Shown here: piece by piece, positions 1 through 64,000 of the stretch
Layout: each line of letters starts with the position of its first letter
Numbering within the stretch: the stretch's first letter is position 1
NCBI GenBank assembly: GCA_945787845.1
Contig: CALZJH010000005.1
Coordinates: forward strand, 62,001-126,000
From: an uncultured Woeseiaceae bacterium
GTDB lineage: Bacteria > Pseudomonadota > Gammaproteobacteria > Steroidobacterales > Woeseiaceae
DNA length: 64,000 nucleotides
Direction of reading: 5' to 3'
Made by a program: the position numbers and the translations under genes
The notes under the pieces: model-generated
What the model saw: the letters and a program-made list of their open reading frames with translations, nothing else
The model's database searches: none
What the model was told of the DNA's origin: nothing

Positions 1-2
1 TG

Positions 3-260
3 TGTCACGATTACAAGGCACCGGGGCGTGACGAATTCGCCTGGGAAACGAGCGTCGCCGAGCAGAAGGCCAGCAACATCCATATCAATGAGAAAGTATC
101 GCGCGACGAGTTTGTAGAAATGCGAGAGGGTCGCGACAGCCAGCTTGGCATGCCCAAGCTCATTCTCCCGTCGCTGCAGGTCAACCTGCGAGCTGGCAAG
201 CTTCCCGATCCGGAAGACAATAACGTACGCTACCTGAAGATCCCGTTGGACGCCGTCTGA
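3..260 (+). CDS. MBL-fold metallohydrolase, C-terminal part (persulfide dioxygenase-like)
   Basis: The last 85 residues of a gene that begins before the window; the reading frame is open from base 3 to the TGA at 260. It starts with CHDY followed by a Gly-Arg pair, which matches the last metal-binding histidine segment of ETHE1/Blh-type MBL hydrolases (usually GHDY). The tail, with conserved Pro-Lys-Leu and a final NVRYLKIPLDAV, is also typical of that group. Such enzymes oxidise glutathione persulfide or act as Blh-type hydrolases. A sulfurtransferase-like gene follows 25 bp downstream, which fits sulfide or persulfide metabolism. The N-terminal HxHxDH metal site is outside the window, so activity cannot be judged. 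Confidence 0.75.
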   Translation, partial: CHDYKAPGRDEFAWETSVAEQKASNIHINEKVSRDEFVEMREGRDSQLGMPKLILPSLQVNLRAGKLPDPEDNNVRYLKIPLDAV

Positions 261-285
261 CGTTACCCGAGCCAGGATTAACTCT

Positions 286-618
286 TTGACTATTTATCGC
301 CTCAGCGAAACCTGTGCCGTTGCCTCGCAGATCCGGCCCGATGACGTCGCCGCGCTTGCGGCCGATGGCTTCACGACGATCATCTGTAACCGGCCTGACG
401 GCGAGGATTTCGGCCAGCCCGCAGCGGCCGCCATTGCCACGGAGTGCGAAGCGCACGGTATTGCATTTCATGATATTCCCGTGGGCCGCAGCGGCCTGAC
501 CATGGACCTGGTCGAGCGCTTTCGGGATGCCGTCGCGGCCAGCCCCGGTCTTGTACTGGCCTACTGCCGGTCGGGACAGCGATCGTCGGTGCTCTGGCAG
601 GCGAGCGGCTCGCCCTAA
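286..618 (+). CDS. TIGR01244/DUF442 family sulfurtransferase-phosphatase-like protein
   Basis: A 110-residue cytosolic protein of the beta-lactamase-hydrolase-like phosphatase family (DUF442). It has the diagnostic CRSGQR active loop at residues 94-99, with Cys94 as nucleophile, and the conserved N-terminal Leu-Ser-Glu and NRPDGE segments. In many proteobacteria this domain is fused to, or sits beside, an MBL persulfide dioxygenase. Here it follows such a gene by 25 bp, so the pair probably handles persulfide sulfur. The start is TTG at 286 with an AGGA box about 9 bases upstream; no ATG is available. The C-terminus is rather short after the loop and the stop overlaps the convergent SDR stop by 4 bases (CTAA). 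Confidence 0.8.
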   Translation: MTIYRLSETCAVASQIRPDDVAALAADGFTTIICNRPDGEDFGQPAAAAIATECEAHGIAFHDIPVGRSGLTMDLVERFRDAVAASPGLVLAYCRSGQRSSVLWQASGSP

Positions 619-1430
619 GTCTTGAGTTTTTCCCGGAAGCGCTGCATGCCGGCGATCCAGCGGTCATGATCGCTCGCCTTGCGCTGAACATAGGTTGCGA
701 CCTCGGGATGCGTAAGAACCAGGAAGCGCCCTTCCAGTGCCCCGTCAACGATAATGTCCGCCACGTCGTCAGCGCTCATGATGCCGTCGACATCATTACC
801 GCCAAAGCCGCCATCCATCGAGTCTGCATCGTCTTCGATACCGATCATGCGCGTCGCGACAGCCTGGGGACAGACGACCGACACCTGGATGCCACGATCG
901 CCGTAGTCGATCGCCAGGGACTCCGCGAACGCAATCGCCGCGTGCTTGGTAGCCGAATAGGCCGCGTCACCAATCTGACTCAGCAACCCGGCTGCTGACG
1001 CGATATTGATGAGCCGGCCACCGCCGCGCTCGAGCATGCGCGGCACCAGCGCCCGCGCCGCGTAGACATGCGCCATGACGTTAATGCGCCAGCAGGCTTC
1101 CCACCGATCGTCCACGGGATTGAGTCCGCCCTCTGCCGAAATCGCGCCGCTTTGGGCATCGCCGAATGCCACGCCGGCGTTTGAAACGAACAGGTCGATG
1201 GGCCCAAGGTCACGTTCGACATCGTCGACCAGTTTGCGGATCGCTTTCTCATCAGCAACGTCAATCGCCATGGCGACACCGTGTATCTCCGCGGCCACGA
1301 CTCCGGCCGACGCTGCATCAAGATCTGCGACGACAACGTTCGCACCGTCGCGATGCAGGCGCCGGCAGAGCGCACGACCAATGCCATGTCCGCCCCCGGT
1401 TACGACTGCGATATCGATTGCATCTTTCAT
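615..1430 (-). CDS. SDR family NAD(P)-dependent oxidoreductase
   Basis: A 271-residue classical short-chain dehydrogenase/reductase. The cofactor motif TGGGHGIG is at residues 11-18, the NAG motif at 84-86, catalytic Ser145, and the YxxxK pair Tyr158/Lys162. The Asp around residue 36 after the second beta strand suggests NAD(H) rather than NADP(H). The substrate cannot be read from sequence; alcohols or ketones of lipids or hydroxy acids are usual. It lies 15 bases downstream of the DadA-like oxidase on the same strand, so the two are probably co-transcribed, which would fit oxidation of an amine or amino acid followed by reduction or oxidation of the carbonyl product. Confidence 0.9.
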   Translation of the reverse strand: MKDAIDIAVVTGGGHGIGRALCRRLHRDGANVVVADLDAASAGVVAAEIHGVAMAIDVADEKAIRKLVDDVERDLGPIDLFVSNAGVAFGDAQSGAISAEGGLNPVDDRWEACWRINVMAHVYAARALVPRMLERGGGRLINIASAAGLLSQIGDAAYSATKHAAIAFAESLAIDYGDRGIQVSVVCPQAVATRMIGIEDDADSMDGGFGGNDVDGIMSADDVADIIVDGALEGRFLVLTHPEVATYVQRKASDHDRWIAGMQRFREKLKT

Positions 1431-1445
1431 CAGGTTGGGTCCCTT

Positions 1446-2801
1446 CTAGATCGTGGACTGCGGCTTGATCGGGCTGCCGTCAAAGAAGCGGCCGAGCCGC
1501 AGTGCAGCAATATCGATGCCCGTTTCGGTATTTGTCAGCATGCCCGCTATCGCCTTGCCCGCACCGGGCCCGAGACCAAAGCCGTGCCCGCTGAAGCCGG
1601 TCGCAATATAAAAACCGGGCCTACCGTCAACCGGACCGATCATCGGCACGACATCCGGCGAGGTTTCCACCATCCCGGCCCAGCTCTCGACGATCGGCGT
1701 GTCGGCGAGCTGCGGGAACATGGTGTCGAGGTTCTTGCGAATCCCCTTGAGCACTTTCGCACTCGGCTCCGGGTTGAGTACGCGAGTCTGCTCAAACGGT
1801 GAGACCGAGTCGAGGTCCCAGGTTACCGGCTGTCGCCATTCCTCGAAGAACTCCTTGCCGAAGGACAGGCGCAGCACTTTCAGCTCCTGCATGAGCGCAG
1901 GAACGAACTTGAAGCCCCAGCGAAACGTCGAGGGCGTAATCGGGTGCTGCAGTATCGTGCCGTGAGCCAGAGTGAGGCCGCCATCCTGCCGCCGCCGAAT
2001 TCCAAGCCGCTCATCGAACAGGTTGCCCTCGAGCACGTTTTCGCAGGGCGCGGTACGCGCAACGGTGCCGCGGACTTTCAACTGCGGGACACCAACGCCG
2101 AGGGACCTGCAGAACATGGACGACCAGGCACCCGCGGCGCAGAGCACTGTCGGCGCACTGATCGTGCCGTGCTCCGTGACCACCGCCGAGACGGCCCCGC
2201 CGCTGGTTTCGAGACCGCGAACCGCACAGGAAGTCAGGACCGTGGCACCGGCACGCTGCGCCGCCCTGGCGATTGCGGGCGCCGCTTTGTGCGGTTCCGC
2301 GCGGCCGTCCGATTCCGTATAGACCGCGCCGGCCCGGCTCAATGCCGATCCCGGGACCAGCTTCTTCAGATCCGTGGCGGAAAGCAGCCGGGAGTCGATA
2401 CCGTAGTCCCCGGCAACCGCGATCCAGTTTTCGAAAGACCGCATCTCCTTGTCGCTGCCCGCCGTGAACAGGCAGCCACGCCGGACGAAACCCACATCCT
2501 CACCCGTGTCCTGTCTGAGCCGGTCCCAGATGCGAAGCGACTCGAGCATCATCGGGATCTCGCGAGCGTCGCGACCCTGCACACGTACCCAGCCCCAGTT
2601 GCGCCCCGACTGTTCGCCAGCGATATGGCCTTTTTCGCAGAGCACGACCTGCACGCCTTGCTGCGCGAGAAACCACGCCGTCGACACCCCCACAATGCCG
2701 CCGCCGATGATGACGACGTCGGCTGTCTCCGGGAGTTTTTCCGGCGGGCGCAGGGCTTGTGTCCAGGTCGATGCGACGATTGTCGAATCTGTGTCGGTCA
2801 T
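1446..2801 (-). CDS. FAD-dependent oxidoreductase, DAO family (DadA/sarcosine-oxidase-like)
   Basis: A 451-residue flavoprotein with the dinucleotide-binding GGGIVG at residues 33-38 and a conserved GRNWGW segment just after the first Rossmann unit. Near the C-terminus a GFSGHGFGLGPGAG stretch is typical of the DAO fold. Family members oxidise secondary or primary amines such as sarcosine, D-amino acids or N-methyl compounds to imines with release of peroxide or electron transfer. It heads a probable two-gene operon with the SDR. Its start codon is only 15 bases from that of the divergent gene at 2817, so each promoter must lie in the other coding region unless one start is wrong. Confidence 0.9.
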   Translation of the reverse strand: MTDTDSTIVASTWTQALRPPEKLPETADVVIIGGGIVGVSTAWFLAQQGVQVVLCEKGHIAGEQSGRNWGWVRVQGRDAREIPMMLESLRIWDRLRQDTGEDVGFVRRGCLFTAGSDKEMRSFENWIAVAGDYGIDSRLLSATDLKKLVPGSALSRAGAVYTESDGRAEPHKAAPAIARAAQRAGATVLTSCAVRGLETSGGAVSAVVTEHGTISAPTVLCAAGAWSSMFCRSLGVGVPQLKVRGTVARTAPCENVLEGNLFDERLGIRRRQDGGLTLAHGTILQHPITPSTFRWGFKFVPALMQELKVLRLSFGKEFFEEWRQPVTWDLDSVSPFEQTRVLNPEPSAKVLKGIRKNLDTMFPQLADTPIVESWAGMVETSPDVVPMIGPVDGRPGFYIATGFSGHGFGLGPGAGKAIAGMLTNTETGIDIAALRLGRFFDGSPIKPQSTI

Positions 2802-2816
2802 GTACCGTCCGACCCC

Positions 2817-3785
2817 ATGTCAGGAACAATCCAGTCAGTATCCGATATCCCGCCCCTGATCGCGACCTCTGTGGTGCGGGGAAGCGAACAGGGCCAGAGC
2901 CACGGCGGTGTCTTCATTGTCGATCCGGCGTCGCAGTCCGTGCTGCAGGTACTCGACTGGAATACTGCGAACATCGACTGGGCGGGCCGTGGCTGGGATC
3001 GCGGCTTGCGCGGCATCGCGTTTCACGACGGCGAGGTGTACATCGCAGCAAGCGATGAACTTTTCGTATACGACCAGCAGTTTCGACAACTGCGGTCGTT
3101 TCGCAGCCCCTACCTCAAACACTGTCACGAAATCTGTGCTTACGACGGCAAGCTGTACCTGGCGAGTACGGGGTTTGACAGCATTCTCGCCTTTGACCTG
3201 GCCGGGCAGGATTTTGCCTGGGGCCTGCATGCCGCGAAGGTCGACGGCGCCTGGCAGGCGCACCGCTTCGACCCCAAGACCGATGTCGGTCCGACACCGA
3301 AAAACCAGCTGCACATCAACTTTGTCGACTGCAGTGCGGCCGGCCTGTCTTTCGCCGGCCTGCGTACTCGCGGCATTATCAGCCTCGCGCCCGGCGCCAG
3401 CCTTCAACCCCAGGTCGAACTCCCCGAGGGTGTTCACAACGCCTGCCTGACCGATGACGGCGTGATTTTCAACGACACGGCGGCCAACTTCCTGCGCTAT
3501 GTCCGGCGCGACGGCGAAGAACGACGGTTTCCGTTTCCGATCTATGCCGAGGACGAACTGGAGTTTGCGGGTACTGACGATTCGAAAATCGCGAGACAGG
3601 GGTTCGGACGCGGTCTTTGCCTGATCAACGATCAGCTCGTCGCCGCGGGCTCATCGCCATCGACGGTATCTGTCTTCGACCTGGCCAGCGGCCAGTCCGT
3701 GATGTCGGTGAATTTCTCAAAGGACATTCGCAACGCGATCCACGGTCTCGAGGTCTGGCCCTATCCCGTTCCGGACGTTTCCTAG
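2817..3785 (+). CDS. Hypothetical beta-propeller-like protein (DUF4915-like)
   Basis: A 322-residue protein with no signal peptide. It is built of repeated beta-rich segments of the type GxVYIAA, GKLYLAST and QLVAAGSSPSTVSVFD, each followed by a short turn, as in six- or seven-bladed propellers. Resemblance to the DUF4915/TIGR03032 proteins is only by general look, so the function is unknown. The frame is open far upstream (from 1944), but that part is antisense to the oxidase. The ATG at 2817 is the first start outside that gene. It is divergent from the amine-oxidase-like gene with 15 bases between starts, and its stop overlaps the MTHFR-like gene by the 4 bases CTAG. Confidence 0.7.
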   Translation: MSGTIQSVSDIPPLIATSVVRGSEQGQSHGGVFIVDPASQSVLQVLDWNTANIDWAGRGWDRGLRGIAFHDGEVYIAASDELFVYDQQFRQLRSFRSPYLKHCHEICAYDGKLYLASTGFDSILAFDLAGQDFAWGLHAAKVDGAWQAHRFDPKTDVGPTPKNQLHINFVDCSAAGLSFAGLRTRGIISLAPGASLQPQVELPEGVHNACLTDDGVIFNDTAANFLRYVRRDGEERRFPFPIYAEDELEFAGTDDSKIARQGFGRGLCLINDQLVAAGSSPSTVSVFDLASGQSVMSVNFSKDIRNAIHGLEVWPYPVPDVS

Positions 3786-4660
3786 CCCTTGAAGCCGGCG
3801 GCTTCGATAGCCGCGACGACATTTTGTGCACTGCCAGTGTGCCTGATAGTCACACCCGCTATGCCGGGGATGGCGCGCGTCTCGCGCAGCACCTCGACGC
3901 AGGCCGCGAAGCCCGCACCAACCGGATCATCGGCCTCGACAATGCGTTTTACCGTCGCGTCGGGAATCAGGGCGATCGGGTTGTTCTTCTTGTAGTCTCG
4001 GGCGCTTTCCCGGGAATCCAGTAGCGGCACCTCGACGATGACCGATGCACGGTGCAGGATCTTCTTCTCGACGAGTTTCTTCATGTACAGGCCGAGCAAG
4101 CGGGTGTTCAGGCACGGCTGCGTATAAAGGACATTGACGCCGGTATCCAGCGACTCGCCGATGCGCTTTGCCTGCCAATTCTCGGCCGGGGCAAAAACTG
4201 TAATGTAGGTTCCGAGGAGAAAGCCGGGTGCGGACACGAGGCCCGTTTCCTCACCGATCCGTCGTGCCATGCCCATGAAACGGGCCTCGTTGGTATCGAA
4301 CACGCCTTTACCGCGCAGGAACTCCTTCTTCGACAGCTTCTCGCCACGGGAAATAACCAGGGACGTCAACCCCAGCGCCGCGGCGCCGAGAAGCTCTGCC
4401 TGCAACGCAATCCGGTTGCGATCCCGGGCCGTCAGGTGCAGAACAGGATCGACGCCCGCTCGCAACGCGATCGCGGCGGCGGCCAGTGACGACATGTGAC
4501 CGGACGCCTCTCGGTCATCGATAATCTGCACTGCATCAACGACGGGTTGCAGTTCCAGTGCCGCTGACTCGATGTCCTCAGCCGTGGTCGTTGGTGAAAG
4601 CGGCAGGTCTGCCGTGATGACAAAGTCCTTCTGCCGAATTGCATTGCGCAACGTTTTCAA
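3782..4660 (-). CDS. Methylenetetrahydrofolate reductase-domain protein
   Basis: A 292-residue protein that covers the MTHFR TIM barrel. The N-terminus has the barrel strand ITADLPLSP, then HLTARDRNR (about residues 96-104) as in the THCRD segment of MetF, and LGLTSLVISRGE, which matches the FAD-contacting strand. MetF-type enzymes reduce 5,10-methylene-THF to 5-methyl-THF. The usual ExxPPR opening is here ITADLPL, which places it among the divergent MTHFR-like proteins that often sit near methyltransferases and C1 degradation genes. It stands alone, ending against a convergent gene. Whether it is the housekeeping MetF or a paralog with another pterin role is not clear. Confidence 0.8.
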   Translation of the reverse strand: MKTLRNAIRQKDFVITADLPLSPTTTAEDIESAALELQPVVDAVQIIDDREASGHMSSLAAAAIALRAGVDPVLHLTARDRNRIALQAELLGAAALGLTSLVISRGEKLSKKEFLRGKGVFDTNEARFMGMARRIGEETGLVSAPGFLLGTYITVFAPAENWQAKRIGESLDTGVNVLYTQPCLNTRLLGLYMKKLVEKKILHRASVIVEVPLLDSRESARDYKKNNPIALIPDATVKRIVEADDPVGAGFAACVEVLRETRAIPGIAGVTIRHTGSAQNVVAAIEAAGFKG

Positions 4661-4733
4661 TCTGATCGATCCCTGCGAACGTGGCCGGACATGATACCAG
4701 TGCCCGGCAAACCTCGGTTAGACTACCGCGACC

Positions 4734-6182
4734 ATGATCCAGCTACCTGAACAATCGCGAGTCCATGAGTTTCGCGTATTCCTCGATGCCTGCGGCTATA
4801 ACACCGAGCAGCTCACGCAGCGCATGGGCCGGGCGCGGCCGCCGGCCCAGGGCGAAGAGGAGCAGATGTTCGACGACTCACGCGAAATCACGGTACTCAA
4901 CGTACTCGTGCGCCTGTTCCTGCTCGGGGCGCCCGTCGACAAGGACACGATGACGAGTTTCCTGCCGGATCTTGTCGTTAACTTCTGCAACGATGTTGGC
5001 CTGTTGCACTACGACGGTGAGATTGTCACCGGACGCGTCGTCATTATTCCTGTTGAGGACCTGTTGTTCGCGTCGGATGCGTTCTGGATCCTCGGCACGG
5101 ACGAGGCGCGTGATTTCGTTCTTCCGGCGAGCACGCACTCCGCAAATTTTCTGCGTTACCTGACCCTTCGCGACCATGTCGACGACACGCTCGACCTTGG
5201 TTGCGGATGTGGCATACACGCCCTCTTTGCAGCGCGCCACAGCACGCGGGTCACTGCCACCGACATCAGTCCGCAGGCGATTACCTACACGCGCTTCAAC
5301 GCGCTGCTCAACAACATCGACAACGTGGACTGTATCGAGGGCAGCCTGTTCGAACCGGTTGCCGATCGGCAGTTCGACCTGATCGTGAGCAACCCACCCT
5401 TCGTTATCAGTCCGTCCGAGACGTTTGCCTACCGCGACAACCCGCTCGAGCTCGATGAGTTTTGCAGGATACTGGTTGGCCAGGCGCCACGTTATCTAAA
5501 GGAAGGGGCGCACCTGCAGATGCTGTTCGAGTGGGTCGAGATCGAGGGCGAGTCCTGGGTCGACCGTATCAGCGGCTGGATCACCGGCTGCGATGCCTGG
5601 GTATTGCATGCCACCCCCTTGTCGACGGCATCTTACGCACAGCAACGGACCAGCGACCTGTCGGGCGAGTCCGTCAACGCCGGTTCCGAGCAGGAATGGA
5701 TTGCATACTTCGACCGGCACAATGTGCGAGCCGTTCATCCCGGCATGCTGGTGCTGAGGCGCAACGACGCCGCGAACTGGCTCCACGTCCATAACCTGCA
5801 GGCCGACATCACGCAGCCCGCCGGTGCTGCAGTCGCGAGCGGTATTGCGGCTGTCGATTTTCTCGAAGCCTGTGACGACGAGGCACTCCTCGCTGCCACG
5901 CTGCGCCTGGCCGACGAGCTGGAAGCCGAACGGATGGAGCCTGAGGATGGTGTTGCCGGCGTGCGTCTCCGTCTGGACAACGGTCTGTCGACAGAAGCCG
6001 ACATCGACGGTGGCGTGGCGGCATTCCTCAATCTTTTCAATGGCAAGCGAACCGTCGGCGACAGTGTCACAAGATTTGCCCGGGTCGCCGATGCGGATGT
6101 CGAGCAGCTGACCGGGGACTTGCTGTCAATCGTGCGAGTGTTCGTCAGCCGCGGATTTCTCGTACCCCACGAGTTCGAATAA
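4734..6182 (+). CDS. Class I SAM-dependent methyltransferase with N-terminal DUF7059-like domain
   Basis: A 482-residue protein. Residues about 1-140 form a helical N-terminal domain. The SAM-binding motif DLGCGCGIHALFAA lies near residue 155, and the catalytic NPPF motif near 220, as in N5-glutamine (PrmC/HemK) and N6-adenine methyltransferases of the MTS group. A further 200-residue C-terminal part is not assignable. The substrate may be a glutamine side chain in a protein or a base in RNA. PrmC is normally about 280 residues, so this is a distinct, longer family that also occurs in actinobacteria. It is a single gene closed by a hairpin terminator shared with the TonB receptor gene. Confidence 0.85.
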   Translation: MIQLPEQSRVHEFRVFLDACGYNTEQLTQRMGRARPPAQGEEEQMFDDSREITVLNVLVRLFLLGAPVDKDTMTSFLPDLVVNFCNDVGLLHYDGEIVTGRVVIIPVEDLLFASDAFWILGTDEARDFVLPASTHSANFLRYLTLRDHVDDTLDLGCGCGIHALFAARHSTRVTATDISPQAITYTRFNALLNNIDNVDCIEGSLFEPVADRQFDLIVSNPPFVISPSETFAYRDNPLELDEFCRILVGQAPRYLKEGAHLQMLFEWVEIEGESWVDRISGWITGCDAWVLHATPLSTASYAQQRTSDLSGESVNAGSEQEWIAYFDRHNVRAVHPGMLVLRRNDAANWLHVHNLQADITQPAGAAVASGIAAVDFLEACDDEALLAATLRLADELEAERMEPEDGVAGVRLRLDNGLSTEADIDGGVAAFLNLFNGKRTVGDSVTRFARVADADVEQLTGDLLSIVRVFVSRGFLVPHEFE

Positions 6183-6189
6183 GAACAAA

Positions 6190-6217
6190 AAAAGGGCAGC
6201 ATTCGCTGCCCTTTTTC
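6190..6217. terminator. Bidirectional rho-independent terminator
   Basis: A perfect 11-base inverted repeat AAAAGGGCAGC (6191-6201) and GCTGCCCTTTT (6206-6216) around an ATTC loop. It has A and T runs on the two sides and so can stop transcription from both the methyltransferase (plus) and the TonB receptor (minus). Confidence 0.9.
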
Positions 6218-6235
6218 CGATTTGTCGTTACCAGC

Positions 6236-8710
6236 TTACTGCCAGGTATACGAGAAGCGCACGCCGAACTCACGTGGACGATTCGTCGTGACACGCTGCC
6301 TGCCAAAGAAGTAGTCCAGGAACAGCGAGTTGTTGTACAGGTCCGCACGCTCATCGAACACATTGCTCACAAAGCCCTCGAGGGTCCAGGCATCCGAAGA
6401 CAATCCGGCCCGAAGGTCCATGATGCCGTAAGACGGCTGCACGTATTGCGGTGCGCCAGTAGCGTCGCCGGGTGCTCCTGGCGCGATCGCCTCGAGCTGG
6501 TTCAGAGCCTCGTCTTGCCAGGTGTACTGGCCACGCAGGTACGCGGTTTCGCCTTGCATCACGGGCCAGTTGAACTGGGCAAACGTGCTGAATTTGAGTT
6601 CCGGTACGTTCGGTAATTGCGAGCCTTTTTCGACGACCGTAGTGACTTCAAACTCTTCGGATGTCTCGGCTTTCACATAGCCGAAGCTCAGGCCGAGATC
6701 GATCATGTCATTGGGCGCGGCACGCAGATCGAACTCGACGCCAAACTGTTCGGCATCCCCCACGTTTGCGACCATGACCTGGAAGGGCTGGTTGCAGAAG
6801 TCGACATCGGCGATTTCGCCGGGCTGGCAGAGCCGGAAGCTCGGATCTACGGCTTCGATCTGGTAGTTCTCCCACTGCCCCGAATACACCGTCGCATTAA
6901 TCTGCAGGCGACCGTCCAGCCAGCGCGTCTTGGCGCCTACCTCGAAGTTCTTGAGAAGGTCCGGCTCGTAGACCTGCGGGAACACCGTGAACGGTGTGCG
7001 ATTGCGGTTGGCACCCCCGGAACGGAAGCCTTCTGAATACAACGCATAGATCATCTTCTCGTCGTCTATGGCGTACTGGACAGTCACCTTCGGCACGAAA
7101 TCGTCATTGCCGCCCTGCGGGCTCGTCGAGTCCTGGAAACCTACCAGGAACGGCTTGTCCACAAAGTAGAAGCGGTCCATCTCCTGGTCGAAGAAGCGTA
7201 CGCCGACCTCGGCAGTCAACTTGTCGGAGAAGTTGTAACTGAAATTACCAAATACGGCCCATTGCTCCCACTCGGTATCGTCACCCGACAACCACCAGGA
7301 CGGGTCCACACCGCTGGGGGCATACAGGTAGGTCCAGTAAGCGTAGGAGAGTGACTCGAGAAACTCCGGCGTGCGTGCCCGATATTCCCAGCTCTCGCTC
7401 TTCTCCTCGTAGAACGCGCCCAAAACCCAGCGGTAATTTTCGGTGGTCTGCGACAACCGGATTTCCTGGGTGAAGCGATCGTTTTCCTGATCCTGGGTAT
7501 TAAAGCCGATCGTGTCCTGATCGTTGGGTATTCCTAGACCCCAGTACAGGTTGCCGGTGTTGGGATCAACACTAATCCCGCCCACAGTTCCGAAGTAATG
7601 ATTCTCGGCGCCAGAAAAACCCGACCAGCAGTAGGTCGCGAACAAGGGACAGAAATTGTAGTTGAAGTAGGCCGAGTAGGTTGTGCGATCGAAGGTGTAA
7701 TCCAGCTTGCGATCGAAGTAACTCGTGATCGAAATGACGTCGACGCTACCAAAGCTGCCTTCGATGGTCAGTGCGCCCTGGGTCCACTCGTCGTCACGTG
7801 TGTCCCTGAAGAACTTGACGGTCTGCAGGTCACCCACGCCCGGGTCGTAGTCATTGAGCCCTTTGGCCTCCATTTTCTGGCTCATCGCGCTCGCGGTGAT
7901 GGACCATTTGTCGTTAACGAACCACTTCGCTGAAATGCGGCCACCAACAAAATCAACCGAGTTGATGTCGTCCTGAACGAGGTCCGCGTTGTTCTTGGTG
8001 CCACGCATGGGTGAGACGCCAAGAACATTGTCGATGAAGCCGCCATCTTCGGCCGTGTACCCGACCAGTCGAATTGCGAACTTGTCTTCGACCAGGGGCA
8101 TATTGATCCAGCCACTGACCTCGTGGCTCATGGATGAGTCTTCGCCCTTGCGGACCATCATCTCTGCGTTGGCCGAGAATTCCGTTGGATCCGGCTTGTT
8201 TGTGATGATGCGCAGCGTGCCTGACTGCGAGCTGTCACCGTACAAAGTGCCCTGCGGACCGGCCAGCGCTTCGACACGCTCGATGTCAATCATGCGGGGT
8301 TCAGGATTGACCGAAAACTGGGTCAGCGGCTGCTCATCAATATAGAGTGCTGACGAGGATGCCGCGATAAACGCGCCCGGGTTATCAGAGACGCCGCGGA
8401 AAATGATCTTGTTCGCACCGGCAACGCTGCCCACGTGGCTCACGCTCGGCAACATCCGAATAGTATCTTCGAGGTTCAGCAGACCCTGGTTCTTGAGATC
8501 GTCCCCGGTCAGCGCCTGGATACTACCGCCAACATCCTGGAGGCTTTCCTCGCGCTTGCGCGCCGTTACCGTGATTTCCTCAATGCCGGAACGGCTGGCG
8601 CCGTCTTCCTGCGCTCGTGCTTCGTCGGCGTGGCCGGCGACGGCCATCGATACCGCAACCGCCAGGGCACTCTTTACAGGAATACCGTCCGTAGTCGTAA
8701 GTTCAGCCAT
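6236..8710 (-). CDS. TonB-dependent outer-membrane receptor
   Basis: An 824-residue receptor. A hydrophobic N-terminal stretch with Ala-rich end (about residues 14-34) serves as signal peptide. A TonB box of the type EEITVTA is at about 44-50. The plug domain follows with QDVGGSIQALTGDDL and an IERVEALAGPQGTLYGDSSQSGTLRIIT segment (about residues 145-170), and then a 22-strand barrel with many aromatic girdle residues. The last residues are FSYTWQ rather than the usual terminal Phe. It is of the general type seen in steroid or aromatic-degrading marine gammaproteobacteria and takes up an unknown ligand. It is monocistronic with a GGGG box before the ATG and a shared terminator behind. Confidence 0.95.
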   Translation of the reverse strand: MAELTTTDGIPVKSALAVAVSMAVAGHADEARAQEDGASRSGIEEITVTARKREESLQDVGGSIQALTGDDLKNQGLLNLEDTIRMLPSVSHVGSVAGANKIIFRGVSDNPGAFIAASSSALYIDEQPLTQFSVNPEPRMIDIERVEALAGPQGTLYGDSSQSGTLRIITNKPDPTEFSANAEMMVRKGEDSSMSHEVSGWINMPLVEDKFAIRLVGYTAEDGGFIDNVLGVSPMRGTKNNADLVQDDINSVDFVGGRISAKWFVNDKWSITASAMSQKMEAKGLNDYDPGVGDLQTVKFFRDTRDDEWTQGALTIEGSFGSVDVISITSYFDRKLDYTFDRTTYSAYFNYNFCPLFATYCWSGFSGAENHYFGTVGGISVDPNTGNLYWGLGIPNDQDTIGFNTQDQENDRFTQEIRLSQTTENYRWVLGAFYEEKSESWEYRARTPEFLESLSYAYWTYLYAPSGVDPSWWLSGDDTEWEQWAVFGNFSYNFSDKLTAEVGVRFFDQEMDRFYFVDKPFLVGFQDSTSPQGGNDDFVPKVTVQYAIDDEKMIYALYSEGFRSGGANRNRTPFTVFPQVYEPDLLKNFEVGAKTRWLDGRLQINATVYSGQWENYQIEAVDPSFRLCQPGEIADVDFCNQPFQVMVANVGDAEQFGVEFDLRAAPNDMIDLGLSFGYVKAETSEEFEVTTVVEKGSQLPNVPELKFSTFAQFNWPVMQGETAYLRGQYTWQDEALNQLEAIAPGAPGDATGAPQYVQPSYGIMDLRAGLSSDAWTLEGFVSNVFDERADLYNNSLFLDYFFGRQRVTTNRPREFGVRFSYTWQ

Positions 8711-8873
8711 GTCGAAACCCCCGTTGGACTCATTGGCTTACAGCGCATATATCTTCTTCAGTCTACTATCATTTTTTGCCCGGATACAACAAACGGAAGG
8801 CAATCCCCGTAGCGAGGCGTTTCACTATTTGCAATTATGCAACACATGGCCGATTTGCTATGTTTCCGGCCTT

Positions 8874-9431
8874 ATGAACATCGACGTACCCCTCAAAGAA
8901 CTGGGCGCCGTGGACGCCCAGGCATTGATCGACACCGTCCTCGGTCTCGACGACGATGCCTGGTTCCTGAACGTCAATCGGCAAAACGATTACGAGGTCC
9001 ACAAACAGACGCAGTCCGTGGTCATGGTGTTTTGTGACGGGCCGGCGAACGACCTGCAGGTCAGCAAGGAAGCCGGGTGGGACCTGCTGGCTGAAACAGC
9101 GATCCCGGTGATGCACGATCTGATCGCGAAATTCTACCCGCCGGGCGGCACAATTATTCGAGCTATGGCGGCGAAATTGCTGTCAGGCGGCCGCATCAAT
9201 CCGCACTTCGACAGTCACCCGACCTTCCGCGCCAGCCACCGTATTCACATACCGGTGACGACGAATCCCCGGGTACGCTTCACGATTGATGGTAAGCCCT
9301 TTCATCTGAAAGTCGGGCAGGCCTATGAGATCAACAACCAGAAGACGCATTCGGTGATCAACAGCGGTAAGGACGACCGCATTACGTTCATTTTCGACTA
9401 CATGCCGCCTGACTTCGTCGCCCGGGCCTAG
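8874..9431 (+). CDS. Aspartyl/asparaginyl beta-hydroxylase family protein
   Basis: A 185-residue non-heme iron, 2-oxoglutarate dioxygenase of the Asp/Asn beta-hydroxylase (AspH/LpxO-like) family. The core motif NPHFDSHPTFRASHRIHIP gives the iron His and the 2-OG contacts. The distal iron His and 2-OG-binding Arg come later in NQKTHSVINSGKDDR. It hydroxylates a protein side chain or a small molecule. The frame runs open from 8403, but that is antisense to the receptor gene; ATG 8874 gives the family length. It ends with a 4-base CTAG overlap against the TPR-sulfotransferase gene. Confidence 0.88.
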   Translation: MNIDVPLKELGAVDAQALIDTVLGLDDDAWFLNVNRQNDYEVHKQTQSVVMVFCDGPANDLQVSKEAGWDLLAETAIPVMHDLIAKFYPPGGTIIRAMAAKLLSGGRINPHFDSHPTFRASHRIHIPVTTNPRVRFTIDGKPFHLKVGQAYEINNQKTHSVINSGKDDRITFIFDYMPPDFVARA

Positions 9432-11452
9432 TCCGGATAATTTTCGGGCTGCCAGTCCTCGGGCAAGGTGCGCAGGAGAGGCTCAAGCACGTCGATCATC
9501 GGTCCCAGGTGCTTCTCGTAGCGGCGCCACAAATGTTTTGAGGTCGCGTAGATCGGCTTGCGCACCTGCTCCGAGCTCGCGGTCTTAACGGCGCGCTCAT
9601 TTTCGTAAAAACGCAGGCAGGCATCGTTCCACGGCAGGTCACAGTACTCGAGTATGCGTCGCACCTGGGTTTCCAGGTCGTCGACGACGTCTTCGTACTG
9701 CACATCCAGCACCTTGCCCGGCAGTACCTCATGCCAGTGGTCCATCAGCCGCTGGTATTCCATATAAAACTCGGCCAGTTCGAACTGGTCGTAGGTAAAC
9801 GGCTGGCCGCGCGCGAACATCTGTTTGAAACTGCCGAGACAGCTGTCCAGTGGATGACGTTTTGCGTTGATGACCCTGGCGTTCGGCAGAATCAGGCTTA
9901 AGAAACCGATATGCGCGAAGTTATTCGGCAGCTTGTCGGTAAAACGGGGCAGTTCGGTTTCACGATGCCGTGTCGTGCGCTGCAGATATTCTTCGCCAAG
10001 TTTCGCGAATTCGTCATCGTCGAGTAACGGCACGACCAGCGGATAGGTCTTGCGGTCTTCACGCTGCAGGCCGATGGAGCGCGCAACACGCGCAAGGTCC
10101 GGCAGCTCGTGCGTACCCTCGACATCGGGATGGCTGGCGAGAATCTGCTCAATCAGCGTAGATCCCGATCTTGGCAAACCCACGATCAGGATCGGCGCAT
10201 TGCTCTCGCACCCGACGCCGGCTCGCTCGGCGAAAAACTCCTTCGAGAAAGTCTCGATGAAATTATCGTGGAGGTCAACCGTCTGCACCGGGTCATAGGT
10301 CTCGCGCTGGCGGCGATTCTCATTGCCTTTCGCGTAGTACTCAAAGGCCTTGTCGTAGTCCTGCCTGTCTTCGTAAGCCTTGCCGAGGGCAAAGAAAAAA
10401 CATGCCCGCTGCTCTTCAATGAGGGAGTCCCTGGCCGCGCGCTTCTCCATGGTCGCAATATCGTCATCGGTAAAGCGGAAGGTCTTGAGGTTGGCGAGGC
10501 TCCACCAGGTCTCGCCGTGATCCGGATTGTGCTCGACGCAGCTGCGGTAGCTGGCTATTGCCGCTTCCTGATCGCCAACCGTCTTCAGTACGTGCCCAAT
10601 GCCCGACAAGGCGCCGAAATTTCCGGCATCGATAGCGACGGCCTTTTGCAGCATCTCCATCGCCTCGTCGTGCGCACCAATCATCGCGAATATGGTGCCT
10701 GCCGACGTATACCCATTCGGTTTATTGGGTTCCAGGCGGATTGCGCGGCGATATGCCTCGAGGGCGGCCTCGGTTTTGTCCTGCTCCTGGCGGGCCATCC
10801 CCATGTCCATCCAGCCCTGGAAGTAATCGGGCGCCAGTTCCAGTGCCCTTTCCAAGAGCATTTCGGCATCGCCCCACTGCTTGGCACGCATCGCAACACC
10901 GGCCAGCAGGCGCAGCGCATCGACATTGGTCGGGTCCCGCAGCAGCACATCGCGGTATACCGCCTCTGCCTCGCGAACCTTGCCCATACGCTGCAAATTC
11001 AGGCCACGAACGAGGTCTTCGCGGTACGGCGTCAGCTTGAAGGACTCCTCGAACTCTCGCGTCGCGTCGTCCTCCTTACCCATGAAGGTCAGGACTTTCG
11101 CTTTCTTCATCCGAATAGATCCGCTGCCCGGCTCCAGCTCCGCCGCACGCTCCAGCGCATCCAGCGCCTCGGCCAGGCGTCCCTGCATGATCAGCGCCTC
11201 GGCGAGGCCTTCATGCGCTCTTGAGAAATCCGAAAAGATACTCACCGCGCGGGACAGCGTGTGTTCAGCCTCCTGCGGCTTCTGTTGGCGAATCAGCGAT
11301 GCGCCTAACAGGCACAGCAGGTTGGCGTCCCGCGGGTGTGCATTCAGCGCCTGCCGGCAGATCCGCTCCGCCATGACCGCGTCGCCACCGCGCAGGAAGG
11401 TGGTGGCGCGATCAAAGGACGCTTTGGGTGTGTCGTGTTCGTTTTCGTGCAC
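9428..11452 (-). CDS. Tetratricopeptide-repeat sulfotransferase
   Basis: A 674-residue protein in two parts. Residues about 15-370 are tandem TPR units (for example LGASLIRQQKPQEAEHTLSR and the following repeats). From about 420 there is a sulfotransferase domain whose 5-prime-PAPS loop reads VGLPRSGSTLIEQIL. A further helix with DSCLGSFKQMFARG and YQRLMDHWHEVLPG supports the PAPS-dependent sulfotransferase fold. The TPR part probably selects a protein or peptide substrate and the enzyme transfers sulfate from PAPS. It is a single gene, convergent with the hydroxylase and divergent from the PYROXD2-like gene. Confidence 0.9.
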   Translation of the reverse strand: MHENEHDTPKASFDRATTFLRGGDAVMAERICRQALNAHPRDANLLCLLGASLIRQQKPQEAEHTLSRAVSIFSDFSRAHEGLAEALIMQGRLAEALDALERAAELEPGSGSIRMKKAKVLTFMGKEDDATREFEESFKLTPYREDLVRGLNLQRMGKVREAEAVYRDVLLRDPTNVDALRLLAGVAMRAKQWGDAEMLLERALELAPDYFQGWMDMGMARQEQDKTEAALEAYRRAIRLEPNKPNGYTSAGTIFAMIGAHDEAMEMLQKAVAIDAGNFGALSGIGHVLKTVGDQEAAIASYRSCVEHNPDHGETWWSLANLKTFRFTDDDIATMEKRAARDSLIEEQRACFFFALGKAYEDRQDYDKAFEYYAKGNENRRQRETYDPVQTVDLHDNFIETFSKEFFAERAGVGCESNAPILIVGLPRSGSTLIEQILASHPDVEGTHELPDLARVARSIGLQREDRKTYPLVVPLLDDDEFAKLGEEYLQRTTRHRETELPRFTDKLPNNFAHIGFLSLILPNARVINAKRHPLDSCLGSFKQMFARGQPFTYDQFELAEFYMEYQRLMDHWHEVLPGKVLDVQYEDVVDDLETQVRRILEYCDLPWNDACLRFYENERAVKTASSEQVRKPIYATSKHLWRRYEKHLGPMIDVLEPLLRTLPEDWQPENYPD

Positions 11453-11561
11453 GTTATTTCTTTCCGCTGAATACTGCGGCCAGAATCATAACAGCGAGCG
11501 CTGCCATCGGGGCAACAAACAGCTAACATTCCGCCTATGTCCAACCCAGACGAAACTCGAC

Positions 11562-13151
11562 ATGCAACATGACGTCATCATTATCGGCGCAGGCCACAAC
11601 GGGCTGACCGCGGCTGCGTATCTCGCACAGGCCGGGAAGAAAGTACTCGTACTCGAGCGCCGCGACGTCGTGGGAGGATGCGCCGTTACCGAGGAAGTTG
11701 ACCCCGACCTCGCTCCGGGTTGCCGTGTTTCCACAGCCTCCTATATTGCGAGCATGCTGAGGCCGACGATCATCAGGGACCTCAAGCTCGGCGCTTACGG
11801 ATTGAAAATGGTCGCATGCGATCCCGGCGTACAGGCGGCATTCGACGATGGTGACGTGGTCGCCTGGTGGGGCGACGAACCAAGGATGCGAAACGAACTC
11901 GAGCGCATTGCGCCGGACGACGTGGCGCGCTTCTTTGAGACCGAGGAAGAACTGAAACGCCTCGCGGCGTACCTGCAGCCGTTCTTCCTCGAGTCGCCGC
12001 CCGATCTGCATGCCCGCGGAATACGCAAGGTCGTGGAACAGTGGAAGATGTGGCGGCGGTTTCGCGGCGTTACCGGAGACGACATCAGCGGCCTGATGCG
12101 CTTCCTGACCGGGTCGCTCGGCGAGTTCCTTGATCGGCGTTTCGAATCCGACAAGCTGAAACGCCTGATCCTGTCCAACAGTCTGTACGGCAAGCATGGC
12201 GGACCTTACCAGCCCGGCACGGCCATGGGCCTGCTGTTTCATTTACTGAGTGGCGGCGATGCCGAGCAGCAAGCCTGGCAGGGACACGTCATTGGCGGCA
12301 TGGGCGCCATCACCCAGGCACTGCGTGCCGCGTGCGAGGACCTTGGTGTCGAAATACGGACGTCGGCGCCCGTGGTGCAGATCAACGTCGCCAACGGCAA
12401 GGCGACCGGCGTCACGCTTGAATCGGGCGAGGTGTGTGACGCTGCGCTCGTCGTCTCCAACGCGGATCCGAAGCGCACTTTCCTGGGGCTTGTCGACAAC
12501 ACCGAACTCGACGCGGAATTCCGGCGCGATGTGCGCAATATCCGCATGGACGGTCCGGCCGGGAAGGTGAATTTCGTGCTGTCCGAGGAACCGCGCGTCA
12601 ACGGCATGCCGGCCGATCGAACGAAGCCCCAACGCTCGCTGTTCACGCTGATCCCGACGCTTGCGGAGGCCGAGACGAATTACAACGCGTCGCAGCGTGG
12701 CGAGTTGCCCGAGCGGCTGTGGGTCGACTGCGTGCTTGCCTCCAACGCGGACGACACGCTCGCGCCGGCAGGACGACACATGCTTACCTGTTTCGTGCAG
12801 TACCTGCCCTACTCGCTGCGCACCGGTAGCTGGGACGACCAGCGCGAGCGGCTGGGCGACCGCGTTACCGAGCTGATCGGGCAGTTTGCCCCAAACCTGC
12901 CGGGCTCCATCGTGGCGAGGCGCGTCTACACGCCTGTCGATCTCGAGGCGACCTTCGGCATCACCGAAGGCAACATATTCCATGGCGATATCTCGCTCGA
13001 GCAGATGTTCTTCATGCGGCCTTTGCCACGCTGGGCGCACTACCAGACGCCCATCGATAACTTATGGTTATGTGGCGCCGGCACCCATCCGGGCGGCGGC
13101 GTAACCGGCGCACCGGGCTATAACGCGGCCCACGCGATCCTGCGTCACTAA
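11562..13151 (+). CDS. PYROXD2-like NAD(P)/FAD-dependent oxidoreductase (phytoene-desaturase fold)
   Basis: A 529-residue flavoprotein. The N-terminal FAD motif IIIGAGHNGLTAAAYLAQAGKK is at residues 5-26 with the acid LER at the end of the second strand. The C-terminal FAD motif GAGTHPGGGVTGAPGYNAA is just before the end. This arrangement is typical of the CrtI/PYROXD2 group; substrates are rarely known and no carotenoid genes are here. Two further members of the family are at 24107-27260. The frame opens at 10881 inside the sulfotransferase gene, but ATG 11562 starts right before the FAD strand. An 11-codon ORF at 11537 precedes it and is probably chance. Confidence 0.88.
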   Translation: MQHDVIIIGAGHNGLTAAAYLAQAGKKVLVLERRDVVGGCAVTEEVDPDLAPGCRVSTASYIASMLRPTIIRDLKLGAYGLKMVACDPGVQAAFDDGDVVAWWGDEPRMRNELERIAPDDVARFFETEEELKRLAAYLQPFFLESPPDLHARGIRKVVEQWKMWRRFRGVTGDDISGLMRFLTGSLGEFLDRRFESDKLKRLILSNSLYGKHGGPYQPGTAMGLLFHLLSGGDAEQQAWQGHVIGGMGAITQALRAACEDLGVEIRTSAPVVQINVANGKATGVTLESGEVCDAALVVSNADPKRTFLGLVDNTELDAEFRRDVRNIRMDGPAGKVNFVLSEEPRVNGMPADRTKPQRSLFTLIPTLAEAETNYNASQRGELPERLWVDCVLASNADDTLAPAGRHMLTCFVQYLPYSLRTGSWDDQRERLGDRVTELIGQFAPNLPGSIVARRVYTPVDLEATFGITEGNIFHGDISLEQMFFMRPLPRWAHYQTPIDNLWLCGAGTHPGGGVTGAPGYNAAHAILRH

Positions 13152-13237
13152 GCGCTGACGCCCGTTCACCCGTCGTTCATGCAGCCCGTCTAATCTGCCT
13201 GTCTATCAACCCGCAAAAGCGGCGAGGGAGACAGATT

Positions 13238-13789
13238 ATGCTTAAGAAAACACTGGTTGTTACGACACTATTCTTCGTTTTCGGTATGGCACAGGCTGCG
13301 GAACCGAAATCTCACGGCGCGTACATCGGCGGCGGCATGGGCACGTCGCTGTTTAACGATGACGACGCCTTCGCAGGCTTCACGAGAGACGACTCCGATA
13401 CGACGACGATGCTGTTCGCCGGTTACAAAGTCTTCAAATACCTGGCCATAGAAGGCCGTTATTCCGATTTCGGTACGTTCAGCATCGACGGTGCCGCCTT
13501 TGACGTTTCGGCATTATCGGCGCACCTCGTCGGCACGGTACCTTTTGGCGACAGCGGCTGGGAACTATACGGTCAGCTCGGGTACGGCACGCTGGAATTC
13601 GACGCCGGCTTTGGCATCGACGACGACCAGTCGGCCGCGGCCGGAGGTATTGGCCTGCGCTACAGCCCATCGCCCAATATCTCGCTCGGCATCCAGGCCG
13701 ACGCGTTTGTGTGGGAAGACGACCTGTTTGGTCCAAGCTATGACCTTGGCATTATTGGAACATCGCTGACGGCACGCATCATCTTCTAG
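13238..13789 (+). CDS. Outer-membrane beta-barrel protein (OmpA-like barrel)
   Basis: A 183-residue protein with a Sec signal peptide ending AQA at about residue 20, then alternating beta strands such as AYIGGGMGTS, LFAGYKVFKYLAIEGRYSDFG and LYGQLGYGTLEFDA, ending in a terminal Phe (TARIIF). This is the usual pattern of an eight-strand outer-membrane barrel of the OmpW/OmpA transmembrane type. The ATG has a strong GAGGGAGA box 8 bases before it. The gene at 14221 repeats its C-terminal third. Its function is structural or unknown. Confidence 0.85.
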   Translation: MLKKTLVVTTLFFVFGMAQAAEPKSHGAYIGGGMGTSLFNDDDAFAGFTRDDSDTTTMLFAGYKVFKYLAIEGRYSDFGTFSIDGAAFDVSALSAHLVGTVPFGDSGWELYGQLGYGTLEFDAGFGIDDDQSAAAGGIGLRYSPSPNISLGIQADAFVWEDDLFGPSYDLGIIGTSLTARIIF

Positions 13790-13901
13790 GCCCCGCCGGA
13801 AGATTCCTTTCCCGGCTTGACGCAGAAATCCGACGCGAGTCGTCGCGTCGGGTCACTACAACGCGTACAGTCACGAACACACGCCCTATTGGAGAACGAC
13901 T

Positions 13902-14104
13902 TGTCGGATCTGACGCTGGACAACATCGAGCAAGAACTACGGTTATTGAATGTCAATCTGGCCGAAGCGAATGACATCGCCATGTTATCGGCATTCTCGG
14001 CAATGCCTGCTGATCTTGACAATGACAGCAGGAAAGCACTGCGTCAGCTCCGTGACAGGATGATGCAGCGAGCGGTTAATCGCGGCACTACCCAGACCTC
14101 CTGA
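13902..14104 (+). CDS. Hypothetical small protein
   Basis: A possible 66-residue protein beginning at TTG 13902, which has a GGAG box 6 bases upstream; the frame is open to an earlier TTG at 13817 (95 residues). The predicted protein is helical and charged (DNIEQELRLLNVNLAEAND, then RKALRQLRDRMMQRAVN), with no signal peptide. I do not recognise it. Lack of an ATG makes it uncertain. It lies between the two barrel genes and its stop is directly followed by the folded element at 14105-14206. Confidence 0.4.
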
Positions 14105-14206
14105 CCGCCGTCGATAAGGCTGTTGATTGCGGTGACGCATGGAACTGTGACAGGCGTACGCGCCTGTCACGAGCCTATCGACTACCCTGTAAATCGTAAC
14201 CGGCGG
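14105..14206 (+). promoter_or_regulatory. Candidate structured RNA or cis-regulatory element
   Basis: This intergenic stretch contains nested complementarity. The outer helix is 14110-14121 paired with 14172-14182, 11 base pairs with one bulged A. Inside it are a 4-bp hairpin TGCG-GTGA-CGCA (14128-14139) with a GNRA-type loop and a perfect 10-bp hairpin 14147-14156 with 14161-14170 and a TACG loop. Together they can form a three-way junction. A competing pairing CCGCC (14105-14109) with GGCGG (14202-14206) is possible. It lies 15 bases before the start of the next gene and has no T-run, so a simple terminator is unlikely. It does not match a riboswitch class I know. Confidence 0.5.
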
Positions 14207-14220
14207 CACCAGGATGGATT

Positions 14221-14571
14221 ATGTCGAAACGCATTGCAGGGATCGCATTGCTCGTCTCGCTGTTCGCGACAAGTGCTGTCGCTGAATCGCCGGCTGACGC
14301 GCTCCATGCGGACGCACGCGTTGTCCGGCTGGGCAACGACAGCTGGGAGTTGTTCCGGCCCGAGGGTCGTGCACAGACCCTGTTCGACCTGACCTACCTG
14401 ACCAGTGACCTGTGGTCGGACCGCGCCGGCCTGGGCCTGCGCTATCGCTCTTCCCCGCACCTGACCTTCGATTTGCGAATCGACCCGTTTACACAGCCCC
14501 GCGACTTAATCGGTCCGATCTACGATTTCGACATCGGCGCCACGGTCCTGGCGCTGCGCGTGAGTTTCTGA
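14221..14571 (+). CDS. Short exported protein, shortened paralog of the barrel at 13238
   Basis: A 116-residue protein with signal peptide ending AVA (about residue 21). Its last 45 residues follow the C-terminus of the barrel protein at 13238: GLRY-SSPHLTFDLRID against GLRY-SPSPNISLGIQAD, then DLIGPIYDFDIG against DLFGPSYDLGIIG, ending in Phe. The WELF segment near residue 42 matches WELY in the longer protein. It therefore keeps the signal and the last three or four strands and lacks about 65 residues of the middle. It may be a remnant or a small protein of its own. The ATG has AGGATGG upstream. Confidence 0.6.
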   Translation: MSKRIAGIALLVSLFATSAVAESPADALHADARVVRLGNDSWELFRPEGRAQTLFDLTYLTSDLWSDRAGLGLRYRSSPHLTFDLRIDPFTQPRDLIGPIYDFDIGATVLALRVSF

Positions 14572-14627
14572 CGCGACTCCACCCTATTAGTTAATGCGCG
14601 CTGCGGCATTGCTTGTATGCTACGGCG

Positions 14628-15260
14628 ATGACCACGCACGTCTACTTCGATCTCGACGGTACGCTGACCGACCCTTACGAGGGCATCACGAAGTGCATCC
14701 TGTATGCGCTCGATGAGCTCGGGTTCCCGCATCCCGACGATGACTACCTCTATAGCTGCATCGGCCCGCCCCTGTGGGACACTTTTCCGGAGCTGGTTGG
14801 CGACGACCTGACCAGAAAGGCGGTCGACCTGTACCGCGAACGTTTCGTCGAGGTTGGCTGGCAGGAAAACAAGCCTTACGACGGCATCGTGGACGCCCTC
14901 GATGCCATCGCCAGTGCCGGCCACCTGCTGTTCGTTGCAACAGCAAAGCCGCATAGGCATGCGGCGCGCATTGTCGAGCACTTCGGCATGGGCGAATTCT
15001 TCGCCACGGTTTATGGCAGCGAACTCGACGGCACGCGCGGCACCAAGACGGAGCTGCTGGAATTTGCAATTGGCAGGAACCCGGGCGGCGCGCGCCACGT
15101 TATGGTTGGCGATCGCAAGCACGACCTCATCGGCGCAGTGGCCAACCGGATGACGCCGGTCGGCGTTGCCTATGGCTACGGCTCGGTAGCGGAACTTGAG
15201 GGCGCCGGTGCATCGGCCATCGCCGCATCACCTGCCGACCTGCCAGGAATACTTATCTGA
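14628..15260 (+). CDS. HAD-family hydrolase (phosphoglycolate phosphatase-like)
   Basis: A 210-residue haloacid-dehalogenase phosphatase. Motif I FDLDGTLTD is at the N-terminus with both catalytic aspartates. Motif II is FVATAKPH near residue 102, and motif III/IV is VMVGDRKHDLIGA near 157. The cap resembles that of Gph/PpaX-like proteins (GIGPPLWDTFPEL corresponds to the usual GxPL segment). Likely substrates are phosphoglycolate, a nucleotide or another small phosphate. ATG 14628 puts motif I at residue 5; a TTG at 14613 would add five residues. It overlaps the convergent methyltransferase gene by 8 bases. Confidence 0.88.
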   Translation: MTTHVYFDLDGTLTDPYEGITKCILYALDELGFPHPDDDYLYSCIGPPLWDTFPELVGDDLTRKAVDLYRERFVEVGWQENKPYDGIVDALDAIASAGHLLFVATAKPHRHAARIVEHFGMGEFFATVYGSELDGTRGTKTELLEFAIGRNPGGARHVMVGDRKHDLIGAVANRMTPVGVAYGYGSVAELEGAGASAIAASPADLPGILI

Positions 15261-16185
15261 GTACGTGACGCATTGCCTGAATGTGCTCGGGCCCCATACG
15301 ACAACAGCCGCCGACAATGCTGGCACCGGCCTCAACCCAGCGGCGCGCCGCAGCCGCGCAGTCGCCCGGCGTCACTGTGCCGGACCACGAATTGTCCTCG
15401 ACACGGTAGGTCTCGCCCGAATTGGGATAGGCCATGACCGCCTTGCCCGGCACCGCCTCGCGAATTCTCCGCACCAGCTCGGGCACGAATTGCGGCGGCG
15501 TGCAGTTGATGCCGACAGCCGCAACACGCGGGTGCTCGTCGAACAAGGCTGCGACATCTTCAATTGGCGCCCCATCGACCACGTGCGCGCCGTCGCGGCA
15601 GGAGAAACTGATCCACGCCGGTGTCGCGCAATTAGCCAGCAGCTCCGCCAGTACCTCGGCCTCCAGGCGGGAAGGAATGGTCTCCAGCGCCAGCACATCG
15701 GCGCCGCTGTGATCGAACAGCGCGAGGCGGGACGCGTGAAACTGTCGCAGCGTGCCAGCCGCGACGCCGTAGTCGCCTTTGTACTCTGAACCGTCATGCA
15801 GCATGGCTCCGTAAGGACCAAGGCTGGCTGCGATCAGCGGCACGAACCGGCTCTCCGGGTGCGCGCGCCGATACTCTTCAAGTGCGCGTCGAGCCAGTGC
15901 CACAGACAGCAGCATCAATTCGTCCGCCTCCGATGCCGACAGTCCGAGGGTTGCGAACCCCTCACGACTCGCCTGATAGCTTGCTGTCGCGACACACTCG
16001 GCCCCGACCTCGAGGTATGCCCGGGTCGCTGCGACGATTTCATCAGGATTGGTTTGCAGTAATGACGCAGACCAGAGCGCATTGCCGATATAGCAGCCCT
16101 GGGCCTCGAGCTGGGTCGCAAGACCCCCGTCCAGGATCAGCGGCACATCCCTTGCGAGCGCTTTCAGGAATGGTTTTCTGCTCAT
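15253..16185 (-). CDS. mmuM: Homocysteine S-methyltransferase family protein
   Basis: A 310-residue zinc-dependent methyltransferase. The opening LDGGLATQLEAQG matches the family, and the three zinc cysteines are visible: Cys228 in GINCTPP and Cys294-Cys295 in GGCCR near the C-terminus. MmuM-type enzymes make methionine from homocysteine and S-methylmethionine or SAM; related enzymes use betaine (BHMT) or DMSP. The length fits MmuM. In a window with many methylated-amine candidates a betaine donor is thinkable but not shown. It is monocistronic. Confidence 0.87.
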   Translation of the reverse strand: MSRKPFLKALARDVPLILDGGLATQLEAQGCYIGNALWSASLLQTNPDEIVAATRAYLEVGAECVATASYQASREGFATLGLSASEADELMLLSVALARRALEEYRRAHPESRFVPLIAASLGPYGAMLHDGSEYKGDYGVAAGTLRQFHASRLALFDHSGADVLALETIPSRLEAEVLAELLANCATPAWISFSCRDGAHVVDGAPIEDVAALFDEHPRVAAVGINCTPPQFVPELVRRIREAVPGKAVMAYPNSGETYRVEDNSWSGTVTPGDCAAAARRWVEAGASIVGGCCRMGPEHIQAMRHVLR

Positions 16186-16207
16186 CTGCCTCAGCTTACT
16201 TCACTTA

Positions 16208-16250
16208 ACCAAGCCGCGCTTGGTACTGTAGGACCAGCCTTGGGAGGTCC
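16208..16250 (+). promoter_or_regulatory. Leader hairpins covering the ribosome-binding site
   Basis: Two hairpins directly before the double amidohydrolase gene. The first is ACCAAGC (16208-16214) with GCTTGGT (16218-16224). The second is GGACC (16231-16235) with GGTCC (16246-16250), and it contains the GGGAGG ribosome site (16242-16247). Folding could dampen translation initiation at ATG 16254. This is inference from complementarity only. Confidence 0.35.
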
Positions 16251-16253
16251 TGT

Positions 16254-19199
16254 ATGCGTTATTTATTTATGGCCGTTGTCGCCACGTCACTTCTGTCGGC
16301 GTGCCAGGAGGCGCCCGAGGAGAAGAACGACGTCCTTGTCGTCCGCTGTGGCGCCGTCATCGATGGCCTGGCCGACGAAGCGTTGGGGCCGACCACAGTG
16401 CTGATACGCAACGGGCGCATCGAGCAATTGCTCTCGATCCATGCGCCGGCCTCTGAAGACGCAGAGGTTCTGAACCTGGGCGAGCATGTCTGCCTCCCCG
16501 GCCTGATCGACACGCATACGCACATCGCCCTGAATCACGACGACTCGAGCGACCTGACGATCTACTACCGCCGCAGCATGGCCGAGACGATGGCAATTAC
16601 GCTCGACAACGCGGACATCACTCTGCAAGCCGGCTTCACGACAATTCGCAATGTCGGTGACTATTTCCCGGAAGCCATTCTCGAAGTCCGGGAGAGGATT
16701 CGACGGGGAGAGGCGCCGGGTCCGCGCATCCAGACAGCCGGGTCGTACCTGACGATTCCAGGTGGCGGCGGCGACCTCGTCGTTCCCGGCCACGACGAAA
16801 GTGAGATCCCGGCGAGCGTTCGGATCGGGGTCGCACGCGGACCGGAGCAGTTCGCCGCAGCTACCCAGCGCGTGCTCGACAACGGCGCGGACATGATCAA
16901 GATCATCGCATCGGGAGCGGTCTTCGCGTTCGGCGGCGTGCCCGGCTCGCCGGAGATGACCCCGGAGGAAATCAAGGCCGTCGTGGAAGTCGCTCATGCG
17001 AACGGCGTCAAAGTCACGGCACATGCACACGGCGCGCAGTCGATCAAGGATGCGATCCTCGCGGGTGTGGACTCGATCGAGCACGCCTCGCTAGGCGACG
17101 ACGAAGCCATTGCCCTTGCCCTGGAGCACGGCGTCGCGTTCTCGATGGATGTGTACAACGGCACTTTCACCGCTGAGGCCGGCGAAGAACTCGGCTACCC
17201 CGAAGAGTTCATGCGCAAGAATGACGAGACGACCGAAGCACAGCGCGTCGTTTTCGAGAAGGCGTATGCGGCGGGCGTGCCTATTCTGTTCGGCACTGAT
17301 GCCGGCGTGTTGCCGCACGGCATGAACGCACGCCAATTCGAAGTCATGGTGCGTCGTGGCATGACGCCCATGGACGCCATCCGAAGCGCGACATCGCTCG
17401 CCGCCGAGCACATGGGACTGTCGGCTGACGTGGGCGCCATTGAGCCAGGCCGGTACGGGGATCTCGTTGCAGTCAAGATGAGTCCGCTCGTCGATATCAC
17501 TACGCTGCGGGACATTCCCGTGGTCGTCAAAGGCGGCGAGGTCGTCAAACACATCACCGAGGATGACACGCAGTCCGCCGACGTCGTCTATCACACCGGC
17601 AAGATTTACACCGTGGATGCGGAGAAGCCATGGGCCCAGGCTGTCGCCATTCGCAACGGCACGATCGAGTTTGTCGGTTCGGACGATGAAGTGCGCAAGC
17701 ACATTGGCCCCGACACGACGGTGCATGACCTGCACGGACAGCTGATGCTTCCCGGCTTCCAGGATGCGCATGTGCATCCTCTCTACGCAGGCCTCGAAGT
17801 CCTGAGCTGTTACCTCGGCGAGGCAGAGACCGTCGATCACTACCGGTCCGTCATCCCGGACTGCGTGGCCCGCAGCGAGGGCAGCGAGTGGATCACTGGC
17901 GGCGGCTGGTCGATGGCTGCCTTTGGCCCGGGCGCAAAGGCCAGCAAAGACATTCTGGACGAACTCGCACCTGACCACGCCGTCTACCTCAAATCCGCCG
18001 ACGGCCATTCCGGCTGGGCCAACAGCCGGGCACTCGAGATCGCGGGCATTACGAAAGACACGGCCGACCCGGTTGACGGCTATATCGATCGCGACCCGGA
18101 GACGGGCGAAGCTATTGGCAGCCTGCAGGAAGGTGCCATGCGACTCGTCGCGAGGCACGTACCCGCGCCAACTTTCGAGGAGCGCCTCGCCGCGCTCGAG
18201 TATGCCCGCGACCTGATGCACAGCGTCGGCATAACGTCACTGCAAAAAGCCTACGCCGAAGAACCCGAACTCGAGGTTTACGAGCACCTCGACAAGATGG
18301 GCAAGCTCAATTTGCGCGTTGTTGCCGCACTGCTCTGGGACGCGGAAGGTTCCGCCGAACAGATCGCGACCATGAAAGAGCAACGCGCGCGCTATACGCA
18401 GGGCAACCTGCGCGCGACGAGCGTGAAAATCTTCGTCGACGGCGTCATGGAAAACTACACGGCCGTCATGCTCGAGCCCTACCTCGTTGATAGCGGCACG
18501 AGCGGAACGCCCATGATCGATCCAGACGAGATGATCGAGGTGGTCAGCGACCTGGCAGCCGATGGGTTCCAGGTGCACTTCCATGCGTTGGGTGACGGCG
18601 CGGTGCGGTACGCCCTCGACGCGGTCGAGGAAGCCAGCAAGCGGCACGGCGATAAGGATCTGCGCCACCACTTGTCTCACCTCCAGGCCATTCACCCGGA
18701 TGACCATGCGCGTTTCGCCGAGCTTGGTGCCGTCGCCAACTTCCAGCCGGTCTGGGCTTACGCCGACGACTACATGGTCGACCTGACACTGCCGTTCATC
18801 AGCGCTGAAACGGCGCGCTGGATGTACCCGCTCAAGTCGGTTCTCGACGCCGGTGGCAAGGTGGCGTTCGGCAGTGACTGGTCGGTCTCAACCGTCGACC
18901 CGATGCCGCAGATTGAAACAGCAGTAACACGAGTCGATGCCGATTCACATGCGACCGAAGTACTGAACCCGGAACAGCGCATAACGGTCGAACAGGCTGT
19001 AGAAGCATTCACCATGGGCTCTGCGTATGTGAATCACCAGGAGGACACAACGGGTTCCATTGCGGTCGGGAAACTCGCCGATCTCGTCGTGCTCGACCAG
19101 AACATCTTCGAAATCGACGCCGAGCAAATCTCCGACACGAAGGTGGTGTTAACGCTGTTCGGCGGCAAGCCGGTTTATGGCAGTCCAGCTGATCTTTGA
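16254..19199 (+). CDS. Two-domain amidohydrolase lipoprotein (imidazolonepropionase-like plus YtcJ-like)
   Basis: A 981-residue protein. The lipoprotein signal ends LLSAC (Cys17). Residues about 25-430 are one complete metal-dependent amidohydrolase with DTHTHIA, MIKIIASGA, HAHGA, SIEHASLGDD and GTDAG. From about 440 a second complete amidohydrolase of the YtcJ/amidohydrolase_3 type begins, with FQDAHVHPLYAG, KIFVDGVMENY, HFHALGDGAV, HLSHLQAIHPDDH and FGSDWSVS. Each half keeps its metal ligands, so both can be active. The usual proteins are 400-580 residues, so this is a true tandem fusion. The location is the periplasmic side of a membrane. The next gene begins at its stop. Confidence 0.88.
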   Translation: MRYLFMAVVATSLLSACQEAPEEKNDVLVVRCGAVIDGLADEALGPTTVLIRNGRIEQLLSIHAPASEDAEVLNLGEHVCLPGLIDTHTHIALNHDDSSDLTIYYRRSMAETMAITLDNADITLQAGFTTIRNVGDYFPEAILEVRERIRRGEAPGPRIQTAGSYLTIPGGGGDLVVPGHDESEIPASVRIGVARGPEQFAAATQRVLDNGADMIKIIASGAVFAFGGVPGSPEMTPEEIKAVVEVAHANGVKVTAHAHGAQSIKDAILAGVDSIEHASLGDDEAIALALEHGVAFSMDVYNGTFTAEAGEELGYPEEFMRKNDETTEAQRVVFEKAYAAGVPILFGTDAGVLPHGMNARQFEVMVRRGMTPMDAIRSATSLAAEHMGLSADVGAIEPGRYGDLVAVKMSPLVDITTLRDIPVVVKGGEVVKHITEDDTQSADVVYHTGKIYTVDAEKPWAQAVAIRNGTIEFVGSDDEVRKHIGPDTTVHDLHGQLMLPGFQDAHVHPLYAGLEVLSCYLGEAETVDHYRSVIPDCVARSEGSEWITGGGWSMAAFGPGAKASKDILDELAPDHAVYLKSADGHSGWANSRALEIAGITKDTADPVDGYIDRDPETGEAIGSLQEGAMRLVARHVPAPTFEERLAALEYARDLMHSVGITSLQKAYAEEPELEVYEHLDKMGKLNLRVVAALLWDAEGSAEQIATMKEQRARYTQGNLRATSVKIFVDGVMENYTAVMLEPYLVDSGTSGTPMIDPDEMIEVVSDLAADGFQVHFHALGDGAVRYALDAVEEASKRHGDKDLRHHLSHLQAIHPDDHARFAELGAVANFQPVWAYADDYMVDLTLPFISAETARWMYPLKSVLDAGGKVAFGSDWSVSTVDPMPQIETAVTRVDADSHATEVLNPEQRITVEQAVEAFTMGSAYVNHQEDTTGSIAVGKLADLVVLDQNIFEIDAEQISDTKVVLTLFGGKPVYGSPADL

Positions 19200-19216
19200 T
19201 GCGTAAGGAGCACGAC

Positions 19217-19843
19217 GTGCCTCACATGAGACCGGGGACCATTATCAAGTTCTGGTCGCCCCGGTTCGAAAACCGACCGGACGTCGAACCGCCCGCCCTG
19301 CTCAAACTGGTCGGCGCGCTGTCCATCTTTTCAGTCGTTGGCGCGCTTGTATACGCTGTCGCCCAGCAGATGGCCGTGGGGGGATCGGCTGAGGTCGTTG
19401 GTGTCGAGGCACTGTACGTTGCGGTGCTGCACTTCGTCCTGCCGTTTGGCGTTTTCTACGCAATCAACATGAACAGCCCGCTCAGCCGGCTGATCATCGC
19501 CGTTTACACGCTGGTCCTGTCGGCGGCAACCATTGCCGGAAAGGGCTTCCTCGGCAGTCTGCCTGTCGACGATTCATTGAGACTGTACGTGACCCTGGCT
19601 GTCGCACTTCCCGTATTCGGCTGGCTGTTTGCCAGTCCCAAGATGCGGTTTTACTACGCGACTATCTCGGGCAAACCATTGCCACCCGATCTCGAGACCA
19701 GGGCCGACAGATTGCGGGCCGGCCCATTGCTTGGCCCGCGCGGCCGTTCCATCCTCGAGTGGTTCGTCGACCACGCGGAGACACTGGTGCTGCTCGGGTT
19801 CATAGCGGCTGTCCTGCTGGCTTTCAGGAGCATGTACGCATAA
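19217..19843 (+). CDS. Multi-pass inner-membrane protein of unknown function
   Basis: A 208-residue protein with about four to five hydrophobic helices (ALLKLVGALSIFSVVGALVY, ALYVAVLHFVLPFGVFYAI, LIIAVYTLVLSAATIAG, LYVTLAVALPVFGWLF and a C-terminal LVLLGFIAAVLLAF). I do not recognise the family. The frame also has an ATG at 19199 that overlaps the amidohydrolase stop (TGATG). GTG 19217 has a near-perfect TAAGGAG six bases before it and is the better start. Co-transcription with the double amidohydrolase is almost certain. Confidence 0.7.
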   Translation: MPHMRPGTIIKFWSPRFENRPDVEPPALLKLVGALSIFSVVGALVYAVAQQMAVGGSAEVVGVEALYVAVLHFVLPFGVFYAINMNSPLSRLIIAVYTLVLSAATIAGKGFLGSLPVDDSLRLYVTLAVALPVFGWLFASPKMRFYYATISGKPLPPDLETRADRLRAGPLLGPRGRSILEWFVDHAETLVLLGFIAAVLLAFRSMYA

Positions 19844-19966
19844 CGCCGAGAACGCGCTAAAAACCGGTCACCCCGGTTGGCCACGCCGGACTGTTGCCCT
19901 CCTGTTGCCCATTCTCGTTCACGCACTCGATCGCCTGGCGGGTTTTCGGACCGGGAAATTGGTCAC

Positions 19967-20809
19967 TCATGACTGCTCGAGTTCCATCCAGATTTCACGC
20001 ACCCAATCGCGGATCTGCAGCGACTCCTGCCAACGGTCGGACAATTCGTTTTGCTGCGCGTCGGTGATCGCGTAAGGCGGGGGGCCGAGTTCGCACAGAA
20101 ACACCAGGGTCGCGTCGTCGTCACTGCGCTCGCGCCACTGTGACATGCCGTACTTCCACCAGCCCTTGAAGATTTCGACCCACTCCTGGTGCTGCGGAAA
20201 ATCGATTTGAACCTGTACCTGTTCGCGGTTCGCAATGCGTCCCTGGAAGCAATCGGAGCGGTCCAGCACCGCTTGGATGTACTGCTCGTCGCGCTCCGGT
20301 ACAGGCGCGCGCAGCTCCCTGTCCACCACGAAATGGGAGAGGTCCGCGCACAGGCGCATCTCCGGGACGAGTTCCATGAGCTGCAGCGTGAAGTAAAGAT
20401 CGTTCAGCAGACCGTCCCGATGCGTTTCGAACAGCATCGGCATGCGCTTGCGCTTCGCCGTTCCGATCCAGTCACGTACTACCGGCACTGCATCTTCCGG
20501 CCGAATCGGCATAACACCGCTGATGACGTTTACCGAGCAGGCGTTCATGTCATTGGCGAAGTCGAGAAGCGGCTCCATATCATCCGGCGCGTAAGGAAAC
20601 GCGTTGACCATGCAACCGAGCCCGTACTTCTCGAACAGATATTGCTTGTCCAGGTTCTCCGCGACTTCCTCCACCGACGGATCCAGGCACATGCCATCGA
20701 AGCCGGCATCGGCCACCATCGCAAACGCCTCTTCGTCGCTACGCTCCGGCCGGTTCGGGTTGCGGAGCTGCATGCCCCAGAGCGACTGGTAGATCTCGAG
20801 CTTCTGCAC
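19967..20809 (-). CDS. Sugar phosphate isomerase/epimerase-like TIM-barrel protein
   Basis: A 280-residue protein of the AP-endonuclease-2/xylose-isomerase-like barrel family. Candidate metal ligands sit at strand ends: FETHRDGLLND (about residues 126-136), ADLSHFVVD (about 153-161), and the final FLCELGPPPYAIT (Glu). It probably isomerises, epimerises or dehydrates a polyol- or keto-acid-like intermediate. It is the last gene of the six-gene leftward operon and starts 1 base after the stop of the acyl-CoA synthetase. An intermediate of the amine pathway is a likely substrate, but none can be named. Confidence 0.82.
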   Translation of the reverse strand: MQKLEIYQSLWGMQLRNPNRPERSDEEAFAMVADAGFDGMCLDPSVEEVAENLDKQYLFEKYGLGCMVNAFPYAPDDMEPLLDFANDMNACSVNVISGVMPIRPEDAVPVVRDWIGTAKRKRMPMLFETHRDGLLNDLYFTLQLMELVPEMRLCADLSHFVVDRELRAPVPERDEQYIQAVLDRSDCFQGRIANREQVQVQIDFPQHQEWVEIFKGWWKYGMSQWRERSDDDATLVFLCELGPPPYAITDAQQNELSDRWQESLQIRDWVREIWMELEQS

Positions 20810-20810
20810 G

Positions 20811-22907
20811 TCAGCTTTCCCCAGGTTTGCGCCCTATGACCAGGGCATCCACAGCTACAGCGCCATGTCCCTGGACTATAACCGGGTTCACGTCGACCTC
20901 TGCCAGTTTGTCGGCAAGCGCCGCCACCATCTCGGAAAAACGTCTGGCCATGTCGCAAAACGCATCAATGTCTACAGCGGGCTTGCCACGAACGCCATCA
21001 AGTAGTGGCCTGAGCTTCAATCGATCGACACAGCGGCGCGCATGCGCCGCGTCGAACGGCGGCAATGCGAATTGCGCGTCGTCCAGCGTCTCGGCAAGTA
21101 CGCCGCCAAAACCGATCACAATGACCGGACCAAACTGAGGATCGTGTGTTGCGCCCAGCAGCATTTCCACGCCCTCAGCTGACATCGCCGCTACCAACAC
21201 ATCGTCACCCAGCTTCTCACTCATATCGGCATACGCGCTGCGCAATTGCGGCTCGTCAGCGATATCGAGCATCACACCGCCGTGCTCAGACTTGTGCAGC
21301 ATATCGTTTCCGGCCGCCTTCAACACGACCGGGTAACCCATGTCACTCGCGACCGCGACCGCAGCATTCTCGGTGTTGGCAAGAGCGCACCTGGATGTCT
21401 CAATGCCAAAAGCTGACAGCATTCCCAAGGCCTCGAACTCGGAGAGTGTCGAACCGGCTGCGAGCTTCGTCCGCCATTGCCTGACGGCTTTTTCATCGAC
21501 CACCGCGGGTATCGACTGTTCACGCAACAGGAAATCGCGATACGCAAACAGCGCACGAACGCCGGCCAGGAACTGGGCAACCCCATCGAGCACCGGGAAT
21601 CCTGCGTGTGTGCTAGTTACCACGGCACGGTCGTACCCTGTGCCCTGCCTTGCGGCGACAAGCGCAACGGGCTTGTCCGTATCCTGCCGGGCACGTTGCA
21701 TGTAGGCGAGATAACTCTCATAGATTTTGCCATCGGGTGCCCGGTCGTGAATGACGGCACCGAGCGCAGCGCCCGGATCCTGCATCATCAACGTCAGGCA
21801 ACGCGTGATGTTCTCCGCTGCATTGGGACCGCCGCGACTCCAGGCATCGAGGGGATTCACAGCAGGCAGCTCCGGGTCGAGTACGTCTTCGAGCGCTGTC
21901 ACGATATCGGGTGTGAGTTCGGTCAGCGGCACGCCGGTTTCGTCGGCCAGATCGACAAGCAGTTGGCGCTCACCACCCGAGTCGTGCAAGGTCACCAGTC
22001 CGCCGGCAGCGACCGGAAACATCTCCGCAAACATGATCAGCATCGTCGCTAACTCATCCTGGTCGCGAGCACGCTGCACCCCATAGCGGTCGAACAGCGC
22101 CTCATAGGTCGCATCAACGCCCGCCATTGCCCCCGAGTGTGACACGGCCAGCTCCGCCGATTTTTGAGTGCGCCCGACTTTGAGGGCAACTATGGGGATG
22201 CTGCGCTGCGCCGCTTTAGCCAGCGCCGCACGAAAGCCCTCGGGATGACGGGCCGTCTCGATGAACAGACCGACGGCTTGTGTCTCCGGAAGATCCAGAA
22301 CGAAGTCGAGGTACTCATCCATCGTGACGCTGAGCTCGTTGCCGGTGGAAACGGCAACGTTGATGCGCAGCCGTTCGTCGCAGTCGATGATGCCGGACAT
22401 GCCTGAGCCCGAGTGACTGATCAACGCCACGTTGCCGGGCGCCGTATGCGACGTGCTGTCGAAGCCGCACGTCCAGACGTGGTCGCGAACGTTGTAGAAC
22501 CCCATGCCGTTGGCACCACACACCAGCATGCCGGCATCGCGAATTTTCCTCCGGACACGCTCTCGCAGCGCCGGCTCTCTGTCGTTGTCGAGGTACAACG
22601 TCGACTGGATAACGGCGGCCGGCACGCCTGCCGCTATCGCTTCGTCGAGTGACGACTCGATGCGGTGATCGCCAACAGCGAAAATGACGCAGTCCGGTGT
22701 CTCCGGCAGATCGGCCAGCGACGCAAAACAACGGTGGCCCTGCAATTCGTGGTAGTTCGGATTGACCGGGTAGAGGCGGCCCTTGAAGCCCCCCAGCCCG
22801 AGGTTGCGAAGCGCCCAGTCGCCGACGGAGTCTACACGTGCCGACGCACCGACAACTGCGACCGATCGCGGCCGCAGTAGCGGGTCGAGGCGATGCTCCA
22901 CGCCCAA
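20811..22907 (-). CDS. NDP-forming acyl-CoA synthetase (acetate-CoA ligase, ADP-forming type)
   Basis: A 698-residue single-chain enzyme. The order is an N-terminal CoA-binding Rossmann domain (RPRSVAVVGASARVDSVGDWA, about residues 12-32), two succinyl-CoA-synthetase-like domains to about 450, with LHDSGGERQLL as the phosphohistidine-loop region, and a C-terminal ATP-grasp domain with GYPVVLKA and HKSEHGGV (about 520-550). It interconverts an acyl-CoA plus ADP/GDP and phosphate with free acid, CoA and ATP/GTP, so it can harvest energy from a CoA ester made in the pathway. It is the fifth gene of the leftward operon, 6 bases after the GcvT-like gene. Confidence 0.9.
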   Translation of the reverse strand: MGVEHRLDPLLRPRSVAVVGASARVDSVGDWALRNLGLGGFKGRLYPVNPNYHELQGHRCFASLADLPETPDCVIFAVGDHRIESSLDEAIAAGVPAAVIQSTLYLDNDREPALRERVRRKIRDAGMLVCGANGMGFYNVRDHVWTCGFDSTSHTAPGNVALISHSGSGMSGIIDCDERLRINVAVSTGNELSVTMDEYLDFVLDLPETQAVGLFIETARHPEGFRAALAKAAQRSIPIVALKVGRTQKSAELAVSHSGAMAGVDATYEALFDRYGVQRARDQDELATMLIMFAEMFPVAAGGLVTLHDSGGERQLLVDLADETGVPLTELTPDIVTALEDVLDPELPAVNPLDAWSRGGPNAAENITRCLTLMMQDPGAALGAVIHDRAPDGKIYESYLAYMQRARQDTDKPVALVAARQGTGYDRAVVTSTHAGFPVLDGVAQFLAGVRALFAYRDFLLREQSIPAVVDEKAVRQWRTKLAAGSTLSEFEALGMLSAFGIETSRCALANTENAAVAVASDMGYPVVLKAAGNDMLHKSEHGGVMLDIADEPQLRSAYADMSEKLGDDVLVAAMSAEGVEMLLGATHDPQFGPVIVIGFGGVLAETLDDAQFALPPFDAAHARRCVDRLKLRPLLDGVRGKPAVDIDAFCDMARRFSEMVAALADKLAEVDVNPVIVQGHGAVAVDALVIGRKPGES

Positions 22908-22913
22908 CCTCTT

Positions 22914-24110
22914 CTAGAAAGGTCCGGGTGGTGTCGCGCCGCGACGTGGCGGGAACCAGAACGGCTTGTCGACCACGGTCGCTTTCGCCATCTTTCGGTT
23001 CCAGTGCATCTCGCGCTGGTAGTAGATTTCTACCCAGACCGTATCGCCGGGCTTGCCGTGCGGCGTCTTGACCGTACCAAGCGCAATGTTTTGCTTGCAC
23101 ACCGGAGACCAGACAGCCGATGTCACGAAACCAATGTTGCCGCCGCTCGCTTTTGCATTCGAAAATATATAAGAGTGGTGCGCTTCCTTGTTGCCCTCGA
23201 TATCAAGCTTGACGAGACGCCAGGTCGAACCCCTTCGTTTTTCTTCAGCCAGTGCGCGACGACCGTTGAAGTTTGGTTTCTTGAAATCGACAAGCCACTC
23301 GAGGCCAAGCTCCAGCGGCGAGCGCGACACACCTGTGCGCACCGTCTCGTCAGCCGGCAGGAACTCCTCGTACGCCGCGAGGTAACCGGCCTCGATACGC
23401 GCCATGTCGAGCGCCGTCGTGCCGATGGCACGAATACCATGTAACTCGCCAGCCTTGAACAAGGCATCCCACAGTGCCTCGGCCTTGTCCGGATCGATCC
23501 AGAGCTCGTAGCCGAGGTCACCCGTAAAACCGGTCCGGGACACCATGAGTTCCGTTCCCTGGAAGTCGACGTGCATCAGGCCGAACGGCTTCAGCTCCGC
23601 GAGCCCCTCGAGGTTCATCTTGCTTAGCACGCTGTAGGATGTCGGACCCTGAACGGCCAGTGCCGCCACACCTTCCGTCTCGTGCGTAATCGTCACGTCG
23701 AAACCGATGGCCGCAGCTTGCAGCCAGGCAAAGTGTCGCTCCTGCGAACACAGGCGATACTCGCCTTCGCGAAGGTGGAAGATTGTGCCGTCGTCGATAA
23801 CCTGGCCGTTGTCATCGCACCAGACCGCGTAGGCAACACGTCCGGGCCGCACCTTGGCCATGTCACGCGTGACCAGGCGGTTCAGGTAGTCGAGTGCATC
23901 CGGGCCCGCGATGCGGTACTTCGTCATCGGCGTCAGATCAAATACGGCCGTCGCGTTGCGGATCGCAAAATATTCGGTATCCGAGCAGTAGAGCTGGTTC
24001 GCGCTCGAATACCCCTTCCACTCATGCCATTGATTGACGGTATCGAGTTTTTCAAGGCGTGAATGAAACGGCGTCTTCAGGCGCCCTTGATGTACAGGCT
24101 CTTGTTTCAT
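22914..24110 (-). CDS. GcvT-like aminomethyltransferase family protein
   Basis: A 398-residue protein that covers the folate-binding GcvT fold plus its C-terminal barrel. Typical segments are FDLTPMTKYRIAGPDALDYLNRL (about residues 57-79), VAALAVQGPTSYSVL (about 150-165), VSRTGFTGDLGYELW (about 195-210) and a LDMARIEAGYLA stretch. Relatives transfer a C1 group from glycine, dimethylglycine, sarcosine or DMSP to tetrahydrofolate. The presence without GcvH/P and beside a Rieske enzyme points to demethylation of a methylated amine or onium compound. It overlaps the next FAD enzyme by 4 bases. The exact substrate is unknown. Confidence 0.87.
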   Translation of the reverse strand: MKQEPVHQGRLKTPFHSRLEKLDTVNQWHEWKGYSSANQLYCSDTEYFAIRNATAVFDLTPMTKYRIAGPDALDYLNRLVTRDMAKVRPGRVAYAVWCDDNGQVIDDGTIFHLREGEYRLCSQERHFAWLQAAAIGFDVTITHETEGVAALAVQGPTSYSVLSKMNLEGLAELKPFGLMHVDFQGTELMVSRTGFTGDLGYELWIDPDKAEALWDALFKAGELHGIRAIGTTALDMARIEAGYLAAYEEFLPADETVRTGVSRSPLELGLEWLVDFKKPNFNGRRALAEEKRRGSTWRLVKLDIEGNKEAHHSYIFSNAKASGGNIGFVTSAVWSPVCKQNIALGTVKTPHGKPGDTVWVEIYYQREMHWNRKMAKATVVDKPFWFPPRRGATPPGPF

Positions 24111-25651
24111 GCTGCTTTCTCCCGCCTCAGGATCGTTCGCGCTGCGTTCCTTCCTGCCGCGCCGCTAACGCCACCACCTGGATGTGCCCCGGCGCCACAG
24201 AGGAACAGTCCTTCCACCGGCAAGGCGTACTGTGCCGCACCGTTTACAGGGCGCACAAACAGGAACTGGTCGAGCGTCAGCTCCGCGTGATGCCAGTGGC
24301 CGCCAGTGATGTGGAACTCGCGTTCGATGTCCGCCGGCGTCAAGAGCTCGCTGGCAGAAATACGCTGTTCAATATCCGGTGCGTACTTTGCGATGGTTTT
24401 TATGACCGTCTGCTTGAACGCTTCGCGGGCCGCATCGTCCCAACCCACTTTCAGGTTATAGGGAGCGTACTGCACAACGGCTGACATAACGTGCTTGCCG
24501 GTGGGCGCCAGGGACTCGTCGCGAAAACTCGGGAACGTCATTTCGACAACCGGTTCCGACGAGCACTCGCCGTACTTCGCCGGGTTGAAGGCGCGCTCGA
24601 CATAGTGCTCGTCGCCCGCAATGACGATGCGCTCACCGAGGTCTTTCTTGTCCAGGCCTTCAATCGACGGCAGGCCGTCAAGAGCGAGGTGCAATTTGGC
24701 GGCGTTGCCACGAGCGCGCAGGTGATGGATACGGCGGCCGAAACCCGTTTCGACGTGCTTGGCGCCGACGAGCTTCATAATCGTGCGCTTCGGATCAGCA
24801 TTCGAGATAACCGTGTAACTCGAGAAAACCTCGCCACCCTCGGTCTCAACGCCCGTCACGCGACCGTTGTCGATAACGATGCGTTTGACGGGCATGCCTG
24901 TGCGAATCGTCGCGCCTGCGCCGCGAGCGGCGTGTGCCAGCTCTTCACTCACGCTGCCCATGCCGCCCCGTGGAACCGCGACCCGTCCGTGATCGCCAGC
25001 CTGGCGATACAGGTAGGTCATGATGGTATTCGGCGAACGCGGCCCGAGGTGTGTGCCCAGTACCGAATCGAGACTGATGGCTCCCTTCAGTAGCGGACTG
25101 TCGAAGCGCTCGGTGACTTCGTCGTGCATATTCATGCCGATGAGCCGCAGGAACTCCTGCATTTCTTCTCTGCCGAGGCGACGAATATCGAACCCGAGCT
25201 GCGCCAGCATAAGCATATCTTTGAAATTCTTTGTGCCGAGTCGGGGCGGCCGCTTGTTGAGATACGTCCGCAGGAGATCGGCAAAGCGCGTCATGCGTTT
25301 GCGAAAGCGGCGGTACTGCTCGGCATCTTCGTCCGACACGCCGTCGACCGAATCGGCCGTGATGCGCAGGTGCTGTCCGTTTTCCGCGAGCGCGATGGTG
25401 CTCATATCTTCAGTGGCGAGCTGTGGCGATAACTTCAGCTCCTTGCGTACTTCCGGTTGCAGCTGGTACAGCAGGTGCGCACAGGCCGACGTTGAAAAAC
25501 CTTCTGCAAACTCGCGCGTCACCGCCGCACCGCCAACCTGGGCGTTGGCTTCCAGGACCAGCACGTTCATGCCGGCTTTGGCGAGCAATGCCGAGCACAC
25601 GAGACCGTTGTGCCCCGCACCTACCACTATGGCATCGTATCTATCAGTCAT
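24107..25651 (-). CDS. PYROXD2-like FAD-dependent oxidoreductase (operon copy 1)
   Basis: A 514-residue flavoprotein. VVGAGHNGLVCSALLAKAGMN is the N-terminal FAD motif (about residues 9-29). GGMGSVSEELAHAARGAGA lies near 240, and the C-terminal FAD motif GAGAHPGGGVSGAAGRNAA is just before the end. It belongs to the same group as the genes at 11562 and 25644. It is the third-from-upstream gene of the leftward operon, overlapping its neighbour copy by 8 bases and the GcvT-like gene by 4. Oxidation of a C-N or C-C bond of a pathway intermediate is the likely role. Confidence 0.88.
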   Translation of the reverse strand: MTDRYDAIVVGAGHNGLVCSALLAKAGMNVLVLEANAQVGGAAVTREFAEGFSTSACAHLLYQLQPEVRKELKLSPQLATEDMSTIALAENGQHLRITADSVDGVSDEDAEQYRRFRKRMTRFADLLRTYLNKRPPRLGTKNFKDMLMLAQLGFDIRRLGREEMQEFLRLIGMNMHDEVTERFDSPLLKGAISLDSVLGTHLGPRSPNTIMTYLYRQAGDHGRVAVPRGGMGSVSEELAHAARGAGATIRTGMPVKRIVIDNGRVTGVETEGGEVFSSYTVISNADPKRTIMKLVGAKHVETGFGRRIHHLRARGNAAKLHLALDGLPSIEGLDKKDLGERIVIAGDEHYVERAFNPAKYGECSSEPVVEMTFPSFRDESLAPTGKHVMSAVVQYAPYNLKVGWDDAAREAFKQTVIKTIAKYAPDIEQRISASELLTPADIEREFHITGGHWHHAELTLDQFLFVRPVNGAAQYALPVEGLFLCGAGAHPGGGVSGAAGRNAARTILRREKAA

Positions 25652-27260
25652 CGCCCCAGTTCTCCGGCACAGTGTTGGGCCTTTTCAGGTCTGAGAGAAT
25701 TTCTCGCGCAGCGTTGGCGCCCGGCGCCGCCATGATGCCGCCGCCCGGGTGATTGCTTGAACCACACATGTAGAGACCGTCGACGGGACCGCGGTACTGC
25801 GCATAGCCCGGAATCGGGCGATTGAAGAGCAGCTGGTCCATGGTCAGTTCGCCGTGGAAAATATTGCCCTCGGTTATCCCGATTTCGTCCTCGATGTCCT
25901 GCGGCGTTCGAATTTCCGCGTGCAGGATCAGGTCCTTGAAGTCCGGGCTGTAGTTCGCGATCTGGTTGATGACGGTCTGGCCGAAGGCTTCTTTCTCCTC
26001 CTGGGTCCAGCGCCGGCCGTCGATTTGATGCGGGCAGTACTGCACGAAACAGCTCATGAAGTGTTTGCCCGGGGGCGCCATCGTCGGGTCGCTGAGGGTC
26101 GGAATGACCATATCGATATACGGGTCCTGCGACCAGGTCCCGGCTTTCCAGTCGTCGTAGGCACGCTCCATGCGTTCCATCGAATCGATGAAATGCATGT
26201 CGCTATGATAAAGCGAGCTGCCTTCAGGCAGCGCCGGGAACGTCGGCATTCCGTCGAGCGCTATATTGACCTTGCCCGAGGAGCCACGAATCTTGAAATT
26301 TTCGACGCGACGATGAAATTTCTCGGGCAGGTCGCTCTTGTCCATGCAGGTCAGGAACGTACGTTTAACGTCCATGGCCGACACGACAATTTGGCCGTGG
26401 ACTTCATCGCCATTTTCCAGCGCGACACCCGTGACCTTGCCGTTCTTGACGATGATCTGGTCGACGCCTGACTCGGTTCGCAGTTCACCGCCTGCTGCCT
26501 GGTAGGCACCGGCTATCGCCTTGGATACGGCGCCGGTGCCGCCACGCGCGAAACCCCAGGAGCCGACGTTACCGTCGACGTCGCCCATGTAGTGATGCAG
26601 CAGAACGTACGCGGTGCCGGGCGAGTGAATACCGAGCGCAGTACCGATGATGCCACTACCCGAAAAAGCGGCCTTAATCACGTCGGTCTCGAAGTACTCG
26701 TCGAGGTACTCGGCGACGCTCATCGTCCAGAAACGAATTGTTTCGTACATCCGGTCTTCGCCCATGTTCATGAACTTGCCGCCGATGCGTGCGAGCTCCA
26801 TGAGATCTTTGGGTCTGAACGATGTCGGGTCGGGCGCCGTACTCAGCAGGAAGTCGCGGATGAAGCGGCACTGCCGCATCGTATCGGCCGAGTAGGTCTT
26901 GTAGGCATCGGCGTCATGACGGGAAAAACGCGCCATTTCGCGGTAGGCGACCTCGTGATCGTGATAGGAGCCGTAGTAGTCGCCGTTCTCCATGAACTGG
27001 ACCGAACCACCGTAAGGCGTGACCTGCAGTCCGTGCTTGTGCAGTTCCAGTTCGCGATAGATTTCGGGGCGCAGGAGACTGCAAACGTACGAGCAGTTCG
27101 AGTACCACCAGTCCTTGTAGAGATTGCGACTCACGGTGGCACCACCGATATAGTCGTTTTTCTCCACGCAGACGACATCGAGTCCGGCCTTCGCGAGAAA
27201 AGCCGCGTTGGTCAGGCCGTTATGGCCGGCACCAACAACAATTGCGTCATAGGTTTTCAT
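25644..27260 (-). CDS. PYROXD2-like FAD-dependent oxidoreductase (operon copy 2)
   Basis: A 538-residue flavoprotein. VVGAGHNGLTNAAFLAKAGLD is at residues 8-28, and the C-terminal motif CGSSNHPGGGIMAAPGANAA replaces the usual GAGTHPGGG with SSNHPGGG. The frame runs open to 27482, but that extension is within the aminotransferase; the ATG at 27260 begins directly before the FAD strand. It overlaps the aminotransferase by 14 bases and the sister gene by 8, so translation is probably coupled. Side by side the two copies may form a heteromer, or act on successive intermediates. Confidence 0.88.
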   Translation of the reverse strand: MKTYDAIVVGAGHNGLTNAAFLAKAGLDVVCVEKNDYIGGATVSRNLYKDWWYSNCSYVCSLLRPEIYRELELHKHGLQVTPYGGSVQFMENGDYYGSYHDHEVAYREMARFSRHDADAYKTYSADTMRQCRFIRDFLLSTAPDPTSFRPKDLMELARIGGKFMNMGEDRMYETIRFWTMSVAEYLDEYFETDVIKAAFSGSGIIGTALGIHSPGTAYVLLHHYMGDVDGNVGSWGFARGGTGAVSKAIAGAYQAAGGELRTESGVDQIIVKNGKVTGVALENGDEVHGQIVVSAMDVKRTFLTCMDKSDLPEKFHRRVENFKIRGSSGKVNIALDGMPTFPALPEGSSLYHSDMHFIDSMERMERAYDDWKAGTWSQDPYIDMVIPTLSDPTMAPPGKHFMSCFVQYCPHQIDGRRWTQEEKEAFGQTVINQIANYSPDFKDLILHAEIRTPQDIEDEIGITEGNIFHGELTMDQLLFNRPIPGYAQYRGPVDGLYMCGSSNHPGGGIMAAPGANAAREILSDLKRPNTVPENWGDD

Positions 27261-28572
27261 GCTTTGATCCCAGCTTCTGCAGCGTAATGTCCACCGCTCG
27301 TTCAAACTTGTCCAGCGTTTCGGCGAGGCATCCCACATTGTGAGACTCGCACAGGAACCACGGCTCGCGGGAGTCGGGTTCCACGAGAATGCCCTCGTCG
27401 TGGAGCTCCGGTGCGAGTGCGTCGTAGAACGCGTAGTCCGAATGCACCCATTCTCGATAGTTGCTCGGTGCTTCCGCCGCAAAAAACAGGCCCATCAGGG
27501 ATGGATGTCCGGTGAAACTGTGCGGGATGCCGCGTGCCTGGAGTACCTGGCTGAGGCCAGCCTGCAAATTGACGCCGTAGCTTTCAATGTCCGCGAGCGC
27601 ACTCGTCTCATCCAGGATTTCGAGGGTCTTGGCGGCGGCAGCCAGCGACACGCTGTGCGCCGTGAAGGTACCACCATGTGCAACACCATCCCCGATGTGA
27701 CGCATGACATCCTCGCGTCCGGCCAGTACCGAGAGCGGATAGCCGTTGGCGACTGCCTTCGCGAACGTGCACAGGTCCGCCTTGATGCCGTACAACTCCT
27801 GCACGCCGCCCTTTGCGACGCGAAAGCCCGTCTTGACCTCGTCGATGATCAACAGCACGTCATAGCGATCGCAAATTTCGCGGACGTCCTTCATGTACTG
27901 AGCATCGGCCGTAATCGCACAGCAGTTACCCATGATCGGCTCGATGAGAAATGCCCCGATCTCGCTGTGTCTCTTCTTCAGCAAATCCTCGAGGGCATTC
28001 GCATCATTCATCGGCACCCCGTGGAACAGCTGTTTCGTTACGGCGGGTATGCCTGTACCGAACGGCTCGACCGCCGGCTCGGGATCGCCCGGCATCCAGT
28101 CGTCGAATTCCTTGCCCCACATGACGAGGTTGGATAGCCCGTGATAACCGCCCTCCATCACGACGTGGCTGTCCTTGCCGGTAAAGGCCCGCGCGACGCG
28201 CATCGCCGCCATGACGGCCTCGGTTCCCGAGTTCGAAAAACGCACAAGCTCGGCTGCAGGTACCATGTTGCTGATACGACATGCGACTTCGTATTCGCGT
28301 TCGGTTGCCAGCGCGAACACCCCGCCGATGTCCATTCCCTGCCGGGCAGCCTCGTCAACGCGCTCGTCGGCATAGCCCAGGATGATGGGGCCGTAACCCA
28401 GGCGGTAGTCGATGTACTCGTTGCCATCGATGTCCCACATGCGACCGCCCTTGCCATGGTCGACATAGATGGTCTTGTCGTCACCCCAATAGCGGAAATT
28501 GGAAGCAACGCCGAGCGGCAGCTTCGAGCAGGCCTTCTTGAAGTGCTCGTTGGAACGAGTCAGGTTTCGCAT
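27247..28572 (-). CDS. Class III aminotransferase (GSAM-like)
   Basis: A 441-residue PLP enzyme of the glutamate-1-semialdehyde aminomutase/omega-aminotransferase type. The N-terminus LPLGVASNFRYWGDD and the FSNSGTEAVMAAMRVARA segment (about residues 112-130) bind PLP phosphate. LLIIDEVKTGFR (about 235-246) carries the PLP Asp. The Schiff-base lysine is in CTFAKAVANGYPLS (about residues 260-275). The presence of a catabolic partner set argues against heme synthesis and for transamination of an amine or omega-amino acid. ATG 28572 is used; TTG 28584 would add four residues, and neither has a good ribosome site. It is the first gene of the leftward operon, next to the operator. Confidence 0.88.
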   Translation of the reverse strand: MRNLTRSNEHFKKACSKLPLGVASNFRYWGDDKTIYVDHGKGGRMWDIDGNEYIDYRLGYGPIILGYADERVDEAARQGMDIGGVFALATEREYEVACRISNMVPAAELVRFSNSGTEAVMAAMRVARAFTGKDSHVVMEGGYHGLSNLVMWGKEFDDWMPGDPEPAVEPFGTGIPAVTKQLFHGVPMNDANALEDLLKKRHSEIGAFLIEPIMGNCCAITADAQYMKDVREICDRYDVLLIIDEVKTGFRVAKGGVQELYGIKADLCTFAKAVANGYPLSVLAGREDVMRHIGDGVAHGGTFTAHSVSLAAAAKTLEILDETSALADIESYGVNLQAGLSQVLQARGIPHSFTGHPSLMGLFFAAEAPSNYREWVHSDYAFYDALAPELHDEGILVEPDSREPWFLCESHNVGCLAETLDKFERAVDITLQKLGSKHENL

Positions 28573-28593
28573 GGGGCGGGGCAATAAGCAAAA

Positions 28594-28613
28594 ATGAATG
28601 AGTATTCATTCAT
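28594..28613. promoter_or_regulatory. Palindromic operator between the divergent operons
   Basis: ATGAATGA (28594-28601), spacer GTAT, and TCATTCAT (28606-28613) form perfect 8-base arms. This is the size and AT-rich type of site bound by BetI/TetR dimers. It lies 22 bases from the aminotransferase start and 20 from the regulator start. A TAGTAT (28613-28618) could be the rightward -10 box, so repressor binding would cover both promoters. The regulator encoded next to it is the obvious ligand; this is inference. Confidence 0.75.
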
Positions 28614-28632
28614 AGTATGGCAGAATCGGGAC

Positions 28633-29259
28633 ATGGGAGCCACCGCAAAAAGCGCGCGTCGGACGGCCAGCCGCAAGCTGCGGCGTCAGCAACTCATTGA
28701 CGCGACCATCAAGTGCATTGCCCGTAACGGCCTGGGCAGCACATCGATCGGTGATGTGGCGAAGGAAGCCGGCCTGTCGCAAGGGATCGTCAACCTCCAC
28801 TTTGAAAGCAAGGACAACCTGCTCACCGAAACGTTGCGTTTTGTTGTCGACGAGTACAAGACGCAATTCAACAGGACGTTCGATGAGGCCGGCCCTGGCG
28901 CCGCGGAAAAATTGCTGGCCCTGATTCAGCTGGACCTGCACCCTTCGATCATGAATCGACAAAAAACCCCCGTGTGGTTCGCGTTCTGGGGCGAGGTCAA
29001 ATCGCGCCCGACCTATCGCAGGATCTGCGACACTCGAGACAAGTATTACGACAAGGTCTTCGAGGAACTTTGCGCGACGATTATTGCCGAGGGCAAGTAT
29101 AAGAACGTGTCGGCCTCATCGGTCGCGGTTGCGTTGAACGCGATGACCAACGGCATGTGGCTGTCTTACCTGATCAGCCCAAGGTCGTTCGACCGCGACC
29201 AGGCCAACACTGCCGTGTCGGACCTCCTCCGCACCTACTTCCCGAATCATTACTCCTGA
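28633..29259 (+). CDS. BetI-like TetR-family transcriptional regulator
   Basis: A 208-residue regulator. The helix-turn-helix is at about residues 32-52 (TSIGDVAKEAGLSQGIVNLHF), preceded by RRQQLIDATIKCIARNGL, which is close to the BetI N-terminus. The C-terminal ligand domain has the BetI-type pattern with PVWFAFWGEVKSRPTYR. BetI represses choline-to-betaine genes and is released by choline, so this protein may sense a quaternary amine. The frame is open to 28594, but that ATG is in the operator itself; ATG 28633 is taken. It is the first gene of the rightward operon and probably represses both operons. Confidence 0.88.
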   Translation: MGATAKSARRTASRKLRRQQLIDATIKCIARNGLGSTSIGDVAKEAGLSQGIVNLHFESKDNLLTETLRFVVDEYKTQFNRTFDEAGPGAAEKLLALIQLDLHPSIMNRQKTPVWFAFWGEVKSRPTYRRICDTRDKYYDKVFEELCATIIAEGKYKNVSASSVAVALNAMTNGMWLSYLISPRSFDRDQANTAVSDLLRTYFPNHYS

Positions 29260-29269
29260 CGAGAGCAGC

Positions 29270-30430
29270 ATGCAGATTCCTATCAGTGACGAAGCACGCA
29301 GATGGCAGGGCATCGCCCGGCAATACGCCGACGAGTACCTGCAGCCGCACGAAGTCGAGGCGGAGCTTAGTGACGGCGTGCTGCCCGATGAAATAACGCA
29401 GCGCAACAAGAAGCGGGCCATCGAACTGGGGTTCACGGCGATCGACGTACCCAGGAGCCATGGGGGGCTCGAGCTGCCGATGGAAACGCAGGTGGCGCTC
29501 TGGGAACAGCTGGGGCGTGTCACCAATGCGTTGTCCTGGTGTTTTCCCGAAGCGCAGTCGTGGATGTTCGACGCATGCTCGGACGAGCAGCTGGAGCGGT
29601 ACATCCTGCCAATGATGCGCGGCGAACAGAAAGAGTGTTACGCGATCACCGAGTCGGGGCCGGGCTCTGATATCTCCAGCCTGGAGGCGACGGCGACGCG
29701 CGACGGTGACGACTATGTGCTCAATGGTGAGAAGTGGTACGTCACGAGCGGCAACCTCGCGAGCTTCATCTGGTTCCAGGCGAATTTGCCCGACGAAGAT
29801 GACCAGGCACTGTTCCTCGTCGACCAGGGAACACCGGGCATCGAAACCGTCGCCAATCCGAAATTCAGCCATACATACGCTTCGCATCACCCCACGTACA
29901 GGTTCAACGATGTACGTATACCGGCAGCAAACCGTGTCGGGCAGCCCGGCGACGGTATGGCATTCACGCATTCGTGGTTTCGGCACGAACGGCTTATGAT
30001 TGCCGCGCGCAGCTGTGGCGCGATGGCAAGACTGATCGAGGAAGCGACGGCGTTTGCTAACGAGCGCATGGTCGACGGCGCGCCGCTGAGCGAGAAACAG
30101 GCGATCCAGTTCATGCTCGCGGACTGCACCACGGAGCTCTACGCCGCACGCCTCATGACCTACGATAGCGCTCGGGCTGACGACCGGGCCGACGATCTCA
30201 AGGCAGTGCATGCGCGCTGCTCGATGGCAAAGCTGTTTGTCTCCGAGGCCGCTAATCGCGTTGCCGACCGGGCCGTGCAGATATTTGGTGGACGTGGCTA
30301 CATGCGCGAGAACGTCGCGGAGCGTTTTTTCCGCGAACTCCGGGTCGACCGCATTTGGGAAGGCACGAGCGAGATACAACGGCTTATAATCGCTCGATCG
30401 CTCCTGAAGCGCGGCCTGGACGGTATGTGA
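29270..30430 (+). CDS. Acyl-CoA dehydrogenase
   Basis: A 386-residue flavoenzyme. The signatures are CYAITESGPGSD (about residues 123-135, FAD contact), WYVTSGNLASFI (about 158-169) and the C-terminal FGGRGYMREN with RIWEGTSEIQR, in which Glu364 occupies the catalytic base position. It introduces a 2,3-double bond into an acyl-CoA and passes electrons to ETF. It begins 10 bases after the regulator and its stop overlaps the transporter gene start (GTGA). Beside the acyl-CoA synthetase of the other operon it makes an acyl-CoA intermediate likely, similar in logic to carnitine (CaiA) breakdown. Confidence 0.92.
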   Translation: MQIPISDEARRWQGIARQYADEYLQPHEVEAELSDGVLPDEITQRNKKRAIELGFTAIDVPRSHGGLELPMETQVALWEQLGRVTNALSWCFPEAQSWMFDACSDEQLERYILPMMRGEQKECYAITESGPGSDISSLEATATRDGDDYVLNGEKWYVTSGNLASFIWFQANLPDEDDQALFLVDQGTPGIETVANPKFSHTYASHHPTYRFNDVRIPAANRVGQPGDGMAFTHSWFRHERLMIAARSCGAMARLIEEATAFANERMVDGAPLSEKQAIQFMLADCTTELYAARLMTYDSARADDRADDLKAVHARCSMAKLFVSEAANRVADRAVQIFGGRGYMRENVAERFFRELRVDRIWEGTSEIQRLIIARSLLKRGLDGM

Positions 30431-31542
30431 CGAAAACACAACTCAAGCTCGCGAGCTGCGTTGCAGTTCTGCTCACTGTCAGTGCCTGCAGCGGTACGTC
30501 GGACCAGGCCGCACAAAACGAGAACGTCGTCAACGTCTACAACTGGGCGGACTACATCAGCCCCGATGTCGTCGAGCAGTTCGAAGCCGAGACAGGCATC
30601 AAGGTCAATTACGATCTCTACGACTCGTCCGAGGTCGTCGACGTAAAGCTGCTGACCGGAAATAGCGGTTATGACGTCGTTGTTCACAGCAATCGCTTTT
30701 CGACGCGCCTGGCCCCGATCGGCATTTACGAGGAACTCGACATGAGCCGCTTCGAGAACCTCGGCAATCTCGACCCCGGCATCATGGCGAAAATCGATAT
30801 CTACGAAAAGGTCAGGGGCTACTTCATTCCCTATCACTGGGGCACGACTGGTTACGCCTGGAATGTAGAGATGGTCCGCGAGCGGCTCCCCGACCATCCC
30901 ATGGACAGTAGCGACGTCGTCTTCGACCCCGAAATCGTGGCCAAGCTTGCCGATTGCGGCGTCAGCCTGCTCGACGGCACTACAGACCTGTTTCCCATGG
31001 CGCTCGCCTACCTTGGACGGGACCCGACGTCGCTGAGTCATGACAACATCAAGGCGGCGGAAGCGCAGCTTAAAAAGGTCCAGCCTTTGATTCGCTACTT
31101 CAGCAACCAGAAGATGATGTCGGACCTGCCCAACCGCGAGATTTGTGTCGCGATGAGCTGGTCGGGCGATTATGCGCAGGCGGCTGCCAGAGCTGCCGAA
31201 GCAGGACTCGATATCGAGCTGGAATACACCGTACCAAAGGAAGGTTCCGGCCTCTGGATTGACGGCCTCTATATTCCAGCCGACGCCAGGCACAAGGACA
31301 ATGCCTACAAGTTCATCGACTTCCTGATGCGGGCCAAAGTCGCGGCAACCAACGCCAATCATTCGTACTACGCCAATGCGAATCGGGCATCGTGGGAGTA
31401 CGTCGAGCCCTGGCTGTTGAATGACCCCAGGATCTATCCCGACGAGGAGACCTGGAAACGCTTGTACCCGATCGCCTCCCCCGCACCGAAAGAAGAGCGA
31501 ACCCTGACGCGGGCTTTTGCGAGAGTAAAGAGCGGCATATGA
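30427..31542 (+). CDS. Polyamine-type ABC transporter, substrate-binding lipoprotein
   Basis: A 371-residue PotD/PotF-type binding protein. GTG 30427 starts within the stop of the dehydrogenase. A lipobox VSAC puts the lipid on Cys21. Then come VVNVYNWADYISPDVVEQF and EAETGIKVNYDLYDSSE, which are the hallmark N-terminal strands of PotD/PotF. It catches a small cationic compound in the periplasm. PotF-like proteins bind putrescine, spermidine, or related betaines; the regulon suggests a methylated amine. The downstream genes complete the transporter. Confidence 0.92.
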   Translation: MTKTQLKLASCVAVLLTVSACSGTSDQAAQNENVVNVYNWADYISPDVVEQFEAETGIKVNYDLYDSSEVVDVKLLTGNSGYDVVVHSNRFSTRLAPIGIYEELDMSRFENLGNLDPGIMAKIDIYEKVRGYFIPYHWGTTGYAWNVEMVRERLPDHPMDSSDVVFDPEIVAKLADCGVSLLDGTTDLFPMALAYLGRDPTSLSHDNIKAAEAQLKKVQPLIRYFSNQKMMSDLPNREICVAMSWSGDYAQAAARAAEAGLDIELEYTVPKEGSGLWIDGLYIPADARHKDNAYKFIDFLMRAKVAATNANHSYYANANRASWEYVEPWLLNDPRIYPDEETWKRLYPIASPAPKEERTLTRAFARVKSGI

Positions 31543-32630
31543 AAGACTTCATTCGGATTCGCGGTCTGAGCAAGAAGTTTGGCAATTTCCTTGCCGTCGA
31601 CAATGTGGACCTGGACATTGAGAGGGGCGAGCTGTTCTCGATACTCGGCGGCTCTGGCTGCGGCAAGACGACCTTGCTGCGCATGCTGGCTGGCTTCGAA
31701 CTGCCGACCTCCGGCACGATCGAGATCGACGGCGTCGATGTTACGAACCAGCCCCCCTATGAACGTCACGTCAATATGATGTTCCAGTCTTACGCCGTGT
31801 TTCCCCATATGACGGTCGAGAAGAACATCGGCTACGGTCTGCGCAAGGAAAGAATGCCGCGACCTGAAATCGCGAAGCGTGTCGACGAGATGCTCGAACT
31901 CGTGCAGCTTCAGGAATTGCGTTCGCGCAAACCGGACCAGCTCTCAGGCGGTCAGCGTCAGCGTGTAGCCCTCGCCCGCGCGTTGATCAAACAGCCGAAA
32001 GTCCTGCTGCTCGACGAGCCACTTGCCGCGCTCGACAAGAAACTGCGTGAACGCACGCAATTCGAACTTATGAACATCCAGGATGAACTGGGCATCACGT
32101 TCGTCGTGGTTACTCACGACCAGGAAGAGGCGATGACCCTGTCGTCGCGCATTGCCGTAATGGACCGCGGCCAGTTCCGGCAGATCGGCACACCCAAGGA
32201 AATCTACGAGTTTCCGTCCAATCGCTTTGTCGCGGAGTTCATCGGCACGATTAATACGTTCAGGGGGCACGTCGCGGCGAAAGAAGAAGACAGCATCAGT
32301 GTCGACTCAAGCGAAGCCGGTGTGACGCTGACCGCCCTTGGCAAGCAACTCGTCGAGGAAGGACAGGAAATCGAGATTGCCATTCGCCCCGAGAAGATCT
32401 TCATCAGCAAGGAGAAACCGGACGACGGTGACGCCGTGTGCCTTCCCGGTGTTGTTGACGACCTCGGCTACCGGGGCAACCGGTCGCTTTACCGAATCCG
32501 TCTTGAGAGCGGCAAGATTGTGCAGGTCAGCTCGCAGAACAGGCGCCGATCCGTTACCCGTTTTCTCGAATGGGACGACAGGGTGTGGATCTCGTGGCGA
32601 CCGCGTAGCGCCGTGGTGCTCCTTGATTAA
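31539..32630 (+). CDS. Polyamine-type ABC transporter, ATP-binding protein
   Basis: A 363-residue PotA/PotG-type ATPase. Walker A GGSGCGKT is at 37-44, the Q-loop QSYAVFP at 83-89, the signature LSGGQ at 135-139 and Walker B LLLDE at 156-160; a TOBE regulatory domain fills the last 120 residues. It overlaps the binding protein by 4 bases (ATGA). It energises import through the two permeases that follow. Confidence 0.95.
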   Translation: MKDFIRIRGLSKKFGNFLAVDNVDLDIERGELFSILGGSGCGKTTLLRMLAGFELPTSGTIEIDGVDVTNQPPYERHVNMMFQSYAVFPHMTVEKNIGYGLRKERMPRPEIAKRVDEMLELVQLQELRSRKPDQLSGGQRQRVALARALIKQPKVLLLDEPLAALDKKLRERTQFELMNIQDELGITFVVVTHDQEEAMTLSSRIAVMDRGQFRQIGTPKEIYEFPSNRFVAEFIGTINTFRGHVAAKEEDSISVDSSEAGVTLTALGKQLVEEGQEIEIAIRPEKIFISKEKPDDGDAVCLPGVVDDLGYRGNRSLYRIRLESGKIVQVSSQNRRRSVTRFLEWDDRVWISWRPRSAVVLLD

Positions 32631-32644
32631 GGCCGCTTAGCACT

Positions 32645-33487
32645 ATGTGGCGCAAGGCAATCATCGCGGCACCTTACCTGTGGCTACTGGTCTTTTTTCT
32701 TGCGCCATTTGCCATTGTTCTCAGGATCAGCCTGGCGGACCCGGTAATCGCACAGCCGCCCTACTCCCCGACGTACTCACCTGACAGTTTCACGTTCCTC
32801 TTAACGGACAAGCTGTACGCGATTACCTACCTGCGCTCGGTCGTCATGGCGGCCGGTGCCACTCTTCTGTGCCTGTTGCTGGGATTCCCGATGGCCTACG
32901 GAATCGCACGCTGCAGCCCCGCAACACGCAGCATGCTGCTACTGCTGATCATATTGCCCTTCTGGATCTCATTCCTGCTGCGCGTGTACGCGTGGATGGG
33001 ACTAATGAACAACTACGGCGCCATCAACAACCTGTTGATGTGGCTGGGCGTCGTCGACCAGCCTGTGCAACTCATGTACACCGACTTCGCGATTTTTGTC
33101 GGCCTGGCCTACTCCTATTTGCCGTTCATGATTCTGCCCTTATACGCCACGCTCGAGCGCATGGATCTCGACCTCGTTGAAGCCGCGCAAGACCTCGGCG
33201 CATCGCGCTCCCGTGCGTTCTGGGATGTGACCTGGCCCCTCGCGCGCCCCGGCGTCATCGCAGGCTGCCTGTTGGTGTTCATTCCGGCGATGGGCGAGTA
33301 CGTCATCCCCTACCTGCTCGGCGGGTCGGAGTCCCTGTTGATCGGCCGTGTCCTGTTCGACGAGTTCTTCGTCAACCGGGACTGGCCGTTGGCGTCCGCC
33401 GTGGCGGTCATCCTGCTACTGCTGCTCGTGGTGCCAATCGTGCTCCTGCAGCGCTACCAGGCACGCGACCAGGAAGGAACGGCATGA
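32645..33487 (+). CDS. Polyamine-type ABC transporter permease (PotB/PotH-like)
   Basis: A 280-residue inner-membrane permease with six hydrophobic helices, beginning AAPYLWLLVFFLAPFAIVL. The EAA loop EAAQDLGASRSRAFWDVTWPL (about residues 179-199) docks to the ATPase. It ends 4 bases inside the next permease. It forms the heteromeric channel with the following gene. Confidence 0.94.
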   Translation: MWRKAIIAAPYLWLLVFFLAPFAIVLRISLADPVIAQPPYSPTYSPDSFTFLLTDKLYAITYLRSVVMAAGATLLCLLLGFPMAYGIARCSPATRSMLLLLIILPFWISFLLRVYAWMGLMNNYGAINNLLMWLGVVDQPVQLMYTDFAIFVGLAYSYLPFMILPLYATLERMDLDLVEAAQDLGASRSRAFWDVTWPLARPGVIAGCLLVFIPAMGEYVIPYLLGGSESLLIGRVLFDEFFVNRDWPLASAVAVILLLLLVVPIVLLQRYQARDQEGTA

Positions 33488-34278
33488 ACCGTCAATCGCG
33501 ATTCATCATTTCGGTCCTGGCGTTCGGCTACGCATTCCTCTACATCCCGCTCGTGCTGGTCATCGTTTACTCCTTTAACGACTCGAGCATCGCGACGGTC
33601 TGGGGCGGCTTCTCGACCCGCTGGTACGGGGAGCTATTGCGGAACGATCAAATTCTCGATGCCGCCCTGCTGAGCCTGCGCATCGCGCTGACCTCGGCAA
33701 CGATGGCGACGGTACTGGGGACGATGGCCGGGCTCGCGCTCGCGCGCTTCAGGCGTTTCCGGGGGCGCACCTTGTTTTCGGGCATGATCACGTCACCCAT
33801 GGTCATGCCGGAAGTCATCACCGGCCTGTCATTGCTGTTGTTGTTCGTGACCCTGCAGCAACTAACCGGGTGGCCCGGCCAGCGCGGATTCGGCACGATT
33901 ACGATTGCCCATACGACTTTCTCGATGGCCTACGTAGCCATTATCGTGCAGTCGCGCCTCATGGCGATGGATGAATCACTCGAGGAAGCCGCGATGGATC
34001 TGGGCGGGCATCCGCTGCGCGTTATCTTCGACATCACGCTGCCCCTTATCGCGCCGGCCATGATTGCCGGTTGGCTGCTCGCATTCACCCTGTCACTCGA
34101 CGACCTTGTCATCGCGAGCTTTGTTTCGGGGCCAGGCAGCAGCACGCTGCCCATGTATATCTTCTCGAAAGTGAAGCTGGGCGTGTCGCCGGATATCAAC
34201 GCGCTCGCGACCCTGATTATTCTGTTCATCAGTATTGGCGTGCTGTTGTCCTGGCTGGTCGCACGCCGTCGCGTCTAG
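33484..34278 (+). CDS. Polyamine-type ABC transporter permease (PotC/PotI-like)
   Basis: A 264-residue inner-membrane permease. The N-terminus ISVLAFGYAFLYIPLVLVIVYSFN is typical of PotC/PotI, and the EAA loop is EEAAMDLGGHPLRVIFDITLPL (about residues 160-181). It is the last gene of the rightward operon. Its stop overlaps the convergent Rieske gene by CTAG. Confidence 0.94.
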   Translation: MNRQSRFIISVLAFGYAFLYIPLVLVIVYSFNDSSIATVWGGFSTRWYGELLRNDQILDAALLSLRIALTSATMATVLGTMAGLALARFRRFRGRTLFSGMITSPMVMPEVITGLSLLLLFVTLQQLTGWPGQRGFGTITIAHTTFSMAYVAIIVQSRLMAMDESLEEAAMDLGGHPLRVIFDITLPLIAPAMIAGWLLAFTLSLDDLVIASFVSGPGSSTLPMYIFSKVKLGVSPDINALATLIILFISIGVLLSWLVARRRV

Positions 34279-35468
34279 TCCTTAAGTTCGCGCAGGATCC
34301 ATTCGATATACGAGCGCTCTTCCTTTTCCATTGCGGAGAACGGGCCGGGTTCGTAGTACTTCGAGTGCACGCCTTTCGAGTTATTCACGATGATCTCCTT
34401 GTCGGAAATCGTCGTGATGTCCCATAACCAGGTCAACTCGTCCACGTCGTAGTCTTTGCCCTCAACCGCATCACCCCGCACCATCCAGTAGATCTCACAA
34501 CGGGAGTTGTTGTGGTCCATCGGCGTAAAGACATAGGCAACAACGTGATCGCTGTAGGCAAGCATGAATGAGAACGGTCCGAAGTTGAAATCCGACGCGC
34601 CGCGATCATAGTCGGTGAACTCACCGAGCAGCGGGGCCACAGGACTGCCGTCCTTGCTCCCGGTCTTGTACTTTTCGAACAATGCCGTGCGGCTGTATGC
34701 GAACCCCATCTCACCCGGCGGCGCGGCCGCATCAACCCGATTGATGTAAATGTCCTTAACACCGCACGCGGCCATACGTTCTTCCATGTGCCGCTGTACC
34801 CGATCCCTGCGCTCATCGCCCAGCATCAGCGTATGCATGCGCGCGTACTCGGGATGCGCCGTCGCACAGTGATAGCATTCCTGGTAGTTCTCGATGGAGA
34901 GCTTCCAGTTCGCGGGGATATCGTAGGTTTTTTGCGCCGCCACCTTGAGATTTTCGAAGCCAAACATCGCCATAGGCTCGGCCAATTCGGTGCGGCAAGC
35001 CTCTACCGACAAGGGATCGTCCGTGAAGCAGACAAACACGAGTCCGTGGATTACCTCGACGGAAACGCGCTTCAGCGAGCGGGACTCCTTGTCAAAATCC
35101 TCCGGCATGTCACGCGCAGCAATGAGCCCACCGTCGAGATCGTACATCCAGCCGTGGTAGGGGCAGGCGAACTTGTCAGTGTGGCCGCTCTCTTCGAGAC
35201 ATACGAGCGAACCGCGATGACGACAGACATTGGCAAAACCGTTCAGCTCGCCGTCCTGGTTACGCACGATAATCGCGGATTCGCCGGCAACGTTCAGTAC
35301 GCGAAAATCCCCCGGCTCGGCGAACTGGGAAACATGGCCAGCGAAAATCCAGTTCCGGTAAATGATGCGTTCGAGCTCACGCGCATACACACCGGGGTCG
35401 GTATAGAAGCGTTGATCAAGTGAGTAACCGGGCTTGTGTTCTGCTATGAGTTCGTCGATAGAACGCAT
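34275..35468 (-). CDS. Rieske non-heme iron oxygenase alpha subunit (quaternary-ammonium type)
   Basis: A 397-residue oxygenase. The Rieske cluster is bound by Cys82-x-His84 and Cys102-x2-His105. The mononuclear iron site shows His200 and His205. The residue that links the two sites, Asp in ring-hydroxylating dioxygenases, is Glu197 here, as described for carnitine oxygenase CntA and choline/betaine-type monooxygenases. N-demethylation or oxidative C-N cleavage of a trimethylammonium compound is therefore likely. No reductase gene is adjacent, so electrons must come from elsewhere. It is convergent with the ABC importer and monocistronic. Confidence 0.9.
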   Translation of the reverse strand: MRSIDELIAEHKPGYSLDQRFYTDPGVYARELERIIYRNWIFAGHVSQFAEPGDFRVLNVAGESAIIVRNQDGELNGFANVCRHRGSLVCLEESGHTDKFACPYHGWMYDLDGGLIAARDMPEDFDKESRSLKRVSVEVIHGLVFVCFTDDPLSVEACRTELAEPMAMFGFENLKVAAQKTYDIPANWKLSIENYQECYHCATAHPEYARMHTLMLGDERRDRVQRHMEERMAACGVKDIYINRVDAAAPPGEMGFAYSRTALFEKYKTGSKDGSPVAPLLGEFTDYDRGASDFNFGPFSFMLAYSDHVVAYVFTPMDHNNSRCEIYWMVRGDAVEGKDYDVDELTWLWDITTISDKEIIVNNSKGVHSKYYEPGPFSAMEKEERSYIEWILRELKD

Positions 35469-35553
35469 TACTTATTCCACACTATGAAACATAAAAACGG
35501 CAGGCGCTGTTACGATAGCACAGGACATTTTTTTGGCGACCGAAGTCGCAACG

Positions 35554-36726
35554 CTATAACGAGCCGCTCGTCAGCAAGGTAGTCGGCAGCGGCGCCGCCA
35601 GCGTATTCAGGAACGCTTCCAGGTACTCGAGCTCTCGCCGACTCAGGCCGAGCGGCTTGGCCTCGTTGTGTCCGATCATGGCGTCGGGCGCTTCATTATA
35701 GTGAGCCAGCATCTCAATAAGCGTGGCGACCTGGCCCTTGTGACCGTACGGCGCCGTGTTCTCGAGATTTCTTAGCGAGGGCGTGCGAAACCTACCGATC
35801 AGTTCGGGACCCGTAAGCGCAAACTCGAGCTCCGGACAATGCCGGCTCGGGTCGTTGCTGTACGCGCCCTTGCAGTTGAATGGGTCGTCCAAAGCCTCGC
35901 GGACGCCCGAGACCCGCCCTTTGTCGGGCACCTCGCCTTCGAAATTTATCAGGCCGGTGTTGTGAAATTCGTTGTTGGTGAACAGCGGCCCGTTGTGGCA
36001 CTGAGTGCAGTTTGCTTCGCCGATAAACAGGCGCAGACCACGAATTTCATCTTCCGTGAACAGCTCTGCCTGGCGCGCTTCATCGCCGGCAGCCACGGCC
36101 GCGACGTAGGCATCGAATCGTGACGGTGTGGGCATGATCGTGCGTTCGAATGCCGCAAGCGCCTTGCCGATGTTCGAGAACATCGTATCGACGCCAGACG
36201 CCTCGCCGAACAAAGCTTTGTACATGCGCCAGTATTCCCTGTCATCGACGATGATCGCGATGATGGTCAGCCGGTTACTCGAGTGTTCGTTCGGGTCTTC
36301 AAGCGGCGATAGCGCCTGTGCCCAGAGGCTGTCGCGACGGCCATCCCAGTACAGCCATGGGCTGTAGGCCGTGCCGACGATGCTCGGCGTATTGCGTTTC
36401 GAGACCCCGATTGCAACGCCCCTGGGCAAGCCGTCCGTAAAACGCCGCTCAGGCTGGTGGCAGGTTGCACAGGAAATCGCCCCATTGGCACTGAATCTTG
36501 TGTCAAAGAAAAGCCTGCGCCCGAATTCCACGGCGCGCGGATCGTCGGCAACGGCATTCGTCGGGTCGGGAGGCAGCGGCGGTAACGACTCCAGCGAGAG
36601 CGACTGCAACATGGCGATGCCCTCGTCCGACCAGGTGTCCGGCAGCGCATCCCAACGCCACACCAGCCACGCAGCCACAACAACCGTCATGACTACCGCG
36701 ACCAGTGTAGCGAGCCTCATTCTCAC
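35554..36726 (-). CDS. Di-heme cytochrome c peroxidase/MauG-family protein
   Basis: A 390-residue periplasmic enzyme with one N-terminal hydrophobic helix (about residues 8-23). Two heme c motifs are present: CATCH near residue 83 and CTQCH near 240. The fold and the final RTPSLRNLENTAPYGHKG segment with a TLIEMLAHYNE motif belong to the CcpA/MauG/MbnH class. Such proteins reduce peroxide or carry out oxidation of a partner protein. It overlaps the preceding FixH-like gene by 4 bases, so that protein is the likely partner, similar in layout to the MbnP-MbnH pairs. Confidence 0.9.
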   Translation of the reverse strand: MRMRLATLVAVVMTVVVAAWLVWRWDALPDTWSDEGIAMLQSLSLESLPPLPPDPTNAVADDPRAVEFGRRLFFDTRFSANGAISCATCHQPERRFTDGLPRGVAIGVSKRNTPSIVGTAYSPWLYWDGRRDSLWAQALSPLEDPNEHSSNRLTIIAIIVDDREYWRMYKALFGEASGVDTMFSNIGKALAAFERTIMPTPSRFDAYVAAVAAGDEARQAELFTEDEIRGLRLFIGEANCTQCHNGPLFTNNEFHNTGLINFEGEVPDKGRVSGVREALDDPFNCKGAYSNDPSRHCPELEFALTGPELIGRFRTPSLRNLENTAPYGHKGQVATLIEMLAHYNEAPDAMIGHNEAKPLGLSRRELEYLEAFLNTLAAPLPTTLLTSGSL

Positions 36727-37682
36727 AGCGTCAGCGACACCACCACGGTCCCCTTGGACGCGTCGCTTTCAATCGAGATGACCATCTCCCAGTAGCCGCT
36801 CATGTGGAAGCGAACGCCGTCGAGGCGGTAGTCACCGCCGCCGAGCTCTTCGGTCACCCTGGGACGCGTCGGCAAACCATGGTTGTGTACGGGCATACCA
36901 CCATCGACCTCAATAGCAGCACCCTCAACCGGTTCGCCTGCAGCCGTCTCAACATGCAATATCCAGCTGTGCATGCGGTTGATCTGCGGTGGGCCGTCGG
37001 GGGTTGAGTACGTCACGACAAACTCATCGGCATGCGCCGCCGGCGACGCCAGCAGCAACGCGGCACACAACACCAACGCTGCCGGTGTGGCGCCTTTGAA
37101 CCAGCGCCGAAAACGGCTGCTCATCACCAGGTACAGAATTTGAATCAGCACAAGCAATCCCAGTATCAATGGCCAGTAGCCCCAGCCCGTAAAGCCGACC
37201 TCAAACGGAAAAACGGCGGCATACAGGGCGCCCGTTTCGGGGTTCTGCGCCGCCACAATGCCGATGAAGTCACCCTCTTCCGTGAACGTATGCGTTACGG
37301 TGTAGACGTCCGGTTCCTCTGCCGGCTCGCCGTAATACACGGTCACTGCGTCGAGGTCGTCGATTGCTGCGACGTGCTCCATGCGCGCGAAACGACCCTT
37401 GCCGGTCACGTTCTTTATTATTCGAAACTCGATCGGCATCGATTGCAGCGCATCGTGCATGTACTCCATGACGAAGACGCTTTCACCAGCCACCGGCAAG
37501 TCTTCACAGAATTGCTCGTGGCCGCTTTCCCGCGGTTGATAGATTTTGAAGTGCGCGCGCAGGTAGTTGACCTTGATAACGCAGATATCATCTTCCTCGA
37601 CGACACCACCATGCGCATATGCCAGCTGGGGTGCAAACACCAGAAACATCGCTAATGCCAGTGTGATCAACCGTCCGATCAT
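36723..37682 (-). CDS. Exported protein with C-terminal FixH/YtkA-like domain (apparent fusion)
   Basis: A 319-residue protein. A signal peptide (about 1-23, ending AYA) is followed by an exported domain of unknown kind with HGGVVEEDDICVIKVNYLRAHF. A transmembrane helix comes at about 168-186, and then from Met187 a stretch with the exact look of a second Sec signal peptide, ending AAHA at 218. The last 100 residues have the PVHNHGLPTRPRV segment typical of FixH/YtkA-like domains with histidines that can bind copper. It thus looks like two exported proteins joined. It is co-transcribed with the di-heme peroxidase by a 4-base overlap. Confidence 0.75.
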   Translation of the reverse strand: MIGRLITLALAMFLVFAPQLAYAHGGVVEEDDICVIKVNYLRAHFKIYQPRESGHEQFCEDLPVAGESVFVMEYMHDALQSMPIEFRIIKNVTGKGRFARMEHVAAIDDLDAVTVYYGEPAEEPDVYTVTHTFTEEGDFIGIVAAQNPETGALYAAVFPFEVGFTGWGYWPLILGLLVLIQILYLVMSSRFRRWFKGATPAALVLCAALLLASPAAHADEFVVTYSTPDGPPQINRMHSWILHVETAAGEPVEGAAIEVDGGMPVHNHGLPTRPRVTEELGGGDYRLDGVRFHMSGYWEMVISIESDASKGTVVVSLTL

Positions 37683-37697
37683 GCGACCATTCTAAAC

Positions 37698-38312
37698 GTG
37701 AACTTTCTCCTAAGCACAATTACCCTGTTGCTGGGGCCTTTCATCTACGCGATGGGGCGCCGCAATGCGACCACGGAACGGTTGCTCGATGCCTTTGTGA
37801 TTCTCGCAATTGCGTGGATCGTCGGGGTTCATATCGTGCCGGAGGTTATTGCTGCGGGTGGCGTTGCCGCCGTGGGCGTCATCGCGATCGGTATGGCTTT
37901 TCCATTTGTGCTGCGCCGGATATTTCACCTCGCATCAAGCCAGATGCGGTTCACGTTGCTCTCGCTGGCGGCAACGGCACTCGCGCTCCATGCCGTCATC
38001 GACGGCATCGCGCTATTACCCGCCATGGGAGATCCGCTGTCCGTCGCCGTCATCCTGCATCGCCTGCCCATCGGCATGGCGATCTGGTGGACGTTTCGAC
38101 CGGCGATCGGCCGGACGGCGGCAATCACGGCTTTCGCGATCCTCATCGCCGCGACGGCATTTTCGTATTTCCTCGCCGATCCGGTCGTCGACATGCTCGA
38201 AAGCCGGACATTGGCGTACTTCCAGGCATTCGTATCAGGCTCACTGATCGACCTGGTCGTTGTTGGTGCCATAGAGAAGTTTCGCAAGCGGCCGCATGTG
38301 CGCGATCGCTGA
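37698..38312 (+). CDS. ZIP-like integral membrane protein
   Basis: A 204-residue protein with about seven hydrophobic helices. HAVIDGIALL (about residues 96-105) and VILHRLPIGMAIW (about 116-128) resemble the metal-site helices IV and V of ZIP transporters, where HNxxEGLA and HExPHE are usual. Here the acid is Asp and the second site is HRLP. It may move or sense a divalent metal. The start is GTG 37698, only 15 bases from the divergent FixH-like gene, which suggests joint control with the heme-peroxidase pair. Assignment to ZIP is by motif only. Confidence 0.6.
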   Translation: MNFLLSTITLLLGPFIYAMGRRNATTERLLDAFVILAIAWIVGVHIVPEVIAAGGVAAVGVIAIGMAFPFVLRRIFHLASSQMRFTLLSLAATALALHAVIDGIALLPAMGDPLSVAVILHRLPIGMAIWWTFRPAIGRTAAITAFAILIAATAFSYFLADPVVDMLESRTLAYFQAFVSGSLIDLVVVGAIEKFRKRPHVRDR

Positions 38313-38318
38313 CATGAC

Positions 38319-38831
38319 TTACGGGGTTTCCGGACCGGATCCACCGTTCTTCAGAAAACGCCCACGATAGAAGATCAACGGGTCCGTCTCACGGTCTTCA
38401 AGATGCAGCACACGGCCGACGATGATCTTGTGATCCCCACCTTCGTAGCGATACTCGGTACTGCATTCAAAGCAGGCCGCGTACTCAGGAAGGACGGGAG
38501 CGCCATGAATCCCCGCGCGGTAACCGAGACCATCAAACTTGTCGATGCCCCTTGTCGCGAAACGCGATGACAGGTCTTGCTGCTCCATGGTGAGCACATT
38601 GACCGCGAAGTACTCGGCATTCATGAACGAGTCGTAGCACTGGGCATCATTCGCGATACTCCAGAGCACCAGTGGCGGATCGAGTGACACAGAATTGAAG
38701 CTGCTTACGGTCATGCCGACCGGTTCGTCATTCTCGTCATTCGTCGTCACCACCGCGACGCCTGTCGCAAAGCAGCTCAACGCGCGGCGAAATTCGCCAA
38801 GATCAATTTGTGGATCGTCACTCTCGCTCAA
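38319..38831 (-). CDS. Flavin reductase family protein
   Basis: A 170-residue FMN-binding reductase-like protein. The family segments are FRRALSCFATGVAVVTT, GMTVSSFNSVSLDPPLVLWSIA and FAVNVLTMEQQDLSSRFA, and the end has HKIIVGRVLHL. It uses NAD(P)H to reduce FMN or FAD and serves a two-component monooxygenase; no monooxygenase partner is in the window. The frame is open to a GTG at 38879, but TTG 38831 has GAGGGA 7 bases upstream and gives the usual N-terminus. Confidence 0.85.
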   Translation of the reverse strand: MSESDDPQIDLGEFRRALSCFATGVAVVTTNDENDEPVGMTVSSFNSVSLDPPLVLWSIANDAQCYDSFMNAEYFAVNVLTMEQQDLSSRFATRGIDKFDGLGYRAGIHGAPVLPEYAACFECSTEYRYEGGDHKIIVGRVLHLEDRETDPLIFYRGRFLKNGGSGPETP

Positions 38832-38956
38832 GGAGCGTCCCTCTTCAGTCAAAATAATGCACCTGCAATACGGTATCACCCGGCTTCAGATTCAGCACGC
38901 CGAATTTTGTGAACTGCGGCATGTTTCCGCCACAAACCGGCAACGCGACCTCCCTG

Positions 38957-39889
38957 TCAGGGACGCAGATAACCGAGCAGACCTCGATCGCCATCGATAC
39001 CGCGAAAGGTGGCCGCCAGCAAGCCGCCCGCGATCAGGTGCCAGACACCCCAGACAGCGGCTATGGCCGCAGCGCCTCCCAGTCCTTTTAGCTGGCTCAG
39101 GAGGATCACAAGGGCGAGACCGGAATTCTGGATGCCGATCTCAAATGTCAGTGCGCGACGCGTTGCCGATACGCGCGACAGAATGCGGCCCGCCAGTGCA
39201 CCGGTCGTAAATGCGAGCGCATTGTGCAGCACGACGATACCGCCCAGCAACGGTAGTGCCGGAAACAGAACCGGGAAGAAATACACGATGCCGTAGATGA
39301 TTACTCCAACCAGCACGGAAACGCCGAGGATGGTCGTCCGCTTCCTGATTCGTTTCGCGACATCCGGCGCTTTAGCGGCGACAATCATGCCGAGAACCAG
39401 CGGCACCGCCAGCAGGAATGTCGTCTGTGCCAGGAACATCATCGGACTCACATCGAGCGTCTTGAGAAGTGTTGCGGTGGGCTCGTAGGCGTGTGACCAG
39501 AACAAGATCGACATCGGTGTCAGAACTGCGGCAAGCAAACTCGAGGTTGCCGTCAGGGCTACTGACGCCGCGACATTGCCGCGTGACAGGTAGGTCAGAA
39601 GATTCGAGACCGCCCCACCTGGGCAGCAGGCTACGACGATCATTCCCAGCGCGATCGATGCCGGCGGCGATATTGCGAGAATCAGGAGGAATGTAACCAG
39701 CGGCAGCACGATGACCTGGGACACGACACCACCGACAAAAAGCAGCGGCTTGTCACGGAGAAACGCGAAATCGCCGACGCGCAGTCCCAAAGCAACACTG
39801 AACATGACAACCATGAGCGCCACCGCGACACCGGTCTGCCCGATCGGGTCGAGTACAACGCGTAAGCTGTCGAGCGTGCCTATGTCCAT
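38957..39889 (-). CDS. Bile acid:sodium symporter family transporter
   Basis: A 310-residue membrane protein with about nine to ten helices and the BASS segment VVACCPGGAVSNLLTYLSRGN (about residues 84-104), which marks the sodium site crossover. Near the end EIGIQNSGLALVIL is also characteristic. It carries an organic anion with sodium. It is 4 bases behind the amidohydrolase lipoprotein, so it may import the product of that enzyme. Confidence 0.9.
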   Translation of the reverse strand: MDIGTLDSLRVVLDPIGQTGVAVALMVVMFSVALGLRVGDFAFLRDKPLLFVGGVVSQVIVLPLVTFLLILAISPPASIALGMIVVACCPGGAVSNLLTYLSRGNVAASVALTATSSLLAAVLTPMSILFWSHAYEPTATLLKTLDVSPMMFLAQTTFLLAVPLVLGMIVAAKAPDVAKRIRKRTTILGVSVLVGVIIYGIVYFFPVLFPALPLLGGIVVLHNALAFTTGALAGRILSRVSATRRALTFEIGIQNSGLALVILLSQLKGLGGAAAIAAVWGVWHLIAGGLLAATFRGIDGDRGLLGYLRP

Positions 39890-39893
39890 ACGG

Positions 39894-41945
39894 CTAAATA
39901 TCTTCCGACTCGAGAAAGGGCTTCACGCCGACTGCTTTGTACAGCTCGTCCGGCTTGTAGGCCGTGTTGCCTTTCATGACGAGCGTCGCGCGCCGTATCG
40001 CCGAAATATCCTCAAGTGGATTGCCCTCGACGAGCACGAGGTCAGAGTCCTTGCCCACCTTGATCGACCCCGTACGCTCGTGGACACCGACAACACGCGC
40101 CGAATCGAGTGAACCGATCCTGAGCACGTCCGCATTCGAGATTCCTGCTTCGGCATAAAGTTCGAGCTCGCGATGGATCGTGAACGCCGCCACGTTGTCG
40201 CTGCCCGGCACGATCTGCACACCATTATCGTGCAGCTTCTTGATCATCGCCGCCTGCGCCACAGCCGACGCCGCCCACTCATCAACCATGCCGCGCATAT
40301 CCATGTCCGCCTTGTAGTAGCCGCGCGCCACGTTCGGCGGCAGATGATCGATGACGGGGGCAAAGGTCGGGTTCGGATTGCCCGCGAGATGCGTCAGCTG
40401 TTCCATGAAGATCGCTGCCGTCGGGTCGATGGTGACGCCTTTTTCAACAAACAGCGCGATGTAGTCTTCCACTTCCTCGCTGTCGAGATCGAGTTTGCCC
40501 GCCTCGTCTCCGTACAGCGTGAAGCGCAGTTGTTTACGCGTGTCCTCGCGGTCGCCGGCCAGGAAATTCAGGAACACCATGTTGATGTGCTGGATCTCAT
40601 CATAACCCGCTCGAACCGCCTGCTCGGCGGACATGAAGGCCGGGATGTGACCCGACAGGCGCATGCCATGTCCATGCGTGCGCTCAGCAATGTCGCCGAC
40701 CCATTCCGGATCGATCGAGCTGTAGAGCTTGATTTGCACGTAGCCGTTCTCGGCATAGAAGTCGACGCGCTCCAGCGCCTCTTCGAGTGACGCAACCGTA
40801 TCGCCCGTCGCATACGGACTGGCCTGGTCGATGAACCCTGAGCGATACGTGTGCGGACCGATGACCTCGCCGGAATCGTGCTTGGCCGTCAGCTCCATGA
40901 TCTGCTCGTGGACGCTGCCGATATCCCTCACGCTCGTAATGCCGCCGGCGATATTCAACACGCCGTCGGACAGTGAGAAATGACCGTGCATGTCCCACAT
41001 GCCGGGCATCAGGCTCTTGCCTGTACCGTCAATGTGCTTTGCGCCGGGCACATCGATTACAGCGCCGGAAATCGCCGTGATCTTCCCGCCTTCGACCATG
41101 ACGTAGTGATCTTCCAGCAGGACGCCGTTCTCGACGTCGACAACATCGACGTTGTCGAAGATCACCGCCCCATCCTGAACGTAAGCGAGATTACCCGCCA
41201 TACGCTCAACCATGGCCGCGTCCTGCTCCAGCTGAACTGCGCTGAGCTGGGCCAGCACATCAGGACTCCAGCCTTTGGGGAACATACCCATGTAGCCCGA
41301 GAAATCGAGCACGGTCAGCTGCAGGTCGTCGTTCAGCCAGCCGTAAGCGGGCGTAAACCCAAGGCCGGAGATCGCATACAGCGACAAGGTTACGGGACCG
41401 TCGGGGGACTCTACTTCAACGTCGGTAAGGCGCTCGACGCGAGCCGTACCCGACGGCAAGACGGCGACTTCACCGTCCATGCTCTGCATCGCCGCGCGCA
41501 CAAATTCGGTCCAGCCCAGCGCCGCGTATTCCGTCGCAACATAGAAGCCAGGCTCGTCGGTCTTCACGCTGCCGCTCTCGCCGGCAGTGGACCACGTAGC
41601 CAGGCCGTCTTCGTACCTGAATGATTCGTCGATGGGGGCCTGGAACGGGGAAATGCCGGTGATACGCTGCGCCACCGGGATACCATCGGCATTGAGCTGC
41701 GTTACCGAGTTCACCGCGTACTCGCGGTTATTCCAGTGCACGAAGGACTCGACGGTGACTTTACCGTCGCCCGTACGAACGACGGTCGACTGACCTGCGG
41801 GCGTGCCCTGTGATAGCCATTCGTATTCGGTCGTAATACCGACCTCCGATTCAGCAGCCACCGGCTGCTCCGGAGATTCCTTGCTACACGCCGCTAGCAA
41901 CAATGCGCTGCAGAGAGCGACTAGCGCTTCCTTGCCTGTTCTCAT
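39894..41945 (-). CDS. Amidohydrolase family lipoprotein
   Basis: A 683-residue protein. The ATG at 41945 gives a lipoprotein signal with LLAAC. Residues to about 300 form an N-terminal domain without known motif. The amidohydrolase part has MWDMHGHFSLSDG (His-x-His), VQIKLYSSIDPE (Lys), RLSGHIPA, DEIQHINMVF and the Asp in VPGSDNVAAF, all in order. It is a metal-dependent hydrolase of cyclic or acyl amides in the periplasm. It overlaps the esterase gene by 4 bases and precedes the BASS transporter, so the three look like one degradative unit. Confidence 0.85.
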   Translation of the reverse strand: MRTGKEALVALCSALLLAACSKESPEQPVAAESEVGITTEYEWLSQGTPAGQSTVVRTGDGKVTVESFVHWNNREYAVNSVTQLNADGIPVAQRITGISPFQAPIDESFRYEDGLATWSTAGESGSVKTDEPGFYVATEYAALGWTEFVRAAMQSMDGEVAVLPSGTARVERLTDVEVESPDGPVTLSLYAISGLGFTPAYGWLNDDLQLTVLDFSGYMGMFPKGWSPDVLAQLSAVQLEQDAAMVERMAGNLAYVQDGAVIFDNVDVVDVENGVLLEDHYVMVEGGKITAISGAVIDVPGAKHIDGTGKSLMPGMWDMHGHFSLSDGVLNIAGGITSVRDIGSVHEQIMELTAKHDSGEVIGPHTYRSGFIDQASPYATGDTVASLEEALERVDFYAENGYVQIKLYSSIDPEWVGDIAERTHGHGMRLSGHIPAFMSAEQAVRAGYDEIQHINMVFLNFLAGDREDTRKQLRFTLYGDEAGKLDLDSEEVEDYIALFVEKGVTIDPTAAIFMEQLTHLAGNPNPTFAPVIDHLPPNVARGYYKADMDMRGMVDEWAASAVAQAAMIKKLHDNGVQIVPGSDNVAAFTIHRELELYAEAGISNADVLRIGSLDSARVVGVHERTGSIKVGKDSDLVLVEGNPLEDISAIRRATLVMKGNTAYKPDELYKAVGVKPFLESEDI

Positions 41946-43033
41946 TCCTGTTCTCCTTCGTGAGCGCTGAAAAACTCGAACAGCAGTCGAGATCCCCAGA
42001 AGTCGGTTTGTTCTTCGGGTGCAATACAAAGTGTCTGGTCCGGCATGCTCCGGGACTGCAGGTCGGTAACGCAGTAACCGTTGCTGCCCCGGAAACCCGG
42101 CGTGCCCGGCCAGCGATGATCGCCTTCGGGCCACAGGCAATCGATGGCAGCGTGCGCTGTATCACCGCAAGCTATACTGCATTGTACGTTCGCGTTTTCG
42201 ACGACCGGCGACGTCCAGCTCTCGGCCGCAACCGCACACGCCTCACCTTCGAGCCAATGCTCGGTGATCGCTGCCGTACTGGCGAACAACCACCCGCTGG
42301 CACTTACGCTGCCGTCTGCCGGAACGACGTCGTCAGCCCCGCCGTTGATCTGCAGCAGGGGCAACGGCTGCGTCGGCGTGCACTCGAAGCCCGGCTCCAG
42401 TCGCCCACCGATCAGCGCGGCCGACGCAAATAGGTCGGAAGCCTCGCAGGCGATCCGGTTGGCCATCATCGCGCCGTTGCTGAAGCCCGAGACATGTACG
42501 CGCTCGGCATCCACGACCCACCGGTCTGTCAGCTCCCTGACGAGGCTGCGCAGGAAGCCGACGTCGTCGTGGCAGGACGTCCAGCCGCACTGCCCGCAAT
42601 TCCCGCACTCGGGCGGGCACGGCACCTTGTCGCGATCCGGCATACAGATCGGGCCATCGGGACCCGCATCGAAGCCGTCCGAAATGTGATTCCATGACGT
42701 GACTTCCCAGGGCTCTGACCCGTCGATGCTCGCCATGAACCAGGTACCCTGCGGATACACCATGACGTAGCCGTATTCCTCGGCGTACTGATTCAGCCCC
42801 TGCGTCACCTCCGCCTCGGTGCCCGTCGCGGTGCCACCGTACCCATGCATGAAAATCGCAGCCGGGTGCGGCTTCTGTTTGTCGTAACTCGTCGGCAAGA
42901 ACACGAAGTACTCGCGTACCAGGCCGTCGTGTTCCAGCAGATAACGCCGCATCTCCGGTTGTTCTATTTCAACCTCTTTGCTGCACGCCGTCAGCGCAAG
43001 AGATACGAATACTATGAAAAGGATTCTGTTCAT
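41942..43033 (-). CDS. PHB-depolymerase/feruloyl-esterase-like lipoprotein
   Basis: A 363-residue alpha/beta hydrolase. A lipoprotein signal ends LTAC. HPAAIFMHGYGGTATG forms the oxyanion region and VHVSGFSNGAMMANRI gives the nucleophile Ser in GFSNG. Asp is in GGADDVVPADG and His near GDHRWPGTPG. Several cysteines (CPPECGNCGQCGWTSC) suggest disulfides, as in LpqC-type secreted esterases. Start at ATG 43033 gives the most compact signal; ATG 43045 is also in frame. It probably cleaves an ester polymer or aromatic ester outside the inner membrane. Confidence 0.85.
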   Translation of the reverse strand: MNRILFIVFVSLALTACSKEVEIEQPEMRRYLLEHDGLVREYFVFLPTSYDKQKPHPAAIFMHGYGGTATGTEAEVTQGLNQYAEEYGYVMVYPQGTWFMASIDGSEPWEVTSWNHISDGFDAGPDGPICMPDRDKVPCPPECGNCGQCGWTSCHDDVGFLRSLVRELTDRWVVDAERVHVSGFSNGAMMANRIACEASDLFASAALIGGRLEPGFECTPTQPLPLLQINGGADDVVPADGSVSASGWLFASTAAITEHWLEGEACAVAAESWTSPVVENANVQCSIACGDTAHAAIDCLWPEGDHRWPGTPGFRGSNGYCVTDLQSRSMPDQTLCIAPEEQTDFWGSRLLFEFFSAHEGEQE

Positions 43034-43072
43034 GGCGCACATCATAACGGTTCTTGATGGGCTTGCCGAAAA

Positions 43073-45178
43073 TCAGCGTGACAGGAGCCTCCCGTTGCTG
43101 AGGTCGAGGACCCGGTCAGCAGCTCGCAACACGGTAGCGCTGTGCGTAACAACGATTCGGGTTATCGGAAGGCGCGCGATGGATTTAACAACGCAACGCT
43201 CGGTGTCCTGGTCGAGGCCGCTCGTAAACTCGTCCAGCAAGAGCACCGCGGGACACCGATAGAGTGCACGCGCAAGAAGTACCCGCTGGATCTGCCCGGC
43301 AGACAATGCCGATCCAAGATCCCCTATCGGCGTGTCATAGGACATTGGCAGCGCTTCCACCATACCGCTGATAGCTGCGAGCTCGGCAGCCTTGCGGATA
43401 CGCTCGTCATTGGGGTCGACATCAAACAGCGCAATGTTTTCTGCGATCGAACCAGAAATCAGCACATCGTCGTGAAACACGGTCGCGATGCTGCCGCGGA
43501 CAGTTGAAGACGGCCAGTGGGCGGCCGGTTGGCCGTCGTAATACAGTGCGCCTTCTGTCGGTTCCTCGACGGCTGAGATAATCCGCAGCAATGTACTCTT
43601 GCCACTCCCTGAGCTGCCCCGGATCGCCACGAACTCGCCTTGCGCGATTTCCGCTGACACGCCGGCCAATACGGGCCCGCCAGCATCGTCATATCTGAAA
43701 TTGACGTCGCGCAGTGCCACGCTTCCCGCCAGCCGGCTCCGGGACCCGGGCTCGGGCTCATGAGACCCGGTCCTGCTGAAGACAATATCCGCGAGCCGGT
43801 CGAGCGGAACCTGGAGGAGGCGGTACTCGCTGACCCGGTTGATGATTCCCACCGCTCTCGTCATAAACATACCCGTATACGCCACGAATGCCGAAACGGC
43901 CCCGATGGTCATAGCACCGCTGAGCACTTGCTGCGCAAGAAGATAGACGACGCCGATGTGCATGCCCTGTTGCAGAGCCTGGAAAATGCTTCGGTCGATA
44001 ACGCCCGTGTTACCCGCGCGAATCTGTGTGTTGATCCGGCGAACGAGCAGGTTCTGCCACTCCGTCGTCCGACATTGTTCGCCGGCGCACATTTTTATCG
44101 ACAGCATCGAACGCAGCGATTCCAGCAGATGTGTTTGCGCCGCTGCCTCGGCACGTACGAGTTTGTTTGCCTGTTCGAGCATTACCGGAAAAATTACGAC
44201 GCGCCACAACCAGTACGACGCACCCACCACGGCAACCAGTGCGGTGAGCATGGGTGCGTAGGCGACCATCAGGATGGTCACGATCGCCAGAAAGATGCCA
44301 TCGAGAATCAATGCGGGCACAGCCTCGGTGACGAACGACTGGATTCTCGCCAACGATGCAAGTCGCTGCTGAATGTCGCCTAGCCTTCTCGCTCGAAACC
44401 AGGCGACCGGCAGACACATGAGGTGCCGCAGGACACGCGACGACAGGCTGAACACGGTTGCCTGCGAGAGAAACTGAAACGTGAGCTGCCGAGTGCCGCT
44501 CGCAAGTAGCTGGAATACCGCCAACGCCACGAAGCCCACGACGAGCGTATTGAGCAGCAGGTGGTCCCCCCTCATGAGTACCTGGTCGATTACCGTTTGC
44601 AGGTAGAACGGCATGGCCAGGAGCAGGAGCTCCGACAGGATTGCCAGTAGCAACGCGGCCGCAAGCCCCATGGTGAAGCCAGAATCCAGAGTGACGATAT
44701 CGGCCAGCCGCAGTCGGCGCGGCGCCTTGTTGCGTTCGAAGTTGTTCGCCGGCACAAGTTCCAGGGCGACCCCCGTAAACAGCGCGTCCGCCTCATCCAG
44801 CGATAGTCGCAGCACGCCCTGGGCGGGATCGTGAACGATCAGGTGCCGGCGCGTGGCCTTCCGAAGCACGACAAAATGGTCGAAGTTCCAGTGCAGGATG
44901 CAGGGCGCCTTGAGGCGCTTTAATTCCGAAAGCCTGCAGCGCACCGCTCGGCCAGACAAGCGCAGAGATCCACTGATACGCAGCAGCGATGCGAGGCTTG
45001 CGCCATGCAGCGATACACCGAACTGCCGGCGCAGGCTGGCGAGGTCCTGCTCACTGCCAAAGTAACTCGCAATCATGGCCACGCACGCCAGGCCGCATTC
45101 GGCAATGGTCGATTGGCGAATGATCGGCAGGCGCCGCGTCCCTGCGCTGTTCAGCCAGGGCATCGTCTGCCGCGCCAT
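43073..45178 (-). CDS. Peptidase C39-containing ABC exporter (bacteriocin-type)
   Basis: A 701-residue exporter. The N-terminal C39 peptidase is intact, with Gln22, Cys28 in AECGLACVAM, His101 and Asp117. Six membrane helices follow at about 165-440. The ATPase has Walker A GSSGSGKS near residue 520, the LSAGQIQRVLLARAL signature, and LLLDEFTSGLD. Enzymes of this kind cut double-glycine leaders and export the peptide (CvaB, RaxB, NukT). It starts 1 base after the HlyD stop. No leader peptide of that kind was recognised near it. Confidence 0.92.
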   Translation of the reverse strand: MARQTMPWLNSAGTRRLPIIRQSTIAECGLACVAMIASYFGSEQDLASLRRQFGVSLHGASLASLLRISGSLRLSGRAVRCRLSELKRLKAPCILHWNFDHFVVLRKATRRHLIVHDPAQGVLRLSLDEADALFTGVALELVPANNFERNKAPRRLRLADIVTLDSGFTMGLAAALLLAILSELLLLAMPFYLQTVIDQVLMRGDHLLLNTLVVGFVALAVFQLLASGTRQLTFQFLSQATVFSLSSRVLRHLMCLPVAWFRARRLGDIQQRLASLARIQSFVTEAVPALILDGIFLAIVTILMVAYAPMLTALVAVVGASYWLWRVVIFPVMLEQANKLVRAEAAAQTHLLESLRSMLSIKMCAGEQCRTTEWQNLLVRRINTQIRAGNTGVIDRSIFQALQQGMHIGVVYLLAQQVLSGAMTIGAVSAFVAYTGMFMTRAVGIINRVSEYRLLQVPLDRLADIVFSRTGSHEPEPGSRSRLAGSVALRDVNFRYDDAGGPVLAGVSAEIAQGEFVAIRGSSGSGKSTLLRIISAVEEPTEGALYYDGQPAAHWPSSTVRGSIATVFHDDVLISGSIAENIALFDVDPNDERIRKAAELAAISGMVEALPMSYDTPIGDLGSALSAGQIQRVLLARALYRCPAVLLLDEFTSGLDQDTERCVVKSIARLPITRIVVTHSATVLRAADRVLDLSNGRLLSR

Positions 45179-45179
45179 C

Positions 45180-46430
45180 CTAGAGTCCGGCCTGCAGGGG
45201 CGCCAGCAACCAATCCAACAGGCTGCGGCTCTCCAGAACGATTTCCGCGCCCAGCGCCATGCCCGGTCGCAAGGCATAGCGCCCGTTGTCATCCTCGACG
45301 TGATCGGAATCGAGGTGAATGGTCACTTTGTACGCTGCCTCGCGCAGCCCTGAGGCAGCCGGCATGTCACCCGGCAACGAAACAAATCCTGCGACCGCAT
45401 CGACCGAGCCACGCGCAACCCCGAACCGCTGGTGGGGAAACGCGTCATAGAGCAGCCTGACCGGCTGGCCGGGCATTATCATCCCGGCCGCACGCGACGG
45501 CACATAGACTTCGGCGACGAGGGACGACTGCTGCGGAATAATCGAAGCCAGTATCTGTTGCGGACGAACCGTGCTCCCGGGAGTGACATCGGTCGTGGCA
45601 ACCGTGCCATCAATCGGCGAATGCAGTGTCAACGATCTCTGCCCTTCGAACGTCGCAATACGTTGCCACAACTCGGCCCGCTCCGCCTCGAGCCTGGTGA
45701 CGGTGCGTTCGAAATCCATGCCGAGCCGGTCTTGCGCCGCCACCAGGCTTTGGCGCTCACGCTTGAGGGAGCTTATTTCTTGCCGCAGGCGTGCTGCAGC
45801 CTGCTGCAGCTCAACCAGCTCGTCCCTGCGTTGCCGCAGTTCAAGCTTCGCGAGTGCGCCGCGCGTGAATGCTTCCTCAAGAGCCGATTGCATTTCAGCT
45901 TTGCGTTTTACGCGCGCGTCCTGCACACGGCGCTGGCTGATTACGGCCTGCATTTCGTCGTCAAGTCCGTGTACCTGATCGTCCAGGGCCCGATAGTCTG
46001 CGACGAACTGTTCACGAATGAGCGCCTCCCGGTGCTCGGTGCCGACCAGCTGCATTCGCAATTGCTCGATCGCCTCTCCTGCCGCGCTCAAACCGTCACC
46101 GAGGACCGCTTCTTCCGAGAGCACGACGACGGGGTCACCACGCCGTACAAAGTCGCCGGCTGTGTGCGCCACGCTTGCAACCATCGCGTACTCGCTGTGG
46201 GACAGGCTAACCACGCCAGGCACAGAAACCAACCACCCCCGAACCGTCTCCTTGCGGGCATAGTCCGCTGCCCAGAGGAAACACGCAGTGACCACAACAA
46301 ACGCCACGCAAATCAGGGCCAGCCACAGCCAGGGCCTGGGCATCACTGCGACAGGCCTGCCTTCTATTCTCGTCGCCAGCGCATCAATTGCATTCTGTCG
46401 AAACAGGTTTTCTGGCTGCAAGTCCGGCAT
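45180..46430 (-). CDS. HlyD-family periplasmic adaptor (RaxA/CvaA-like)
   Basis: A 416-residue adaptor. One membrane helix is at about residues 33-53 (PWLWLALICVAFVVVTACFL). A lipoyl half-motif, a long coiled coil at about 115-260 rich in Glu, Arg and Gln, and the second lipoyl half SPIDGTVATTDVTPGSTV follow. It links the C39 exporter to an outer-membrane TolC-type channel that is not in the window. It is the first gene of the export operon, after a 389-base region shared with the divergent TonB receptor. Confidence 0.92.
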   Translation of the reverse strand: MPDLQPENLFRQNAIDALATRIEGRPVAVMPRPWLWLALICVAFVVVTACFLWAADYARKETVRGWLVSVPGVVSLSHSEYAMVASVAHTAGDFVRRGDPVVVLSEEAVLGDGLSAAGEAIEQLRMQLVGTEHREALIREQFVADYRALDDQVHGLDDEMQAVISQRRVQDARVKRKAEMQSALEEAFTRGALAKLELRQRRDELVELQQAAARLRQEISSLKRERQSLVAAQDRLGMDFERTVTRLEAERAELWQRIATFEGQRSLTLHSPIDGTVATTDVTPGSTVRPQQILASIIPQQSSLVAEVYVPSRAAGMIMPGQPVRLLYDAFPHQRFGVARGSVDAVAGFVSLPGDMPAASGLREAAYKVTIHLDSDHVEDDNGRYALRPGMALGAEIVLESRSLLDWLLAPLQAGL

Positions 46431-46819
46431 GCCCTATTAATAGAGTGTGCTCCCGGTCACGGCAAAATCCGAATGACGGCAATTCATGAAAAAAGCGGAG
46501 GCCGTTTCTTGCGCAGATACATGTGTGCAATTAGCAACAGGCTGTTTTTCCGCATCGTACTGATAACGATGCGGCGATATCACCACGTTGCTCGTCTGTA
46601 TCGCCAGCTGCAGTCAGGTCTTTTTCCTGGCTGCGGCAGCAGCAATCCGATTGCATCGCGGCGCTATTGCAACACTGCAAAAACGACGCTGCATTAATAC
46701 CGCGTGACGCGTAGTGCGTCATATATACAACACTTATCCCGAGTGCTCGAATCGCCCCATGTGCTGTACGCAGTTCGTGCAGCGTGTTCTTAACTCTATC
46801 AAAAGTGGGGAGATTTCTT
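46431..46819. other. 389-base intergenic region with divergent promoters
   Basis: No recognised gene lies between the HlyD start and the TonB receptor start, which are divergent. A Cys-rich minus-strand ORF at 46531-46722 and a plus-strand ORF ending at 46697 are the only candidates, neither with a ribosome site. A GGGGAG box at 46807-46812 serves the receptor. The region is richer in A and T than the genes and must hold both promoters. Confidence 0.7.
46531..46722 (-). CDS. Possible Cys-rich small peptide upstream of the export operon (speculative)
   Basis: A 63-codon ORF on the strand of the C39 exporter, 100 bases before the HlyD gene. It has eight cysteines grouped CC, CCC, C, CC (last four at the C-terminus) and several acidic and Arg residues in between. 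A substrate peptide would be expected in this place. Against it: no Shine-Dalgarno site before the ATG and no GG leader site. The same frame is also open through the antisense of the TonB receptor gene, so it may be chance. Confidence 0.2.
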   Translation of the reverse strand: MTHYASRGINAASFLQCCNSAAMQSDCCCRSQEKDLTAAGDTDEQRGDIAASLSVRCGKTACC

Positions 46820-49630
46820 ATGAGGAAACCAAACTGGTTATCCAGCCACTCTTGGATACTGGCGTGTTGTGCAGCGCTGGTAATTCCTGACGCCGTCTTT
46901 GCACAGACCTCCGACGACGAGGTTGCGTTAGAAGAAGTCGTCGTTACGGGTTCGCGTATTAAACGCAGCGACACGTCCAGCATCAGCCCTATCTCGGTGC
47001 TGACCGAGCAGGACCTCGCCGTGTCGGGCAACCTGACGCTGGAAAACTTCATCCAGGATATGCCCGCTGTGAACGGCGGTGACTTCGGCGCCGGCGTCAA
47101 TAACGGTAACCCGGGTATTGCAACTGTTTCCCTGCGCGGCCTGGGACCCAACCGCACCTTGACGCTCGTCAATGGCAAGCGCTTTGCGTCGGCCTCCGTT
47201 AATGGCTTTGTTGATCTCAACATGATCCCGACTGCGATGGTCGAGAGGATCGAGGTCTTACGCGACGGGGCGTCGACCGTGTATGGTTCTGATGCCATTG
47301 CCGGTGTCGTCAATATCATCACCAAGAAAGACTTCGAGGGCGTCGATGTGTCGTTCGGCTATGACATCACCGACGAAAGCGACGGCGAGATGCTCAATGG
47401 GTCAGTGGTTTTTGGCACCACTTTCGAAAAGGGCAACTTCGTTCTTGGCGCACAGGTCAACAAGCGGGAAGAAATCCGACAGGGCGACCGAGCCTTCTCG
47501 GCGTGCCCGTTCTTCGACGACGGAGTCCAGACGATCTGCGGCGGCAGCCCGACAACAACACCCGCGCAGTTCACGCCGCTGGGCGCTGATTCGGCTATCG
47601 GTGGCCATGTCCTGGACGCGGACGGCGTGACGGTCAGGCCGTTTGATGCCGCGCGCGATGCGTTTAACTTTGCTGCACTTAGCTACCTGACGACGCCACA
47701 GGATGTTTACAGCGCCTACGCAGCCGTGAACTATGAGATGTTCGATGCCCCGGTGCTGGGCGCGGTTAATGCCAGCCTGGAAATGAACTTCTCGAACCGT
47801 GAATCGGACCAGTTGCTGGCCCCTGTGGGGACATTTGGTGGTTGGATCACTTCACAGGAGCATCCTGACAATCCCTTTGGCGATGCACTGTGCGCTAGCA
47901 ATCCTCTGTGCACAGCGCCGCAGGATGTAGCGACTTCCCGACGCTTGACGGAATCAGGTGGTCGCCGGTTTACACAGGACGTGAATACCTGGCGTATCGG
48001 AACCGGACTTGACGGTCAGTTTGAAAATGGCTGGACATGGGACGTTAACTACACCCTCGCGAAATGGGAAGACGGCCGGCGGAACGAAGGTCGACCGAAC
48101 CGCCCGAACATTGAAAACATGATGGATCCCACCTTGTGTGCCGCCGCGACGAACGGTTGTCCAGGGGTTTTCAATCCCTTCATCAGCGACAGCATGACCG
48201 ACGCGCAGGTTGCCTATGGCTTCGTTGGAGTAAACACCAAGAACGAGTCCACGCTGAATGTATTCCAAGTCAACTTCTCTGGTGATTTCGGTGACTTCGA
48301 AATGCCGGGTGGCAACATTGGCTGGGCGTTCGGTTACGAGAATCGTCGTGAGGAAGCCGCATCCAAACCGGATGGTGGTGCTGCGATTGGCGCCATTGCA
48401 TTCACTCCGGGTAACGTCACGGGCGGAAAATACCAGGTTGATGAAGTCTATGGTGAGCTCGTTCTGCCAATACTTTCGGGCGCGCCAATGGCTGAGTTGC
48501 TGACACTCGAAGCATCGGCTCGCTGGACTGACGTCGATTTCCTTAACGACTCCGACACGGTATTCAAGGTAGCTCTGGAATGGGCCCCGGTTGAGGATGT
48601 CCGATTGCGTGCCACCTTCTCAGAAGGGTTCCGCGCACCGAACATCAGCGAACTGTTCCTTGGTCAACAGCAATCTGCGGAGTCCTATACCGATCCCTGC
48701 CGTAACTACGGCACATCCGGTACGGATGCCAACACGGTTGCAAACTGCCAGGCCGACGGGCTCGCCCCGGACTTCAACCTGGCGACATTCCAGGCAACGA
48801 CGCTGCAGGGCGGTAACCCGAACCTTCAGCCGGAGACGTCCGAGTCACTCACTGCGGGTCTCGTCTTCACGCCGAGCTTCCTTGAAGATCTGACGGTCTC
48901 GATCGACTACTTCGACATCGAGATTACCGATGCGGTTGGCACTGCGCCGACTTCAGAAGTCATCTCAGCTTGCTATGCAAGTGCCGGGTTCTCTGATCCC
49001 TTGTGTGCGTTGATTGTTGGGCCGGCTTTCCCGGGTGTTGACGAAACGCCCTCGCCGGCAGCACCGACGCGTCGCAACTCGAATCTGCAAATTTCGGGTG
49101 TCCTCCAGACCAACGCCAACCTCGCTACCTATCAAACCAGTGGTATCGACTTCCAGGTTGACTATGGTCTCGAGACGGGTATCGGGCTGCTCGACTTCCG
49201 TGTCACAGGTACCTACCTGAGCGAATACGATTACCTGCCGTTCGCGGGTGGGGATTTGATCCAGCTGGCCGGATTCTTCGGCGGCGATCCCGCCTTCGGT
49301 AACCCGGCTGCATTCGCCGAGTGGCAAGTGAACTACGGCGTCACCTTAACGCGTGACGACTGGGGCGCTAACCTTACCGCCAGGTACATGAGCGAAACGG
49401 ATGACATTGACGCGGCTCCCGCGAATCTGTCGAACGTTGCCGATGCGATTACGTATCTTGACCTCCAGGGCTATTACAACTGGAAGGACATGACGTTTAC
49501 GGTTGGTATTCGTAACCTGACTGATGAAGAGCCGCCGTATGTCACCGCTTACGATGACATGAATACGCTTCAATTCAGCTACGACACTCAGGGTCGTTAC
49601 ATCTACGGAAGGGCGTCCATCAGCTTCTAG
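46820..49630 (+). CDS. TonB-dependent outer-membrane receptor
   Basis: A 936-residue receptor. The signal peptide ends FAQ near residue 29. A TonB-box-like EEVVVTGSRIKR (about residues 38-49) precedes the plug, with MVERIEVLRDGASTVYGSDAIAGVVNIIT (about 135-165). A long barrel follows, with short Cys pairs in external loops (CPFFDDGVQTIC, CASNPLC, CAAATNGC), and a terminal Phe (RASISF). This is the Cys-loop TonB receptor type that is numerous in Xanthomonadales, Sphingomonadales and marine gammaproteobacteria. ATG 46820 has GGGGAG 7 bases upstream. It is divergent from the C39 export operon. Confidence 0.95.
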   Translation: MRKPNWLSSHSWILACCAALVIPDAVFAQTSDDEVALEEVVVTGSRIKRSDTSSISPISVLTEQDLAVSGNLTLENFIQDMPAVNGGDFGAGVNNGNPGIATVSLRGLGPNRTLTLVNGKRFASASVNGFVDLNMIPTAMVERIEVLRDGASTVYGSDAIAGVVNIITKKDFEGVDVSFGYDITDESDGEMLNGSVVFGTTFEKGNFVLGAQVNKREEIRQGDRAFSACPFFDDGVQTICGGSPTTTPAQFTPLGADSAIGGHVLDADGVTVRPFDAARDAFNFAALSYLTTPQDVYSAYAAVNYEMFDAPVLGAVNASLEMNFSNRESDQLLAPVGTFGGWITSQEHPDNPFGDALCASNPLCTAPQDVATSRRLTESGGRRFTQDVNTWRIGTGLDGQFENGWTWDVNYTLAKWEDGRRNEGRPNRPNIENMMDPTLCAAATNGCPGVFNPFISDSMTDAQVAYGFVGVNTKNESTLNVFQVNFSGDFGDFEMPGGNIGWAFGYENRREEAASKPDGGAAIGAIAFTPGNVTGGKYQVDEVYGELVLPILSGAPMAELLTLEASARWTDVDFLNDSDTVFKVALEWAPVEDVRLRATFSEGFRAPNISELFLGQQQSAESYTDPCRNYGTSGTDANTVANCQADGLAPDFNLATFQATTLQGGNPNLQPETSESLTAGLVFTPSFLEDLTVSIDYFDIEITDAVGTAPTSEVISACYASAGFSDPLCALIVGPAFPGVDETPSPAAPTRRNSNLQISGVLQTNANLATYQTSGIDFQVDYGLETGIGLLDFRVTGTYLSEYDYLPFAGGDLIQLAGFFGGDPAFGNPAAFAEWQVNYGVTLTRDDWGANLTARYMSETDDIDAAPANLSNVADAITYLDLQGYYNWKDMTFTVGIRNLTDEEPPYVTAYDDMNTLQFSYDTQGRYIYGRASISF

Positions 49631-49653
49631 GACATCTTTTCGACAGCAACAGG

Positions 49654-49685
49654 AGGCCTCCAGGGGAATCCCTGGGGGTCTTTTC
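49654..49685 (+). terminator. Rho-independent terminator after the TonB receptor
   Basis: AGGCCTCCAGGG (49654-49665), loop, and CCCTGGGGGTCT form a 12-bp stem with two G-T pairs, followed by TTTT. It ends 4 bases before the start of the next gene at 49690, so that gene must use read-through or a promoter within it. Confidence 0.8.
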
Positions 49686-49689
49686 ACTA

Positions 49690-50142
49690 ATGAAGAAACC
49701 TCTACTACTACTAATGTTTCTGTTCGCCCAGCCCGCGTTTGCGGGTGAAGAGGCGTTCACCCAGTGCCGGCCGATCGAGGCTATCGAGGAGCGGGTCGCC
49801 TGTTATGACAAGCTTGTGGATTCACTCTCCGAATCCGACGCGGTCCCTGATGCACAGTCGCTGTTTGGCAGGAACGATGCGGACGCAAAACGAATCGTTG
49901 AGACATCGCTGGCCATCGAACAAATAGACCAGGTTGAAGCAGCCGTTACCGAAGTTCGACGATCAGCAAACAGGAAATTGGTCGTGACTCTCGATAATGG
50001 ACAAATCTGGCGACAGCTCGACAACCAGCCCATGCACCTCAAGAGCGGTGAGTCGGTGATCGTTCGCAAGGCCAGTCTCAATTCGTTTCTCTTGGAAAAG
50101 AAATCGGGCAGCCGCAGCATTCGCGTAAAGCGCGCGAACTAG
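49690..50142 (+). CDS. Small exported protein of unknown function
   Basis: A 150-residue protein with a Sec signal peptide ending AFA (about residue 18). Then a Cys pair segment CRPIEAIEERVACYDKL and a beta-rich end: TLDNGQIWRQLDNQPMHLK, GESVIVRKASLNSFLLEKK and RSIRVKRAN. This tail is common in short exported proteins of gammaproteobacteria of unknown role. It starts directly behind the terminator of the TonB receptor and shares a CTAG stop overlap with the TPR gene. A link with the receptor is possible by position only. Confidence 0.72.
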   Translation: MKKPLLLLMFLFAQPAFAGEEAFTQCRPIEAIEERVACYDKLVDSLSESDAVPDAQSLFGRNDADAKRIVETSLAIEQIDQVEAAVTEVRRSANRKLVVTLDNGQIWRQLDNQPMHLKSGESVIVRKASLNSFLLEKKSGSRSIRVKRAN

Positions 50143-51326
50143 CGTAGCTTCGACTCCAACGCCTGCAGCTTCCTGGTGTATCCGGAGACCAGTTGAGCTT
50201 TCTCAGCCGTGTCTCTTGCCTTCCTGTAGTCCCTGGCCGCCAGGTCATATTCCTGCATTTTGACGTAAACGAGTCCCCGCAGAAAATAGAACTGGTGTTC
50301 ATCGGGTTTTAGCCTTATTGCGTCCGCGAGGTACGTCATCGCGCCCTCAAGATCGTTCTCCTGGTAGGCAATTTGAGCGAGGTAGTGGTGATAGTAGGGG
50401 TTCCGGTTTCTGTAGTACGCCACCTTCTTTGAGTAGTAACTGGATTCCTCCTCTCTCCCCAGATGAAGAAGCGCGCTCGCCAGGTTCGTCAGGGCCGATC
50501 TGTTGGATGGCTGGATTGTCAGAGCCTGGTGGTACGCCCTTTCTGCCATGTCGTAGTGCTTGTGGCGTGAATACAAGGCACCGAGGTTCACCCATAGCCC
50601 CGGTATGTCAGGATCCGTTTCAATCCCTTTCTTGAGAAACCGGAAGGCTTTTCTTGAATCCCCTTCCTGCATCGACTCGACGGCCACGTTGCTGAAATAC
50701 AGCGCAATCGCGTAGTTGTCGGCCACTTGTTTTGTCGCGTAATTGCCATTGTATTCGGCCGTGTTGAAGTCCACCACATACCGGCCGACATGATTGACGT
50801 CTTGCCTGACCCCCTTGACGAGGACGTTGATGTGATTATTCAGGATTATCATCTCGCCATCTGCTCTGAAGCTTGGGGGGATGTCGACCATCTGGAACGT
50901 CAACTCCAGATCTGCCTCGCGCGCAAGCGCGGCGAACAGGATAGAGAAAGAAAGACAGTTTCCCTCACGATTTTCGAACGTCTCTATCGCCGTATACGTG
51001 AGGTTTGCGTTGTACTCCAGGGTCAGCAGACCGTCGTCTATCATGCCGCGGATGAGCTTTCTCAGCCTTGAACGCGCCTGCGGATCGCCTTGCACCCTGG
51101 AGGCGACGTAATCACGCATCTCATCATTCAATGCGAGGATCTCATCTGGCCGGATATCGGACACATCGACGGTCTCGCCAAACAACACTTCCCCGGACAA
51201 CAGCTCGTCGGTCGAGCCGGGCGCGGCAACGGGAGTATGCGTGCATGCAGTCAGCCATAAACACGCAAGTGGCAAAAGTCGTGCGTATTTCACCGTGTCA
51301 TTTTTGCAACGATCAACAGTCATCAT
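50139..51326 (-). CDS. Lipoprotein with transglutaminase-like core and TPR repeats
   Basis: A 395-residue protein. The LTAC lipobox puts the lipid on Cys28 if the ATG 51326 is used; a GTG at 51293 would give a shorter, more usual signal. A transglutaminase-like domain has Cys124 in REGNCLSFSILFAALARE, His165 in NNHINVLV and Asp186 in VVDFN, a complete triad. About five TPR units fill residues 200-395. It could act on or hold peptides in the periplasm. It is divergent from the second transglutaminase-fold gene at 51496. Confidence 0.82.
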   Translation of the reverse strand: MMTVDRCKNDTVKYARLLPLACLWLTACTHTPVAAPGSTDELLSGEVLFGETVDVSDIRPDEILALNDEMRDYVASRVQGDPQARSRLRKLIRGMIDDGLLTLEYNANLTYTAIETFENREGNCLSFSILFAALAREADLELTFQMVDIPPSFRADGEMIILNNHINVLVKGVRQDVNHVGRYVVDFNTAEYNGNYATKQVADNYAIALYFSNVAVESMQEGDSRKAFRFLKKGIETDPDIPGLWVNLGALYSRHKHYDMAERAYHQALTIQPSNRSALTNLASALLHLGREEESSYYSKKVAYYRNRNPYYHHYLAQIAYQENDLEGAMTYLADAIRLKPDEHQFYFLRGLVYVKMQEYDLAARDYRKARDTAEKAQLVSGYTRKLQALESKLR

Positions 51327-51495
51327 CTCAACTCTGCTTGGCAATTCAGAGCCCGTCTATTAAGACCTATATAGCAAGCTGCAAATTCCGCTTTTTGTCT
51401 GCTATTGACGCACAACCCGTGCGTTCTCGGGCAAATGCTTGACACCCAGGACGCCTGCTGGACACTGAGATAAGCAACACGTTTCGGGGGACACA

Positions 51496-52140
51496 ATGCG
51501 GCGCAGGCTCGAAGTCTATCTGGCGGCAATGTTGGTGACGTTTGTGTCCACAGACGCATTCGGACAGGCGCTGTACTCGTTCGAGACCACAGAAGACTTT
51601 TTTGCACCCGCCACCTACTGGTCCGCCTGGCAGGACACGCTGGACCGACATCAGGCGGAACGCGAAATAATTCACCAGTGCCTGGGCGACGAGTCAGCCT
51701 GCACACGCCGCCTCAGGGGGCTCCGACATGTCCTGCTGAAAAGCGCCGACCTCAGTTTCGAGCAGCGGATTCGCCTGGTGAATCGCTACGTCAACAGGCA
51801 CCGCTACAAGGACGACCGCGTGAGCTCGCGAGCCAAAGCGGGTAATCAATGGGAGACCCTGACTGAATTTCTGCATCGTGGCGGTGACTGCGAGGATTTC
51901 GCGGTCGCGAAATATTTTGTGCTACGAGAGCTCGGCGTTGACGCCGAGGACATGCGTATTGTCATAGGGAGGGAATCGCAGCGTGCCACCCATCACGCGA
52001 TGCTCGCGATCCGGTTTGACGAAGATGTCTGGCTGCTGGAGAACGACAACACGATTCATCGAAACGGCTACCAGGATATCAATCGATTCGTCTATGCGAT
52101 CAACGAGCAGGGGATTTGGGATCACGAAAGAACGGACTAG
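51496..52140 (+). CDS. Transglutaminase-like cysteine proteinase (BTLCP/LapG family)
   Basis: A 214-residue exported protein with a signal peptide ending AFG near residue 23. The triad is Cys132 in HRGGDCEDFAVAKYF, His167 in THHAMLAI and Asp184 in LENDN, matching LapG-type periplasmic proteases that cut RTX adhesins under c-di-GMP control. The partner LapD and a LapA adhesin are not in the window. The start has GGGGG upstream. It is followed 21 bases later by a small acidic exported protein, so the pair is probably co-transcribed. Confidence 0.87.
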   Translation: MRRRLEVYLAAMLVTFVSTDAFGQALYSFETTEDFFAPATYWSAWQDTLDRHQAEREIIHQCLGDESACTRRLRGLRHVLLKSADLSFEQRIRLVNRYVNRHRYKDDRVSSRAKAGNQWETLTEFLHRGGDCEDFAVAKYFVLRELGVDAEDMRIVIGRESQRATHHAMLAIRFDEDVWLLENDNTIHRNGYQDINRFVYAINEQGIWDHERTD

Positions 52141-52161
52141 ATAACAGCGGAGGAAGTAAGA

Positions 52162-52413
52162 ATGAAAAGGCTACTATTGGTGTGTATTTGCGGCGGGCTT
52201 TTTTCAGCGTCGGCTATAGCGGCAGAACCGTATGAGAACTGGCTGAAAGCACAGAGCCAGCGCGGGGTCGAGATCGAACTCATTCGCGTCGCGAGTGAGA
52301 AACCCCTGGTCGCCACCGAGGAGACGGATCCGGAAGTCTCGGCTATCCTCGAGGAAGTCGAGGCGATCGAGGAAGAGGCCAGCGATCTGGAGAAGATCGA
52401 AGAATCCTCGTAG
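52162..52413 (+). CDS. Small acidic exported protein of unknown function
   Basis: An 83-residue protein. The signal peptide ends AIA near residue 20. The mature part has 19 Glu among about 63 residues, mostly in the tail (EVSAILEEVEAIEEEASDLE), which is probably one helix or disordered. I know no family. GGAGGAAG precedes the ATG. It is co-transcribed with the BTLCP gene and closed by a strong terminator. It could be a partner, substrate or inhibitor of that protease; no evidence decides. Confidence 0.7.
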   Translation: MKRLLLVCICGGLFSASAIAAEPYENWLKAQSQRGVEIELIRVASEKPLVATEETDPEVSAILEEVEAIEEEASDLEKIEESS

Positions 52414-52442
52414 CAAACCGCGTGCCTCGTTGGGCTGCAAGA

Positions 52443-52472
52443 AAAAGGGCTTACATGCGTGTAAGCCCTTTT
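52443..52472. terminator. Bidirectional rho-independent terminator
   Basis: A perfect 13-bp stem AAAAGGGCTTACA (52443-52455) with TGTAAGCCCTTTT (52460-52472) around a TGCG loop, with A and T runs. It lies between the convergent BTLCP operon and the LysR gene and can serve both. Confidence 0.92.
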
Positions 52473-52488
52473 GTCTTCCTGGGGCGGA

Positions 52489-53397
52489 TCAGATCACCTG
52501 CTTGTTAAACGCCGATTCCAGGTGCATACGCAGCGCCGCCGTGCCGGTTTTACGCTGCCGTTGACGGGGGCTGATTACGATCACTTCCCTGCCCGCCGAC
52601 TCGATGTCGGGCGTCAGGTCGACCAGGCTACCTGCACGCAGGTAAGGCTCACAAAGGTACTGCGGCAGGCGAGCAATGCCGAGTCCGGCGAGCGTTGCCT
52701 CGCGTGCCTCGAGCAAGCCTGACATCGTGTACTTCGCATTGACCGTTACCGTCGTCACTTTGTCGTCACGACCGAAGCGCCAGGAATGGGTCTCGCGATC
52801 AGTCGCATCAACAATGCAGTCGTGTTTCTCGAGGTCAAAAGGTGAGCGAATCGTTTCGTGCACCGATGCGTATTCAACGCTGGCGAAAATTGACTGACGG
52901 ACATAGGCAATCGTGTTCGTCCATCCGCCGACAATAGTTACAGGCGCAAGTGCAATGCCGATGTCCACGGACTCGACGGCTTCCTCCGTCCAGACAGTGA
53001 CCGGTTTGCGGTCAATCAGGAGGCCAGGGTTATCCGCTTCAAAACCCCTGAGGCGTGGCTCGAGGTAGCGATCGATGATGTCAGGTGGCGCGCCGACGAC
53101 AACCGGCGCCTTGTTGGCGATAATAGCGCCGATAGTCGCCAGGGACTGCGCATTCTGCGCCGACTCCAGCAGTATTTCGCACTGCTCGAGGCAACGTCGC
53201 CCGGCATCTGTGACGGCTATATGCTTTGGCGTTCTATCAAGCAGCTTGACGCCAAGATTACGTTCCAGCGAACCCAGCCGACGGCTAATCGTCGTGCGTT
53301 CCATTCCGAGGTCAGCAGCGCACCTTGAAATGCCGCCTGTTTGCACGATCTTCGCAAACAATGCCAGGTCTGCTACCTGTTTCAATTCCCCTTGCAT
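52489..53397 (-). CDS. LysR-family transcriptional regulator
   Basis: A 302-residue regulator. The winged helix is at residues 1-60 (ALFAKIVQTGGISRCAADLGMERTTISRRLGSLER) and the substrate-binding domain from about 90. The ATG at 53397 has GGAGGGG 8 bases upstream; the longer frame to 53430 is not needed. It is divergent from the Lrp-like gene with 217 bases between, which contain several TCGTGCG and TTGCGAA/TCGCAA repeats that could be its site. Its target and inducer are unknown. Confidence 0.9.
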   Translation of the reverse strand: MQGELKQVADLALFAKIVQTGGISRCAADLGMERTTISRRLGSLERNLGVKLLDRTPKHIAVTDAGRRCLEQCEILLESAQNAQSLATIGAIIANKAPVVVGAPPDIIDRYLEPRLRGFEADNPGLLIDRKPVTVWTEEAVESVDIGIALAPVTIVGGWTNTIAYVRQSIFASVEYASVHETIRSPFDLEKHDCIVDATDRETHSWRFGRDDKVTTVTVNAKYTMSGLLEAREATLAGLGIARLPQYLCEPYLRAGSLVDLTPDIESAGREVIVISPRQRQRKTGTAALRMHLESAFNKQVI

Positions 53398-53614
53398 ACC
53401 ACACCCCTCCGGCAAAAACGCAATCGTCATTTACTAAGAGTCATCGCAAGCGACTTTGGTTGTTGCGAATCGTGCGTTTATGCATCGGTGCGCGCGCGTA
53501 TCGTGCGCATTATGAATCGTCGCAAATTCGTCACAAGGTAAAGGGAACCTGTCGCTAATTTGTACGGTCAGAACCCTTGCAGTTGCGGATATACGCAAGG
53601 GGGAGACTGTGGGG

Positions 53615-54115
53615 ATGAAGAGGCGCGGTCCAGAATTGGATAGATACGACGTGGCGATACTCTCTGCGTTGTTGGTTAATACCCGGTTGACGACGGTAGA
53701 ACTCGCTCAGAAAGTTCACCTGTCGCGAACGGCCGTTTCACGGCGCATTACTGCTCTCAGGCGCATGAACGTCCTGAACGATTCAGCGGACGTGCTCAAC
53801 TACGAGTCCATGGGATTCAAAGTGCGTGCAAGCGTCGAAATTTCTGCGCCGGGCCAGGCGACCGCCATCATCAAGCCCAAACTCCTGGAGCGGCCTGAAG
53901 TCCTTAGCGTTGCCGTCATGGCCGGCGACGGCCTGCTTTGTCTCGATGTCATTGCCGTCGACATGGGCCACCTGCACAGCTTCATAAACTCGGTACAGGA
54001 AAATGGTGACACTACGACGAAAGTGATCTTCGCCGAGGAGAAATCTCGACTAACACTCATGGAACGCATGCGGAAACTCAACGAGGAATCAATCGGGGAC
54101 CTCGTCCGTATATAG
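53615..54115 (+). CDS. Lrp/AsnC-type transcriptional regulator
   Basis: A 166-residue protein with a winged helix at about residues 7-60 (LDRYDVAILSALLVNTRLTTVELAQKVHLSRTAVSRRI) and a RAM-like ligand domain thereafter (VRASVEISAPGQATAIIKPKLLERPEVLSVAVMAGDGLLCLDVIA). It probably senses an amino acid. GTG 53609 is only 3 bases from the AAGGGGGAG box; ATG 53615 has the proper 9 and is taken. The next gene begins 18 bases downstream, so the two may be co-transcribed. Confidence 0.85.
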   Translation: MKRRGPELDRYDVAILSALLVNTRLTTVELAQKVHLSRTAVSRRITALRRMNVLNDSADVLNYESMGFKVRASVEISAPGQATAIIKPKLLERPEVLSVAVMAGDGLLCLDVIAVDMGHLHSFINSVQENGDTTTKVIFAEEKSRLTLMERMRKLNEESIGDLVRI

Positions 54116-54133
54116 GCCTGTTATGCTGCCGGC

Positions 54134-55327
54134 ATGACGAGAGCCGATGTCCTTGTAATTGGTGGCGGCGCCGCCGGACTCATGTGCGCCATCACCGCCA
54201 GCCAGCGCGGCCGGAAGGTGATCGTCCTTGAGGGCTCCAACCGGATCGGCAAGAAAATCCTGATGTCAGGCGGCGGTCGTTGCAACTTCACCAACCTCTA
54301 CTGTGAGCCGTCAAACTTCCTGTCTCACAATCCGCACTTCTGTAAATCCGCCCTTTCGCGCTACACGCAACATGACTTCATCGCGCTCGTTGAGAAGCAC
54401 GGTATTGCGTACCACGAGAAGACGGCCGGCCAGCTCTTCTGCGACGTATCGTCAAAGGACATTGTCGCGATGCTGCAGCGCGAATGCGACGACTCCGGTG
54501 TCCACATCGTGACGCAGTGTGACATTCAGAGCGTCAGGCACGATAAGGAGTACCAGGTCGACAGTGCAGCGGGAGCGTTCTCGGCACAGTCACTGGTCGT
54601 CGCGTCGGGTGGCCTTTCCATCCCCAAGATGGGGGCAACGGGTCTTGGCTATGACATTGCACGACAGTTTGGACTCAAGGTGTTCGATACCCGCGCCGGG
54701 TTGGTGCCTTTCACGTTCACCGGCCCAATGCACGACCTGACCGGCCGGCTGTCCGGTGTCAGCGCCCGTTGCACGGTTACGGTCAATGGAGTGTCGTTTA
54801 CCGAGGACGTTCTTTTCACACATCGAGGCCTGAGCGGACCGGCTGTGCTACAGGTATCGAGCTTCTGGCATCCCGGTGACAACGTGGAACTCAACCTCTT
54901 GCCCGACACCAACGCTGCCGAGGCGTTGCTGGCCGCAAAGACGGAGCAACCGCGGGGCTTGCTGCGAACCACACTGGCCAGTCACTTGCCGCGTGCTCTT
55001 GTGAACGAACTGCAGGGCGCCTGGTGGCCTGCGCATGCCGATACACCGCTGGTCGAAATTGCCAATGACGTGCTTCGCGATCTCGGAGACCGGCTGCATC
55101 ACTGGATCCTGAAACCCGCCGCGACCGAAGGCTACCGGACCGCGGAGGTCACGCTGGGCGGCGTCGACACCGACGAATTGTCCTCGAGGACGATGGAGGC
55201 ACGACGTCAACCCGGCCTCTACTTCATCGGCGAAGTGGTGGACGTGACCGGTCACCTGGGCGGTTTCAACTTCCAGTGGGCCTGGTCGTCCGGGCATGCC
55301 GCCGGATTGAGCCTGTCCGAGTTCTAG
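54134..55327 (+). CDS. yhiN: NAD(P)/FAD-dependent oxidoreductase, HI0933/YhiN family
   Basis: A 397-residue flavoprotein. VIGGGAAGLMCAITASQRGRK at residues 7-27 binds FAD, and KILMSGGGRCNFTN (about 42-55) is the family signature. Near the end EVVDVTGHLGGFNFQWAWSSGHAAG is also diagnostic. Function is not known with certainty; related proteins act on tRNA or on small quinones. The length and motifs are those of E. coli YhiN. Confidence 0.9.
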   Translation: MTRADVLVIGGGAAGLMCAITASQRGRKVIVLEGSNRIGKKILMSGGGRCNFTNLYCEPSNFLSHNPHFCKSALSRYTQHDFIALVEKHGIAYHEKTAGQLFCDVSSKDIVAMLQRECDDSGVHIVTQCDIQSVRHDKEYQVDSAAGAFSAQSLVVASGGLSIPKMGATGLGYDIARQFGLKVFDTRAGLVPFTFTGPMHDLTGRLSGVSARCTVTVNGVSFTEDVLFTHRGLSGPAVLQVSSFWHPGDNVELNLLPDTNAAEALLAAKTEQPRGLLRTTLASHLPRALVNELQGAWWPAHADTPLVEIANDVLRDLGDRLHHWILKPAATEGYRTAEVTLGGVDTDELSSRTMEARRQPGLYFIGEVVDVTGHLGGFNFQWAWSSGHAAGLSLSEF

Positions 55328-55467
55328 AAGAAACAGTCACCGAACAACGCCATACCGGCCAGGCTTAAGAGAGCCCGATGCATATGCACTAATCGCATAC
55401 GGGTATAACGAAAGCGTCTGGCGATCGTCTTGTCCTCCATGGCGCTCTATATAGACTCGACGGTCTT

Positions 55468-56433
55468 ATGAATGCAAACGTCGAAACGCTATTTCCGGAC
55501 CAGGACTCTATCCATGACAGCATTGCGGAGCTGATCCCCGGTCCCAATAACCCGACGCCCATGGTTCGCCTTGGCCGTCGCTTCAATCCGCATGCTGATT
55601 TCGACCTGATCGTAAAACTCGAGGGCATGAACCCGTTCGGCTCGATCAAGGATCGTACGGCGGCGTTTATGCTCGGCGGGCTGCAGCTCAGCGAAGACCA
55701 GTCCCTGGTCGAGCCGTCTGCCGGCAATACCGGCATCGCACTGGCTGCGCTTGCCAACGCCCAGGGCAATCCGATCGAGATCGCCGTCCCTGAAGGCGTG
55801 CCGGAGGAGAAGAAGGCTCTGCTCCGCTTCCTTGGCGCCGAGCTCATCGAGGTCGAGGACGAGCTGTGCCCTATCTATCCTTCCGAGGGCGCTCGAGGAG
55901 TGGTCAAGAGCATGGTCGAAAGCGCGGCGTACGATGGGAAGTACGTCAGCCCCAACCAGTACGAAAGCGAGCTCAACGTTGCAGCGCATTACCATACGAC
56001 AGGCCCCGAAATCTGGAAGCAGACCGGCGGTCGCATCGACTATTTCTTTGCCGGTGTGGGTACGGGCGGCACGATTACCGGCGTTGGCCGTTACCTGAAA
56101 GAACGTAACCCGAACATTAAGATCATCGGCGTGGAGCCGGCCAGCCGGCATCACAAGCTGTCGGGCCTGAAGCGCGTTACGGGATTGCCCGAAGAGCATT
56201 TCCCCGCCATCCTCGATCGCAACGTCGTCGATGAGTTTGTGTCCGTGACCGATGACGAGGCTTTCGCCGCTGGAATCCGCGTCGCACGCAGCGATGGCGT
56301 GATGGTCGGGCCGACCACCGGCGCACTCCTGCACGCGGCCACCGAGTGGGGCAACACCCACAAGGGCACCGCCGTCGTTATTTCCGGCGACAATGCAGCG
56401 AAGTACGTTTCCGCCTACGCGGAGTATCTATAA
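55468..56433 (+). CDS. cysM: PLP-dependent cysteine synthase family protein (CysM-like)
   Basis: A 321-residue beta-family PLP enzyme. The Schiff-base Lys61 is in NPFGSIKDRTA, SAGNTGIALAALA (about 84-96) binds substrate carboxylate, and GVGTGGTITGVG (about 190-201) holds the phosphate. It joins O-acetylserine with sulfide or thiosulfate to form cysteine, or uses a related serine derivative. The N-terminus has a 30-residue extension (DSIHDSIAELIPGPNNPTPMVRL) that most CysM lack. The stop overlaps the convergent hemG by 6 bases. Confidence 0.87.
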   Translation: MNANVETLFPDQDSIHDSIAELIPGPNNPTPMVRLGRRFNPHADFDLIVKLEGMNPFGSIKDRTAAFMLGGLQLSEDQSLVEPSAGNTGIALAALANAQGNPIEIAVPEGVPEEKKALLRFLGAELIEVEDELCPIYPSEGARGVVKSMVESAAYDGKYVSPNQYESELNVAAHYHTTGPEIWKQTGGRIDYFFAGVGTGGTITGVGRYLKERNPNIKIIGVEPASRHHKLSGLKRVTGLPEEHFPAILDRNVVDEFVSVTDDEAFAAGIRVARSDGVMVGPTTGALLHAATEWGNTHKGTAVVISGDNAAKYVSAYAEYL

Positions 56434-56955
56434 CGCAGCGACCGTCCGCCCGAACTCATCGACTTTGTCCCAGTCGGTGAACTCGTAGGTTTGGGTCGGG
56501 TCCGTCGGGCCTTTCGTCATCCATAAGATGAAGCGAATCATCGTTCGGTCAAAGGGGCCGAGCTCCGGATAGGCGATCTTGCCGGCAAACACGCCTAGGT
56601 GTTGCGGCTGCCAGTCGATCTGTTTCAGAAACTTCTGCAGGTAGGGATTGGTTTCCGGTGTGTTCTTCTCGGGCTTGCGTGCCACGACGTTCACTGAGAA
56701 CAGCGCATTCGGGTGCGCCTCGAGCACGGCCTGGTTGTCGCGGATAAATTTATAGACGGCCGGCTGATGCTTGCCGTAGCGGATACTGGCGCCAATCACG
56801 ACCTTGTCGAAACTCCGGCCCTCGAGCGACGGCCCGTCTTTGAGGTCGAGCATCTCCACGCTGTCGCCCGCCTGCTCGAGCGCCGCCGTCACGCGTTTGC
56901 ATATTTCTATCGTATGACCGTCGGTCGTCGAATAGAGAATGAGTACTTGTGCCAT
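56428..56955 (-). CDS. hemG: Menaquinone-dependent protoporphyrinogen IX dehydrogenase
   Basis: A 175-residue flavodoxin-fold protein. LILYSTTDGHTIEICKRV (about residues 5-22) is the FMN-phosphate loop, VVIGASIRYGKHQPAVYKFI (about 52-71) the second flavin loop, and the long insert PNALFSVNVVARKPEKNTPETNPY is that of HemG. It oxidises protoporphyrinogen IX in heme synthesis using the quinone pool. It probably forms its own unit. Confidence 0.93.
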   Translation of the reverse strand: MAQVLILYSTTDGHTIEICKRVTAALEQAGDSVEMLDLKDGPSLEGRSFDKVVIGASIRYGKHQPAVYKFIRDNQAVLEAHPNALFSVNVVARKPEKNTPETNPYLQKFLKQIDWQPQHLGVFAGKIAYPELGPFDRTMIRFILWMTKGPTDPTQTYEFTDWDKVDEFGRTVAAL

Positions 56956-57018
56956 ATCGTGCCTCCGTCCTACCCGGCAAAGTACAACAGGACGTTTGGC
57001 TTAGCCACCCGAAAGACC

Positions 57019-57540
57019 CTAAAGCATCGGCGTCTCATCGACGTCGAACTCGACCGCCGAGCCGGCGACCTCGGGCAGCTTCTTCATTGCTTCATTTAGC
57101 ATCTCAACGTGCTCGGCCTCCTCGTCGCGAAGTTCGGTAAACAGCTCTACGACGTCGGGATCTGTAATACCGGGCAAAGCCAGATCGTAGAAGTCGTAGG
57201 CTTTCTGCTCGGCCTCGAGCCCGACTTTGAACGCGTCGACAGTGGACATGCCGCGACTCGGCGCGCCCATGTCTGGAGCTTCGACGTCGTACAGGTCGTC
57301 AAGCGTCAGCTTTGAAGGGGTGTCGCCGAACAGCTCTTTGCGGCGGGCTTCGAGCTCCTGACCGTGCTTGGCTTCGTTTTCGGCCATCGAGGCAAAGAAG
57401 GCGCCGGCGTCGAAACCGCCGGTGCGGCCGAGCTGGGTGGCGAACATCTGGTAGCGATGGCATGCCTCCATTTCGATCAGCTTGGCGAGGTCGAGGGCAT
57501 CCATCAGGCTAAGTTTTGACAGGTCTAGTCGCGTGGACAT
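57019..57540 (-). CDS. Ferritin-like (rubrerythrin-type) di-iron protein
   Basis: A 173-residue all-helical protein. The iron ligand pairs are visible: IEMEACHRYQMF (Glu25), ENEAKHGQEL (Glu56, His59), LEAEQKAYDFYD (Glu near 111), and DEEAEHVEML (Glu-x-x-His near 145-148). Rubrerythrin-like proteins reduce peroxide or store iron. No rubredoxin domain follows. It begins after the hemG upstream region and may share oxidative or iron stress control with it. Confidence 0.88.
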   Translation of the reverse strand: MSTRLDLSKLSLMDALDLAKLIEMEACHRYQMFATQLGRTGGFDAGAFFASMAENEAKHGQELEARRKELFGDTPSKLTLDDLYDVEAPDMGAPSRGMSTVDAFKVGLEAEQKAYDFYDLALPGITDPDVVELFTELRDEEAEHVEMLNEAMKKLPEVAGSAVEFDVDETPML

Positions 57541-57594
57541 TGTGTTGACTCCAGGGGTTGCGTTAATCGTTTTCGTTAGTTTTCACAGCGGTGC

Positions 57595-58059
57595 TCAAAT
57601 CCATCGCCGCACAGTGGCCATGTAATCGTCATAGTCAGGTCCGAACCGAGCCTGCAGGACCAGCTCCTCGGGCTTGATCTGGAACTGCGTCATGTAGACA
57701 ACAAACACCGGCAGTAAGGCCAGGGCAGCGACGTTCTGCAGGAACAAACCCCAACCGGCCAGCGTGACCACGAGGGCCAGGTACATGGGGTTTCTCGAAT
57801 ACCTGTAAACACTGTCCGTGACGATTGCCTTCGTTTTGTCCGGCGCTGTCGGGTCGACCGTGGTGCTGTGCCGCCTGAACGCGGCCACGCTGGCTATGCC
57901 GATACCACCTCCAAGAGCCGCGCAAACGGCAAAGGCGGCTGCCGCACCGGGCAACACGAACGCACCGCCCGTGTACGCCGCAGACAGAGTCCACATGAGC
58001 GCGGCGCACATCAGGAACTGCGCGACTGGCGGAATCTTCAGATCAAGTATCGTTACCAT
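57595..58059 (-). CDS. Isoprenylcysteine carboxyl methyltransferase-like membrane protein
   Basis: A 154-residue protein with four hydrophobic helices and the family segment SVYRYSRNPMYLALVVTLAGWGL (about 97-119). The end is EELVLQARFGPDYDDYMATVRRWI, close to the EExxLxxxFGxxYxxYxxxVxRW signature. It methylates a lipid or cysteine carboxyl with SAM in the membrane. ATG 58059 gives a normal N-terminus; its first bases overlap the ppdK 3-prime end by 17, so translation is coupled. Confidence 0.88.
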   Translation of the reverse strand: MVTILDLKIPPVAQFLMCAALMWTLSAAYTGGAFVLPGAAAAFAVCAALGGGIGIASVAAFRRHSTTVDPTAPDKTKAIVTDSVYRYSRNPMYLALVVTLAGWGLFLQNVAALALLPVFVVYMTQFQIKPEELVLQARFGPDYDDYMATVRRWI

Positions 58060-60781
58060 CCCGCAGTTTCGCCTGTGCTGCCGCCAGTCTCGCGACCGGC
58101 ACACGCGGTCCGGAGCACGACACGTAGTTCAGGCCCACATCGTGGCAGAACTGTATCGACTCGGGGTGGCCGCCCTGCTCTCCGCAGATACCGATCTTGA
58201 GCTTTTCTCGTTGCTCGCGACCGCCCTTGACGGCCATCTTGATCAGTTTGCCGACGCCCTTCGTATCGAGTACCTCGAACGGGTTGTCCTGCAGGACCCC
58301 CGCCTCGTTGTACATCGGCAGGAACTTGTTTTCGGCATCTTCACGCGAGAACGAGAACGTCGCCTGCGTGAGGTCGTTGGTACCGAACGAGAAGAACTCG
58401 GCAACGCCGGCGAGATGCCAGGCGCGCGTGCAGGCGCGTACCGTTTCGATCATCGTGCCGAATTTAAACGAGAGCTTCTTGTCGTGTTGCTGCTCGAGCT
58501 TCTGCACGACCTCATCGACAGTGCGCTTCACGTGCACGATTTCCTGCAGCGTGATCACCTGCGGCACCATGATTTCCGGCCTCACGTCAACGCCGTCTTC
58601 CGCACACTGCATGGCGGCCTCGAGGATCGACCGGATCTGCATCTCGTAGATCTCCGGGTACGTAATACCCAGGCGGACACCGCGGTGACCAAGCATCGGG
58701 TTCACTTCGTCTAGTTCGCGGACCTTTCGCAGCATGCGCTCCTTGTGGGCGAGCGCGTTGTTGACGAAGTCCTCGTTCATTTCTTCGAACGCGGCAGGTA
58801 GCTGCACATCATGATCCAACGTCGACATCGCCGTCTGGCGTCCGCGTACGATCTTGCGATACACCTCGAGATTCTCGATTTGTTCCATCAGGTCGTGCTC
58901 GGTCGGCAGGAACTCGTGCATCGGCGGATCCAGCAGCCGTACCGTGACCGGGTCGGGCGCCATTTCCTTGAAGAGCTGCACGAAGTCATCGCGCTGGAAC
59001 GGCATCAGTCGCTCCAACGCGACCTTTCGATCTTCCTCGTTGTTGGCGAGGATCATATCGATGACGATTGGCAGGCGATCCACCGCGTTGAACATACGTT
59101 CCGTACGGCACAGGCCAATACCCATTGCGCCATATTCACGCGCAGTCTTCGCGGCTGCCGGCGTATCGGCATTCGCCATGACCTTCAGTTCAGCGGTTTC
59201 GTCCGCCCAGGCGAGGAGCTCGCGCAGTTCATCGGAGAAGTGCGCCGGGATGGTCTCGATCGCGCCGAGGAAAACCTCACCCGTACCGCCGTCAAGCGTA
59301 ATGACGTCGCCTTCGTGAATAATCTGTTCGCCAACACGCGCCAGGCGAGCGGCAACATCGACGGTAATGCCTTCGGCGCCAGCTACGCATGGCTTGCCCA
59401 TGCCGCGAGCCACAACGGCCGCGTGCGAGGTCTTGCCTCCGCGACTCGTCAGGATACCCTGTGCGGCGAAGAAGCCATGGATATCTTCCGGACGTGTTTC
59501 TTCACGGACGAGAATAATTTCCTCGCCCGCGTTACCGAGCTTCTCGGCAAGGTCGGCATCGAAGACGCACTTGCCGGCTGCAGCGCCAGGTGACGCAGGG
59601 AGTCCGAAAGCGATCGCCGCGACCGAGTATTGAGGATCGAGCGTCGGATGCAGCAACTGTTCGAGCAGGTCGGGCGGCACACGGAGCAACGCTTCGTTAC
59701 GCGTCAGCAATTTTTCCCGGAACATTTCAACCGAGGTCCTGACCGTAGCGGCTGCGTTCATCTTGCCGTTGCGGGTCTGCAGGCAGTACAGCGTGCCTTT
59801 CTCGATCGTGAACTCGTAGTCCTGTACTTCCTTGTAGTGCGACTCGAGAGTATTGCGCAAATCGACGAGCTGCCTGTACTGCTCGGGCATCTCTTTCTCG
59901 AGATCGACGATTGGCTTCGGCGTGCGGATGCCCGCAACAACGTCTTCACCCTGCGCGTTCGTCAGGTATTCGCCGAACATCTCGTTTTCACCTGTGCCCG
60001 GGTTGCGGGTAAAGCCAACGCCCGTGGCACAGTCATCTCCCTTGTTGCCGAACACCATGGTGCAAATGTTTACCGCGGTACCGTTCGCCATGTCAGGCGT
60101 GATATTGAATTCGCGCCGATAGTCGACGGCGCGCTTGCCCATCCAGGATCGGAATACGGACTCGACGGCAAGTTGCAGCTGTTCGACGACGTCCGTCGGA
60201 AACTCGCGGCCGGCCTGCTCGCGCACGACGCTCAGGAACAGCGCGCTAATCTCTTTCAAATGACTCGCTTCGAGCGACACGTCGGCCTTGACGCCAACGC
60301 GCTCCTTGACCGCGTCAAAGTGAACGTCGAAGTGCTCGTCGTCAATGCCGAGCGCGACTTTGCCGAACAACTGGATGAAGCGGCGATACGCGTCGTAGGC
60401 AAAGCGCTCGTCACCGGTCTGTTCGATCAGGCAAGCCAGCGTCTCGTCGTTGAGGCCCAGGTTCAGGATCGTATCCATCATTCCTGGCATCGACAGGGCG
60501 GAACCCGAACGCACCGACACGAGCAGCGGATCGGGGCCTTTGCCAAACGTCTTGCCTGTCGATTTTTCGAGCAACGTGATCTGGTCCCGTACCTCGCCCA
60601 TCAGGCCCTCGGGCAGGCCGTCGTTATCAAGGTAGTCGAGACAGGCCTCGGTTGTGATAACGAAGCCCGGAGGCACGTTGATGCCAATTTGTGTCATTTC
60701 GCAGAGGTTCGCGCCCTTGCCACCCAGTAACTTCTTGTTTTTGCCGTCGCCGTCGGCGAAAGAATAGACTTGCTTGCTCAT
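58043..60781 (-). CDS. ppdK: Pyruvate, phosphate dikinase
   Basis: A 912-residue enzyme. The N-terminal ATP-grasp part opens with LLGGKGANLCEMTQIGINVPPGFVITT. Central phosphohistidine motif GGKTSHAAVVARGMGKPCVAG (His near residue 450), and C-terminal PEP/pyruvate barrel with GIGLCRTERMF, and SFGTNDLTQATFSFSREDAE. It interconverts pyruvate, ATP and phosphate with PEP, AMP and pyrophosphate, which links TCA acids with gluconeogenesis. The ATG at 60781 (MSKQVYSF) is the normal start; 14 further residues upstream are possible. Confidence 0.95.
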   Translation of the reverse strand: MSKQVYSFADGDGKNKKLLGGKGANLCEMTQIGINVPPGFVITTEACLDYLDNDGLPEGLMGEVRDQITLLEKSTGKTFGKGPDPLLVSVRSGSALSMPGMMDTILNLGLNDETLACLIEQTGDERFAYDAYRRFIQLFGKVALGIDDEHFDVHFDAVKERVGVKADVSLEASHLKEISALFLSVVREQAGREFPTDVVEQLQLAVESVFRSWMGKRAVDYRREFNITPDMANGTAVNICTMVFGNKGDDCATGVGFTRNPGTGENEMFGEYLTNAQGEDVVAGIRTPKPIVDLEKEMPEQYRQLVDLRNTLESHYKEVQDYEFTIEKGTLYCLQTRNGKMNAAATVRTSVEMFREKLLTRNEALLRVPPDLLEQLLHPTLDPQYSVAAIAFGLPASPGAAAGKCVFDADLAEKLGNAGEEIILVREETRPEDIHGFFAAQGILTSRGGKTSHAAVVARGMGKPCVAGAEGITVDVAARLARVGEQIIHEGDVITLDGGTGEVFLGAIETIPAHFSDELRELLAWADETAELKVMANADTPAAAKTAREYGAMGIGLCRTERMFNAVDRLPIVIDMILANNEEDRKVALERLMPFQRDDFVQLFKEMAPDPVTVRLLDPPMHEFLPTEHDLMEQIENLEVYRKIVRGRQTAMSTLDHDVQLPAAFEEMNEDFVNNALAHKERMLRKVRELDEVNPMLGHRGVRLGITYPEIYEMQIRSILEAAMQCAEDGVDVRPEIMVPQVITLQEIVHVKRTVDEVVQKLEQQHDKKLSFKFGTMIETVRACTRAWHLAGVAEFFSFGTNDLTQATFSFSREDAENKFLPMYNEAGVLQDNPFEVLDTKGVGKLIKMAVKGGREQREKLKIGICGEQGGHPESIQFCHDVGLNYVSCSGPRVPVARLAAAQAKLRDGNDT

Positions 60782-60916
60782 ATTTTTTTCACTATTAGCC
60801 AGTAGGTTGATCGTTTCCCGCATGGTCCGTTAATGCTGTGGTCGAAACCATAGCGGCAAACCCCTAAAGATATGAGATATTTACAGGGCGTGACGGCCAG
60901 TTGAGGGCATCGGACA

Positions 60917-62176
60917 GTGGCGGCAAGGAAACTGAAGGGGCAGGGTCTTGCCTTATCCGGCGGCGGTTACCGCGCCAGCCTGTTTCACCTTGGCGTAACG
61001 CGACGCCTTCACGAGCTCGGCATCCTGCAAAACATCACTCGCCTGTCGAGCGTATCGGGTGGCAGCATCCTGGCCGGTCACCTGTCTCACCGGATGCTGG
61101 AGCGCGGCGCGACACGACTGGCCTTTGACGACTGGGAGACCGAAGTGTCGGCGCCCTTTCGCCGCATGGTTCGCAAGGATATTCGGACCGGTTTGTTCGT
61201 CCGCCACGCTGCATGGAACTGGTTCTGGCCAGCGCCGCGCGCCCGCGGGCTGGAACGGGCGTTTCGCAGCAGGATCGGAGCACGGCGGCTCGTCGAATTG
61301 CCTAAACGCGACGCTGGCGGGATCGAGTTTATCTTCCTCGCTACCAATATCGAGAAGGGCACGCCCTGGCGGTTCACAGCGGAGAAGATCGGCACGCATA
61401 CGACGCCGGCCGACATGACGATCGCGGAAGCCGTTGCCGCATCGGCGTGCTTTCCGCCCATCTTCGGCCCGATAAAGATAAAGAAGAATGGCAAGACGAT
61501 CGCGCACCTGACTGACGGGGGCGTGTATGACAATACCGGCATGGAACCCGTCTGGAACAGCAACAAGGTCGTACTGGTATCGGATGCCGGGACGCCGTTC
61601 GATTTTCAGGTACCGAAGTGGTTCGGTTCACGCATCATGCGCTACGTCGATATTGGCAGAAACCAGGTCGGTGCGTTACGCAGGCGTGCGATTATCAGGC
61701 GCCTGAATCGTCGTTACCAGACGTTGCGAAGGGACGAAGGACCGTCACCGTGCGCGCTCGCCGAGCAGGACGATTGCTACCTCCGCACACACCGCGTGAC
61801 CGACAAGCCGAGCGGCGCGTTCTGGAGGCTGGCGAGCAAGAAGGCAAGTTTTTGCGAGAACTGCAGCGAGGAGTTTGAGCAGGAAACAGGGAAACTCGAG
61901 GAAGACTGGTACGGCTATTCCGAGCAGATTTGTGACTCACTGATCGGCGAGATGCGGACGGACATGGACTCCTTCACCCGCGCCGAAGCGAGAATTCTCG
62001 AGAACCACGGCTACTTCATGGCTGACCTGGCCATTCGCCGTCACGCACGGCACCTCGGCGACCTTGAGACGGCCTTTCGCGTGCCGCATCGCGATGTGCT
62101 CGACGAGCAGACGGTGCTCGCGGCGCTGCGCGTCAGTCACAGTCGCCTGCACTTCTGGAGCCGCTGGGCCGACTGA
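60917..62176 (+). CDS. Patatin-like phospholipase family protein
   Basis: A 419-residue lipase-like protein. The oxyanion loop SGGGYRA is at 14-20. The nucleophile is Ser47 in SVSGGS, where the usual GxSxG has Ser in the first place. The catalytic Asp is in DGGVYDN near residue 199. There is no signal peptide, so it acts in the cytosol or on the inner face. A Cys-containing insert (SFCENCSEEFEQ) is unusual. The start GTG 60917 is used; ATG is absent near it. It is divergent from ppdK. Confidence 0.87.
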   Translation: MAARKLKGQGLALSGGGYRASLFHLGVTRRLHELGILQNITRLSSVSGGSILAGHLSHRMLERGATRLAFDDWETEVSAPFRRMVRKDIRTGLFVRHAAWNWFWPAPRARGLERAFRSRIGARRLVELPKRDAGGIEFIFLATNIEKGTPWRFTAEKIGTHTTPADMTIAEAVAASACFPPIFGPIKIKKNGKTIAHLTDGGVYDNTGMEPVWNSNKVVLVSDAGTPFDFQVPKWFGSRIMRYVDIGRNQVGALRRRAIIRRLNRRYQTLRRDEGPSPCALAEQDDCYLRTHRVTDKPSGAFWRLASKKASFCENCSEEFEQETGKLEEDWYGYSEQICDSLIGEMRTDMDSFTRAEARILENHGYFMADLAIRRHARHLGDLETAFRVPHRDVLDEQTVLAALRVSHSRLHFWSRWAD

Positions 62177-62180
62177 GCAC

Positions 62181-62384
62181 CTAGGCGTCGTCGCCGAGCT
62201 TGAGTACACAATGGGACCCGGTGCGATTGTAAGGATCGCTTCCGAAGTCATCGTTTTCATCGATTTCCAGCGTCACAATTTCCGGGGCAGGCGGCTTCGT
62301 GCTGGCAACCCTGTCGTAGCCGCGAACGGCGGGCCTTACAGGTGCTTTCTGCAGCTTGCTGCTTGTCGTGTTGTCACTAGACAT
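62181..62384 (-). CDS. Small acidic protein of unknown function
   Basis: A 67-residue protein from ATG 62384, which has AAGGGA 9 bases upstream; the frame extends to 62417. The N-terminus has SSKLQKAPVRPAVRGYD, and the end LEIDENDDFGSDPYNRTGSHCVLKLGDD resembles short conserved tails seen in small proteins of gammaproteobacteria. There is no signal peptide. Function is unknown. It is convergent with the patatin gene, 4 bases apart, and lies behind the membrane acyltransferase on the same strand. Confidence 0.6.
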   Translation of the reverse strand: MSSDNTTSSKLQKAPVRPAVRGYDRVASTKPPAPEIVTLEIDENDDFGSDPYNRTGSHCVLKLGDDA

Positions 62385-62491
62385 AATCTCATCCCTTAGA
62401 TGTTCCCCACGCTTCAATACTAGGAAATGATGAGACGGCAGTGAACGTCGCCCGTCGGACGAGAGAGACCGCTTGTCAGAGTTTCACCGTT

Positions 62492-62509
62492 GGTCGGAAG
62501 AATCCGACC
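62492..62509 (-). terminator. Possible transcription terminator hairpin after the acyltransferase
   Basis: GGTCGGA (62492-62498) and TCCGACC (62503-62509) form a perfect 7-bp stem around AGAA, 14 bases after the acyltransferase stop. There is no T-run in the direction of transcription, so it might instead be a regulatory or rho-linked site. Confidence 0.35.
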
Positions 62510-62522
62510 GCTCGTCGGGAAC

Positions 62523-63818
62523 CTACCTGGTCAACAGGCCGCTGGTGGCGGCGCCGGCAACGACCAGCACGAATGCACCGACACCAAAACCTGCGATCGG
62601 TGCGCCGCCGAATCCCCACATGGCAAGCAAAGCTATGCCGAGGCACGTCATGATGGCGCCGACAACCTGTCTGGCCCCGGACGGCACCGGGCTTTCGGGA
62701 TTACGCGAGCGCCGCTCCAGCGGCGACAACGCCAGCGCCGCCGGGATCAACAGCAGTATGAGTACGCCAATCCAGAGAGGCCGGGTCAGCCACCAGTCCG
62801 CCGTGCCAGGCTCGATGTGAAAGCCGAAACCGCCGGAGAGGTAGAGCACCGACCCGAAGATCACCATGATCGTAATGTGCCAGAGATAGACGGTCATGAT
62901 CATACTGTTGATCAGTACCGTCGCAGTCCACAAGCGCAGGCTCGAAAGCGCTTTCCTCATTGGCCCCTCGAGCGCGAGTAACAGTCCGAACTGGAACATG
63001 CCGAGCGCCAGCAACGTAATTTTCGGTGGCAAGGTATTGCTTAGTCCCTCATCGGGAGAACCAACCATCGCAAGGGGATAGGGCCCCCATCGAACCAGCG
63101 TATACAAGGTGCCGAAGCCGAGCGCGGAATAAACAAGCAGCTTGGTGATGCTACCCATGCGCCCGTCCCGCCACGCAAAACCCAGCTGGTGCACGGCCAG
63201 CCAGACCCAGACGTAGTTGGTCCAGCCTGGCCAGCGAATGTCGGCTGCAAAGAACAGGACGTCGACGATGACGGCAACCGATGCGAGCGCCCAGAATGAC
63301 AGGAATCCATACCGCCGCCAGAACTTGTATGCGACCGGCGCCAACAGCGCGAGCGTAATGTAGATGGAGAGAAACCACGTCGGTATGAGCGCCGCCTGCG
63401 AGGTGTAGACAATGACACCTTTGGTCACGCCCATGAGTTTCATCACACCCGCGACGCCCGCCCATGTGACGATCAAAACCAGCAAGGGTGTGACAAGTCG
63501 GTGCAGGCGCGCCGCGAGCCAGTCGGCGTAACCCTGCCCCTTGCGCTTTGCGCTCTCGAGTGACACCGCGTTCGAGTAGCCGCCGACGATAAAGAAGATC
63601 GGCATGACCTGGAACAGCCAGGTGAGCCATTGTGTTTGTGGGTGCGACTTCAGCAAGTGGCCCGGAGTGAGTTGGCCATCCACGTACCACGCAGTGGCAA
63701 TCAACCAGTGTCCGATGACGACGAAGATAATGGACAGAGCCCGCAGGAAATCAACGTAACGATTTCTCTCTGGCGGGGTCCTGGACGCCATGTCACTCGC
63801 TATGGCCCAGATTTTCAT
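62523..63818 (-). CDS. Membrane acyltransferase family protein (acyltransferase_3/OafA-like)
   Basis: A 431-residue protein with about ten hydrophobic helices. The opening RNRYVDFLRALSIIFVVIGHW (about residues 22-42) contains the conserved Arg and His of the acyltransferase_3 family. It transfers acyl groups onto exopolysaccharide, LPS or a small molecule from the periplasmic side of the inner membrane. The ATG at 63818 has GGGAGAG 5 bases upstream; the frame goes up to 63836. It is divergent from the partial exported protein at the window end. Confidence 0.88.
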   Translation of the reverse strand: MKIWAIASDMASRTPPERNRYVDFLRALSIIFVVIGHWLIATAWYVDGQLTPGHLLKSHPQTQWLTWLFQVMPIFFIVGGYSNAVSLESAKRKGQGYADWLAARLHRLVTPLLVLIVTWAGVAGVMKLMGVTKGVIVYTSQAALIPTWFLSIYITLALLAPVAYKFWRRYGFLSFWALASVAVIVDVLFFAADIRWPGWTNYVWVWLAVHQLGFAWRDGRMGSITKLLVYSALGFGTLYTLVRWGPYPLAMVGSPDEGLSNTLPPKITLLALGMFQFGLLLALEGPMRKALSSLRLWTATVLINSMIMTVYLWHITIMVIFGSVLYLSGGFGFHIEPGTADWWLTRPLWIGVLILLLIPAALALSPLERRSRNPESPVPSGARQVVGAIMTCLGIALLAMWGFGGAPIAGFGVGAFVLVVAGAATSGLLTR

Positions 63819-63875
63819 TGGCTCTCCCTCGTCCAAAAAATTTCCGTTTGCACCATAACACTATAGGATAGCTTT

Positions 63876-64000
63876 ATGCGCAGATACCGGAGCAACCTGG
63901 CGGCTCTATTACTGGCGGTTCTTTCGTTGTGTACACAGGCCGCGGCGCAAACCCTGCCCGCGTGGCTTACCACGAATTGTCCCGAGTGCGCAGCACGCAT
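63876..64000 (+). CDS. Exported protein, N-terminal part
   Basis: The first 41 codons of a gene cut by the window end. A Sec signal peptide is clear: MRRYRSN, then ALLLAVLSLCTQAAA as hydrophobic core with AAA cleavage site. The mature part begins QTLPAWLTTNCPECAAR and contains a CPEC motif that could be a disulfide or metal site. A TATAGGATAG stretch 12 to 21 bases before the ATG may be the -10 box. Family unknown. Confidence 0.75.
   Translation, partial: MRRYRSNLAALLLAVLSLCTQAAAQTLPAWLTTNCPECAAR

Follow-up and report, generated by a model that had tools for sequence, protein, structure and literature searches.

A TetR-associated gene cluster in an uncultured Woeseiaceae bacterium that may serve the catabolism of N-methylated diamines or polyamines

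By analogy, glycine betaine catabolism follows the logic that we propose for the locus described here: a Rieske oxygenase acts on a quaternary amine, two flavin-dependent oxidations follow, and the one-carbon unit is passed to folate. The glycine betaine systems use DgcAB and SoxABDG, or fused DMGDH/SARDH, whereas in the present cluster GcvT is a separate protein and the flavoproteins are of the PYROXD2/CrtO type, with an amine-oxidase fold. In known pathways, this demethylation and one-carbon transfer are the task of dimethylglycine/sarcosine-type enzymes. A further partial likeness is to TMAO demethylase (Tdm), whose C-terminal GcvT domain is, among solved structures, most closely related to the GcvT-like protein of the cluster; the latter, however, stands alone, adjoins two flavoproteins and scores 259.9 bits where the cut-off is 1100. 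Putrescine catabolism of the Puu/Spu type proceeds by gamma-glutamylation or transamination. Relatives of the cluster carry the same gene classes (GS-like, DAO, ALDH, GATase, and amine transaminase), whereas the cluster itself has the aminotransferase only and PuuA-D genes are absent from it. Rieske and GcvT proteins are, to our knowledge, foreign to the Puu pathway. The preliminary description of this locus knew no named pathway with such a gene set. Neither a described equivalent of the set nor a known pathway with identical genes and order was found in the open-licence PMC literature, to which the search was confined.

The window, i.e., the whole stretch of 64,000 nucleotides analysed, contains all thirteen genes originally claimed at 19967-35468, on the strands originally given (Table 1). 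Comparison with named relatives places the host among Woeseiaceae-type bacteria. Domain searches supported the proposed families for twelve of the proteins; the TIM barrel gave only a sub-threshold Pfam match (19.4 bits against 31.1), and its fold was checked with a predicted model. None of the enzymes of the cluster scored above a curated NCBIfam cut-off that names its reaction. Overlaps of 4 to 14 bases had been reported; they apply to only seven of the 11 close junctions. With the ATG of FADA at 27260, the ORF list gives overlaps of 14 bp for AT/FADA and 8 bp for FADA/FADB. Overlaps of 4 bp occur in FADB/GcvT, PotF/PotA, PotH/PotI, the convergent pair PotI/Rieske and, provided that PotF starts at GTG 30427, ACAD/PotF. 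The other four junctions are short gaps: 6 bp (GcvT-ACS); 1 bp (ACS-TIM); 10 bp (TetR-ACAD); and 14 bp (PotA-PotH).

Table 1. Genes and operator of the cluster; positions are those of the window.
Feature	Position	Strand	Remarks
TIM: xylose-isomerase-like TIM barrel (sugar isomerase/epimerase fold)	19967..20809	-	lineage-specific accessory
ACS: NDP-forming acyl-CoA synthetase, single chain	20811..22907	-	TTG 22907 start uncertain
GcvT-like stand-alone folate-dependent C1 transferase	22914..24110	-	third gene of core triad
FADB: PYROXD2/CrtO-like FAD oxidoreductase	24107..25651	-	second gene of core triad; Amino_oxidase domain
FADA: PYROXD2/CrtO-like FAD oxidoreductase	25644..27260	-	first gene of core triad; ATG 27260
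AT: class-III aminotransferase, GSAM-like branch	27247..28584	-	TTG 28584; ATG 28572 likelier
operator palindrome TGAATGAGTATTCATTCA	28595..28612		between divergent AT and TetR
TetR-family regulator, BetI-type C-terminal domain	28633..29259	+	TetR_N, TetR_C_6
ACAD: acyl-CoA dehydrogenase	29270..30430	+	Acyl-CoA_dh domains
PotF-like solute-binding protein	30427..31542	+	GTG 30427 assumed; lipobox-like start by eye
PotA/PotG-like ABC ATPase	31539..32630	+	TIGR01187 cut-off passed
PotH-like permease	32645..33487	+	best model PotH
PotI-like permease	33484..34278	+	best model PotI
Rieske oxygenase, Group V (quaternary-ammonium) signature ENYQECYHC	34275..35468	-	Rieske, Ring_hydroxyl_A; convergent to PotI

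We propose that the cluster is a single regulon under TetR control by which an N-methylated diamine or polyamine, its methylated end probably quaternary, is taken up and broken down, and give this reading about an even chance. The 18-base palindrome is a near-perfect operator, positions 8 and 11 forming its sole mismatched pair. It is the window's only site at up to 3 mismatches, with 0.94 matches expected from shuffles. The 16-base core (one N) has a single exact site in the 3.68-Mb genome and two further sites with 2 mismatches each. The likely start codons of AT (ATG 28572) and TetR (ATG 28633) each lie approximately 20 bp from the operator. The longest ORF of TetR begins at 28594 and overlaps it. 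The label 'BetI-type' holds at the domain level only, since the protein matches the C-terminal domain PF13977 (66.7 bits against 27) and scores under the curated BetI cut-offs: 112.2 against 201.3 (TIGR03384) and 113.4 against 118 (NF001978).

Relatives were represented by the best 80 of 587 matches, which correspond to 79 distinct loci, and all counts over 79 refer to these best matches only. For operator recurrence, four plasmid loci were added; the window, loci without a TetR match, and L099 and L133, which have no divergent pair, were excluded. The operator was present in 41 of the 52 divergent TetR pairs of this set, against a background of six other matches in 950 kb and none in 1040 mononucleotide-shuffled windows. 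Twelve alphaproteobacterial loci displayed a variant operator at 17 sites: seven before the triad FADA-FADB-GcvT, seven between AT2 and the Pot permeases, and three before a Rieske gene. The mean for 60 permuted patterns was 0.017 matches; the pattern was derived from sites in the same loci, so that its frequency is partly circular, while the positions relative to genes are independent. In rhizobia, the variant thus precedes three separate units, namely the triad, the aminotransferase with the Pot transporter, and a Rieske oxygenase. The recurrence of the operator, together with the variant before separate rhizobial units, indicates that the parts form one regulon. This includes the Rieske gene that closes the block, as the operators common to the rhizobial units show; no operator was found upstream of the window's own Rieske gene in the window scan. 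The palindrome is footprinted across families. Other genomes contain the genes together and with their order kept, all 13 of them in L069, L073, L086, and G167, and the objection that they might be dispersed in relatives does not apply.

The triad is the core of the cluster. FADA-FADB-GcvT was unbroken in 67 of 68 testable loci among the 79 best-matching ones, and FADB immediately followed FADA in 76 of 77. The AF2 model of FADA (pLDDT 86.1) has the flavin amine oxidase/phytoene desaturase fold. Its best structural match is a carotenoid desaturase, and putrescine oxidase and MAO are among its structural neighbours. Both flavoproteins stay below the carotenoid models: 274.6 (FADA) and 247 (FADB) against 1000 for NF045689, and 126.4 and 145.6 against 238.1 for TIGR02734. 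The GcvT-like protein contains GCV_T (203.9 bits) and GCV_T_C (44.9 bits) domains and falls under the curated GcvT models: 173.6 against 235.85 (TIGR00528) and 232.9 against 300 (NF001567). Among solved chains, the GcvT domain of TMAO demethylase comes nearest to it. The protein has the DDGT motif, whose strict form occurs in 61 of 69 relatives and in which the Asp of DD is presumably catalytic. The genome has three GCV_T matches, in frames of 413, 416 (the cluster), and 280 aa. One of the two outside the cluster is high-scoring and was taken as the canonical GcvT; the other is weak.

These features may also be read as a replacement of the glycine betaine route (GbcAB, DgcAB, SoxABDG), an explanation that we regard as unlikely. 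The Rieske protein would then form dimethylglycine, FADA would yield sarcosine and FADB glycine, with GcvT collecting the one-carbon units, while the Pot transporter and the aminotransferase would serve a precursor ending in glycine betaine. The GCV_T matches agree with this, none of them lying in a frame long enough for fusion to a flavin subunit as in DMGDH, SARDH, or SoxA; a fused GCV_T-domain demethylase is absent from the genome. So do compact operons of the order Rieske-FADA-FADB-GcvT, lacking transporter and aminotransferase, which several Woeseiaceae display in a neighbourhood comparison that left aside five short loci. Given these operons, the triad itself may act on a different methylated amine. 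However, a simple betaine route needs no aminotransferase, acyl-CoA synthetase, or polyamine-type importer. The Rieske protein bears on this explanation in both directions: GbcA is its best NCBIfam model (NF058607), but the score of 296.1 bits (298.2 in the genome search) is far under the cut-off of 670. No other GbcA-type Rieske protein was found in the genome at E 1e-10; like the lack of a fused GCV_T-domain demethylase, this also counts in favour of our main proposal.

The closest solved chains to the window's Rieske protein are 3vca, 4qup, and 3n0q, followed by CntA; we take 3vca and 4qup to be Stc2, of subgroup Vb. With the Group V oxygenases (CntA, Stc2, GbcA, choline monooxygenase, and OxyBAC) it shares the Rieske motif, the bridging Glu, and Cys-X-X-Cys beside the mononuclear iron with its His and Asp ligands. 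The CxH...CxxH motif was found in all 48 Rieske proteins, that of the window included, and the full Group V signature (bridging Glu, Cys pair, and Tyr) in 40 of the 48 aligned; the rhizobial Rieske protein has neither the Cys pair nor the Tyr. The stretch ENYQECYHC aligned to CntA and 3vca with its Cys pair at C206/C209 and its Glu at E205 of CntA. PMC10952381 gives this pair as a feature of Group V, and PMC7948474 names E205 for CntA. At the position of CntA Y203, the subgroup Va aromatic, Tyr is present in the window's protein and in all 40 signature carriers. The corresponding residue of 3vca is Asn, and PMC7948474 describes GbcA and Stc2 as having no aromatic residue there, which speaks against the betaine route. 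The protein is thus nearest to 3vca/4qup by score yet has the Va-type Tyr, and the signature suggests that it may act on a quaternary ammonium group. No Rieske reductase was found in the cluster. The genome has nine Fer2 matches; two of these loci were inspected, and by eye the two proteins are presumably PaaE-like and NqrF-like.

The transporter points to polyamines. It shares with the importer PotFGHI the fold, the aromatic box, the proximal primary-amine site, and an ATPase above the cut-off of the polyamine ABC ATPase subfamily (TIGR01187, 416.3 against 355.6). The PotF-like protein matches E. coli PotF (1a99) with a phmmer E of 1e-85. The components score under the equivalog cut-offs: 334.9/636 (PotF); 448.3/613 (PotG); 347.1/489 (PotH); and 350/476 (PotI). 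Among the 79 best-matching loci, orthologs of PotA, PotH, and PotI were found in 28, 28, and 25, respectively. Pocket residues W37, D39, Y40, W244, D247, R254, D278, and Y314 were invariant in 24 of 24 PotF-like sequences, so that this protein retains, as judged from the alignment, both the aromatic box and the site for the primary amine known from polyamine-binding proteins. These 24 are relatives with over 35% identity, and the rhizobial PotD/F-like proteins are thus outside the set; the one rhizobial protein searched is a distant PotD/F relative of the polyamine-binding family. Unlike in PotF, F276W occurred in all 24, and distal Glu185 was replaced throughout, by D in 12, S in nine, and T in three; S38 varies and is A in the window's protein.

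Ordinary putrescine or spermidine utilisation with unusual enzymes, GcvT and Rieske having side roles, would account for the polyamine-type transporter and pocket, for the structural likeness of FADA to putrescine oxidase and MAO, and for the Puu-like gene classes in relatives. We consider it very unlikely: unmethylated polyamines yield no one-carbon unit, yet GcvT is part of the triad in nearly all testable best-matching loci, and the distal Glu185 that all 24 sequences lack has, according to PMC8666671, a conservation of at least 96% among polyamine transporters.

The remaining enzymes are less specific. AT has an Aminotran_3 domain and remains under the HemL and GntE cut-offs. ACS combines CoA_binding_2, Succ_CoA_lig, and ATP-grasp_5 domains, with every NCBIfam match below cut-off, and ACAD has Acyl-CoA_dh domains and is below the cut-offs of NCBIfam equivalogs. 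Its likeness to acryloyl-CoA reductase (202.3 bits) and crotonobetainyl-CoA dehydrogenase (181.2 bits) would suit a carboxylated quaternary amine (gamma-butyrobetaine, trimethyllysine, trimethylaminovalerate, or carnitine type), the chain of which would be processed by the CoA-ligase and ACAD. This agrees with the position of ACS next to the triad, with an enoyl-CoA hydratase in six of the 79 best-matching loci, and with Arg at distal position 87 of the window's PotF. On the other hand, ACAD is far from the CaiA cut-off of 540, Arg 87 was shared by only three of the 24 sequences, and D39, D247, and D278 were kept in all of them; a cationic amine ligand is therefore favoured, and we hold a carboxylated substrate to be quite unlikely.

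Part of the relatives lack the transporter and the aminotransferase, which speaks against the proposal: among the 46 best-matching loci of at least 17 kb, some Pot gene was present in 26, some AT or GS-like gene in 32, and a Rieske gene in 30. The genes added or exchanged in relatives agree with an amine and encode glutamine-synthetase-like, PuuB-like DAO, GATase, and PuuC-like ALDH proteins, enoyl-CoA hydratase, and amine transaminases. One representative of each neighbour family was scanned, and those of the Puu-like genes were below the Puu equivalog cut-offs. The preliminary description left the substrate unidentified; the type of transporter, and the genes that in relatives take the place of the aminotransferase or accompany it, speak for a diamine or polyamine over choline, carnitine, or glycine betaine. 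The broader claim of a methylated-amine pathway fits GcvT, the Group V signature, and the flavin amine-oxidase-type fold; the methyl groups of the putative substrate are deduced from enzyme families alone.

In the proposed pathway, all reactions, their order, and the substrate class are predictions from sequence. The substrate would be a molecule that ends in a free primary amine on one side and, on the other, in a methylated nitrogen that is probably quaternary. Its import would fall to the PotF-like protein with PotAHI, and the class-III aminotransferase would remove the primary amine, leaving an aldehyde that may be oxidised to the acid by an aldehyde dehydrogenase encoded outside the window cluster and, in some relatives, inside it. 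The Group V Rieske oxygenase would attack the quaternary ammonium, probably releasing one methyl group as formaldehyde. The N-methyl groups still left would be oxidised by FADA and FADB, with the stand-alone GcvT handing the one-carbon unit to tetrahydrofolate. Finally, the NDP-forming synthetase would activate the acid, and the acyl-CoA dehydrogenase would lead it into beta-oxidation-like steps.

More tentatively, and with considerable doubt, FADA-FADB-GcvT in a regulon for N-methylated (quaternary) polyamines could represent a new class of folate-coupled amine demethylase with the amine-oxidase/phytoene-desaturase fold, one that evolved separately from the dimethylglycine/sarcosine enzymes and has spread among marine gammaproteobacteria and rhizobia. 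Methylated amines are described in PMC13390433 as an important share of marine dissolved organic nitrogen. If the proposal is true, enzymes that at present bear no more than the name 'NAD(P)/FAD-dependent oxidoreductase' would be reassigned to amine catabolism, and marker genes would become available for a nitrogen and one-carbon source at present uncounted; candidate substrates would be, for example, methylated polyamines bound within diatom silica or methylated plant diamines. The question is directly testable, since named strains are among those that have the genes: Shinella zoogloeoides, Phyllobacterium pellucidum, Mesorhizobium tianshanense, and gammaproteobacterium HTCC2148.

The TIM-barrel isomerase, listed earlier with the other enzymes of the cluster, is a lineage-specific extra: it occurred in six of the 79 best-matching loci only, all with FADA at 86-97% identity. 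As a pathway marker it matched three of 274 class genomes, its own included, and was dropped because in one of them (G214) the 19.5-kb contig carries the TIM gene without any further gene of the cluster. A FADA tree was built from 47 of the 79 loci and the window, with the window's FADB, on a very long branch, as outgroup. A single origin of the AT-containing type was not supported, this label requiring 12 changes, where 500 shuffles averaged 14.4 and 54 of them needed no more. The GS/AT2 label required five changes; its shuffles averaged 12.4, and none of the 500 was as low.

The source genome comprises 3.68 Mb in 33 contigs, with completeness given as 99.79%. Reading of the ORFs in the window confirmed all thirteen genes and the three units reported in the preliminary description. 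The leftward unit contains, in order from the operator, genes for a class-III aminotransferase (AT), two PYROXD2/CrtO-like FAD oxidoreductases (FADA and FADB), a stand-alone GcvT-like C1 transferase, an NDP-forming acyl-CoA synthetase (ACS), and a TIM-barrel protein of the sugar isomerase/epimerase fold. The rightward unit encodes a TetR regulator, an acyl-CoA dehydrogenase (ACAD), PotF, PotA, PotH, and PotI; the Rieske oxygenase gene is the third unit and is convergent with the PotI gene. The start-stop overlaps claimed earlier are present at seven junctions (4–14 bp), while the other four junctions are gaps of 1–14 bp. The operator, an 18-base palindrome with one mismatched pair, lies approximately 20 bp from the probable starts of both divergent genes, and its 16-base core has a single exact site genome-wide.

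Positions of the cluster, of genes near it, and of features in related loci
Source	Position	Feature
Source genome	G000:C5:62001-126000	Window
Window	19967-35468	Thirteen-gene cluster
Window	28595-28612	Operator
Window	1944-13151	Second gene group: protein with part resembling neighbour-gene family f25, MTHFR-like protein, methyltransferase, TonB receptor, TPR-sulfotransferase, PYROXD2-like flavoprotein without GcvT neighbour
Window	3782-4660	MTHFR-like protein, ~15 kb from cluster
Window	15253-16185	Homocysteine S-methyltransferase (343.2 vs curated cut-off of 215), ~4 kb from cluster
Window	16254-19199	981-aa protein: N-terminal Xaa-Pro-dipeptidase-like part, then second amidohydrolase-like part
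G167 (congeneric)	L006:4620-6079	PotI-like sequence split over two frames that overlap, as a frameshift or assembly error would produce
Halieaceae-type loci	L110:321; L119:368; L137:11	Same operator ahead of gene pair, Asp/Asn-hydroxylase-like (PF05118) then f25
Fuscovulum	L148:24647-25498	Cluster runs on into DMSP-lyase-family gene and amidohydrolase, beside two Rieske genes and Pot transporter
Shinella	L150:18639-20675	NADH:flavin oxidoreductase-type protein (678 aa, PF00724) adjoining triad, opposite strand

The expectation that the same gene order would recur elsewhere was borne out by the congeneric genome G167, which carries all 13 genes in the window's order, with an insertion of ~3 kb ahead of the Rieske gene. 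L069, L073, and L086 likewise have the full set of 13, and L068 and L083 have contig-limited copies. To collect loci, an alignment of eight FADA sequences was run against the named genomes; the best of 587 relatives were retained, amounting to 79 distinct loci. Counts over them are not independent events, because the loci are mutually related and were all found through FADA. Where the sequence extends far enough downstream, FADB immediately follows FADA in 76 of 77 loci of this set; the triad FADA-FADB-GcvT is complete in 67 of 68, L084 being the sole exception to both. Among the matches listed, the closest named FADA relatives belong to Woeseiaceae and unclassified gammaproteobacterial MAGs, on which basis the host is regarded as Woeseiaceae-type. 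Going by record titles, the triad carriers include Woeseiaceae, Halieaceae, Porticoccaceae, Pseudohongiella, Steroidobacteraceae, Mesorhizobium, and Phyllobacterium; copies in Shinella, Rhizobium, Parasedimentitalea, and Fuscovulum are plasmid-borne. FADA matches at E 1e-80 or better occurred in 54 of 398 genomes drawn evenly across the phylum. Only ten of these, the window's own excluded, reached at least 57% identity, and the remaining matches (<40%) look like paralogs. Of 296 genomes from the same taxonomic order, 211 had such a match, paralogs included.

Compact Rieske-FADA-FADB operons, with GcvT present where the contig allows, were seen in the Woeseiaceae loci L072, L074, L077, L078, L081, and L082. 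Since these operons lack the aminotransferase and Pot genes, the triad may act on several substrates; they possibly direct the same module to a second one.

In the 52 loci examined, the TetR gene is transcribed divergently from AT or FADA. For 41 of them, the upstream region common to both genes contains the palindrome TGAATGANNATTCATTCA with no more than two mismatches; there were just six further matches across 950 kb of the same loci and none in a shuffled-window control (0/1040). The 11 divergent loci without it (L134, L141-L150) are all alphaproteobacterial by record title, and eight of them have a related palindrome, one mismatch being allowed. In 12 alphaproteobacterial loci (276 kb), the related pattern gave 17 sites at this threshold, and 60 permuted patterns averaged 0.017; the pattern was derived from these very loci, which makes the frequency partly circular but not the placement of the sites. 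All 17 belong to three kinds of position: 62–148 bp ahead of FADA (7 loci); between a second class-III aminotransferase gene, AT2, and the divergent Pot permease gene, at the AT2 start (7 loci); and 8–15 bp ahead of a Rieske gene (L142, L149, and L150). An eighth locus, L150, has a two-mismatch site 60 bp ahead of FADA. Judged by where these sites fall, the same functional parts in rhizobia are spread over three transcription units yet share one common operator. No other evidence speaks as strongly for a single pathway served by transporter, aminotransferase, Rieske oxygenase, and triad. The Halieaceae-type gene pair listed in the table suggests further regulon members; PF05118 was scanned in L123, and members were called in L110 and L137 and none in L119.

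The FADA model (48-sequence alignment, mean pLDDT 86.1) has a phytoene desaturase/flavin amine oxidase fold. In structural comparison it most resembles a carotenoid desaturase, with renalase, putrescine oxidase, and monoamine oxidases next at lower Z, and the predicted fold does not decide the substrate. Both FADA and FADB fall short of every curated family cut-off. The GcvT-like protein is nearest to the GcvT domain of TMAO demethylase and scores under the GcvT equivalog cut-offs. A GCV_T-domain search of the genome revealed just two matches besides that in the cluster; neither frame is long enough for a flavin fusion, and thus no known fused folate demethylase was found. Methylated-amine catabolism is known; the demethylating flavoenzymes here would belong to a different fold family. 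It is probable that the cluster encodes some folate-linked pathway for methylated amines.

PotA scored above the curated cut-off for polyamine ABC ATPases (416.3 vs 355.6), and the best models for PotH and PotI were their namesakes, with scores under cut-off. The PotF-like protein aligned end to end with E. coli PotF. Comparison of 24 sequences, that from the window and 23 relatives of >35% identity, revealed W37, D39, Y40, W244, D247, R254, D278, and Y314 to be invariant, and position 276 to be Trp in all. As described in the cited part of the PotF study (PMC8666671), the proximal primary amine is bound by S38/D39/D247, the aromatic box is W37/W244/F276, and E185 of the distal site is at least 96% conserved among 250 polyamine transporter sequences. 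Of the 24 sequences, 12 have Asp at this position, 9 have Ser, and 3 have Thr, and E184 is likewise missing, both with the usual uncertainty of a loop alignment. These residues suggest a ligand that has an ordinary primary amine at one end and is altered at the other, as expected of a methylated amine.

The solved chains nearest to the Rieske oxygenase are the 3vca/4qup/3n0q entries, followed by carnitine monooxygenase CntA. The structure listing names 3vca/4qup as ring-hydroxylating dioxygenase and demethylase; we take both to be stachydrine demethylase Stc2. The window's motif E-N-Y-Q-E-C-Y-H-C aligned to Y203, the bridging E205, and the cysteine pair C206/C209 of CntA. The cited part of PMC10952381 singles out this pair for the quaternary-ammonium oxygenases (Group V). 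Subgroup Va is marked by an aromatic residue at 203, the ammonium group being held by a pi-cation contact, and Stc2 and GbcA are reported to lack this residue (cited part of PMC7948474). Of 48 cluster-linked Rieske proteins, 40 have the full signature together with the catalytic Asp; the eight without the full signature include the rhizobial Rieske protein, which retains Glu only. No Rieske reductase was found within the cluster.

For the reading preferred here, an N-methylated di- or polyamine, we put the chances at about even; its main rivals are a pathway for a carboxylated quaternary amine and a glycine betaine route with replaced enzymes. The genes, their conservation, and their regulation are established from sequence, and from these we infer the substrate, the reactions, and their order, which would be import, transamination of the free amine, attack of the Rieske oxygenase on the quaternary nitrogen, oxidation of the remaining N-methyl groups by the flavoproteins with transfer of C1 to tetrahydrofolate, and CoA-dependent degradation of the carbon chain. 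The TIM barrel is given no step in this scheme. A search of open-licence papers found no description of this gene set; its substrate class would probably be a new one among systems of this kind.

Across the best 79 loci of 587 relatives, the cluster's own genes were counted as follows: AT, 22; Pot genes, 25–28 each; ACAD, 26; ACS, 26; TIM barrel, 6. Neighbours include glutamine-synthetase-like proteins (18), PuuB-like DAO (12), PuuC-like aldehyde dehydrogenase (12), the class-III aminotransferases AT2 (11) and AT3 (5), enoyl-CoA hydratase (6), and class-I glutamine amidotransferase (5). These additions are of the same functional classes as in putrescine catabolism, although representatives of the synthetase-like protein, DAO, aldehyde dehydrogenase, and amidotransferase all scored under curated cut-offs. 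By sequence, the synthetase-like protein matches glutamine synthetases at 154.7 bits and glutamate-methylamine ligase at 108.5, and is thus closer to the former. Rhizobial AT2 matches omega-transaminases, including putrescine and polyamine:pyruvate transaminases, its top match being named merely 'aminotransferase'. The aldehyde dehydrogenase, also found in 7 of the 15 AT-carrying loci of at least 17 kb in this set, would supply a step missing from the window's cluster.

Relatives of f25, the TPR-sulfotransferase, and the TonB receptor of the second gene group share loci with the triad in other families. Downstream of the cluster there are also relatives of the homocysteine S-methyltransferase (L069, L070, L071, and L086) and MTHFR-like relatives (L084, L088, and L095); a role of both proteins in C1 disposal is possible. 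The 981-aa protein has a full-length relative in L086 (90%), and L069-L071 carry a shorter protein matching one part.
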